NCBI RefSeq assembly: GCF_036711975.1
Contig: NC_091973.1
Coordinates: forward strand, 6,014,001 to 6,078,000
Length of the DNA: 64,000 nucleotides
Direction of reading: 5' to 3'
Origin: Onthophagus taurus
Lineage: Eukaryota > Arthropoda > Insecta > Coleoptera > Scarabaeidae
Below the pieces are notes generated by a model. It saw only the letters and a program-made list of their open reading frames with translations, made no database searches and had not been told where the DNA came from. The translations under genes were made by a program, and so were the position numbers. Of this stretch, positions 1-64,000 are shown piece after piece (within the stretch, counting starts at the first letter, position 1; each line of letters opens with the position of its first letter).

Positions 1-394
1 GGGTTTAGCCGTCTTGAGAGACGTTCGGCTAAACCCGAATGTTTCTAGTTCTAGGTGTAGTGTTAGTTCTAGTTTTACACTAACACTGTTACTATGTAGA
101 ACTAACACTATACCTAGAACTAGAATCATTTGGGTTTAGCCGCACGTCTCTAAAGACGGCTAAACCCAAACGATTCTAGTTCTAGGTATAGTGTTAGTTC
201 TAGTTTTACACTAGCACTATCACTAGAACTAACACAAGACCTAGAACTAGAATCATTCGGGTTTAGCCGTCTTGAAAGACGTTCGGCTAAACCCGAATGT
301 TTCTAGTTCTAGGTCTTGTGTTAGTTCTAGTGATAGTGCTAGTGCAATACTAGAACTATCGAGTTTAGCCGCACATCTGTCAAAACGGCTAAAG
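1..394. repeat. Tandem palindrome array at the window edge
   Basis: Four hairpins lie at about 1-36, 132-167, 259-294 and 361-394. The first three have arms GGGTTTAGCC / GGCTAAACCC; the fourth is degenerate. The inner part alternates in orientation: GCCGTCTT..AGACGTTCGGC in hairpins 1 and 3, the reverse form in 2 and 4. Between hairpins lies a second inverted repeat built on TTCTAGTTCTAGGT and its complement. Spacing is about 130 bp, then about 100 bp for the last step. The array is cut by the left edge, so its full size is unknown. No coding potential was seen. Confidence 0.85.
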
Positions 395-3300
395 AAATTT
401 AATGGAATTAAATTATAACACTAATTTCAATCGTTAACATTTATTTATGATTAATATAATATAATAAAAATACAATACAAATTGATTTAAAATATTTCAT
501 TAATACAATAAAATATGAGTTGTATTATCTCAAACATTTCTAACTATTTTTAAATTTGTAGTTTGCTTCTTTGCTGTTCTCCATTTGATTCCTTTATTTT
601 TCATTTCTCGTTGAATTTGTTTTTAAAACTTCCTCACTTAATCTCCAAAAAGGCATAAAATAATATTACAATAATTAAAAATATTAAATTCGGTGATTCT
701 CAAATTGTAACTTTATAGAATTATCCCCAAATCATCCTATTTAATTTAAAATTAACTTAAAGTAAGATAATACTAAAATGGAAGAATGAAAGAATTTAAA
801 TAATTAGCTTCAATTTTGTTACTTAAAACTAAATCACAGAATCGCTTATAATAAATCTAAAGTTTGGCAGTAACTCAATCTGGTTGTTTTTAGTTAAAAA
901 AAAATAACTTAAATAATATTAATAATAAACTTTTTTGTTTTATATAAAATCTTAATATATTACTTTAAAGCTGCGTCCCTGTACTGTTTAAGTTGAGTAT
1001 CATTGCAATACTATATTAATAAAGAATATTTTCGACTGATAAAAAATTAGGAGTAGGCGGTTCAGTTTAAATGTAAAATACAAAAAGGACGATTTTCAAA
1101 TTGGACGATATCAATATTAAATTTTAATGAAATCAATTCGAAAAATCAAATCCTCAACGTTACGCGTATGGTGATGAACACAATAATCCGCGTATAATAA
1201 ATAAATAAATTAAAATAAAAAAGAATAAATTCGTTTTTGGCTCGATACTTTTAAGAAAATTTGTAGAAGACACCGTAATTCCGGCTTTGTGCTAACCCGC
1301 AAGATACCTCCAACCACATTCAAAAACACCTAAACGTATCAAATAAATCGGCAGAATGATCGAGATAAAAATTTGTTTTGAGAAAAGTCGTACTAAACAC
1401 AAGACAGACATATTCCATAGCAGTGGAATATCTCCACCAGTTGAATTAAATTTTATCGATTCATGGACATATTCCACTGGTATGGAACTTGCCAATTCTG
1501 CATTTAGCTCAATACAGCTTTTTCGCAATTAATTTTCGTTTTCCAACTTTCCACCCATTTCTCATCTTCGTTTTGATGCTTTTGAAGGTGGTCAGAAGCA
1601 ACTTGCGGATCAAAATACAAAGTCAGAATTACAGTATCATCTACATATGTGGATCATATATATACAGAGAAGTTTGAGCAAAGTTCGAACCTATTAAACG
1701 AATTTATTATATTCTTCCTAATCTCGCTCGAACATAAACCACCATACGATGACTCGCACAAAATGATTTACAACTGCGAGATGGGGTAGAATATAGGGCT
1801 TTATCAGTGGAAAATATTTAGGAACACAATGGTGTATATAAAAAGAAATCAAACCAACATAAATCAAGATCAATTAAACACATATCGTAATTTATATTAT
1901 AAAATAATAATTATATTGAATTTTTGCCTATTACAACACACATTGTTTAACTGATCTTAAATATGAATCACGATAAAATAAAATTAAGACTTAAACTTAA
2001 TATCACAGCCACATTTGATTCCATTAAAATAATTTATTAATTAAAGAATTTTTAAAAGATTGGAATTACAGATATTCAAAATCTAAAATATGTAATGCTG
2101 TGATTCATTGTTAGTTTGATTTATGATTTGGGGAAACATTTTATCGACTCAAAAATGTGCATTGTTAAAAATTAAGTTTAATGTAATCTGTATTCCAAGT
2201 ATTATTGAAATAATAAAATTTATACAGAAACGGAAAATTACTAAATTACGCCTTTTGGAGATTGCTTGAAAATGTGTATTGGACAAAATTTCCAAAAAAA
2301 ATTTTTAACTCATATTTAGAACTAAATTAGCAAAAATTCTTATATAACTAGATCGATTATATAAAGTTACTTAAAACTTGATTATTAATTTTTTTCTTTC
2401 TTTTCCTAAAAATATTATTTTTTCCATAGCAACAAACACAAAAAAAATCTAAATCATACCTGGGATTGCAGCCAATCCAAATAAATTCTAATAACCATCC
2501 GAAGAAAATCACGTTGCCGATCGGCTTCCGTTTGTTCATTCTCTCTCGACTTTTTATTCTCCATCTCGAAATTCTTCTAAAAAGTTCTGTAACAAAAATT
2601 TAAAATTAATTTTAAACACTTTTAAAGTTTATTGAGGTTACCTTGTTCAAGATGTGCGAAGCACTTAATAATTGAATGGAAAAATCTGCATTTGCACCCG
2701 GTATTTATACGCTCCGTATCGCAAGTTTTTGGCGTAAACCAATTAAAAGCTCTTAACTTATCAAAAGTTCAAAATAAAAAAAATTATACGTATAATATAA
2801 CTCAGCTTTTGATTAAAAGATGGCTCTGCATGTCGATCCTTTAAAAAAATTTTGTTAAATTTTGTACAATAACCTCTAAGAAGTTTTTATGATATTAAAT
2901 AAATTGATCAAATAGGTAATAAACGGAATTTTGGTGATAATAATAAAGTTATGATCGCTTAAATAGAACGTATTGCAAGTACACATTCCTAGTAATCGAA
3001 ATAACTAAAGATAAATAGAGGATATCATATCAACTTCCAGTTTTGATATCTTATTCCCACGCAGATTTTTTTTATCTTGATCATGAAGACACAACAAAGC
3101 CGTGGTACGAACATGCACGATCTAAAATATGTTTATGAAACCATATATTGTTATATGTTATATATATGAGGTGATCAATTTATGGTCGAATTTATATCTA
3201 ATTAGCTATAGTTAGTTAATCAACTTGTAAAATTATTTGCATCATTACCGTCGATTTTTAGTAGTTATGTAAAGAAAATCAAGGTTACAAATTTTTGTTC

Positions 3301-3519
3301 TAAATTATTTTCTTAGGTTTTGACTAACATTTAGTACTCCACCCTTCACAGGAATTAATATCTCTTTTAAGTGTTAAACACTGCAGATAATAACCAAGTT
3401 CAAGCAATTTATTTATATCAGGTTTGTCATTAGCACTTAAAGATTAAATACCGGAATGGCATTCCTTCTATTATTCAAGCCAATTCGGAAAACTGATAAC
3501 ACCTAACAGGCAAAATTCC
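395..3519. other. AT-rich intergenic DNA
   Basis: This stretch is very AT-rich with many homopolymer runs. The few open frames are under 80 codons, lack recognisable domains and are not joined by convincing splice sites. I see no RNA gene and no repeat structure. Confidence 0.6.
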
Positions 3520-4825
3520 TTCTCTTTTTATTACCAAAATGTTAGAGGTTTGAATTCAAAAACCCACATTTTCTATAACAACGTTATTAATTTTTTACTA
3601 ATTATTATAATGTTATTTGTAAGGATAAGGATTTTGCAGTGATTAATCGTGGGAGGAGCGGTGGGGTTTTGCTTGCACTAAAACACCATACCATTTGACA
3701 TTATCGATACTAGTCATCTTCGTGCAACAGTACCTATGATAGATTTAGTAATCTGTAGGTGTCTTATTAATGACAAGTCTATTTTAATTAACTAGTCTAA
3801 AATGAAGATGGCAGAATGGATTTGTTGATCTCTAATGCTGACCTGAATTTTCACATAATAAGATCTGATAATCCATTTGTACCAGAAGATTCTTATCATC
3901 CCAGTCTTGAAGTGGAGGTTTACTACTCTACTCCTACCAATCAACAGCGGTTCCCATCTTCTGATAATTTACAACTCATCGAGCAAATTACAATGCATTA
4001 TATGATCACTTCTTTAACTATGATTGGTCTTTTGTGCTTTCCCATACCGATGTCAATGAGGCATATTAATATTAAAAAACGACATTAAGTATCGTAACAA
4101 CATACAAGATACCATCAAAACAAATCCGTCCAGTATATGGAATTTTCTCCGAGCTAAGAAATGAGAGCAATGTTCTTGCTGATCCTCAAGATATTGTAAA
4201 TGCTTTTGCTAACATGTTTTCTGCTGTTCACACTGTATCTACTGATCGAACTTTCACTGAATCTGATTTCAATCCGTTGCCATACTCTTTTCATCCCACT
4301 ACAGAAGAGGAGCTAATTAAATTAATGGCAACATTTTCTAATAAGCATACTGCTGGAGATGATTTGTTGCCAAGTTTTATAGTCAGAGACTGCCGTTATA
4401 TATTTGCTTGCCCTCTTAAATTTATTATTAACTTGTCCATTACGTCCTGTGAATTTCCTGAACGATGGAAACGATCAAGAATTGAAGGGCTCGGTGCAAA
4501 AAGCGGTCATATCCATTTTTTCAAACTTTACAGTGTCACTAAAAAACTGTTTTCTAAGTTATAACATCAAATTAATGCCAGCTCCATTTCTAATGCAACT
4601 TCCAGTTTACAACGGTGGAGATAGCCATTTCTTTACACCAAACGATGCGCACTGCTGAGTAGGGCCAAGTTCAGGCAAAAAAGCAATTTCATCAAAAAGT
4701 GGAGCTGACCGGTTTTTGCACCGAGCCCTTCAATTGTGCCCTCTCAAACTATAGACTAATTTCGATAATTTCCAATTTTGCTAAACTATTTGAAAAGTTA
4801 GTATATTCTTTTATGTGTTTTATGT
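3520..4825 (+). pseudogene. Decayed non-LTR retrotransposon (endonuclease and RT fragments)
   Basis: Fragments in plus-strand order match a Jockey/CR1-type ORF2. FYYQNVRGL near 3532 is the start of an endonuclease. RSGGVLLAL near 3655 is an internal endonuclease motif. Around 3816-4000 comes DLLISNADLNFHIIRSD followed by VPEDSYHPSL, the endonuclease C-terminus. At 4214-4483 a reverse-transcriptase N-terminal region reads TAGDDLLPSFIVRDC then FPERWKRSRI. After an inserted MITE it resumes as LSNYRLISIISNFAKLFEKL near 4743. Stops and frameshifts interrupt it throughout, so it is inactive. Its 3' part is lost where the satellite array begins. The clade is inferred from motif style only. Confidence 0.8.
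4484..4731. mobile_element. MITE with ~28-bp terminal inverted repeats
   Basis: A 248-bp element starts GAAGGGCTCGGTGCAAAAA and ends with the reverse complement. The arms continue imperfectly for a further ~8 bp. AATT occurs on both sides (4480-4483 and 4732-4735) and is the likely target duplication. Removing the element and one AATT restores the retrotransposon reading SRI-VPS, which supports the boundaries. It has no coding capacity. Confidence 0.82.
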
Positions 4826-4830
4826 CCTTA

Positions 4831-6622
4831 TGTTTTAGTTTTTGAGAAAACAATATTTGAAGTTTTGATAATTTGCAATTTTCATCGATAATTTTCAAAA
4901 TTCGCTAAAAAATTAATTGCTTGTAGGACCCTTATGGAAATATCACCAATTATTAATGAAAGTATCCTAATTTTAATGCAACAAGCCGTTTTGAAAAATC
5001 GCTTTTAGTTCTTGAGAAATAAATGTTTGAAATGATCGACAATTTTTTCGAATTTTGCAATTTTCGCCGATTAAGTTTTAAAAATTCGTATAAAATCGAT
5101 TTCTTGGAATATGAGTATGAAAATTTCCCAAAATGTTAACAAAAATGTGCTCTTTCTAATGAACCAACCCGTTTTGAAAAATAACTTTTAGTTTTTGAGA
5201 AAACAATATTTGAAATTTTGATAATTTGCAATTTTCATCGATAATTTTCAAATTTCGCCATAAAATTAATTTCTTGAAGGATCCTTGTGGAAATATCACC
5301 AATTATTAATTAAAGTATCCTCTTTTTAATGCAACAAGCCGTTTTGAAAAATTAGTTTTAGTTATTGAGAAATAAATTTGTGAAGTGATCGACAATTTTT
5401 TCGAATTTTGCAATTTTCGCCGATTAAGTTTTAAAAATTCGTATAAAATCGATTTCTTGGAATATGAGTATGAAAATGTCCCAAAATGTTAATAAAAGTG
5501 TGCTCTTTCCAATGAACTAACCCGTTTTGAAAAATAACTTTTAGTTTTTGAGAAAACAATATCTGAAATTTTGATAATTTGCAATTTTCATCGATAATTT
5601 TCAAAATTCGCTAAAAAATTAATTTCTTGAAGGATCCTTGTGGAAATATCACCAATTATTAATTAAAGTATCCTCTTTTTAATGCAAAAAGACGTTTTGA
5701 AAAATCACTTTTAGTTCTTGAGAAATAAATTTTTGAAATGATCGACAATTTTTTCGAATTTAAAATTTTCGCCGATTAAGTTTTAATAATTCGTATAAAA
5801 TCGATTTCTTGGAATATGAATATAAAAATTTCCCAAAACGTTGATAAAAGTGTCCTCTTTCCAATGAACAAACCCGTTTTGAAAAATAACTTTTAGTTTT
5901 TGAGAAAACAATATTTGAAATTTTGATAATTTGCAATTTTCATCGATAATTTTCAAATTTCGCCATAAAATTAATTTCTTGCAGGATCCTTGTGGAAATA
6001 TCACCTATTATTAATTAAAGTATCCTCTTTTTAATGCAAAAATCCGTTTTGAAAAATCACTTTTAATTCTTGAGAAATAAATTTTTGAAATGATCGCCAA
6101 TTTTTTCGAATTTTGCAATTTTCGCCGATTAAGATTTAAAAATTCATATAAAATCGATTTCTTGGAATATGAGTATGAAAATTTTCCAAAATGTTAATAA
6201 AAGTGTGCTCTTTCTAATGAACCAACCCGTTTTGAAAAATAACTTTTATTTTTTGAGAAAACAATATTTGAAGTTTTGATAATTTGCAATTTTCATCGAT
6301 AATTTTCAAATTTCGCCATAAAATTAATTTCTTGTAGAAATATCACCAATTATTAATTAAAGTATCCTCTTTTTAATGCAACAAGCCGTTTTGGAAAATC
6401 ACTTTTAGTTTTTGAGAAATAAATGTTTGAAATAATCGTCAATTTTTTCAAATTTTGCAATTTTCGCCTATTAAGTTTTAAAAATTCGTATAAAATCGAT
6501 TTCTTGGAATATGAGTATGAAAATTTCCCAAAATGTTAATAAAAGTGTGCTCTTTCTAATGAACCAACCCGTTTTGAAAAATAACTTTTAGTTTTTGAGA
6601 AAACAATATTTGAAGTTTTGAT
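4831..6622 (+). repeat. Dimeric ~353-bp satellite array, left copy
   Basis: Two diverged monomers of roughly 175 bp alternate. One carries AATAACTTTTAGTTTTTGAG and the other TTTTAGTTCTTGAGAAATAA. The motif CCCGTTTTGAAAAATAAC recurs with its G of GTTTTG at 5171, 5524, 5876, 6229 and 6571, giving steps of 353, 352, 353 and 342 bp. About five dimers are present. The right edge abuts ACCGGATA-containing sequence near 6650. Confidence 0.92.
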
Positions 6623-7254
6623 AAAATTACCAGAAATTATAACCATAATGACCGGATAGAAATGCTGGATAACCAGATATCCGGGTTTTCGCAAAATCAC
6701 TAATTTAGACGATTGTGCGATTGAATTACATACGATTAGAACGAAGTATTTTGTTCATACTTAGCACGAACGATAGATTCCCGAGAATACGACATATTCA
6801 AAAAACCGTTTAAAATCTATGTATTAAGAAATACAATTTTCTCGGAAATTTCGATAACTCCGAAGCTTTTAATTGGTTTCACCAACAATTATAACGATAA
6901 CAAGCATATAAATACATGGTGTGAATGCTTCCACTTAATACATTAATAATTTTAATTGAGTACTTCATACATCTTGCCAAGGTAAAAAAATTTTTTATTG
7001 AAATTTCTTTATATAAATTCCCAAATAACTTCGAATCGTAGATGGATAACAAGAAGGGAGAGAAAGATGGAGATGAAGCGGCAAACGCTGATCGACAAAG
7101 ATTTATCTTAAGAATGATTGTTAGGATGTACTTGGATTGGTTGCAATCACAGGTAAGGTATTTTGAATTTATTTTGAGTTTGGTGGTGAAAAAAATGTTT
7201 TTAGGAAAAGAAAGAAAGAAAATAATCAAATAGTTAATATGAAGAATTTATTAT
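6623..7254. other. Spacer between satellite and P450 3' end
   Basis: Unique sequence. A short plus-strand frame from 7042 (MDNKKGEKDGDEAANADRQ..) runs to CAG|GTAAGG near 7152 and could be a small first exon. No partner exon or domain was found, so it is not called a gene. On the minus strand AATAAA at 7252-7247, just after the P450 stop, could serve as its polyadenylation signal. Confidence 0.4.
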
Positions 7255-8850
7255 TTAATTTATTTTTATAAAATTAATCCATAATCGCCCTTTCGCGGCA
7301 AGTATTACCCCGAATGGATCAAGTTCCACCGGCATTTTAGTTTTGTCATAATTTAATTTCATATTAAAGTTAGATACGAGTTTTAATAAAGCGATTTTTG
7401 ATTGTAACAAAGCAAATTTTTGTCCTATACAAATTCTGGGGCCATCTCCAAACGGCATATAAGTGTATTTAATAATTTTTTCTTTGTTCTCCGGTAAAAA
7501 TCGTTCTGGTTTAAAGACATCCGGCTCTGGAAAATATTTTTCGTCGTTTTGCAACGCATAAACTGGGATAACAATGGGTAAACCAATTTCTGATTTAAAC
7601 TCGGACGATTTTGTTGTTGATTTTGGGAATGTGTACTCTTGAGTGCATACTTTTGTTAACTGTGGAAATGGTGGATATTTTCGTAATGACTCTAAAACAA
7701 AATAATTTTGATAAAACAATAATTTCATAAAATCAAACTAACCATGAATCACGGCGTTTAAATATTCCAGACTTTGGACACCTTCAAATGTTATAACCCC
7801 GTTGCAATCGTTTAGGTATTTCTTAATTTCTTGTCTTAAATTTTGTTGCACATCCTCATTCTTGGCTAATTCGTAAACCATAAAATTCAAGGCGCTCGAA
7901 TTTGTTCCAAAGCCATCGATATAAACACCGCCGACTTGAGTCATTATATTCTCAATCGACATTTTTTTGCCCCGAAATTCTTTTATATGTTCGAAAAAAT
8001 CGTTTCTTTTTAAATTCATTTCCTCTCTGTATCTTTCAACATCTTCAATCATTTTCTTGTACAAATTTTCTAAGGATTTCGAAATTAATCTTAATGAAAT
8101 TACCTTCGATAGCCAAGGCATGACGAATAAAGCTATCACTTTCAATCCATTTTTTTTGTTTGGTTCAAAAATTGTTTTTCCCGCATTCCTCAACTTTGGT
8201 TCTTCACTTGTGAACGATTTCGCATCAATTCCTAAAGCAACGGATGTTACAACGTCAGTCGTATATCGTGCCATTAACTCCAAAGCATCCATACAATACA
8301 TTTCTGTTTTATTTAGTTCACTTTTAAGATATTTTACCATTTTATCACCTACCTCATTTATTTCAGGAAACATATTCTTAACCTGGAATCAAATTAATCT
8401 TAACTTTTGCGATTTAAAATTTTTTTTTACCTTAGATCCGGTTAAACTAAGTAAATGTTGAGTTCTAATGTCTTTCCAATCACTTCCTTTAACAACAAAA
8501 GGATTATTTCCAAAAATTACATCGTCCTCTTTGTTTACATGAATATCGTTATCGTGAAAACTAGAAAAATTCTTCACTAAAATTTCTTCGACTAATTCTG
8601 GATCTCTAATCAAAACGCCAGGTCTATTCATCAAAAAAATCCCAACATAACGACAATTTTCGAACTTTTTGTAAATTTCCGTGAAAACCATGGTCAGAGA
8701 TGATCGTAAAGTGACGAATTTGCTCATGTTTCCGAACGGGAAAATCGGCTCCGGTCCGGGAATATTTAAATTTATCCATTTTTTCAAAGTTTGCTTTTGA
8801 TAAAAGTAATAAATTACTCCAAGTAGTAATGAAAGAATTAACAGCGACAT
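7255..8850 (-). CDS. Cytochrome P450, CYP6-like
   Basis: Membrane-bound microsomal monooxygenase; CYP6 enzymes typically oxidise xenobiotics and small lipophilic compounds. Three coding exons, 8431-8850, 7743-8382 and 7255-7691, join in frame through introns of 48 and 51 bp with GT/AG ends to give 498 residues, a normal full length. The start is the ATG at 8850 because it leads into an N-terminal membrane anchor (LLILSLLLGVIYYFY). Visible motifs are the C-helix WKDIR, ExxR at E354-R357 (ESLR), PERF at 415-418, and the haem loop FGDGPRICIG with Cys441. The I-helix reads DGFGTNSS (296-303): the usual acidic residue before Thr is Gly299, which is odd. Family placement is by resemblance; the subfamily is not assigned. 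The gene lies between two inverted satellite arrays. Confidence 0.93.
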
Positions 8851-9295
8851 TATTTCACTTCGAGTGATATTAAACGACTGAAACCTTTCTGCAAATAACA
8901 GCTTAATATTGATAATTTTGTTTATGAATATGAAATATATTGCGTGTTTTGATGACACGTGAAGTAATGGTGACCTTAAACAATTCGTTTAATATGTTTC
9001 AATTGGAAAAGTAGACTCTACATATATATATTGATTCCTACAAGAAAAATTAATTTGGAAAATAAAAATACAATTTTTTTTTTTATTTATTTGAAGTAAT
9101 ATAGTATAATAATAACGTAATAAATTATGCAATTTTGTTGTTAAATTTAATTTTGTTAAATTGTTATGATAACCTTTACGTCTTTTGAGAACTATTTTAA
9201 ATCAAATTGCGAAATTAAATTAAACAAAATTTTTCAAAAGCTTTTTTGTAATTTTTTTGTAAAGCTGATAAGATGATGTTGATTTAACTAACGAA
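8851..9295. other. P450 upstream region
   Basis: AT-rich 5' flank of the P450 gene, with poly(T) near 9070. No clear TATA element or other regulatory site was identified. Confidence 0.4.
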
Positions 9296-11050
9296 GAGAG
9301 AAGAGGATACTTTAATTAATAATTGGCGATATTTCCACAAGGATCCGTCAAAAAATAAATTTAATAGCGAATTTTGAAAGTTATCGATGAAAATTGCAAC
9401 ATCGAAAATTTTATCAAAATTTCAAATATTATTTTCTCAAAAAGTAAACGTTATTTTTCAAAACGGGTTGGTTCATTGGAAAGAGGACACTTTTATTAAC
9501 ACTTTGGGAAATTTTCATACTCATATTCCAAGAAATCGATTTTATACGAATTTTTAAAACTTAATCGGCGAAAATTGCAAAATTCGAAAAAATTATCAAT
9601 CATTTCAAAAATTTATTTCTCAAGAACTAAAAGTGATTTTTCAAAACGGCTTTTTGCATTAAAAAGAGGATACTTTAATTAAAAATTGGTGATATTTCCA
9701 CAAGGATCCGTCAAGAAATAAATTTTATAGCGAATTTTGAAAATTATCGATGAAAATTGCAAATTATCAAAACTTCAAATATTGTTTTCTCAAAAACTAA
9801 AAGTTATTTTTCAAAACGGATTGGTTCATTAGAAAGAGCACACTTTTATTAACATTTTCGGAAATGTTCATATTTATATTCCAAGAAATCGATTTTATAC
9901 GAATTTTTAAAACTTAATCGGCGAAAATTGCAAAATTCGAAAAAATTCGCGATTATTTCAAAAATTCATATCTCAAGAACTAAAAGTGTTTTTTCAAAAC
10001 GTTTTTTTACATTAAAAAGAGGATACTTTAATTAATAATTGTTGATATTTCCATAAGGATCCTTTAAGAAATTAATTTTATAGCGAAATTTGAAAATTAT
10101 CGATGAAAATTGCAAATTATCAAAACTTCAAATATTGTTTTCTCAAAAAATAAAAGTTATTTTTCAAAACGGGTTGGTTCATTAGAAAGAGCACACTTTT
10201 GTTAACATTTTGGGAAATTTTCATACTCATATTCCAAGAAATCGATTTTATACGAATTTTTAAAACTTAATCGTCGAAAATTGCAAAATTCGAAAAAATT
10301 TTCGATCATTTCAAACATTTATTTCTCAAGAACTAAAAGCGATTTTTCATAACGGCTTGTTGCATTAAAATTAGGATACTTTAATTAATAATTGGTGATA
10401 TTTCCACAAGGATCCTTCAAGAAATTAATTTTATGGCGAAATTTGAAAATTATCGATGAAAATTGCAAATTATCAAAATTTCAAATATTGTTTTCTCACA
10501 AACTAAAAGTTATTTTTCAAAACGGGTTGGTTCATTAGAAAAAGCACACTTTTATTAACATTTTGGGAAATGTTCATATTTATATTCTAAGAAATTGATT
10601 TTATACGAATTTTTAAAACTTAATCGGCGAAAATAGCAAAATTCGAAAAAATTGGGGATCATTTCAAAAATTTATTTCTCAAGAACTAAAAGTGACTTTT
10701 CAAAACGGCTTTTTGCATTAAAAAGAGGATACTTTAATTAAAAATTGGTGATATTTCCACAAGAATCCTTCAAGAAATAAATTTTATAGCGAATTTTGAA
10801 AGTTATCGATGAAAATTGCAACATCCAAAATTTAATCAAAACTTCAAATTTTATTTTTTCAAAAAGTAAAAGTTATTTTTCAAAACGGGTTGGTTCATTG
10901 GAAAGAGGGCACTTTTATTAACACTTTGGGAAATTTTCATACTCATATTCCAAGAAATCGATTTTATACGAATTTTTAAAACTTAATCAGCGAAAATTGC
11001 AAAATTCGAAAAAATTATCGATCATTTCAAAAATTTATTTCTCAAGAACT
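9296..11050 (-). repeat. Dimeric ~353-bp satellite array, right copy (inverted)
   Basis: Same repeat family as 4831-6622 but reverse-complemented: GTTATTTTTCAAAACGGGTT and the partner monomer with CTCAAGAACTAAAAGTG alternate. About five dimers are present. Its right edge passes into TTATCCGGTC and GGCCGGATACCGGATAG near 11055-11095, resembling the CCGGATA sequence beside the left array. Confidence 0.92.
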
Positions 11051-11479
11051 ACCGTTATCCGGTCGAATTTAAAAAAATGGCCGGATACCGGATAGTTGCC
11101 ATATATCCATTTCACCACTAGTTGCCATTAATAATTTATAAAACGAAATTCCTCAAATTTTCATACTTTTCTTAATATTTACATATCCGAGAGCAAAAGT
11201 GAATGAGAGCAATATTAAGAATAAAAAATTAATAATTAAAAAAAAATAAAATAAAAAATTAATTAATAATTAGCTACAACTGTTCTTCTAAGCTTTTTAT
11301 TCCGTTTGTGATATATGATGTTGATATAAAAGCAGAGATAAACATTTATTCAATACCTTTATTAACGAATTGTAAATAATACATTTATTTTTTAGATGAA
11401 TTAAAGACTTTCACAAAATTTTCATGGCATTTTTAATAACATATTAATTTCTCACAAAATATATATATATATATTAAAC
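11051..11479. other. AT-rich spacer between two satellites
   Basis: CCGGATA-rich junction followed by AT-rich DNA with poly(A) and a TA microsatellite near 11460. No gene seen. Confidence 0.5.
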
Positions 11480-14400
11480 CTATGTAGTTATATCTTTAAT
11501 ATATCATACGGAGTGAAAGAAGGTGTCATATTTTAAACTAAGGACACTTCCTTCGCTACCGTACAACAAATTAAGATTAAAAATTAATAATTTTTAATAA
11601 ATTTTAGAAAAATTTAATAATATAATATAGCATTCCAAAATTAACTTAAATATTGCAGTTATTATATCTTTAATGTGTCGTACGGTGTGAAAGAAGATGT
11701 TATATTTTAAATTAAACACGCTCCAGTCACTAACGTACAACAAATTAAGATTAAAACGACCACGTTGGATTTGATTTCGATTTGATTTGAAGAAATGTAA
11801 ACTAAAAACAGAAAAAAAAACATTAATAATATTAATAATCCATAAAATATTAGTTTAATTAGCTCACAACTAGAATAGTCATCTTATCAGTCCATCCAGT
11901 TAATCAGATTGGTGGTGCCAGGTGCTGAAGTTGACGCATTCCAAAATTGACTTATATATTGCAGTTATTGTATCTTAATGTATCGTACGGTGTGAAAGAA
12001 GGTGTTATATTTTAAATTAAACACACTCCAGTCACAAACGTACAACAAATTAAGCTTAAAACGACCACGTTGGATTTGATTTCGACTTGATTTGAAGAAA
12101 TGTCAATTAAAACCACAAAAAAATCAGGGAGACTGATTTCCAGAGACTGGAAAGGCAAGAAGGAGATTGGTAATAGAAGAAAAACAGTGAAGAGCGACTG
12201 GAAAAGAAAGATTAAGACCTGGATGAGATTAGGAAAAATAGAAGCAAAAGTCTCAATAGAGACTGAAAAGTAATTAATGTAACATAAATAAGTAATACAA
12301 CATATTTTTGTCACCAAAAATAGCTTTCTATTCAACATTAGGTTGTAGTATTACTTTATGATGCAAAAGCATAAAATTCCTAAGCTTGGGATTTAAGACT
12401 TAAGACTGGTAGTACAAGAAAGAGACTGGAAATAGACTAATAATAAGAGAAGGAGACTCAATAGAGACAGGAATGAAACAAAATGGATTGAGCAGAGAAG
12501 TCAGAGACTGGAAAGAGATAGATATTAGGAAGAGATTGGAAACAGATCGGTTATCATAGAAAGAGCTAAACTGGCAGATTTAATACTGACTAATAATAAA
12601 AGAGTCACCAGTACTTTCTAAAGTTGATGCTTTCCAAAATTAACTTAAATATTGCAGGTATTGTATCATAATGTATCGTACGGTGTGAATGAAGGTGTTA
12701 TATTTTAAATTAAACACTCCAGTCACACCCGTACAACAAATTAAGATTAAAACGATCACGTTGGATTTGATTTCGAGTTGACTTGAAGAAATGTTCACTA
12801 AAAACAGAAAAGTAACATTAATAATATAAGAAAATAAATAATAACGCATAGAATGTTAGTTTAATTAGCTCACAACTAGAATACCCATCTTATGATTCCA
12901 TCCGGTTGATCAGATTGGTGGTGCCACGTACTGAAGTTGACGCATTCCAAAAGTAACTTAAATATTGCACTTACTGTATCTTAATGTATCGTACGATGTG
13001 AAAGAAGGTGTTATATTTTAAACTAAACACACTCCAGTCACTAACGTACAACAAATTAAGATTAAAACCATCACGTTGAATTTGATTTCGACTTGATTTG
13101 AAGAAATGTCAACTATAAACAGAAAAAAAAACTTTAATAGTATTAATAATCCATAGAATATTAGTTTAATTAGCTCACAACTAGAATAGTCATCTTATCA
13201 TTCCATCCCGTTGATCAGATTGGTGTTACCAGGTAGTGAAGTTGACGCATTCCAAAATTAACTTAAATATTGCAGTTATTGTATCTTAATGTATCGTACG
13301 TTGTGAAAGAAGGTGTTATATTTTAAATTAAACACTCTCCAGTCACAAACGTACAACAAATTAAGATTAAAACGATCATGTTGGATTTGATTTCGGCTTG
13401 ATTTGAAGAAATGTCAACTATAAACAGAAAAAAAACTTTAATGATATTAATAATCCATAGAGTATTAGTTTAATTAGCTCACAACTAGAATAGTCATCTT
13501 ATCATTCCATCCCGTTGATCAGATTGGTGTTGCCAGGTACTGAAGTTGACGCATTCCAAAATTGACTTATATATTGCAGTTATTGTATCTTAATGTATCG
13601 TACGGTGTGAAAGAAGGTGTTATATTTAAAATTAAACACTCTCCAGTCACAAACGTACAACAAATTAAGATTAAAACAATCATCTTGGATTTGATTTCGG
13701 CTTGATTTGAAGAAATGTCAACAATAAACAGAAAAAAAATTTTAATGATATTAATAATCCATAGAGTATTAGTTTAATTAGCTCACAACCAGAATAGTCA
13801 TCTTATCATTCCATCCCGTTGATCAGATTGGTGTTGCCAGGTACTGAAGTTGACACATTCCAAAATTGACTTATATATTGCAGTTATTGTATCTTAATGT
13901 ATCGTACGTTGTGAAAGAAGGTGTTATATTTTAAATTAAACACTCTCCAGTCACAAACGTACAACAAATTAAGATTAAAACGATCATCTTGGATTTGATT
14001 TCGGCTTGATTTGAAGAAATGTCAACTATAAACAGAAAAAAAACTTTAATAATATTAATAATCCATAGAATATCAGTTTAATTAGCTCATAACCAGAATA
14101 GTCATCTTATCATTCCATCCCGTTGATCAGATTGGTGTTACCAGGTACTGAAGTTGACGCATTCCAAAATTAACTTAAATATCGCAGTTATTGTATCTTA
14201 ATGTATCGTACGGTGTGAAAGAAGGTGTTATATTGTAAATAAAACACACTCCAGTCACTACCGCACTACAAAGTAAGATTAAAACGATCACATTGGATTT
14301 GGTCTCGATTTGATTTGAAGAAATGTCAACTAAAATCAGAAAAAAAATCTTACTATTCCATCCAGTTGATCAGATTGGTGTTGCTAGGTACTGAAGTTGA

Positions 14401-15990
14401 TGTATTCCAAAATTAACTTAAATATTGCAGTTATTGTATCTTAATTTATTGTGCGGTGTGAAAGCAGTTGTTGTATTTTAAATGAAACACACTCCAGTCA
14501 CTACCGTACTACAAAGTAAGATTAAAACGATCACATTGGATTTGGTCTCGATTTGATTTAAAGAAATGTCAACTAAAATCAGAAAAAAAAATCTTACTAT
14601 TCCATCCGGTTGATCAGATTGCTGTTACCAGGTACTGAAGTTGACGCATTCCAAAATTAACTTAAATATTGCAGTTATTGTATCTTAATGTATCGTACGG
14701 TGTGAAAGAAGGTGTTATATTGTAAATAAAACACACTCCAGTCACTACCGCACTACAAAGTAAGATTAAAACGATCACATTGGATTTGGTCTCGATTTGA
14801 TTTGAAGAAATGTCAACTAAAATCAGAAAAAAAAATCTTACTATTCCATCCAGTTGATCAGATTGGTGTTGCTAGGTACTGAAGTTGACGCATACCAAAA
14901 TTAACATAAATATTGCAGTTATTGTATCTTAATGTATCGTACGGTGTGAAAGAAGGTGTTATATTTTAAATTAAACACTCTCCAGTCACCAACGTACAAC
15001 AAATTAAGATTAAAACGATCATCTTGGATTTGATTTCGGCTTGATTTGAAGAAATGGCTACTAAAAACTGAAAAGAAAATCTTATCATTCCATCCGGTTG
15101 ATCAGGTTGCTGTTACCAGGTACTGAAGTTGACGCATTCCAAAATTAACTTAAATATTGCAGTTATTGTATCTTAATGTATCGTACGGTGTGAAAGAAGG
15201 TGTTATATTGTAAATAAAACACACTCCAGTCGCTACCGCACTACAAAGTAAGATTAAAACGATCACATTGGATTTGGTCTGGATTTGATTTGAAGAAATG
15301 TCAACTAAAATCTGAAAAAAAAATTTTACTATTCCATCCGGTTGATCAGATTGGTGTTAGCAAGTACTGAAGTTGACGCATACTAAAATTAACATAAATA
15401 TTGCAGTTATTGTATCTTAATGTATCGTACGGTGTGAAAGAAGGTGTTATATTTTAAATTAAACACTCTCCAGTCACCAACGTACAACAAATTAAGATTA
15501 AAACGATCATCTTGGATTTGATTTCGGCTTGATTTGAAGAAATGGCTACTAAAAACTGAAAAGAAAATCTTATCATTCCATCCGGTTGATCAGATTGGTG
15601 TTGCTAGGTACTGAAGTTGACGCATTCCAAAATTAACTTAAATATTGCAGGTATTGTATCTTAATTTATTGTGCGGTGTGAAAGCAGTTGTTATATTTTA
15701 AATAAAACACACTCCAGTCACTGCCGCACTACAAAGTAAGATTAAAACGATCACATTGGATTTGGTCTCGATTTGATTTGAAGAAATGTCAACTAAAATC
15801 AGAAAAAAAAATCTTACTATTCCATCCAGTTGATCAGATTGGTGTTGCCAGGTACTGGAGTTGACGCATTTCAAAATTAACTTAAATATTGCAGTTATTG
15901 TATCTTAATGTATCGTACTGTGGGAAAGAAGGTGTTATATTTTAAATTAAACACACTTCAGACGCCACAGTACAACAAATTAAGATTAAA
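11480..15990. repeat. Satellite with 304-bp and 244-bp variants
   Basis: The landmark GAAGTTGACGCATTCC (one copy reads GGAG) recurs at 12933, 13238, 13542, 13846, 14150, 14393, 14637, 14881, 15124, 15368, 15613 and 15857. Steps are 304-305 bp up to 14150 and 243-245 bp after it. The short form lacks about 60 bp around TTAGTTTAATTAGCTCACAA. Older, less regular copies extend left to about 11480. They are interrupted at about 12360-12610 by purine-rich sequence with repeated GAGACTGGAA. Short frames inside are repeat artefacts. Confidence 0.93.
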
Positions 15991-16449
15991 TGAAACAAAA
16001 ATGTATACAGGTGTCCCATTAAGGGTATAGAGCGGCTGTATATCGACAACGGTAAAGCCTAGAGGTTTGGGAAAAAATCCTTATAGGCAAACTGAGCAAG
16101 AGAAATAGCTGGAAACGATGAGCTATAACTTTGACAACATCATTTAATAGCTTGGATAATTTTTACCGCATCGCTTTTGTTTTGCGATATTTTTCATATC
16201 TGTCATAATGCGTTCTCAAATGTTTACATTTCAATATCTCCTGGACCATTCAACCGACTTGAATATTTTCGGTGTTGTTTGAAAGAGCATTTTATGCTCC
16301 TTTTAAAGATATTTTCAGTAAGATCGTTTGCTTTAAAACAACTAAGGTAGACGGCGTTATCTGCAGTGATTACATACTTTTGTGATTTTTGAAGAAAAGT
16401 TAAATGGAACGGTACTATTTACTTCACAGATGCTTAGTCACCTTAAAAT
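15991..16449. other. Possible transposon end beside the satellite
   Basis: TA-CAGGTGTCCC at 16013-16024 resembles the CAGGGTGTCC ends of elements elsewhere in this window. No matching right end was found nearby, so only a fragment is suggested. Confidence 0.3.
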
Positions 16450-17715
16450 TTACTAAATATTAGTGAAAACCGCATCTCGATGTCGCCATCCGTTCTCGAA
16501 TGAATATTTTTCATATAAAATGCTACCCTTCCTCGGCCGTAGTGGTCTCTTCCGATTCTTTGCGCTCCGATAATAAAGCCCTTCTTTCTTCTTTAGCCAT
16601 ATCTGTGACGTTCCGCTCAGCGAATTTAACGCGGCGCGCAACGGCTTCTTCACAAAACTTATAGCAGGGCCTATAACAAGACTTGAAGCTTCCATTATCT
16701 TCATCATGCTGCTGTAGCCATCCTTATAGTAACAAGTAGCCAAGTCTGTTGCTAGATCGAGGACTTTTTGAGCAACTTTCTGAGTAAAGCCTCCGATGAA
16801 CCTGGTTAAAAGTCTTCTTTGCTCAGATCTTCATAGATAGGCTTTATAGCTTCGAAAACTTCAATGCGCATCGGCGGCTTATGTTTATGATTAGCAACAT
16901 CATCTTTGGCGTGCCCTTTTTCGTAAGAGCACCATGAATTTTCGCCGGCAGGACAGAAATAATGCTGTCGTTGCCCAAATAGCTTTCTTAATTTCTTCTA
17001 TCGAATATTTGTTCCTTATTGCTAATTCCTATTATTGCCTTTCGTCTTTTTTTAAGTTACACAAGCGTGTTCCACACATTCTTTCTTAAATACAGCAAAA
17101 TTTTCGTATGGTTGACAATCTTGAATTCCTTTAAATGTTTTGCTGTCTCCGTCATAATAACGATATTTTATTGCATGCAGTTCTTCTGGGCGAGAGAAAC
17201 ATTTTGATGATTGAATCCACTTCCATTTTACTGGATGATCCCTCATGGTTAGCTTAACATTCGTTTGCGTGATTTTCTATCCATTCTTTATACTCAGTAG
17301 TTCCTTCTGTTTTTTTCAGTATTTGCATGATTTGCAATATTTAGATTTAACTATTACATCTAATACTTTTCCTGTGTGCCAGCCAATTAACGAAGCAATT
17401 CCAAATAGAGAAGAAAATCCTCGTTTACGCCATCACCAAATACTGTCAAGCCGTCATTTTGCCCATTTTCTTCACTGAGTCCCTTTTCCGCAGCAGCCGC
17501 TTTTTTCTTTTTACAATAGTATAGTAGAAAGAGTGATATATTGGAGGCGGCAAGTTCATGAAAGCACAAAATTTTGTTATACATTATTATTTTGCATTCT
17601 TTGCACACTAATATTTCAGACAAAGTAGAGAAAACGATCAGAAAATCTATGAAACGGTACTCGAAGGTCGAAGAAATATTGATGTCATAGTCATCATGCG
17701 ACTTCTTCAACTTCT
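16450..17715 (-). pseudogene. Mutator-like transposase relic
   Basis: Minus-strand fragments in order match the Mutator-like transposase proteins common in insects. Near 17600, YRFIDFLIVFSTLSEILVC then KECK forms the N-terminal part. At 17210-17070, RPEELHAIKYRYYDGDSK then PYENFAVFKKECVEHA is the DGDS catalytic-core region. At 16955-16800, AGENSWCSYEKGHA then PPMRIEVFEAIKPIYEDL is the C-terminal core, broken by a stop after KEDF. At 16743-16453 a basic tail reads IWLKKKEGLYYRSAKNRK. Frames change between blocks and stops occur, so it is dead. No terminal inverted repeats were located. The family assignment comes from remembered motif patterns and is strong for the DGDSK block. Confidence 0.8.
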
Positions 17716-18089
17716 ATGCAGACTCACGTTTTAATTTTTCTTTTTCAATATGTATTTATTCTGCAGCTTCCTCCCTTTAATGTTATTTCGAGAAGCACGT
17801 GTTGATAAATCATGGGAGGCTTTTTTCCGACTTAAATACAATTTACTCACTCATTACACGAAATTTTTAAGTACCTGCTAAACAGACGCGTACGATTGTT
17901 CAATTGTTTGAAAATATAAACAATTGACTTTCGAAATAATAATCTGACAATACCTAAGTGCCATCTATATTATAATAGAGGAAATTATATTTAACCGTTG
18001 CATTAAATTATATCACTATAATGTAATTAATATCATTTTAAATTATTGCCGTTTGAATTTCGTTTTAAAACCTAAATTAGTGAATTAAG
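17716..18089. other. Intergenic spacer
   Basis: AT-rich unique sequence; no gene or repeat recognised. Confidence 0.5.
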
Positions 18090-19120
18090 TTAAAAAAAAT
18101 CGAATTTTTTAAACTTCAGGGGTGGCGTTACCCCTTAATCAATCTTAAAAAGAAGTTGTTTGGTATTTGTGTAAGTTGTTATTATGCTGAAAATACCTAC
18201 CACAATATTGACAGTCCCTAAGTCAACATTATTTTAAAATACAATGTTAAGACCAGGAACTGTCTAATATGTAGAAGGTGATTACAATCATTTCAATCAG
18301 CTCGACCTCATCAGGTAAGCTCCTTATCACGTTACTCCAAGAGCGCAACGACATCTTCATTATCAACCTCCATCGACTTGCCTTCCTAAAGTAATAATAT
18401 TTAAATCAGTAAAGCAATCCGTTCAAAGTTTTTCCAAACATCCTATCATTCTAACTATCAGGGGAAATGATCATTCTAACAGCATCGAGAACATTAAACT
18501 TATTCCTTCTTATTCTTGGCTATTCTTAAATTTGTTGGTGTGTCTGAGAGTGCTGTTTCTTTGTTTAAGAGTTATCTGTTTGATAGAACGCAGGCGGTTA
18601 AGGTGGGATCTTATTTACAATCTATACCAGCAATTTATTCTCAAAGTTAATTCTTCCCAACTGTATCTAGATTTCCTGCCTGGTGAGCAATCGGAAGCTT
18701 GTGATAAAGTAACGGAGGATTTAAATAACTTATGTATGGAAATTAAGAGACCTGCTCTTTTGGTCAACCCTGACAAGAATTAATGTATTTTATTTACTAA
18801 AAAGGGTAGTTTATTTGTTAATAAGGATGATATTAATATTAGGATGCTTAGAGTACAGTTAGGACTAACCAATTCAATTAATTTGTTATGTAGGCGTGCT
18901 TATGGTTCCCTTGCTTATGGTTTAAAAAAAATCGAATTTTTTAAACTTCAGGGGTGGCGTTACCCCTTAATCAATCTTAAAAAGAAGTTGTTTGGTATTT
19001 GTGTATGTTGTTATTATGCTGAAAATACCTACCACAATATTGACAGTCCCTAAGTCAACATTATTTTAAAATACAATGTTAAGACCAGGAACTGTCTAAT
19101 ATGTAGAAGGTGATTACAAT
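18090..19120 (+). pseudogene. Non-LTR retrotransposon relic with duplicated 3' tail
   Basis: A 199-bp sequence ending GGTGATTACAAT occurs at 18090-18288 and again at 18922-19120; I see one difference. Between the copies are reverse-transcriptase fragments: KFVGVSESAVSLFKSYLF then DRTQAVKVGSYLQS near 18529-18640, followed by LNNLCMEIKRPALLVNPDK near 18723-18780. The second copy is read as the 3' end of the element carrying this RT fragment. The first is read as a 5'-truncated neighbour of the same family. It ends about 240 bp before the Utx start codon. Confidence 0.72.
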
Positions 19121-19357
19121 TCGTATTTGATTTTAATTTACACATATGAAGATAAACGCACTCTATGAAAGAATAAGCTAAATTAAAAGTGTCATTTTGG
19201 AATACAGTTACCTGTAAGACGCCATATTGAAAAATTAGCTAAATGTTGGGCATTTTTATCTGGTTACGTCTCGCGAAGTGTTTATTTATAGAAATTTGAT
19301 CCTGAGAGTTCCCGCGAAAGCATCATTGTATGTTCGTGGTTGTAATTTAATCGTAAA

Positions 19358-22300
19358 ATGAATAAACCGGCCATTCGCGCTGACGATCCGGACGACATAA
19401 GCATGACCGCCCAGGAATTGCATGTCCTTTCCGAGCTGGATAGGTAATCAACATGATTAATATTGTTAGTTAAACACTTTAATATCTGTTTTTAGTCGGC
19501 AGTATGGATTTTTGCAGCTAAACGCCACTGAAAACGCCAAAAAGAAAGCCTTAGTTGTAAAGGTAAGAACCCTAAATCAATGATACATTATATATATATA
19601 TATATTATTAACTTTTAGGCTGTCAAATATTTACAACTTATGGTTGTGCAAGCTAGGCGGCAACAGAAGCAGGACTTCTCATTGTCTAGCAAGCCCAGCA
19701 CAAAAAACATTAGCATCGATCCAAAAACATGGGTAAAGTTGGGACATTTTCATTTGTTACTTGAAGAGTATCGAAAAGGTAATGACAAACATTTTTGTCA
19801 TAAGCAAGATTTTAATAAAGTATTTCTTATAGCCTTGTCAGCATATCAAATGTTTTATAAAATCGAAGGTGAAAATAATTGGAAAGATACCACCTTCCTG
19901 TACGGATTAGGATTAGTCTATTTCCATTACAATGCCTTTCAATGGTAAGTTACTGAAAAACGAAAATAAATCACTTATCGCTTTTAATAGAGTAAATAAA
20001 GATTTATTAACAATTTAAATCAATTAATTTAGTAGCAAGTAGACCGCTTTTAAAGCATTCCTATAAGTCGATCTATCTGGGTATAGATGGCGATACCATA
20101 TCTAGAACAACAACCGTGTCAAAAGCAGGAAAAGCGATGATTCAATCGCACTTTGCCGATATGGATCAAATTGAGGACCCTACCCCTTCGTATTTGCATA
20201 ATCGTTAAAATTGGAAGCGTAAGAACACGTGTGTAACAGCTGCGCTACTGTAATAAAAAAACGGATTGTCCCTATTGATTATGTAATGAGTACTAAAGGG
20301 GTGGCTTGTTCAACCAAAATTTTCTATGCGTAAAATGCAACTAAAGAAATTTTGTTACCACGCGTAAGAAAAAAAATAATTTGTGCGTTCCCGATTCTTA
20401 AAATAAAAACTGGAGAAGAGAGGCGTTGACCGTAGAAGCAAAAAGATTTAAGGTGTCTTATTTTTAAACCGGTCGATGGGTTGAAAAGGTTTTAAAATTC
20501 TCGAAAAAAAGAATAATAATAATAAAATCGTCCTCGGTGATGGAGAAAAGAGAGAGACTTTCGTTTTTCATTCCCAAAAGCCGCGCGCACACAAAGGACG
20601 GTGGCGACGAGAGATGGCACTGTTTTTCCCGGAACGATTTGAAAATCGAGGTCGTTTACCTCAAATGTTGGCGTGTATAGACAGTTCTCAGCCGGCCACT
20701 GTACTTTTCAAGGTCGGCTAGACAAGTCTCACTCTAAGAAATAAAAAAGAATACATAAAAATAAAGAAAAAAAACCCTTCGACGGTTCTCAGGTCCAATA
20801 ACGTATCAGGTATTTCGGCGAACCGTGGTTTCTCTTTTTTCGTTTACGCTAAATTATGGTTGGCGTCTATTAAAAACCGTCCTGCAAAACAAAGGGGATC
20901 CCGAGACATAATGATAGTGGTAGAACCACGCACACCCATTTTTATTTATTGGTCGCCTGTAATTTTGTTTATAACATTAACTTTTCAAAACCCTAATTAT
21001 TTATTGGATCGAATTTCGTAGAACCAGAAAAAAATAATACGCAACCAATAAATGTTCTAAACTCATTTTGTGAAGAATATATCTAACACATTCTAAATTG
21101 TCAAGAGTGCAAACTAATATTTAAACACAACCTTACATTCCTGACAATTACAAATGTATAAGATACAATTTTATACAAATTCATATAGCCTGATTCAGAA
21201 TATGTATCACAAAACACTTTTAATGTCAATAGAAAAGATGGTAAGTCTGGAAGATAAACAATAAAAGCAACCTGGGTGAAGAACTCGGCATTAAAATAGA
21301 GGCAGCGGGCCAAGAAGATCCTTTCTAGGACAAGGAAATTACCAGAAATACAAAAATTATTATATCTGGAGAAAATTAACACCTACAGATGATAATGCGT
21401 TACTAATATCTAACACATTCTAAATTGACAAGATTTATATCAAAAAAAATCTAACATCCCTTGCAATTAAAAACATATAAGATAAAGTTTAATGAATGAT
21501 GGATAAAAACGTTTAAGGAGAATATATCTAAAACACATTATAAACTGCCAAGAATGTCAGATTTATATAAAAAAATCCTAACACTCCCGGCAATTAGAAA
21601 TGTATAAGATAAAGTTTTATACAAATTAACTCAGTCTTTATCACGATACCCAACACATCAAAAGCGCCTTATTAACATACATATGTAGAATATATCTAAA
21701 ATACATTCACATTGTCAAAAGTGACGTATTAACATATAAAAAATACGGCCACTTCTGACAATGATAAATGTAAATTGAAATCGAAAATTAAAATTATTTT
21801 GAGTTAATAAAGAGATTATATACATTCGTAGGAATTGTGGCAACATAGCTCTCAATAAAAATATCTAGTTACCAAGATAAAGACATCGACGTAACAAACA
21901 ACGAAAATTCGATCCCCCCATTGCAACTATCAAAGCAATTACTTAGAATTTATAATATTAAATTAATTGAGGCGAATTTTACCAGCACATTCTAGGACGA
22001 TCTTCTAAATATGTTTTAACAAACTCAACATATTTAGATAAGATCATCTCAGAATTATGAGGTTCGGTTGATTTCCTCGGCGAGTGATACTACCACATTC
22101 TAAGGTAAGATTCCAAATGTGATTGGATCAAAACACATTTGGCATACTTGCCTTTATAGTGTGAGTAGTTAAATTTAAACGTATTTTGTAAATATGCGAA
22201 ATCATAAATAGTCAAAGCATAATTTCATGATATAATTATCGAGAATTTTTCATTTACCAAATACATTGTTGGTATCCTCTTCAATTGGAGGAGAAAAACA

Positions 22301-25300
22301 TGATCAAAAACCCGTCTCGATACAGAAATCTCTTTGGGAGCCTCTTTGGACGAGACTCAAGATGATTACGACGTCACGGTAGGTGAGGTCAAAGTCCTGA
22401 CGCCTCTCCCCGTTGATCAGAGTGCGAGTTGAGTTCAATACACCGCTGACGTCACAATCTTAAGAGGTAAACATGGCCAAATAAATTTTTAACTACAACA
22501 AAAGTGGAAAAAAGTTAAACACAAAGAAATTAAAATTGAATTTGATTCTTACTTGCGATCCGTTCGGTTCGGACTGCCGAAAACGTTCTGACGATTAATC
22601 GCAAAAGTTCGAATTGCGCTGGACTTGAACTAGTTTAGGTAGGGTGAAATATTTTCACTATCTACTACGATAAATGAACTCAATTTTAATATATCGGGTT
22701 TCTTCTGGAAACGACTTGACCAACCGGTGAGTTGGATTAATATTGTTTTAGTAATGCGATAAGAATATGAATTAATATTAGCTAGAATAAGAATTCTTTT
22801 ATTATTTTATCATTGCATGACGAATTAAAATTATTTCTATATATAATAAATTCTTCAATTATCAATCACCTATTTCATTCCAAATTAAGACATAATAAAT
22901 TTTTATTTTTACAAAGATGTTTCAACAAGTTGTAAAAAAGAAAACAAAAAACGTCCCAAGTGTGCATTGAAAAGAAATTATCAAAAGAAACTTTTACGAC
23001 AATGTTAGAAGAATTGAAATGGAAAAAAAGAATTCGAGGAGACCAAACAATAGTGGAAGGTGCATCCTTCCGCGAACGAGAAACGTTTTCTTCTCTATGG
23101 TGCTATGGTTGAGGAGTTTTCGTTTTTCGGTATGAAACGGATGAGTGAGAGAAGAATTTAGACAGGTATAGAGAGTGCATAGTGAAAAGCAGAGAAGCAG
23201 GGCATATTATAGTGGACCGCCGCACGTGTCAGCGTACCACACGAACGTTGCGTAATATTTGTGCAAGTGCAATTGAACAAAGGACATTGCCTGCGTGCCT
23301 TCTTCCTGGACTTGCGCCCTGGCGATTTCCGAGCGTTTCCGAACGGTCCGAGCGTTCCGACGACGGTTTGGCGCGGAAAACTAGACCTTATGGCGATGGT
23401 ACATAAAGGCACCTTTTGATGGTACCATCCCACCCCGGAGCAGCTATTACACGGATACGGCGGCTCAGAGGTGATCCGAGTTTTAGGGGATCCGAGGAGT
23501 CAGTCGGGAAGGAGAAAGGAGGCGTGTTGCTCGTCGGTGCGGTGCAACTTAATTTTTTGTTTGTTTATTATTATTTGAAACGATCTCTGCGGGTTCGCGA
23601 CGACGATGTAAAGTTTTTATTTTAAGTGTGTAGTTAGCCGCCGGATTTAAACAAGCACAATAAATGTACCGAAAATCGGAAACGACGTGCAGCGAGGACG
23701 ATAAGCAATTTCGACTACGACGATTTGGGTAATGGTAAGTTGAAGGACCTCCCGACCTGCCGGAACGGCATCGACTTTGTTTGATCAAAACCACCGGAAA
23801 CGGGATGGTACATTTTTGTATTAATTTTCCGGAAAATTAAAACCGTCCCAACGTTCTCATCCGCCATGATGCCAATGACATATCTCACGTTATCCCCGAC
23901 GACCTTATGACGTCACTGTTAAATGTCTTCCTTCCTTCCTCTCGTCATCGTGACGACATCAACAAACCCGGAGTGCAAGAGTTAATTTTGAATCGGCTTG
24001 TCATCGCCCAGATCAGAATGAGTACACTGCGTACAATGCAGTCTAAGGATGGATATTTATTGTTTGATTTTTTTAACTATTTCCGATTGGCGGAACCACC
24101 AAGTTTTTGACCAAGCAGACCAGATGGTCAACGAGGAACCCCTTTCGTTTCAACCCTTTCATTTCGGTATCCGAGTGAATAACCTTATCACGTAGGGCGA
24201 TTGGACCACGTTCCTATGAGTATTGATTTACCAGGCCGTTTGAAAACGAAATCAAACCGGTCCCGGCTTCACACCCCTCGGCAAAACCGGGGGCTGAAAA
24301 AAAAACGCACCATTGTTACTTTGAGAACAAAGGGGCTCCGGAGGGTTCGGAGCTGACCTGCTTTCCGTCGTCGGAACCAAAACGGTTGCAATTGCGGAAG
24401 GTCAAATTTTCAGCTCGCCGCCGGCTTGTCTGTAACCTTGGACTTGTGCGTCAATGACCGAAAGTCTATACCTGTCCAAATGCTCTACGAAGGGAACGTC
24501 GAAGAGGAGTCCGTTCCGGGACCTTCCCGGACCTTTTGTCGGGAACTTTCCTTTTACTATAAACCATTGTCTCCTGGTTCACCTGTACAGCTGCCGAAGC
24601 AGCTGGTCGCCTTCTTCACTCCATCTGCTTCCGTGCCGATCCTACGTGACCAAGTTTTACCATCACACGCGCCCGCTTAGGAGAAAAACGAAACATACGT
24701 CTGTTCTTCCTCTACTGGCACCACCATAAATGTATCGTCTTCCAGCTTTCGTTCATTAACCACTGATAACATTAATTGCTACGGGCTAAACCATTAAAAT
24801 AAAAAGTGTGTAAAAAGAGTGAATAAGTTATTGAAGAACAATATAGGATAATAATATAAGAAAGGGTTGTGCGGTCAACAGGTGTGGCGTGCCAAAGATT
24901 TTACATATTTTAGTTGCTGGCGAACGCACTTGCATTTTATCTTCACGTACCATCTAATTTGAGGTGTAAACTCGGTCCGGAAAAGGGCGCTTATTTAATA
25001 ATTTGTACTGAAATTTTTTAAGGGGAGATATGTAAATCAGATCAAAAAAATCTTCGTGGACGAACAAGTACGTACACACTTATATGATTTATCGCCTTAA
25101 TAATCCATTTGACGATAACTAGGCGACGCATGAAAGGGGGCATTATACCGATTTTTATCACACGTATCTTTGGCATAGGACAATGGTCTTTATATCAAAT
25201 TGCAACGTAACGGAAATAATATAATTATCTATTGTATTTATACTACGTTCAGCAAACAAAGACGTGGCAACGTGGACGAACCCGCGCAATCAAACACCTA

Positions 25301-28300
25301 CAATTAGATTTCGCAACGCCGCCGCTATTACTTCAACATCGGCCTTATCACCAAATGTGCAGGCTCGTGTGACGAAATACTAATAAATTTTATCCGTCTT
25401 GTGGACACAGACAAGATTTCGAAACTTTATATACAGTTGCGGTCAAATATTAACAATATTAAGTAACTCAGAGATACAAAAAAGCACAATTTCAAAGAAA
25501 AACTCTTCGTCATCATCTCATCAATCAAATACGATTTGCATGATACAACAAACAAGTTTATTTGAAAGGAAATCGTCGGTTGCACAAACGTTCGTTTCAT
25601 AATTTTTGAGCGATTCTGTACTCGTTCTTTAGAGACTAATAGAGATTTATAATTATATTTTATTCGCCCTCTTAACTTTTAAGTTACATCATCTTCCAGT
25701 GTTTATATAACCTACAAGGATTAATCAAAATTATAAAGAAAACGATGATAGAAAACCCCAGAACGGAAGCGGATGGTAAAATCTACGGTAAACGTCACGC
25801 GAAATGAATCACGTTCGATATCGCCGGGAAACGCGTTCATGAGTAACGTACCAGGTTCTAAATTTTCTTACTTTCCTGGAAAACACTCGACGAGTTTTTC
25901 CGTTAAAACTATGGAATTATTCATCTAGATATTCATTATTCATCTGGCTGTTAGAAGCAACAGTTCGTAACAGTTCAAGTTCAATGTTATGTGAAACTAA
26001 ATATCGAAATTGAATTTGAAGAAAATAGTTAAAGATGTATATTTTTAATGGTAAGAGATAAGATTAATTTAAAATGTATTAAATTTATATTTCCCAAAAG
26101 TAAATAAAAGATATTAAAAAGATGAGAACGTTACGAATTTATTGGTTGTGAAATTGTTTATCGATCGTAAAAATTATATAATTTAAGGTTTCGTTGCGGA
26201 CAAATTGCCGGCTTTTTCCTAGAATTTAAGTAGAGAGATGTGGAGTGAATCACCCGCGGAACGGAATCGGTAGGGAAAAAACGTACAAAAGCACAATTTC
26301 CTTTGAGAACGGAAATTGTAGATTTATGTAACGCAATACTGCAGGAACGGTTCGCTGCACTTTATATATATATACATATTGCGGTCTCTTTCTCTTGTAC
26401 ATTTAGAAATGGCGTATCGAAAATAATCGCTAGTAGAAAAGTGGCAGGAGGGGCGAGTTTATAAATAAATTGCACCCCTTCGGGTGGGCGGGTTGAACGT
26501 CCGACGGATGAATTTTTCAAGTGCTGCTTCCGAGAAAATCCCCCACGATACGAGGAGGGCGTGTTTCGTTTCCCTCGATTTTGTTTGATGTTTAAAAAGC
26601 GGTACATTTTCTCACTAACTAGTTGGTTTAAATTTACGCGAAATTAGAGCAAGGCCGTTTTTTATACCAATTGATGTTACTCGGCTGCATTTATCTACTT
26701 TGCCTTCGTGGTTTATTTGTTCGAACGAGGTTTTCGAACAAACAAATCTCTATGTTACACACAATATTAATTATTTGTTAATTAACTCAAGGTTGTTAGA
26801 TAAAACTTTTTTGTTTCAGGGCTGTGAAATCATTCCAACAACTCTTATACGTGTCGCCTTGTTTTCAACGAGCGAACGAAGTGCACCTTCGGCTCGGGTT
26901 GATGTTTAAAGTCACCCAAGAATACGAATCCGCCCTCAAACATTTTCAACTTGCTTTGGTGGACAATAGTCCATGTACTGCCGACAAAATCGCCAGTGAG
27001 TATATTAAAATAATCGATGCGTTAATAATTGTTTCCCAGCTTAAAAGGAGGATTGTTTAAACGAGACTCGTTACTATTTCTATTTTTGTACTGAAACGCG
27101 CGGCGGCGTTCGTGGCCTCGCGTTCGCTCTATCCGACGCCCGATTATTTGATAGAACGGACGGTTTTTTCCTTTTATCTAACTAGGTCAGTAGGTCCTTG
27201 CATTTTAAATAATCCCTCGCTTGCATGCCTCCGCAAAGCCAAGCTTGACCGTTTATAATTCAACTCTTGTTACGATAATGTCCAAGAAATTTTTAAATAA
27301 AGATAATAATTAAGAATTGTTTTAGAAAAAATTATTTGAAAAGAAAATTAAAATGCATTTGCTATGCTATTGCATAGCTGCTGGAACGAAGGAGACTCCC
27401 AAAATAGAAACAGAAATAATTGCGACGATTATTTTTAATCAACTATTTTCATTGGCGCAGTCAACGACCGCGGCGGCTCGCGCGTGGGTATATACATATA
27501 ATATACAGTTTTTTTTCGTAGTAAACAAATGTGAGCAAAAAAAAATCGCGATGTTAATGTCCTGAATATCAGCTGGTTAAGAACCCGCCAAGTGGCGGGA
27601 CTCTTACGTCACGCATTCTTTAAAATCAAGGTCAGAACGCTAACTCATAGTGGAATTACCTCGGCCCCGCAATGACGTTTACTTTTCCAGTTATTTTCGC
27701 ACTGTCCTGTCGGCCCCACTCAGAAACGCAAAACCGTACCGTTTTCTTATTCTATTTTTAAACCGCCACATTACACGAATTATTACTTATTTAAACAATT
27801 ACGTTTACAGTTTCCCTTTAATATACACGGCGTGTCACATGTCTGGAATATAACCAATAAACAAAAATGTTTCAAATAAAAAATTCTTATTATTATTTTA
27901 AATGCCTATTTTGATTGTAACGATTAATAAAGAAATTTGTATTTAAAACATTTTTTTTAAACCATATTATTGGCTATATTATATTATATATATTCGCGTT
28001 ATTTTTGTAAAAAATTAATTAAAAATACTACCTCGATTTGATTCCTTGATTACTTCGCATTCTTGAATCACCGCATCATCTATATAATAATTAAAAAAAA
28101 GTTTCAATCTTTGGAAGAAAAATATTTGTTAAAAAGTTATTCAAGGTCATAAAAAGATTTTGTCGCTAGATTTGATATCATGTAGTCATAAAATTAGTTG
28201 AGTTGAGGTTCGTATTCATAATGCATATTGTATTTATAAGCTATGATATTAAATACGTAAAATGTAGCGCCTCGCCCGCAAGCGACCTCGGCGAAGTGAT

Positions 28301-31300
28301 GATAAACGATTTCTCATACAAGTATTGTGTGCTTAGTTTACTTTCTAAGAGATTAAGAGAACGATTTCATCTAATATCGCCGAGGTCGCTTGCGGGCGAG
28401 GCGCTGGATTTAATATCATAGCTCTTAATTAATTAATTAATTTATTTTACCTTAATCCAATCAGATTTTGTATTTATGATTATATTAATTATTATATTAT
28501 ATTAATTATTATTATATTAAATCCAGCGCCTCGCCCGCAAGCGACCTCGGCGATATTAGATGAAATCGTTCTCTTAATTAATTAATTAATTTATTTTACC
28601 TTAATTCAATCAGATTTTGTATTTATGAGCTATGATATTAAATCCAGCGCCTCGCCCGCAAGCGACCTCGGCGAAGTGAAGATAAACGATTTCTCATACA
28701 AGCATTGTGTACTTAGTTTACTTTCCAAGACATCAAAAGTGGAGGAATTAGAACGTCGAATTCGAAAAATGCACATAAAAAATAAACAGGACCTCAAAAA
28801 CGTATTAATTGCCGAATTGATTTGATATGTTCATCGAGTAGAGATAAAAAAAATGCGCCACGATGAATAAAGAAATTTGTATTTGAAACATTTTTCTTTA
28901 AAACCAGAAATGGCGAAGTTAATGGCTATTCCAAACATTTGACACGCCCTGTATAAACGTTATTTTTGTTAAAAATTAATTAAAAATCCTACCTTGATTT
29001 GATTCCTTGATTATTTCGCATTATTGAATCACCCCATCATCTATTTAATAATAAAAAAAAGTTTCAATCGTTGGAAGAAAAATATTTGTTAAAGTTATTC
29101 AAGGTCATAAAAGACGTTATTGCACCCCACACGTGTTCTAGAATCGTCTATGAATGGCGCCACAAAAAAAAAATCTTATTCAACAACTTAATTAAAATTA
29201 ACCTGGTATTTACCGAAAATTTTGTTTTAAATTATCCCATCCCATAATTAATGAAAGATTTGGATATAAAATTACATCAAACACCATTTTTTATTTCTAA
29301 TTTCTCGTAAAATCATTAAAAAGAATAATTAAAAACGGTAATGATACTTATGACGATGATGTTTGATTATTAAGATGAAATAGTTGAAGGGAAATATAAA
29401 TTAATTAATAACTTACCACGACCCTAGAAACGATGTTCTTCTTGTGGCTGTCGGAATCGGAAAAGGAAGATTTAGCGGAAGTTAGAATTGAGATGCAATT
29501 ATTTATTGCAAATGTTGCCAATCGCATAACGAAAATTTAAAAAAATCGATAAACTATAATTTTTTTATAATTTATAATTAAAAAAAATCTTCTAAAATGT
29601 CTTTACGTTACATTTTTAATACAATTTTTAACTTTAAATTAAGAACCAAGAATTACAGTTTTCTTTAAACGAAAGTTGGGGGATTTCTTTCGTAAGGTTT
29701 GGCACGAATTTCGTAAACTTATTTGATTACTCCTCTTTGCAGTTAAGTTTCATATCGCCCATGTGTTTGAGTTGCAAGGAAAGATAAAGCGAGCAAAAGA
29801 AAGGTACGAAGCTCTCCTTCTGGACAAAACGATCAACAACACCCTGCGTGCAGACATCTATCGCCAACTAGGTAAGAAATATAGAGAATAAAAGATTAAA
29901 TTATTTAATGAATCGAAATAATTTGTAGGTTGGCTCTACCACTGTTATGACGTTCTGGGCGAAAAGGTTGCACGTATCCCTCTAGCGATTCAATGCCTTC
30001 AACAAGCAATACAAGCTGATCCATTATCGGGTCAAACGTTATATTTATTAGGACGCTGTTACGCTAGCATAGGAAAAGTTCACGATGCTTTTATTTCTTA
30101 TCGGAATTCCGTTGAAAAATCCGAAGGGAATGCAGATACTTGGTGCTCAATAGGGTAATATAAAATTAACGAATTAAAAATTAATTTATTAAAAATTAAT
30201 TTTTGTAGAGTGCTTTATCAGCAGCAGAGTCAACCTATGGATGCGTTGCAAGCGTATATATGCGCAGTGCAATTAGATAAATGTCATTCAGCCGCGTGGG
30301 CGAACCTAGGGATATTGTATGAAACGTGTGGGCAGGTGAGGGACGCGTACGTCTGCTATTTAAACTCCAGCAGAGGTCTGAAGAACCGCTCGGTGGTTGA
30401 GGAACCGTCCATATCCACTAAATCAAATCGGACCGTCTTGCCTCCCATTGGCATGAACCCCAATCTCACCCAAAGAATCAGTTTCCTCCAGACGCATCTC
30501 TCAAACGGTCCAATGCCTAGCATCACCAATGCGTAAGTTTGCCTTAAAACACAAAATTAGAATCAAGTAACAAAAATAAATTTTTAGGCGTCGTACATTA
30601 CTATCAATTGAAGAGGCTTGGAACCTACCAATATCAGCAGAAATGTCATCGAGGCAACAACAACAAACGGGCGGTCCGCAAACTCGCACCGGCAGTCAGG
30701 GATTTCAAAAAGTTTACAGCCAAACTCCGCAAGGTCCGCCTCCCCCATATCCGTCGCCGGGGGGCGCGAACAAGCGATTTAAAAACGACGGAGGAGATCA
30801 AAAACCACCCAATCCGGCGACGACGACAACGACGACGGTGACGACGACGCCTACGCAACAACCGAATCCTCCGTTTTATCTCACGCAACAACAACTCCAG
30901 TTGTTACAATACCTACAGCAAAACGCGAGCAGTTTGAATCCGCAACAACAGACCTCATTACAGCAACTACAACACCAATATCGCCTTATGCAACAGCATC
31001 AGCAACAGCTCCGCAACCAAAGACAACAAACGGTGGGGTCTCCTGCGAGTACAGCAACGACGACCCTAGCCGTAACCGGCGTAACGCAAGCAAACGGAAC
31101 GAACGTTGTCACGCCGAAATTGGTTCAACCGTCCGTTCAACCACCTGTACCTATGCCTCTTACCGGGTCAAATTTCAGTGAGATCAGTGAAGCCGATCTA
31201 CAAGATCTTCTATCGCACAAGGGTATGGCCACGACGCTCGCTGAGAATTTGCTTAAACACTTTGGATCCGACGAGATCGACATCAAGGAAGAACCTGGAG

Positions 31301-34300
31301 TAGATAACAGCCTGTCGTCGGGTCCGTTTTCGCCGTCGAATCCAGGAGACGAGGACATCACCAGAGTCGATATAAAAGAGGAAATCAAGGAGAAGAAATC
31401 ACCACCGCAGGAAATTTTAACGGTCAAAAACGAAATTCCGTGGGAATCAGAAAATTATGAAACCGATAAACGACCCGACACTGAATATAATATTAATATG
31501 GATGCTAAAACAATCTTGGAACTTTGCAAGTGTGTTATAATTCTACAATTCTTGTATACTATAAAATACCGTTTTATAACAATTTTTTATATTTAGGGGA
31601 GAAGGTGTTAAAGGAGAAATAAGCAACTCATTAATATCGGATAACGCGCCACCTCCAGCCCCTCCTGAACCGCCTTCACACAAATTAAACCACCAACAAT
31701 TGCTGCCACCAACACCTTCCGTATATTTAGACAACAAAAAGCACGCATTTAGTCCGCAACTACAAGAATTTTGTTTGAAGCATCCGATTGCGGTTGTGAG
31801 AGGTTTAGCGTCCGCTTTAAAACTCGATTTAGGATTATTCTCGACGAAGACACTCGTCGAGGCGAATCCCGACCACAGTGTAGAGGTGCGCACGCAATAC
31901 CAACAACCATCCGACGAAAACTTTGACCTGCAATCCGGACGTAAAGTATGGGCCTGCGTTTCGCACCGATCCCACACGACGATCGCCAGATACGCGCAGT
32001 ACCAAGCCTCCAGTTTTAAGGATAGTCTCAAGGAAGAGAAGGATAAGACCACCGGCGTTAGTTATAGTTTATCCGATTCCGATTCTAAGGATTCGAGCAG
32101 TTTTGTTAGACGAAAGAACAAAAACGTTCCCGCACCGCCTTCCAATAATATTAAAAATCCGAATTCACCCAAAACGTTAAAGTGAGTATTTAGCTTTAAA
32201 ATAAATAATTAAGACGGGAAAATTTTAATTGAGGCTCGTCTCTAATCATTTTTATTCCTAAGATTATTGTACAGAGTATAATATTAAAATGGCACTTTTG
32301 TATAATAAATTTATAGTGACACAGAAAAGTTTTGAGTAATTTATGGAAATTAGAAGTAAAAAGTGTTTATTAAATGAATTAGTATTAAGTGTAATACTTG
32401 AAATTGAAGCATTAACTGCGTGTTGAATTACATTTATTAACAATAATAACCAAAATTCATTTTTTAAACAGAAAAGTACTTGTATGAGAAATCGTTTTTC
32501 ATCACTTCGCCGAGGTCGCTTGCGGGCGAGGCGCTGGGTCTGATACTTTATGAACACCAACCTTAATTTAATGAGATTTTGTATTTAGGAGGCATCTAAA
32601 CGAAATCATTTATCATCACTTCGCCGAGGTCGCTTGCGGGCGAGGCGCTAGATTTGATAACACGTAGTCATAAAATTAGTTGAGTTGAGGTTCGTATTCA
32701 TAATGTATCAATTCCAACGCCTCGCCCGCAAGCGGCCTCGGCGATATTGATGAAATCGTGCACTTGATGTCTTGGAACGTAACTAAATAATGCTTGTATG
32801 AGAAATCGTTTATCATCCCTTCGCCGAGGTCGCTTGCGGGCGAGGCGCTGGGTTTGATACTTTATAAACACCAACCTTAATTCAATGAGATTTTGTATTT
32901 AGGACCCATCGCCTCGCCCGCAAGCGACCTCTGCTATATTAGATAAATCATTCTCTTGATGTTTTAGAAAGTAAAGTAAACATACAATACTTGAATAAGA
33001 AATTGTTTATTTTCATTTTGCTAGATTTGATATCGTGTAGTCATAAAATTAATTGAGTTGAGGTTCGTATTCATAATGTATCAATTCCAGCGCCTCGCCC
33101 GCAAGCGACCTCGGCGAAGTGATGATAAACGATTTCTCATACAAGTATTATGTACAGGGTGTCCAAATTTCGATGGGTTTGCAGGGTATCTCAGTTATTA
33201 TGAAAGATAGAAAGTTGCGGCTTTCGCGAACCTGAGCTACTTTTTTGTGAAACTTACAATGGCGCACCAAATTTTCATAGCCCTTTTCGTTTTTGATATA
33301 CAGGGAGTGTTTGAAATTTACGGACACCCCTGTATCTCGGCTATCCGGAAACTTAGTAAAAAGTAAAAACGGGTTCTAATAGATTTTTACACGTGGAATC
33401 CAATGGTGCACGTAGAATTTTTCTAGTCATCACGGTTTTTGACTTATAAACACAACTCAAATACTAAATACTCAACTTCTAAAATACTTAACTCTTTATA
33501 ACTCAAAAACCGTGATGACTAGAACAATTCTACGTGCAGCATTGGATTCTACGTGCAAAAATCTATTAGAACCCGTTTTTACATTTCCGGATAGCCCAGA
33601 TACAGGAGGTGTCTGAAAATCATAAATTTTGAAACACACCCTGTATATCAAAAACGAAGAGGGCTATGAAAATTTGGTTTGCGCCATTGTAAGTTTCACA
33701 AAAAAGTAGCTCAGGTTTGCGAAAGCCGCAACTTTCTATCTTTCATAATAACTGAGATACCCAGCAAACCCATCGAAATTTGGACACCCTGTACTTAGTT
33801 TACTTTCTAATACATCGAAAGAACGATTTCATGTAATATCGCCGAGGTCGCTTGCGGGCGAGGCGCTGGGATTGATATATCTGTTACCGGCAATCAATGA
33901 GGCTCAGGCAAAGTCCGAAAAGTGTAAATTAACTTCGGACTTTGCCTAAGTGGGTTAGGCAAATTAAGGGTGCGCACATTCAAAACACTATTTACTGCTA
34001 TCAGCGTTATCAACAAGCTGTCTATGTGTGCGCACTCTTTAGCTTCTTAACTAATAATAAAAATAACGGAATTGGAATTTTCCCAATACAACTCTATTTT
34101 TGTAAATAAAAAGAAACTAACAACATACATACAAAAAATAACAATACATAAGTTTGAATGGTAACATTTCGAGTTGCAAAACACTTTAGCCTTCTTACAG
34201 TTGCATAAATTTGTTTGACATTTTTTATTACACTTCAAAAACTCTTGGCCCCCGAAGGCAGAGTTTGGCTATTAATCTGACGCAGAGAGAATTCAATCTC

Positions 34301-37020
34301 TTTGACGTCTTGAATTTTCAAAAGTGTATTTTTACACGCTTGAATTTGATTTCTCGAATACAGCGAGGCAATAATTCCTTACTTGGTTCCAATTTTATAG
34401 AGTCCATCATTTGTTGTCTCCAAAAGTACGCCAATTAAGTTTCGCGCATCTCCTTTGCTTTTGTCAAGGCTTGGAACAGGCACAGTAACTGATGTTCCAA
34501 CCTCAATCGGGGGAAATTTTTTATTAGATGTAAACTTCATTTTCTCTGCCTGCTCTTTCAATCCTCCGACAGCTTTCTCTTGATTTGAAGTCATCGTTTT
34601 TCTTGTTGCACACCAAAGACATAAAACTTAAATTTAAATTAAAAAGATATTACTTGTACTCTGGGCACATATGACATGAACATTTTGCGCACAGCTATAA
34701 CACTTGTAGACTCCTGGAAGTTTCTTTTTCGCATATGCACAAACAGGTTCCAATTTTGCCATATCAACATCAAAGGCAGGAGTTGTTCCTTTAATATTTT
34801 CTGCATCAGGAAACGGAGTTGAGTCTCCAAGACTTTCTGCATTAGGACCACAAGTAGAATTCTCCTGCTCCACAGTAGTTGCAAGTGCCTTTTCAAGATC
34901 TTCTTCAGTTCTAAGAACTTTTTTGATAGAATCAGGCAATGACTGTATTCCGATATGAGCGTTTCTTCCTTTAATGAAATAGAAACTGTTATTTTTTTTC
35001 TACCGAACATCGCTTCAAAAAGTGTTTGTCGTATTCCGCATTGTTTTTCTGAATATTATTGATTGATTGATGATATTATTTCTGAGTCTTATTGCCTTCC
35101 ATCCACGCAAATAACATATCTTCTACATCCCGGTTAGATCTCTCCACACTCCCTTGACTTTGCTAGTGTCTGGGTTTGCCATGGACTATTGCTAGCTCGG
35201 GCCACACTTCCCTTAACTCGTTAACTACCCGATTAGCAAACTCTTATCCGTTGTCCGACTGCAACACGCTGGGAGTTCCCAAAATACAAAAAACATCAAT
35301 AATGTGTGAGCCATTTCCTCTACCTGTCTTCGTCTTCAATGGACGTAAAATTATGAACTTAGTTAGATGATCCTGGTAGTTAAAAATATGTCGAAATCAC
35401 CATCACGACAAGTCTTCTTTAAAGTTCTTTAAATAACAGGGGTTTAACTGTTAATCCTTTTTTAGGTTGGTTCGTTTTTTTGTGGCATACTTGACAGAGC
35501 TCTAAATAGCAAATTATTGTTTCTCAAAATTATCGCTTTTATCATTCTATCTCTTCCACTTCGCCCACATTCACGATGAGCGTTGTGAATTATGTCAAAA
35601 AGATCGTCATTTGTAACAAAATATTTTACGTCAGTAATTTACTCAGAAACCGGAAATATCGTAACGTTTAAAGCGATGATAATCAATAATTTCCTGGTAG
35701 CATTGCTTGCTTTCAATTAGAAATGAATTTGATGACTTGTTATTAATACTATGTTTTTAGCGTCCTGCTTATAAATATAATTAAGCGTATTTATACTTTT
35801 TTGTGTTAGAAACACTTTGTCCGTTATTGTTAATAAATGTTGAATTTTACCTATACTTTTTTGTGTCACTGATACTAAAAACTTCTTATAGTTACTTTAT
35901 TTTGGGGTTATAAAATATGATATTTATAATTTCAGATTTGGAACAAATGTAGATTTGTCAGATGAAAGAAAATGGCGTTCACAACTTCAAGAATTAATGA
36001 AACTTCCTGCCTTTGCTAGAGTTGTTTCAGCTGGAAACATGCTTTCGCATGTTGGTCACGTAATTTTAGGAATGAACACGGTGCAACTTTACATGAAAGT
36101 TCCCGGAAGTCGAACGCCAGGTCACCAGGAGAACAACAATTTCTGCTCAATAAACATCAATATTGGACCGGGTGATTGCGAGTGGTTCGCCGTTCCGGAT
36201 GCTTACTGGGGCGCGATTTGCACTTTGTGCGAGAAAAATCAAATTAATTACCTTCATGGATCTTGGTGGCCCGTTCTAGACGATCTATATCAGAACAACA
36301 TTCCGGTTTATCGATTCACGCAGCGACCTGGCGATTTGGTTTGGGTGAACGCCGGTTGTGTGCATTGGGTCCAAGCAGTCGGGTGGTGCAATAATATCGC
36401 TTGGAATGTCGGACCGTTAACAGCAAGACAGTATCAATTGGCCATCGAACGGTACGAGTGGAACAAATTGCAGAGTTATAAATCGATCGTTCCGATGTTG
36501 CATTTGTCGTGGAATCTGGCTAGGAATATTAAAGTTTCAGATCCAAAACTTTTTAGTTTAATTAAGTAAGTACATAAAAGAGGGGTCTTAAATAAAATCT
36601 CACCAATTTTTTTTTGTTTTTAGAAAATGTTTATTACGAACGTTAAGACAATGCTCAATGATATTAGAATTTGTTAGACACAAACATGTCGAGGTCAAGT
36701 TTCATGGAAGAGGTAAAAACGAAGCTTCGCATTATTGTGGACAATGTGATGTAAGTTATAAAGTGATTTAATTTTTTTTTGTGCATATAATTGTGATTAT
36801 TAAATTTTAGATTGAGGTATTTAACATATTATTTATAAGAGAACAAGAAAAACGACACGTCGTTCATTGCATGGACTGCGCGAGGAAACAATCAACGAAT
36901 TTGGAAGGGTTTGTGTGTTTGGAAGAATACAGCATGGAGGAGTTAATGGACGTTTACGATAATTTCGTATTACACTCGACTGTGAATACAGGGGCAGATA
37001 TATATCGGTTGCCCTCGTAA
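19358..37020 (+). CDS. Utx: Utx / KDM6 histone H3K27 demethylase
   Basis: Nuclear Fe(II)/2-oxoglutarate demethylase that removes H3K27 methylation and works with MLL3/4-type complexes. Thirteen coding exons join in frame: 19358-19443, 19496-19562, 19619-19778, 19833-19944, 26820-26995, 29743-29871, 29929-30154, 30209-30532, 30588-31529, 31597-32181, 35936-36565, 36624-36750, 36811-37020. The product is 1257 residues, near the family range. TPR repeats span about 87-395 ([30 protein letters not shown]). A Gln/Pro/Thr-rich linker covers ~430-740. The JmjC domain begins near 937; iron ligands are H999, E1001 ([10 protein letters not shown]) and H1079 (NAGCVHWVQ), with the 80-residue spacing of human UTX. 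The zinc site is C1184, C1187, C1208 and C1211. The ATG at 19358 precedes [13 protein letters not shown], aligning with the family N-terminus. Introns 4, 5 and 10 are long and carry mobile DNA. Confidence 0.95.
19945..26819 (+). other. Utx intron 4 (6.9 kb), with a GC-richer central part
   Basis: The intron lies between TTTCAATG|GTAAGT and TTTCAG|GGCTGTG. About 21060-21780 holds four diverged copies of a ~110-bp repeat starting AATATATCTAA..ACATT. From about 22300 to 24750 the DNA is less AT-rich than its surroundings and carries two perfect TGACGTCA palindromes (22447-22454, 23908-23915). A good splice donor, ATG|GTAAGTTG, lies near 23732. No open frame there resembles a known protein; an alternative promoter, 5' exon or non-coding transcript is possible but unproven. 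Confidence 0.5.
27826..28951. mobile_element. TA-flanked mariner/Tc1-type element holding GC-core cluster A
   Basis: Left end CACGGCGTGTCACATGTCTG and right end, reverse-complemented, CAGGGCGTGTCAAATGTTTG; similarity continues through AAAAATGTTTCAAATA. TA lies on both sides. A fragment [19 protein letters not shown] near 28740-28800 is weakly like a transposase C-terminus. The middle is occupied by GC-core repeats. A ~150-bp block starting GTTATTTTTG occurs inside (near 28000) and again just outside the right end (near 28961), so the locus has been partly duplicated. It sits in Utx intron 5. Confidence 0.65.
28267..28673. repeat. GC-core repeat cluster A (Utx intron 5)
   Basis: Four copies of the 26-bp core begin near 28267 (forward), 28378 (reverse), 28527 (forward) and 28648 (forward). 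Flanks read AAGTGATGATAAACGATTTC on one side and ATTTAATATCATAGCTC on the other, the two standard spacers of this family. Confidence 0.9.
29113..29742. other. Right part of Utx intron 5
   Basis: AT-rich sequence after the duplicated element flank, up to the acceptor before exon 6. No gene or repeat unit recognised. Confidence 0.5.
32508..33866. repeat. GC-core repeat cluster B (Utx intron 10)
   Basis: Seven cores start near 32508, 32622, 32718, 32822, 32910, 33091 and 33840; orientation mostly alternates (reverse, reverse, forward, reverse, forward, forward, reverse). The copy at 32910 is degraded at its end. A 637-bp foldback element splits the spacer between the last two. Confidence 0.9.
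33155..33791. mobile_element. 637-bp foldback MITE with ~300-bp inverted arms
   Basis: It begins CAGGGTGTCCAAATTTCG and ends with the exact reverse complement. The arms remain closely matched for about 300 bp each and leave a short central loop near 33460-33495. TA duplications lie at 33153-33154 and 33792-33793. No coding capacity. It inserted into a GC-core spacer at the TA of GTAC. TA targets and CAGGGTGTCC-like ends suggest mobilisation by a Tc1/mariner-type transposase (inference). Confidence 0.9.
34047..35400 (-). pseudogene. Integrase-type transposon relic (KRBA2/SCAND3-like)
   Basis: Minus-strand blocks follow the order of the integrase proteins often annotated as KRAB-A domain-containing 2-like. 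The integrase core near 35385-35070 reads [16 protein letters not shown], then [11 protein letters not shown], a stop, [20 protein letters not shown], then SQGSVERSN and [16 protein letters not shown] zinc-knuckle-like [13 protein letters not shown] lies near 34690. The linker [20 protein letters not shown] with [10 protein letters not shown] lies in 34594-34379. A Cys-rich tail [19 protein letters not shown] lies at 34235-34150. Stops break the core, so it is inactive. It lies inside Utx intron 10, opposite to the gene. Whether it derives from a Ginger-type DNA transposon or an LTR element cannot be decided here. Confidence 0.8.
35401..35935. other. Right part of Utx intron 10
   Basis: Remnants beyond the integrase relic plus AT-rich DNA with a repeated TATACTTTTTTGTGT motif (35790-35870). 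Ends at the TTTCAG acceptor of Utx exon 11. Confidence 0.5.
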
Positions 37021-38520
37021 CCATTGGACCTCTAAGGAGGGATAAAACAGCACGAAAAAACAAATTATGAGAGAGAGAGAGAAGATAAACAGAAGCTACC
37101 ACTGCCACGTAAATAAGTACAACTTGTAAATTTGTCTGTATCGCTTGTTATTTAACAATTATTATTATTATTGTTGGTGTGATTAATGAGAAAATGTGAG
37201 TGAATGAGATGAAAAAGTGATGATTAGAGCGAATGTGGATGAGTGTGTAAATAACGAGAAAAGAAAAATTGTCAATCCGATTAGATCAGGAGAAAAAAGG
37301 AATAACACCTAAATCAGTGATCTCATAGCGTAATTTTTACCACTTCTAAATGTAAATATTTCATCTAATTTTTAATACATAGCTAAATATATTGAGCGAA
37401 ATAAATATATTTATTTAAAAATCGTTAACGACTAAGTGACGATACAATTTTCCCCAGCTTGAACACGATTTTTTTTGTTGTTTCGGTGACTTATTTCGAT
37501 TTTTTTCTCTTTAACCACCATATCACTGCCAAATAAACACATGAATATTTCATTATATACATGTATGTCATATCATTCTTTTTTTTTTATTTAATCTTTT
37601 TTATTCTTTGTAATTTTTGACTTTATTATTCGTATATTAATTTTTTGTGCGTACTAGTTTATAGTGTTTGTATGTAATGTATAGACAATGTACGGCAGCG
37701 AAAGGAGAAGATGATAATTATAAAGAGAAATTAACTTTAGTCACTGCCTTATGTGATACTCACTGCCCAAGAAGATACTACCAAATTTTACATTTACGCA
37801 TAGACAGAATGGGTTTAAACAGTGCCTTCAATACTGTACTGTCTAATTGAAACACAATGAAAAATAAAAAAAAGAAGATAAGTATATTTTGCGACCGAAA
37901 AAAATAAAAAAAAAGTTGAAAATTCAAATATCACAATATCTCCGTATTTAGATAATTTAAGATGTTTTTAAGAAGAAAAAAAACGAAAAGTCCTTTGGAA
38001 TCGTAGCTCAATTTTTCCTACTTGTCGGAATATATTGTATACTTTTGTTCCTTAAAAAATATCTTAATTTATATTTTTCCCCCTTTATGCTCCCGTTTCA
38101 TTTACGCGACACTAGTTTTCTTTTGTATACGTAGAAAATTAATTTCTTACTTAACCATTTCCCCTTATTTTCTAATAATTTTATTTTATTTTATTTTTTT
38201 TTCTATCGAAAAAGTCTGAGAGTCGTGTAACTGTAAATTTTATTCTAAGTAGAATAACTTGTATTTATGATTGATCTTCATTAAAGTTTACAAATAATTA
38301 TTTATTTTTATTGTATCCTTAAAAGTTCGTTATTTGCCGTAATTCAATAATGACTAAGTTACGCAATAACATTCTTTTCCCAAGGTCATTGATCTTAGTA
38401 AACATATCTGACCACGCCCAACATTCAACACGTTTGTCAACAACAATGACCTATGTAAGGCCATTCTTTTTGTAAACATTCATGACCTTACATAACATGT
38501 AGGTTGTAGTAAGTTAGTAT
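37021..38520 (+). other. Utx 3' flank, probable 3' UTR and intergenic DNA
   Basis: AT-rich. AATAAA at 37400-37405, 380 bp after the stop, is a candidate polyadenylation signal; others occur further on. A 60-codon open frame at 37668 has no recognised homology and is not called. A GTAAGG/TGACCT-rich patch lies near 38390-38490. Confidence 0.5.
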
Positions 38521-38527
38521 TGTGGGT

Positions 38528-38553
38528 CGGCCGACGTCTTCGAAGACGGCCGT
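38528..38553. repeat. Boundary hairpin, left of cluster C
   Basis: CGGCCGACGTCTTCG continues as AAGACGGCCG. The centre GTCTTCGAAGAC is a perfect 12-bp palindrome and the outer GGCCG/CGGCC pair with a 2-bp offset. The same sequence, in the same orientation, closes the right side of the cluster near 40564. Confidence 0.85.
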
Positions 38554-38725
38554 GATTCGTTTAAAGGAAATATTCTTCCTAGGAAACGCCAAGTTGAAAG
38601 AAACCAACTTTAACTGCTTGTTAGCATCTCATCTTCTGTTAGATTTTTATTCACACCAATATGGCAGGAACTAGATCTTGTATAAGTACACAATACTTGA
38701 ATGAGAAATCGTTTATCTTCATTTC

Positions 38726-40495
38726 GCCGAGATCGCTTGCGAGCGAGGCGCTAGATTTGATATTATGTAGTCATAAAATTAGTTGAGTTGAGGTTCGTAC
38801 TCATAATGCATCAATCCCTGCGCCTCGCCCGCAAGCGACCTCGGCGAAGTGAGGATAAACGATTTCTCATACAAGTATTGTATACTTAGTTTACTTTCCA
38901 AGGCATCAAGAGAACGATTTCATCCAACACCGCCGAGGTCGCTTGCGGGCGAGGCGGTTGAGCTGATAACTTAGCTCCTAAATGCAAAATCTCATTGAAT
39001 TAAGGTTCGTGTTCATAAAGTATCAGACCCAGCGCCTCGCCCGCAAGCGACCTTGGCGAAGTGCAGATAAACGATATCTCACACAAGTATTGTGTACTTA
39101 ATTTACTTTCCAAGACATCAAGAGAACGATTTCATGTAATATCGCCGAGGTCGCTTGCGGGCGAGGCGCTAGATTTGATATTATGTAGTCATAAGATTAG
39201 TTGAGTTGAGGTTCGTACTCATAATGCATCAATCCCTGCGCCTCGCCCGCAAGCGACCTCGGCGAAGTGAGGATAAACGATTTCTCATACAAGTATTGTG
39301 TACTTAGTTTACTTTCCAAGGCATCAAGAGAACGATTTCATCCAACACCGCCGAGGTCGCTTGCGGGCGAGGCGGTGGAGCTGGTATTATAGCTCCTAAA
39401 TGCAAAATCTCATTGAATTAAGGTTCGTGTTCATAAAGTATCAGACCCAGCGCCTCGCCCGCAAGCGACCTCGGCGAAGTGCAGATAAACGATATCTCAT
39501 ACAAGTATTGTGTACTTAATTTACTTTCCAAGACATCAAAAGAACGATTTCATGTAATATCGCCGAGGTCGCTTGCGGGCGAGGCGCTAGATTTGATATC
39601 CGGTAGTCTTAAAATTAGTTGAGTTGAGGTTCGTATTCATAATGCATCAATCCCTGCGCCTCGCCCGCAAGCGACCTCGGCGAAGTGAGGATAAACCATT
39701 TCTCATACAAGTATTGTATACTTAGTTTACTTTCCAAAGCATCAAGAGAACGATTTCATCTAATACCGCCGAAGTCGCTTGCGGGCGAGGCGGTAGAGCT
39801 GATAGCTTAGCTCCTAAATGCAAAATTTCATTGAATTAAGATTTGTGTTCATAAAGTATCAGACCCAGCGCCTCGCCCGCAAGCGACCTCGGCGAAGTGA
39901 GGATAAACGATGTCTCATACAAGTATTGTATACTTAGTTTACTTTCCAAGGCATCAAGAGAACGATTTCATCCAACACCGCCGAGGTCGCTTGCGGGCGA
40001 GGCGGTTGAGCTGATAGCTTAGCTCCTAAATGCAAAATCTCATTGAATTAAGGTTCGTGTTCATAAAGTATCAGACCCAGCGCCTCGCCCGCAAGCGACC
40101 TCGGCGAAGTGCAGATAAACGATATCTCACACAAGTATTGTGTACTTAATTTACTTTCCAAGACATCAAGAGAACGATTTCATGTAATATCGCCGAGGTC
40201 GCTTGCGGGCGAGGCGCTAGATTTGATATTATGTAGTCATAAAATTAGTTGAGTTGAGGTTCGTACTCATAATGCATCAATCCCTGCGCCTCGCCCGCAA
40301 GCGACCTCGGCGAAGTGAGGATAAACGATTTCTCATACAAGTATTGTATACTTAGTTTACTTTCCAAAGCATCAAGAGAACGATTTCATCTAATACCGCC
40401 GAGGTCGCTTGCGGGCGAGGCGGTAGAGCTGGTAGCTTAGCTCCTAAATGCAAAATTTCATTGAATTAAGACCTCGGCGAAGTGATGATAAACAA
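38726..40495. repeat. GC-core repeat cluster C (Utx-Magi intergenic)
   Basis: Seventeen cores alternate strictly in orientation, starting at about 38726 (reverse), 38820 (forward), 38931, 39032, 39142, 39239, 39350, 39451, 39562, 39657, 39766, 39868, 39978, 40080, 40193, 40288 and 40398, plus a truncated copy near 40470. The spacer inside each forward-to-reverse pair is constant: AAGTG..GATAAACGATTTCTC and CTTAGTTTACTTTCCAAG. The outer spacers come in two types: TAGTCATAAAATTAGTTGAG, and TAGCTCCTAAATGCAAAATC. These alternate to give a higher-order period of about 420 bp. Confidence 0.95.
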
Positions 40496-40563
40496 TTTCT
40501 CATACAAGTATTGTTTACTGTCCAAGACATCCAAGGCACATAAGAGGCACTAAATACACTTAG

Positions 40564-40589
40564 GCGGCCGACGTCTTCGAAGACGGCCG
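40564..40589. repeat. Boundary hairpin, right of cluster C
   Basis: Second copy of the GGCCGACGTCTTCGAAGAC palindrome, in the same orientation as the copy at 38528, placed about 70 bp beyond the last GC-core fragment. Confidence 0.85.
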
Positions 40590-41884
40590 TGGAATTATTC
40601 ATACAGTGAAAATTCTGAAACATTATGGATTAGCTAAAAATGAAAACAATTTTTTAAATGATTAAATATTAACTTTATTTTTTGAATTACCTACATTAAA
40701 AAATTACAAAATGCACAAAGTACACTAATTACTAAAAAATAAACTCAGTCGGGTCGTTTCACGAAATTATTCTTTTTCATTATTTCTTATTGATGGTTAA
40801 TGTCGTGTTCTTTTTGTATTGGATTAACTCTTTAGAATAATGCGTATGTTGAAACATTATATTTACTATCATAAATTACAAATTAAAAAAAAGAGGACTT
40901 ATTTACACCAACTTTTAACAACCAGTCTGGCAGTGAGACTCAAACTCTATCACATTATGTCAACAACGTTTCAACGATTAAAAAAAACTGGAATGATTCG
41001 TTCATTCTTGGTATTAAATTGAAATATGATGATGAGTAAGATGGAATAATTGATGGATTCTCATTTTTTCTTATTTTCAAGTTAAAAATTATAAAGAATC
41101 TTATCACATTTTTTTTCTATCATCGTACAACCGATAAGAATTTACTTGCTACATCATTTTTTAAGCAACTTATACATTAATAGTCAAAAGTATTGGGACA
41201 TTTTAAGTTAACGTAATGTTTAAGGCACATAAAAGAGTGTGTAAATAAAAAAGAAAGAAGATTTCGGAATCATAAATAATCATAGCAAAAATTTACTATT
41301 GCACAGTGACTCTGGAAACGGTATTAAAAAAAAACTTTGGAATATCTACGTGGAATAACGGTTATTGGTGTATCTATACGTTTATATATATATATGTATA
41401 GTTGAGTCGTAAAAAGAATTATTTCATTTAGTTTTAGTAACAGCTGAAGATTTTTTTTAGCTGGAGAATCTCCAACTGTTTCAAACGTTTTTTATCGTCT
41501 AGAATTACTTTTTGACGTTTAACAACTTTAATATTGCCCAATATATACAGCAACTCAAAAATTTAAACGCCAAAAGTTTTGTATTCATAAATTCGTGATT
41601 ATAAATTTTGGATTATGGATTTGGAAGTATAAATTTTTAAGTTACTGTACATAGGTAAAAAATGTAAAATTTTAAACATCAACATTATAAATTTGTAAAA
41701 TTCTCTCGCGGATTCACCTATTTATTTATGGAAATGTATACATACTATTTATATTTATATATATTTAATATAGAATCAACGAAATTTGATATGTTATAAC
41801 AGAAAACATTTCATATTTGTTTTTTTTTGTAATAATATTAATAGCTACTCTTTTAATTTATTAATAATGGCATACTGATTATTA
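40590..41884 (-). other. Magi 3' flank and intergenic DNA
   Basis: AT-rich with TA microsatellites near 41385 and 41750. Probably includes the Magi 3' UTR on the minus strand; the end of that transcript cannot be fixed. No other gene seen. Confidence 0.5.
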
Positions 41885-47754
<5,870 letters not shown>

Positions 47755-48557
47755 TTTTTAAAAGCTCGGGTCACCTAACGAACCCGTTAGGAAGATACCG
47801 GGGGCCACCGCATAACTTGCACTACACCTGCCGCGTATTATATATTCACCGTGAGCCCTACTTGGCCGCAAAACGAATGTTTGACGGTTTGCAATATTTC
47901 AGATTCGTTCATATCACTGATTCTCTTCACACATTTCTCTCCCCACCAGTCGACATTACATACCACATCTGTCATGCTTGATTTTATCCAATTTGAAAAA
48001 GTTTATTTATTCAAATTTCATTTTATTAATCGTTTATATTTAATCTTAATACCATTTTCATTTTAAGCTAAAAGATTACAATTTTAAATGAATGCGGTGC
48101 TAATTTAATTTGTTAATTTAATTAAAAGTGGGTTACTAAAAAGTGGTTATTTCATCGAATTGGCGTTTAATAGAATTGTATCAAAATCGATTTAATTTTT
48201 TTTTATTATTTCTTAATTCAAATCATTTTACAATATTTTATTAATCACTTATTATTTACATCATTCGTTTAATTAATTAACAAATTTATTTTTTAATAAT
48301 ACCAATTTTAGAATGTTGTAATTTATAGGCAACCCAAATGTCATAAAATAACAATCGAGGAAGTGGGTTAAAAAAAAAACAAATAATTTTTTTTATACAT
48401 CCTATACTTTTACAATTAGCCCCATAACAAAAATAAAATATTTTAAACAACAATTGTCATTTTTTATTGAAACCCAAACGTTATTGCATCGCGCTGGATA
48501 TACGCCCATACACCAACTATATCCATAATGTCAGGAAAATAAATGTTGATATCATTA
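47755..48557. other. Magi upstream / Alas downstream region
   Basis: The first ~150 bp next to Magi are GC-richer and probably contain its 5' UTR and promoter. The rest is AT-rich and should hold the Alas 3' UTR. On the minus strand AATAAA-like sequence occurs near 48440, a candidate Alas polyadenylation signal. Confidence 0.5.
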
Positions 48558-50352
48558 CTAATTGGCCACCATTTGTGGACAATTAGGAATGTCGCATTGC
48601 ACCTCTGAGCGGCAATTTCCGCGTGTTCTAGCTTCGAAGTAATCAAATAGAATTGGTTTTTGACAAAATTCGCATTCCTACAACACAAAAAATTAATTAA
48701 ATAACCACAATAATAATAAATTAATTTACTTTATTGCATTGTAATCCCTTTAACGGCATATTTAAACCATTCCAAATTTCTTTCAAATCATTTACAAGTA
48801 AATTCATTAATTGGGGAGTGTGATGTGGGGTAGGAGCCAATCTTAGCTTTTCTTGCCCACGAGCAACTGTGGGATAATTAATCGCTTGTACATAATGTCC
48901 TTTTTCTCTTAATAATTTATCTGAGAGCGTGGTACATTGTAATGGATCGCCGACTTTAACGGGAATGATGTGACTTGGAGTATGCTCAATAGGGAACCCA
49001 TTCCCTATTAATTGCTCTCTCAAATACTTGACGTTTCTTTGATGAGCACCCCTTAAAGCCACCCCTTCTTCTGAAGCAAGCACCTCAATCGCTTTATATG
49101 CTCCCGCCAAAACCGTAGGGGGTAATGAAGTTGTGAATATAAATCCCGCCGCATAAGATCGAATCATATCCACCAAATTCGAAGACGCGGCTATGTAACC
49201 ACCCACATTTCCAAAAGCTTTCCCTAAAGTACCCGAGATTATATCCATGTTGTGTAATTGACCGTCTCGTTCGCCAATACCAGCTCCATGATCACCATAC
49301 AACCCAACAGCATGGACTTCATCTACAAACGTTAACGCACCATATTTATGCGCGACTTCGCAAAGTTCTTCCAAAGGACAAACAGCGCCAGTCATCGAAT
49401 GCACAGTTTCGAAAGCAACAATTTTTGGAACATTTTTATCGACGCTTTTTAATAATTCCTCTAGATGTCCGACGTCATTATGACGGAAGATATGTTTAGG
49501 AGCCCGACTGTTTCTTATTCCTTGAATCATAGACGCGTGATTTCCAGCATCTGAGAAGATGTGACAACCCGGGAGCAGCTTTGCCAATGTAAATAAAGTT
49601 GAATCATTCGCTACGAAACAAGACGTAAAGAGAAGAGCCGATTCTTTTTGATGGAGTTGTGCCAAACGGGTTTCTAAACGTTCGTGAAGGGTTGAATTTC
49701 CAGAAATGTTTCTAGTTCCTCCTGCGCCAACACCATATTCATCTAAAGCAGCACTAATAAAAAAATAAAAAAAATAAATTAAAAAAAAATAATTCAATTA
49801 TTTTTATCTTATCAAACAATAAGATATTGAATATGTGAGTACTTACTGAACTGCATTTTTTACTTCTGGATGGCATGACATGCCTAGATAATCATTTGAA
49901 CACCATACAAGGATGGAACGTTCTCCCCAAGAATATTCTTTGGCAGAAGGAAATTGCCCTTCACCAGCAAGGCGATTAACCTTCTTAAAGATGCGATAAG
50001 AATGATCTTTCTTTTTCTTAATAATTTGTTGGTGGAAAAAATTGTCATAAGGAAAAGTAGAGGTTGTTTTGGAAGAGGACTCCACATTATCAGTGGTGAG
50101 TTCAATAACATCCTGTTTGTCAACTTCTTTAACCACATTACCCACCTCAGACAAAAATGGGCAAAGATTGGGTTTGGTTTGGGCAGTGGAATCGTCCGGA
50201 ACCGTAGTTGGAGTTGCGTTGCTTATTTGGCCTTCAGCGTGATGTAAGGCTTTAGACATAACAGGACACTGCCCGCCATAAGTTTTTAAAAGAGTCGGAC
50301 CGTAATTTCTAATATAATTTTGAGTTAAACGGGTTAAAAACGGGCAAGGCAT
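48558..50352 (-). CDS. Alas: 5-aminolevulinate synthase (Alas)
   Basis: Mitochondrial PLP enzyme joining glycine and succinyl-CoA to 5-aminolevulinate, the first and limiting step of haem synthesis. Three coding exons, 49847-50352, 48730-49753 and 48558-48677, give 549 residues. The PLP lysine is K347 (SGTLGKAFG); D313 lies in [18 protein letters not shown] and [11 protein letters not shown] are also typical. The last exon must be read in the frame [20 protein letters not shown], ending CPQMVAN; this matches the ALAS C-terminus, while the longest open frame there is a different, wrong one. The N-terminal presequence carries three Cys-Pro haem-regulatory motifs: C3-P4, C29-P30 and C64-P65. The ATG at 50352 follows ACAA and gives a basic, acid-poor leader. 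An intron acceptor (TTTTAG) about 20 bp upstream suggests a separate 5' UTR exon. Confidence 0.96.
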
Positions 50353-51590
50353 TGTTTGTCTTGGAGCTAAAAGATGATTAAAATATTATATATAAACCGT
50401 CGATAAGATTTTTTTAAGTTACATAATATGATTATAAAAGTAAAAGTAAAAAATAATAACTTACTTGTTGAAAAATGTTGCAATAATTTTTTCGCAAGGC
50501 GATTACTTTTGGAGATATTAACCTGTTATAATAGATTATTATCAAGATAATTGAGAAAAAAAATGAAGTCAAGGTAATGATTGAGATGAGAGAACTTTCC
50601 CCTTTATTTACTAAAGGTTCGCTTCAATCGATATTTCGACCACTTTAAGATATAAATAACGATTCAAAAATTTGTTATCAATACAATTTTTTCCTTATTT
50701 CACGTTTTTACGTTAATAACTCAATATGTTTTGTACGAAGCAACGCGAAACACACGTTGTTAGGATACAACTGGCGAGTGTGACGAGTCAACCTCCGATT
50801 TTATTTCTCCCACTCCCAAAAATTTACTGACTCTAGTGACATTGCAATAACTTATTAATTAATTTTGATGACATCGGTTCTTTTCAAATATTTAATTAAT
50901 AAACAAAAAACAAATTTTGAAAGGAAATAACATTATATAAATTTCAAAAACAAAATTATACTCACCATTAAAGTCATAATGATTAAAGAGAAACTTTTGA
51001 GTCCACTTTCGTCCACTTTCTATTCCTTATTGCAAAAAACAACGTTTGAACCGCATTCAATTTGGTTTTATAATGGACTCGGACCTCGAAATTTCCTGCC
51101 TTTTTTACATTTATTGACGCGTGTGACAATAATGACGACCGACACGACATTCAATTTATTTATCTTTCTCTGTCGATTCAATTTACACGAAAGTAGAAAA
51201 AATCGAATTTAATAATTAAGTTTTCAATTTTTTGAAGATAAATTAAACCTTACATAATAATACGGAAACATAATTTAATACTTACAGGCTTGATATATTT
51301 TATTTAAAATTGATTTTGAAATAAGTATGAAGATTCTTCTAGAAATAATTATGACTCAGCGATGATTTTGCAGGAAGCGCTAAAACGTGTGGAATATCAA
51401 TTGGGGCTTGTTCTAAATGGAGTTATAATTAAAACAAAAATGTTTGTTATTGATGATTTTATTAAATATTTTATAGAAATTCGAACTCTTTGATACATTT
51501 TTTTAGAATGTGATGACACAAATTTTCTTTTTAATTAAAAAACAAAAATTATTTAATTTATTTACTTAAGACATTAAGTGCACGATTTCT
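50353..51590 (-). promoter_or_regulatory. Alas upstream region
   Basis: AT-rich 5' flank expected to hold the Alas promoter and a non-coding first exon. I could not fix a start site. Apart from TAATTAA runs, nothing stands out. Confidence 0.35.
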
Positions 51591-51598
51591 TCTAATAC

Positions 51599-52660
51599 CG
51601 CCGAGGTCGCTTGCGGGCGAGGCGGTGGAACTGGCTCGTAATTGGTAAATGTCATTGAATTAAGATTTGAGTTCATAAAGTATCAGACCCAGCGCCTCGC
51701 CCGCAAGCAACCTCGGCGAAGTGAAGATAAACGATGACACAAATATTGTGTACTTAGTTAACTTTCCAAGGCAACAAGTGAACGATTTCATTTAATACCG
51801 CCGAGGTCGCTTGCGGGCGAGGCGCTAGATTTAATATCATAGCTCCTAAATACACAATCTTATTGAATTATGGTTTGTATTCATAATGAATAAGTTCCAG
51901 CGCCTCGCCCGCAAGCGACCTCGGCGAAGTGATGATAAACAATTTCTCATACAAGTATTGTGTACTTACCTTACTTTCCAAGACATCAAGTAAACGATTT
52001 TATCTAATACCGCCGAGGTCGCTTGCGGGCGAGGCGGTGGAACTGGTATCTTAGCTCCTAAATGCTAAATGTCATTGAATTAAGATTTGTGTTCATAAAG
52101 TATCAGACCCAGCGCCTCGCCCGCAAGCGACCTCGGCGAAGTGAAGATAAACGATTTCTTACACAAATATTGTGTACTTAGTTAACGTTCCAAGGCATCA
52201 AGTGAACGATTTTATCTAATACCGCCGAGGTCGCTTGCGGCCGAGGCGCTAGATTTAATATTATAGCTCCTAAACACAAATGAATGATGGTTTGTGTTAA
52301 TAAAGTATCAAACCAGCGCCTCGCCCGCAAGCGACCTCGGCGAAGTGAAGATAAACGATTTCTTAGACAAATATTGTGTACTTAGTTAACTTTCCAAGGC
52401 ATCAAGTGAACGATTTTATCTAATACCGCCGAGGTCGCTTGCGGGCGAGGCGCTAGATTTAATATTATAGCTCCTAAACACAAATTAATGATATTTTGTG
52501 TTAATAAAGTATCAAACCCAGCGCCTCGCCCGCAAGCGACCTCGGCGATATGGTGATAAACGATTTCTCATACAAGTATTGTGTACTTAGTTTACTTTCC
52601 AAGACATCAGGGAACGATTTAATCCAATACCGCCGAGATCGCTTGCGGGCGAGGCGCTGG
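51599..52660. repeat. GC-core repeat cluster E (between Alas and Paip2)
   Basis: Eleven cores alternate strictly, near 51599 (reverse), 51690 (forward), 51798, 51900, 52011, 52112, 52223, 52316, 52429, 52520 and 52630. Most outer spacers are the TAGCTCCTAAA type. Cores are well preserved apart from single substitutions. Confidence 0.93.
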
Positions 52661-53856
52661 ATTCGATAGGATGACATCATAAAATTAATTTGTATTCAGT
52701 AACTTACAATAAATTGATGAAGTTGGGTTGGGAATTTTTAGTGCATCAAAATTCCAAACTAAACTTTTAATAAATTATTAATTATATATTAGTGAAAAAA
52801 AATTCGTTAAATTTGTTGATATCTTAATTTATTATATGTAGTTTAAATACACTTAACAAAGAAAGCTTATTTTTTATACAAATTCACAACCAAAAACCAA
52901 AAATGACGTAGTACTTTTTTTTTTTTTAACTCGAAACGAAGTACAGATTCTTATGTTAATGTTAAAGGGCTATGCCCACTTTAAGATAGTTGGTACATGT
53001 TGAATACAAATTCTTTTTTAGGATTCTTATGTACACGCAACTGGTGTGTTTGATAATGAAAAAAATGTAATTATAAAGTAAAAATAATGACACTAATTAT
53101 TAGTAAATATGGTTTTATACACTTTCAACTTATATATAACCTGTAAAATTTACTTCACGTTGTCCGCGGATAATATAAATATATATATATAAGTTGATTG
53201 TGGTTTTATATGAAAATATTAATTTATACAGTACAGCTTATATGCTTTTTATACAGTTTTTTAAGTATCCATTGTGATGTATAAGAAATTTGTTTATAAT
53301 AATAAAAAAAATAAAACGAAATTGTTAAACTATTTGTAAAAATTTTTTTTCGTTTTCTCACACAGCCGCATTGTATACATACATATACAAAATATATCAC
53401 AGCCAATCACTATGATAGGTTGTGTTATACGAAATGACAAAAACAAAACTATTGAAACTCATTTATAAAAAAAAAGGAAAATAAACTACTAAACACACCA
53501 GAAATTTTTAAAGATTTTTTTTTAATTTCTAATTCATTTTAAATTTTTTATCTGCGCAAATTTTTATTTTATTATTTTTTTCTTGTTTTTATTTTTTTAA
53601 ATTTCCGTACATACATAACCTCACCCATTTTAACATCGTAACCTAGAACTTGTTCTGAGTAGCCGCATAGTAAAGTCTCTTTACATGTACATTTTTTTTT
53701 TTACTTTTTCTTGTAACCGGTATTTGATATTTTTTTTTACACTTCAACACTGCGATACTACTCACGAACGCCACGCCGCCAAAAAGATAGGTAGTGGTCT
53801 CCATGTTGGTCGGTCCTTGAGATCGTCCGTGTTTTTTTTATTTTTATCAAGACAGT
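52661..53856 (-). other. Paip2 3' flank
   Basis: Very AT-rich with poly(T) and TA tracts. Probably includes the Paip2 3' UTR on the minus strand. Small open frames have no support. Confidence 0.5.
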
Positions 53857-56800
53857 TTAGGATGATTTTGACGTCTCCTTTACGGACGTTCCCTGACGAC
53901 CCCAGCTAGGCACGAATTCTGCGGCATCTGGATTTAATGTACTTGGTTTTTGTGATTCGGGTTTTCCATTTGTAGTATCTTTAACCACAGCTCTTTAAAT
54001 CAAAAAGTAATTATAATAAATTCATTACAACGTATTAATTATTACTTACTCTGCATTATTTTGAGGTTGATCATCCATCATATGTTGTAACATGCATTGC
54101 TCCATGAGTTCTTCTTCTTCTAATCTTTGCATTACCTAAACAACAAAATAAAATCTATCAGTATTTCATAGTATATCTGTATTTGATTAAATTTTGTGAG
54201 AAATGCTACGAAATTATTTGTTGCAAAACAGTTGCTTTTTGATCTCAGTTGCATGGAATAATAATAATAACTAAAATTGTTATTATAGCGTAAAAGTAAT
54301 TGATGTTAAATAGCCCTGAGACAAAATCATACAAGTGAGTGTCCAAAACAAGAAAAAACCACTTATTGAAGATTATTTCTTAATAAGTATTCAAAGCCCA
54401 TTTATGAAGATTTAAGCAGTAATAATCTTCTCAATCACTGCACAACATATATATATACAATTCAAAGATGTTTGAAAAATACTGTTGCTTCACTTTATGT
54501 GTAAGTCCAATTTAGTTTAGATTACAAACACGTGTAGCTCCTATCAGCAGATTTTTACAGACCAGTTGAGTGTTTGTGTGCTCCTACTGCTATTGTTTTT
54601 GGGATTATTTCCGTGTAGTGATAATATTTTATTTGGACAAGGAAGAAGTTAGACCTATAATAAAACTTGATCTAAATAGAGGTTCAACAATGTTCGACTG
54701 TTTTTATAAATCAAAAAGTCTAATAATGCAAATAAGTCACTACATAAATTTACGTGTTGAAATACTGGAAAAAGCAAAGAAGAAAGCGATTCAAAAAACT
54801 TTTTCTCATGTCGGAACTTTATTTCACTATTCCAGAAAAACCGGCGGATGCATCTAAATTTTACTATTTTGAAGAGGTTTTATCCTGCTTGGTTTTACAC
54901 CTTTCTAAAAACAAGAAGGCTGAAGAATGGCTGATTGCAATGAAAGCTTATTAGGACTCAGATGGAAAGACACTAAAGACGTGTTGGTTTTGAGTAATTA
55001 CCTACAGTCGGAAATCCGAATCGCAAACAGAAAGATGGAAGTGCCAATGAAATTGATGGTCCAGAAGCAATAATTGTAAATATATTTATAACAAATATAT
55101 GGGCATTATACGATTTTTTTTTATGAAGAAGTTAGCCATAAAAAAGTTCAAGGCTTCAAAAAGGACTACAAAAAGGACACCTCCCAATAGATAAAGATGT
55201 CACAAGTCAAGATGTCAAAGATATTTCTTTTCTATCTGCTCTTTTATTTTATTAATGCAGGGACAAATATATCCAAAACAGGCACTACTGCAGCGACATA
55301 CAATGACACAGATTTTATTGCAAGTTGCATACACAATTTATGCAAGTTAGAAGTAACACATAAAACAACTGCAGAATAAATGGCGTGTGTGTTCAACATA
55401 TATTAACAATAACGGACAAAACACAGTTTTTCTAACACTTGCAATTACAGCATTGATTCTATTTTTCTAGAACATACCAACTTTTTTGTGGTTTCCGCTG
55501 AAATTCTATTCCAGTCCTCAATTAATATGTTTTTGAGGTTTTGAATCAATCCCGCCCGCAAGCGACCTCGGCGATATTACATAAAATCGTTCTCTTGATG
55601 TTTTGGAAACTAAACTAAGTACACCATATTTGAATGAGAAATCGTTTATCTTCACTTCGCCGAGGTCGCTTGCGGGCTAGGCGCTAGGCCTGATACTTTA
55701 TGAACACAAACTTTAATTCAATGAGATTTTGCGTTGAGGAGCCATGATACCAGTTTCACCGCCTCGCCAGCAAGCGACCTCGGCGGTATTAGATGAAATC
55801 GTTCACTGATGACTTGGAAAGTAAACTAAGTACACAATTTTTGTATGAGAAATCGTTTATCTTCCCTTCGCCGAGGTCGCTTGCGGGCGAGGCGCTAGAT
55901 TTGTTCATGTAGTCATAAAATTAGTTGAGTTGAGGTTCGTATTCATAATGTATCAATTCCAGCATAAACGATTTCTCATAAAAGTATTATTTAGTTTACT
56001 TTCCAAGACATCAAGTGCACGATTTCATCAATACCGCCGAGGTCGCTTGCGGGCGAGGCGCTGGAATTGATACATTATGAATACGAACCTCAACTCAACT
56101 AATTTTATGACTACATGATATCAAATCTAGCGCCTCGCCCACAAGCGACCTCGGCGGTATTATATGAAATCGTTCAGTTGATGTCTTGGAAAGTATACTA
56201 AATACACAATTCTTGTATCAGAAATCGTTTATCTTCACTTCGCCGAGGTCGCTTGCGGGCGAGGCGATGGCTCTTAAATACAAAATCTCATTGAATTAAG
56301 GTTGGTGTTCATAAAGTATCAGACCCAGCGCCTCGCCCGCAAGCAACCTCGGCGAAGTGATAATAAACGATTTCTCATAAAAGTATTATTTAGTTTACTT
56401 TCCAAGACATCAAGTGCACGATTTCATCAATACCGCCGAGGTCGCTTGCGGACGAGGCGCTGGAATTGATACATTATGAATACGAACCTCAACTCAACTA
56501 ATTTTGTGACTACATGATATCAAATCCAGCGCCTCGCCCGCAAGCGACCTCGGCGGTATTACATGAAAATGTTCACTTGATGTCTTAGAAAGTAAACTAA
56601 GTACACAATACTTGTATGAGAAATCGTTTATCTTCACCTCGCCGAGGTCGCTTGCGGGCGAGGCGCTGGGATTGATATATTATGAATGTGTACCTCAAGT
56701 CAACTAATTTTATGACTACATGATATCAAATCTAGCGCCTCGCCCGCAAGCGACCTCGGCGGTATTAAATGAAATCGTTCACTTGTAGTCTTTATGATGA

Positions 56801-57723
56801 TTTACCTAATATAGCCGAGGTCGCTTGCGGGCGAGGAGATGCCTCCTAAATACAAAATCTTATTGAATTGGTGTTCATAAAGTATCAGACACAGCGCCTC
56901 GCCCGCAAGCGACCTCGGTGAAGTGATGATAAACGATTTCTCATAAAAGTATTATTTAGTTTACTTTCCAAGACATCAAGCGCATGATTTCATCAATATT
57001 GCCAAGGTCGCTTGCGGGCGAGGAGCTGGAATTGATACATTATAAATATGAACCTCAAGTATTGTATGTTTACTTTATCTTCTAAAACATCAAGAGCATG
57101 ATTTACTTAATATAGCTGAGGTCGCGATGCCTCCTAAATACAAAATCTCATTAAATTAAGGTTGGGTTTCATAAAGTATCAGACCCACCTGTTTAAAAAA
57201 TTAATTTTGGTTATTATTGTTAATAAATGTTGTTCAACACGCATTTAATTCTTCAATTTCAAGTATTATACTTAATACCAATTCATTTAATAAACATTTT
57301 ATACATCTAAGTTCCATAAATTACTCAAAATGGTGTGTTATGTGAGTGTATGTATCCCTTTTTTTCTAAATACTAAAAGATAAAAAAACGAAACTTTGTA
57401 TACATACATTTTGAAGCCAAATGAACAATATTAGATCAAATTGCAAATTATTAATGATTGTTGTAAAAACAAAGATATTGTAATGTTGCTATATTTATGA
57501 TAGTTATTTTAATGAATTAAAAAGAAATAAAGTTTACTTCTTTATCAAATTCCTCTTCATTTTCCATCCACATATATTCTGAAAAGTCACTATCTTGAAC
57601 AGGAGGGCTATACTCTTCAACGGTACCATTAGCAATGGTGAGATGATTAGTGATACCATCAGAGATGTATGCTTCATCACTGTAGGCTTCGAAGCCATTG
57701 ATGTTAGTTGGAGGTACTTTCAT
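53857..57723 (-). CDS. Paip2: Paip2, poly(A)-binding protein-interacting protein 2
   Basis: Small cytoplasmic protein that binds PABP and represses translation. Three coding exons, 57538-57723, 54050-54135 and 53857-53992, join in frame to 135 residues (human PAIP2 is 127). The PABP RRM-binding region PAM1 centres on FSEYMWMENEEEFDKE at 47-62 and continues in an acidic helix QRLEEEELMEQCMQ. The PAM2 motif STLNPDAAEFVPSW at 108-121 binds the PABP C-terminal domain. The start ATG at 57723 lies one base after an acceptor (TTTTCAG|A), so the 5' UTR exon is separate; a donor GA|GTAAGT at 57868 fits it. Intron 2 is 3.4 kb and contains a Tc1 relic and GC-core cluster F. The gene is easily missed because its exons are short. 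Confidence 0.93.
55382..55548 (-). pseudogene. Tc1-type transposase C-terminal fragment
   Basis: The minus strand from 55547 reads QNLKNILIEDWNRI then SAETTKKLVCSRKIESML and a stop, the typical C-terminus of Tc1-family transposases. The upstream part is missing; it stops where GC-core cluster F begins. Confidence 0.75.
55551..57130. repeat. GC-core repeat cluster F (Paip2 intron 2)
   Basis: About fifteen cores, near 55552 (partial), 55660, 55760, 55868, 56035, 56131, 56242, 56328, 56434, 56529, 56639, 56736, 56815, 56895 and 57000, with a remnant near 57116. Orientation alternates except where a copy is lost (55868-56035). Decay increases toward the right end. Confidence 0.92.
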
Positions 57724-57868
57724 TCTGAAAAGAAAATGTTTTAAAACAAAATAAGAATTTGAAGAACCATTTTCGAAGACCACCATTTTCGAGCATCACG
57801 GCCAAAAGGAACAAAAAAAAAATGGTGTGTATATATATCAAGGGAAAGTAATACGGATTTTTACTTAC

Positions 57869-59189
57869 TCTGTGGGCGGAATTTTGACGATTATTGGAAC
57901 AAGAAGACGAAAACGCACCGACTTGATGCTGAAAACGTATTTTATTTGTGAAAATATGGTACGAGCAACTATGGACGACGCAACAACTCACACAACATCG
58001 AACATCAAAACAACTACGTGCAATGCCATTTTGGAATCCAGGTGGCGGCTATTTAAAAAAACGCGCGAAGAGATCTATATATATTTTATGTCAATTTCTT
58101 TCCTAAAATCGTTCGTATTATTAAAATTTTTAAATATTTCTTTTTATGTGTAAGAAAAACTTTGAACATGCATTCACATCGAGCGTATTATTAGAACTGA
58201 TAACGGTTGGAACAAAACAAAATTATCTTGTTATTCTTTTCCTGCGTAGTTGCTGCGATGATATAAAATAGTAAACAAACATTTAATGCTATCGTTTTAA
58301 CTTAATAGTGATAAACATTTTTGTTTATGCTAATTTAACTTGTTAAATGGGTTATCTACTTTTTTATTACATTTATTTTAGTTCATAACATATTTTAATT
58401 AAATTAAATTATATGAAACTTATATTGAATCGAATATTAAATTAGTTGGTTAAGTTAGGGATTTAATAATAAATATTTTTTGATTATTATATATATTTGA
58501 TTATTTATTATTTTTATCTTTTTTTTGTGTTGATTGTAATAAGCTGACACGTCGCTAGAGGTCGCGACGTTCGTAAAGGACGAACGAACGTTGCCAATTT
58601 TAGTTTTCCGGTGAGCGTCGAGAGTTTGTGCGCGTTCGTGAGAGTCTGTTATTAAAAAATTAGTGAAAATTTCAGTGAAAATGTCGGTCGCGGCGATGAA
58701 ATGAAAAACGTCGATGTGAAATAAACGCAAGAACCAAGAGAGATAATGTCGAAAATCTGGCGACATCGATAATAATTAGGAGAAATAATAAGCGTAGAGA
58801 CGGGGACGGCGAATCGGCGTATTGCGCAAGCGCAAATGAGGGTCGCTATCCGTGCTGCTGTTTGTGTACCAGAAAAGTTAATATTTTGGTTTGTTGATCG
58901 CGTGTGGACATCGATATTTTAATAAATAAAGGTGATCAAATATGAACGACTAAACGCAGTTCTCAACCTTTTTATCATTTTTAAGACTAATTCGATTCAT
59001 TTTCGGTCAATTTTCGATTTTTTAAGAAGTGATATTTGCTGCGCCACTCTTTACCAGTGACATAAAGTTAGACATAGTTCTAACAATAATCATGTTGTTT
59101 ATATAGTCAGTGGTTCATTTATTTTTTTTAGTGTTACTTTTTACACGATATATATCTTAATGTAAACAGTATTCAGAGTGTAGTAAAAA
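57869..59189. promoter_or_regulatory. Head-to-head Paip2/Ssdp upstream region
   Basis: Paip2 points left and Ssdp right from this interval. A probable Paip2 5' UTR exon ends at 57869 on the minus strand. A GC-richer patch with CGACG and GCGCGTTCGTGAG motifs at 58550-58870 is the likely Ssdp first-exon or promoter area. Exact start sites cannot be read. Confidence 0.45.
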
Positions 59190-62100
59190 ATGTATAAAGG
59201 TAAAGGATCTACAGTGCCATCTGATGCACAAGCACGGGAAAAGTAAGTTCAAATAAATTAACATATTTAATATACAGAGCGATCAATTTAACCTGTCCCA
59301 AATTTTTTTTTAATTCCCTTTAGACTGGCTCTGTACGTTTATGAATATCTTCTACACGTGGGGGCTCAAAAAGCCGCCCAAACCTTCCTATCTGAGGTAA
59401 AAAATCTCATTTCCCCATCTCAATTTTTCTTATCACCTCTTTTCTCTTTAGATACGATGGGAAAAGAACATCACATTAGGCGAACCACCTGGATTTTTAC
59501 ACTCTTGGTGGTGGTAAGTTTTGATCCCCCTTCACAACATAACCTAATCTTCATTTACATCTTTTTCCTTTGCTTTTTTTGTGTCTTAGCGTTTTCTGGG
59601 ACCTCTACTGCGCCGCCCCCGAACGAAGGGACACATGCGAACATTCTTCTGAAGCCAAAGCATTTCACGACTACGTAAGTGGGTTAAGTTTTGATTTGGG
59701 TTTACCGTAAAATTTGTAAAATGTTCAATTTTCGACGGCGCATGCGCGTTCCACAAACTTCGGAGTGTAAATATGCCTAAAGTACGTGTAAATAACCGCG
59801 CGCCCGTGATCAATACTTGGATTGAATCTTGGCAACATTGCGATCTCTAAATACAATACGATATATATTTGATAAAACTTTTAAATTACTAATTAATTAA
59901 TGTGTTCTTTATTAATTATTAATATTTATAAAGACATACAACATGTACTTTTATATAATTTTTTTTCACATTCCTTATTATCACACAAGCCGATTTCAGG
60001 AAATTTTAGAATATTATTTTGCGTTTATTCTTTAGAATTTTGAATTGAACTTTCTGACCCAACCCAACCCCAAACCAAGTTGTTGTGGCTACAGATAGAG
60101 TTAGAATAGAGAAGTAAGACTCCAAATTGTGAGAGAGATTTAGCCCATAGAGCAAATCTTGGGCGCAAAGGTCATAACTGGTGTGTACAAGTCTTAGCCA
60201 AAAATAGACTACAATATTTTAAGTATATTTGCAAGTTTCGTCATTACTCAGAAGCAAAATTGAATGAAGGTTGCGATTAAAATTTTGAATCTCAAATAAT
60301 ATTAACTTAGAGAGAGGTCCATTTCCATCCAAGAGATGGAAAGAGAGTATCAGAGTCTCTGGAATACCAATTTGATTGGTTGGAACCCATAAATGCCTAA
60401 GATATGGCTTATATATTTTGCGAATAACTCGAAAACGATGCGTCTAAACAAAAATTTCTAAGAGTGAAAATAATTTTAAAATGAAATAGGCTTTTGGAAT
60501 CAGTTGAAAAATTTAAGGGTTTATGACATAATAAAAAAGTTTTAAGGAAACAACCTTGTGAACACCTGTATAGTATTAATCCCATGGTTATATATTTTCA
60601 AAAGACGTCTTAAACAATTTTTCATGATAACATTCCACTATTTACCAAATTTTATCTTTCTAAGACAAACCATATCGAAAATATTGAAGAAAATGTTTAA
60701 AATTTTCTTAACTTTGAAAGCCCATATCTTAGCCATTTATGGGTTTAGCATTTTAACTCTAGTATTTGTGATTAAAATTATGCCACAACTTACAGGAACA
60801 CTTTGTATAAGCCGATTTCAGGAAATTTTAGAATATTATTTTGCGGTTTTTGTGGCAATTAAAAATCATCAAGGAGCTTCAGAGTTTTGAATTGAATTCT
60901 GTGACCCAACTCCCAACCAAATCGTTGTGCCTACAGATAGAGAAGATATAACATAGGGAAGACAGAATACTTAGCGGAATATTTGGATATTGACGGCTGC
61001 CAAAAAAAGAGGCGCAAAGAGTAAATCTTGGGCACAAAGCTGTACAACAGCTAAAAGGTCATATCTGGAGTCTACAAGCCTTGGCCAAAAATAGACTACA
61101 ATATTTTAACTATATTTGCTAGTTTCGTCATTACTCAGAAGCAAAATTGAATGAGGATTGCGAATAAAACTTTTAATCTCAAATGATATTAACTGAGAGA
61201 GAGGCTTGGCTATCAATTATGATGTTTAATGAGCCTGAAGATACCTCCAAGAGATGAAAAGTGGGTAATAGAGCCTCTGGAATACCAATTTTTGATAAGA
61301 CGCATAGTTTTAGAGTTATTCACAAAAAAAGATACAACCTCGTCCATGAAATACTCCTTTTAAATTAATTATTTCTTGTGCTGTTAAGGCAGCAGCCATG
61401 AATTCGGATTCTGCAGTTGATAAAGCTACACATTTCGTTTTCTTGAAAACCAATGCATTAAATTATTTCCATTTGTCTTCAATTGTCTGATATTCCATCC
61501 TTTTCTTATTGCATGAGCTAACATTACTCTTATTGTACTTGTTCTTGCCACAGGGGCATATAACATTCTTTCAACATCTTTTAAAGATTTCAACATTTCC
61601 TTTTATTAAATCTAAGTGTCGATCTGTTATGCACTAAATTATTATAGATTTCAAGCGATTTCAAGATTTCAAGGTGCGATAAAGGGTGCTGCAGAATCAG
61701 CCTTAGCCGAAAATAGACTAGAATATTTTAATTATATTTATAAGTTTTCTCATTTCTCAGAAGCAAAATTGATTAAATTAAAACTTTGAATCTCAAATGA
61801 TATTAACTGAGAGAGAGGCTTGGCTATCAATTGAGATGTTTAATGATCCTGAAGATACATCGTTGGTATTCAGTATTCAAAAGCTTTAAAAAGTACCTTT
61901 AAACCTAAAATTATCATTATGTATTTTTTTTAGGGATTTGTAAATTCCGGTTATGGAGGTGTTAACGGCATCGCACACGTAAGTTTTAATTTAGTTGATA
62001 TTTAATGATTGAATTAATTTAATTTTGTTTTATTAGAACACAGGACCAGCACCAAGTCCACTTAGTCAAATTCCCCCGAACGATGGAATGCCTGGAGGTC

Positions 62101-64000
62101 CAATCCCACCCGGATTTTTCCCAGTATGTAACTTTTGATAGATATTTTTGTTTTATTTATTATTGTTTGAAATGAAGAATTCGACGATGAGACCGTCGCC
62201 TCCAACGCATCCATCGAGTCAACCATCACCACATTCACAACCTCCACCACCACACACACAAATGATGTCATCACAGCCCTTTCTAGGGCCATCTAGGTAT
62301 CCAGGGCCTCGACCTGGAGTGAGAATGCCACAAATAGGCACAGATTTTAGCGGTGTAAGTTTATTATTTTTTGATGAGACATCTTTGATTGTTTACTTTT
62401 TTGTTTAGCCGCCTGGACAACCAATGATGCCTAACAATATGGATCCGTCGCGGCAAGGTAATCGATTTCAATGATATTTACAGTGCTCTTTTCATAGATC
62501 TTTTGATTAAAATCTTCTGCGTCATCGAAAATATAATCGATCTGAGATCGGTAATCGTGCATCTTAGTTAAATCCGTTCATAGTATTTCTAATCAAGTAA
62601 TTCAGTAAAAATAATTCAAAGTGATTTGCGTTTTTTTTTCTTTTTTAATCTATAATTTTGTTTAATTTTTTAATTTTAATTTTGTTCTTTATTTTTATTC
62701 CTTAAAAACTTTAATAACAAATATCATAACATTAGCTTAGAGGATTCTCAAAAATAATCATTGAAGTGTAAGTTTCAATCAATGTTAGGTTATATTTCGC
62801 CTGTCAAGTCGATGCGCACGGTTTGAAGATGAATCCCCTCATATGTAAGATAATTTATATTTTTTGAGAATCCCAAGGTCGACAATTTATTGAAGAATAG
62901 CACTAGCATGAAATATCCATGAAATGCCTCGTGTAATGCATCTATTTCTGTCTCCAGGTGAAGGCGGAGAATTTGTAGGTTGGCAAGGTAGGCATATGCG
63001 CTCCTTCACCCACCTTACACTTACTGTGCATAACACACCTCGTGCGACCGCTTATTCTTCTTTTTTACTTTCACTTATTGTTTGTTCCTTTTGTTTATTG
63101 CTTTTAACATGTCTATTATTGGCATGCTTTCGCTATATTCACGCTACTATACATTACCACATATATATAATATATACGTAGACGTTTTTCAAACTAAACC
63201 GAAACGAAAAAAAATTCAATAGAGTCAAGTTTTGTTTTTACAAATGTACCAGCACCCTTACACGTTCGAAATATAAGATATCTCAAAACGTATCGATAAA
63301 ACTATTTTTTTTTTAATAAATAGAAATTAAATAATCATATGTGGGCTTATCGATTCGTGTTGGGACATCTATGTATCTATTATTTTTTTTCTATTTTATG
63401 TTGTCTACGAAAAAAAAAAAATAATTAAAAAATATTAAAAAAATTAAAAAAAAAAAAATAATAAAAAAAGAAAGAACGCTTTTATGTAGAAGCAAAGTCT
63501 CGACGGAATCGTTAATAACAATTACAGGACCGCCTGGTATGAACCCCATGAATCCCAGGATGAATCCTCCTAGGGGTCCTGGAATGGGACCACTCGGCCC
63601 CAGTTCGTACGGACCCGGAGTACGAGTTCCACCGCCTAATAGCAGCTTAGGACCCGGACCTATGCCACCTATGACCATGACCGGCGGGAGACCACAATGG
63701 CAACCAAACACATCTACAGTAAGTATAAATAAATACAACACTACTAATTACACCGTTGGAAATAATTCACGAGCACACCCTATATAATCTAAACGCGTGT
63801 GTCCAGCGCTATGAAATTTGGTATGGAAGTAGTGCATGATTTACCTTCATGCGTTCAGATTATATAGAGTGTGCTCGTGAATTATTTCCAACAGTGTATA
63901 ATTGAAAAATTTAAATATAAAATATTTGAAAATATAAATATTTATAGCCTATTTATTCATCATCTTCTCCTGGGAATTACGGTGGTCCGCCAGGTTCGGC
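59190..64000 (+). CDS. Ssdp: Ssdp, SSBP-family LDB cofactor (3' end outside window)
   Basis: Nuclear partner of Chip/LDB in LIM-homeodomain and Wnt transcription complexes. Eleven coding exons are visible: 59190-59242, 59324-59396, 59452-59513, 59590-59674, 61934-61978, 62037-62123, 62178-62354, 62409-62457, 62958-62987, 63528-63718 and 63948 onward, all in phase (about 301 residues so far). The conserved LisH/LUFS part is at about 18-91 ([49 protein letters not shown]). It is followed by the Pro/Gly/Met-rich region ([41 protein letters not shown]). The acceptor of exon 7 (AATGAAG|AATTCG) is weak, but the resulting [15 protein letters not shown] fits the family. The C-terminal part lies beyond the window. 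Confidence 0.94.
59985..61865. repeat. Three diverged direct repeats around a copia relic (Ssdp intron 4)
   Basis: Blocks at about 59988-60320, 60808-61250 and 61695-61865 share GCCGATTTCAGGAAATTTTA (first two), AAAATAGACTA..AATATTTTAA and CTCAGAAGCAAAATTGA (all three), and GAGAGAGGCTTGGCTATCAA (last two). The second and third flank the copia fragment in the same orientation, so they may be decayed LTRs and the first a solo LTR. No clean LTR ends were seen. Confidence 0.6.
61345..61640 (-). pseudogene. Ty1/copia retrotransposon pol relic
   Basis: The minus strand reads [18 protein letters not shown] then [16 protein letters not shown] (copia reverse-transcriptase start) from about 61600 to 61480. 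After a one-base frame change it reads [19 protein letters not shown] (RNase H) to about 61372. Most of RT is deleted between them. Confidence 0.82.
62458..62957 (+). other. Ssdp intron 8
   Basis: AT-rich intron with poly(T) at 62630-62700. No repeat or nested gene recognised. Confidence 0.5.
62958..62987 (+). other. 30-nt in-frame microexon of Ssdp
   Basis: Flanked by TCTCCAG and G|GTAGGC, it adds ten residues, [10 protein letters not shown], between DPSRQ and GPPGMNPM. Both joins are phase 1, so skipping it also keeps the frame. It is therefore a candidate alternative cassette. Confidence 0.6.
62988..63527 (+). other. Ssdp intron 9
   Basis: Intron with a pyrimidine-rich stretch at 63040-63115 and long A-runs at 63410-63470. 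No nested gene seen. Confidence 0.5.
63750..63896. mobile_element. 147-bp MITE in Ssdp intron 10
   Basis: Terminal inverted repeats of about 40 bp begin CACCGTTGGAAATAATTC on the left and, reverse-complemented, CACTGTTGGAAATAATTC on the right. TA flanks both sides. Same family as 42504-42604. Confidence 0.92.

Follow-up and report, generated by a model that had tools for sequence, protein, structure and literature searches.

A single box of 24 letters recurs in thousands of copies in the genome of the beetle Onthophagus taurus, within many repeat families that are otherwise dissimilar. The pattern suggests a recognised box around which repeats have been swapped, flipped and spread. The arrays, short and dispersed, belong to a single satellite superfamily built on this box, and their spacer cassettes mostly keep their polarity relative to it. 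The reading we favour, with a probability of about one half, is that a protein recognises the box, that the box anchors array rearrangement, and that box-bearing units are propagated preferentially (the binding, the protein and the filter are what we infer). A box that stays constant in fast-evolving satellites offers a clue to how satellites spread or function. Here, natural copies in the thousands, combining many spacers with both orientations, provide a ready test bed for a box protein and for rearrangement versus a chromatin role.

The window, i.e., the whole 64,000-bp stretch of DNA that was analysed, lies on contig C8 of a genome searched as 291 Mb in 33 contigs. With the 20-mer CTCGCCCGCAAGCGACCTCG as search pattern and up to 4 mismatches allowed, 58 box copies are found at 28271-57022, all of them with at most 2 mismatches. 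They make up six clusters and one single copy, in agreement with the approximately 60 copies in six clusters of the initial annotation:

Cluster 1, 28271..28670: 4 boxes, +-++ (20-mer search)
Cluster 2, 32511..33862: 7 boxes, --+-++-, split by an inserted element (33153-33793) with TACAGGGTGTCC ends
Cluster 3, 38728..40419: 17 boxes, strictly alternating, with a 418-bp higher-order unit (4 boxes)
Cluster 4, 44419..44715: 3 boxes, all on the minus strand (20-mer search)
Single decayed box, 47435..47454: plus strand, 2 mismatches
Cluster 5, 51602..52653: 11 boxes, strictly alternating (20-mer search)
Cluster 6, 55551..57022: 15 boxes, +-+--+-+-+-+-+-, the first box without an upstream flank

Counted by hand, orientation alternates in 44 of the 50 neighbouring box pairs less than 200 bp apart, the six exceptions falling in clusters 1, 2, 4 and 6, and the inverted layout of the window has spacings of 96/110/102/110 bp. 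The initial annotation had described this alternation with two constant spacer classes; the classes are real, although not strictly constant. As a defining trait, however, alternation does not hold, since many arrays carry the same box head-to-tail. By eye, the last box of cluster 4 (44696-44715) appears inverted in place with respect to both flanking spacers.

The GC content of the window is 34% and its observed/expected CpG ratio about 1.29 (2,352 versus 1,826), so the region is AT-rich, as had been noted, yet not CpG-poor. Pfam matches support the JmjC exon of Utx (35892-36569) and the WW/PDZ exons of Magi (42565-44235), and the adjoining clusters, previously assigned to introns, would be intronic judging by their position. 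Other tandem arrays in the window (4833-6624, 9301-11051, 12621-15990 and 1-331), with 353-bp, 304/244-bp and 127-bp units, are without the box.

The conserved 24-bp box has the consensus GCCTCG[C/G]CCGCAAGCGACCTCGGC, and its sequence can be read as three 8-bp steps, GCCTCGGC, CGCAAGCG and ACCTCGGC. A genome-wide count of copies revealed a far more abundant box, with 7,383 copies (3,613 forward and 3,770 reverse) at up to 2 mismatches and with C or G at the fifth letter of the 20-mer. The C form has 6,220 copies at up to 2 mismatches, the G form 1,933 exact copies, and the window's 26-mer 815 exact copies. Given that the reversed-pattern control yielded 0 in all four counts, chance is ruled out as the source of this abundance. 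Among the first 100 places listed, the arrays are short and lie kilobases to megabases from each other. Relatives of the window's 418-bp unit with at least 80% identity are confined, among the matches listed, to C8 (1.7-6.7 Mb) or C2:19.08-19.09 Mb, hence the spread is partly local.

Around listed exact boxes, 44 regions (L009-L052) were fetched, all on contigs C1-C3; they were selected for intact boxes and are not a random sample. Statistics on spacer grouping, divergence, information and the hairpin refer to the window and 40 sampled regions (L009-L048), where 585 box copies are found at up to 4 mismatches, 584 of which have full flanks and were retained. Statistics on spacing, flank switches, cassette joins, cluster counts and element ends refer to the window and L009-L052.

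Sorting 522 spacers from 63 arrays by similarity yields 8 groups at E<1e-3, 10 groups at 1e-4 and 15 groups at 1e-6; with shuffled spacers as a control, the hits numbered 3 (1e-3), 1 (1e-4) and 0 (1e-5). No homology is detectable between the groups, and the same box is present in each; one group accounts for 37 of the 63 arrays, including all six of the window. When each of ten groups is given the same weight (583 of 584 copies, grouped according to locus; two of the groups comprise just 2 and 3 copies), the information content is high over the stretch -2 to +21, apart from the C/G letter, and drops outside, where the surround is semi-conserved. The six CpGs attributed to the core are those of the window's 26-mer, but the two outer ones vary across spacer groups.

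The core had also been described as steadier than its spacers, and this was borne out with copies picked by their flanks only. The core-blind test (3,018 pairs from 453 units found by flanks alone) removes box-selection bias within the sampled regions, and superseded an earlier divergence test whose copies had been chosen by box. Box divergence is 0.033 at a flank difference of 0.016 and 0.078 at a flank difference of 0.26, versus 0.047-0.095 at low and 0.33-0.45 at high flank difference for four 20-bp flank blocks given the same treatment; core and spacers thus evolve at unequal rates, and the constraint on the box is visible at every age and increases with age. Among the 453 flank-detected units, 218 have a perfect box, 105 have one mismatch and 3 have 13 or 14 mismatches, so that 235 are not perfect. 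Because the core changes more slowly than the spacers and persists across 8-15 spacer groups without detectable homology, it can fairly be taken, from these sequence comparisons, as a recognised site, as had been proposed. A filter at propagation and selection on single copies are both compatible with the constraint.

A box without function is also conceivable, as a relic kept alike by gene conversion among thousands of copies or through chance slow change. Local homogenisation does occur, given that the relatives of the window unit at 80% identity or above are, among the matches listed, mostly on the same contig. However, gene conversion would need a sharp stop at both sides of the box in each of the groups, the mid-spacer blocks of these arrays show unrestrained drift, and the box letters are retained across groups without spacer homology; we regard this explanation as quite improbable. 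As for methylation, transitions at CpG letters average 34.0 of 584 per letter versus 24.5 at other C/G letters, and with a ratio of just 1.4, strong germline methylation of the boxes is unlikely.

The 584 copies lend little support to the small hairpin that the initial annotation had drawn within the core. Letters 4 and 11, its innermost pair, form a standard pair in 59% of copies, given that 206 copies have G instead of C at letter 4 with no matching change at letter 11. For the outermost pair (-3 with 22) the share is 53%, with 49 double-changed copies that pair and 125 copies that are T-T, and few double changes occur at the pairs in between. A role of the box as a hairpin, be it in RNA or in single-strand DNA, is, in our assessment, very improbable. 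In the G form, the reverse strand has a folding energy of -15.0 kcal/mol, a value equally low in 3.3% of 2,000 letter shuffles, and the inner pair 6 with 13 presents 11 double changes versus 3.6 expected, 9 of them paired. The C form, which is the one in the window, is nevertheless ordinary (31% of shuffles are equally low), compensation is small at most pairs, loop letters are conserved like stem letters, and at gathering cut-offs Rfam yielded no match, whether in the window or in the five loci searched.

Strand-blind sorting divides 493 spacers from 48 arrays into 55 types, and sorting with the box-adjacent letters trimmed divides 508 spacers into 81 types. The majority of the common spacer types keep one context, i.e., both ends at the same box side or one end at each, hence the layout of an array is set by the cassettes it uses. 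The two commonest types, A and B, are found in both relative arrangements (e.g., L043 versus L048), and 3 of 47 arrays contain the same spacer type in both orientations. Leaving out 75 spacers with unclear orientation, the 119 spacer ends meet in 107 distinct joins. Two or more partners are seen for 43 of these ends, and all four possible combinations for 8 end pairs. Some cassette flips may be single old events that were copied many times.

Counted by pairs, flanks change far more at the box than within a spacer. Among pairs from different loci that resemble each other in one 25-bp flank (84% or more), the opposite flank is unrelated in 1,023/1,746 at the box versus 16/1,510 across a mid-spacer gap (of equal length, in long +- spacers only); within a locus, the corresponding counts are 211/2,216 and 4/976. 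With 20-bp arms and all spacer classes, the counts between loci are 1,047/2,065 across the box versus 68/2,256 (+-), 306/2,638 (-+) and 11/154 (direct), and those within a locus are 145/2,149 versus 16/1,404 (+-), 58/1,378 (-+) and 19/869 (direct). Outside the largest group, where numbers are small, 48/86 across the box between loci compare with 34/40 in -+ spacers and 8/151 in direct ones, so the contrast fails for -+ spacers. Identity profiles place the switch point at about -8 to +22.

The pairs in these counts are interdependent. With similar arms grouped into clusters, the switch occurs in 21/56 at the box versus 9/50 in the spacer with 25-bp arms (Fisher p 0.03), and in 14/41 versus 15/51 with 20-bp arms (p 0.66). 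A noisy cluster count of 1.86 joins per type at boxes versus 1.40 within spacers agrees with the modest 25-bp-arm contrast. Given the non-independence of pairs and a contrast by clusters that is modest or absent, we hold exchange at the box to be no more than likely. As a possible trace of cleavage, a reading that was set aside, a few arrays end inside a box (L013 1208, L043 3538, L045 1949 and window 55551), and a scan for half-boxes yielded 37 matches (13 left and 24 right) versus 6 in reversed sequence, many of the matches being decayed copies.

Under the favoured reading, a sequence-specific DNA-binding protein, perhaps transposase-derived, would recognise the box, and breakage or exchange at boxes would flip, swap and amplify cassettes. 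Units with a damaged box would fall out of this cycle, which would leave the box constant while the spacers drift. A stronger version, in which the box is a true site-specific recombination joint and a genome-encoded recombinase cuts and rejoins the 24-bp site and thereby inverts, swaps and multiplies non-coding cassettes, seems to us a long shot; if true, it would be an animal counterpart of cassette shuffling. The tyrosine recombinase family has 38 matches in the genome, 37 of them above the cut-off (e.g., L056 and L057), which by eye we take to be Crypton-like, and the CENP-B_N domain has 117. Both sets of matches probably stem from mobile elements, and no box is present in the two tyrosine recombinase loci and two CENP-B_N loci examined. 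CENP-C_C has no match in the genome, a result of little weight given that the search had no animal control.

The closest known system, as far as the cited accounts describe it, is that of the conserved boxes of Meloidogyne satellites, and the role proposed here for the box is likened to that of the junction site proposed there. In Meloidogyne, the 17-bp, CENP-B box-like Box 1 is found among satellites as little as 32% alike, and the monomer switches exactly at the box (PMC3694981); a CENP-B box-like motif is reported for 11 satellites of divergent sequence, and an association with CenH3 for short arrays from five divergent families that have a 19-bp box (PMC9673304). Both systems keep a short box among divergent monomers, have short dispersed arrays and suggest protein binding; as for a switch at the box, the excess in the present data is strong by pairs and modest or absent by clusters. 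The present box differs in sequence and host, is GC- and CpG-rich, has more spacer groups and has cassettes in both orientations, whereas a CenH3 link is known from those accounts for Meloidogyne alone. Relative to them, what is new is that Meloidogyne-type traits occur in a different animal group, where the box has a sequence of its own, the spacer groups are more numerous and orientation flips are present.

The association with CenH3 also bears on a host chromatin function, in which a box-bound protein would organise chromatin, the box being a host-selected centromere-type or nucleosome-phasing element. In direct (head-to-tail) arrays the spacing is mostly 84-93 bp, and inverted arrays present spacings of 74/102, 73/110, 63/68, 49/73 and 57/72 bp. 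Considering arrays with at least 4 boxes, mean spacing is 84-93 bp in 21 of 49, direct or inverted alike, which is about half a nucleosome repeat, and the commonest box-to-box distances are 172-179 bp; two boxes may thus fit each nucleosome-sized step. Yet the remaining 28 arrays have mean spacings elsewhere (69.7 to 157 bp), window clusters 3, 5 and 6 among them at 103-105 bp, and common ancestry of an 88-bp unit would produce such spacing equally well. The arrays are also short and within or near genes, and many boxes are decayed, with 235 of the 453 flank-detected units above lacking a perfect one. We consider a chromatin function unlikely.

Quite unlikely, in our view, is an origin of the arrays as terminal or subterminal parts of foldback-type DNA transposons, with the box as a transposase-binding repeat. 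Foldback-like layouts do exist, given that L014 consists of 17 minus and then 9 plus boxes and L033 of minus and then plus boxes, and the CENP-B_N matches are in keeping with such an origin. The arrays of L033 (1270-5188; C1:6080500-6087000) fill one intron of a gene that we take, from its reading frames, to be a carboxylesterase, with a 2.6-kb element inserted between the minus and plus arrays. The Rehavkus transposon is described as having satellite arrays in its inverted termini (PMC10218199). However, when the edges of 33 clusters were compared all-against-all, few flanks were shared (e.g., window 32511 with 57022, and repeats inside L022) and no terminal sequence was common, and no coding element common to the arrays was recognised among open frames judged by eye.

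The same comparison of edges led us to reject a shared transposon around the arrays, and inspection of the edges of 69 clusters revealed no common foldback, Helitron or MITE ends. A Helitron 3' end (a hairpin followed by CTRR) was rejected as well, because CTAG follows the box only partly in the largest group and other groups differ. Short satellite arrays associated with Helitrons in oysters, often between Helitron boxes at element ends according to the cited description (PMC8268682), are similarly short and scattered along chromosomes; unlike them, the box arrays present no common flanks at the 33 clusters compared. The macro-dyad satellites of Tribolium, described as subarrays of several kb inverted in (peri)centromeric regions (PMC13081366), also change orientation within arrays, as L014 and L033 do by turning once mid-array, whereas most inverted box arrays turn every 50-110 bp at the shared box.

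No match to a described satellite was found in a comparison that had Repbase and Dfam outside its scope. An 18-letter stretch of the C form had no occurrence in the literature searched, and the titles and abstract openings contained nothing on the box. Neither the C form nor the C/G form has an exact match in IMG/VR, and the 22-letter C/G form has none in prokaryote genomes, whereby a viral and a bacterial origin were rejected. The CENP-B box of alpha satellite is likewise a short site with CpG inside satellite units, and is regarded as attracting a protein derived from a transposase. The present box was rejected as a CENP-B box, given that its best match is 9/17 letters and 900 of 2,000 box shuffles are as good or better. 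In the wasp Nasonia, a 1994 study of junctions on the PSR chromosome reportedly linked palindromes to them. Several satellite repeats of that chromosome have a conserved palindromic motif in common (PMC10462710), as the box is common to several repeats here; the PSR motif is described as a heptamer and belongs to B chromosome arrays, and the likeness drawn here is one of description.

Abundant element ends with the sequence TACAGGGTGTYCC also occur beside the arrays, with 2,450 exact copies in the genome versus 10 for the control. In the fetched sequence, with one mismatch allowed, they are enriched near boxes (11 in 76,922 bp versus 7 in 206,614 bp elsewhere), and are found in the window (33153-33793, 44769 and 47396) and in L042, L045, L046 and L047. 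Finally, a 527-codon COX1 frame that is open under the invertebrate mitochondrial code is embedded in a nuclear contig at locus L053 (C1:21446788-21448128). It lies beside ND2 and COX2 frames, of which ND2 is also open under that code, and these frames are either a recent nuclear copy or an assembly join.
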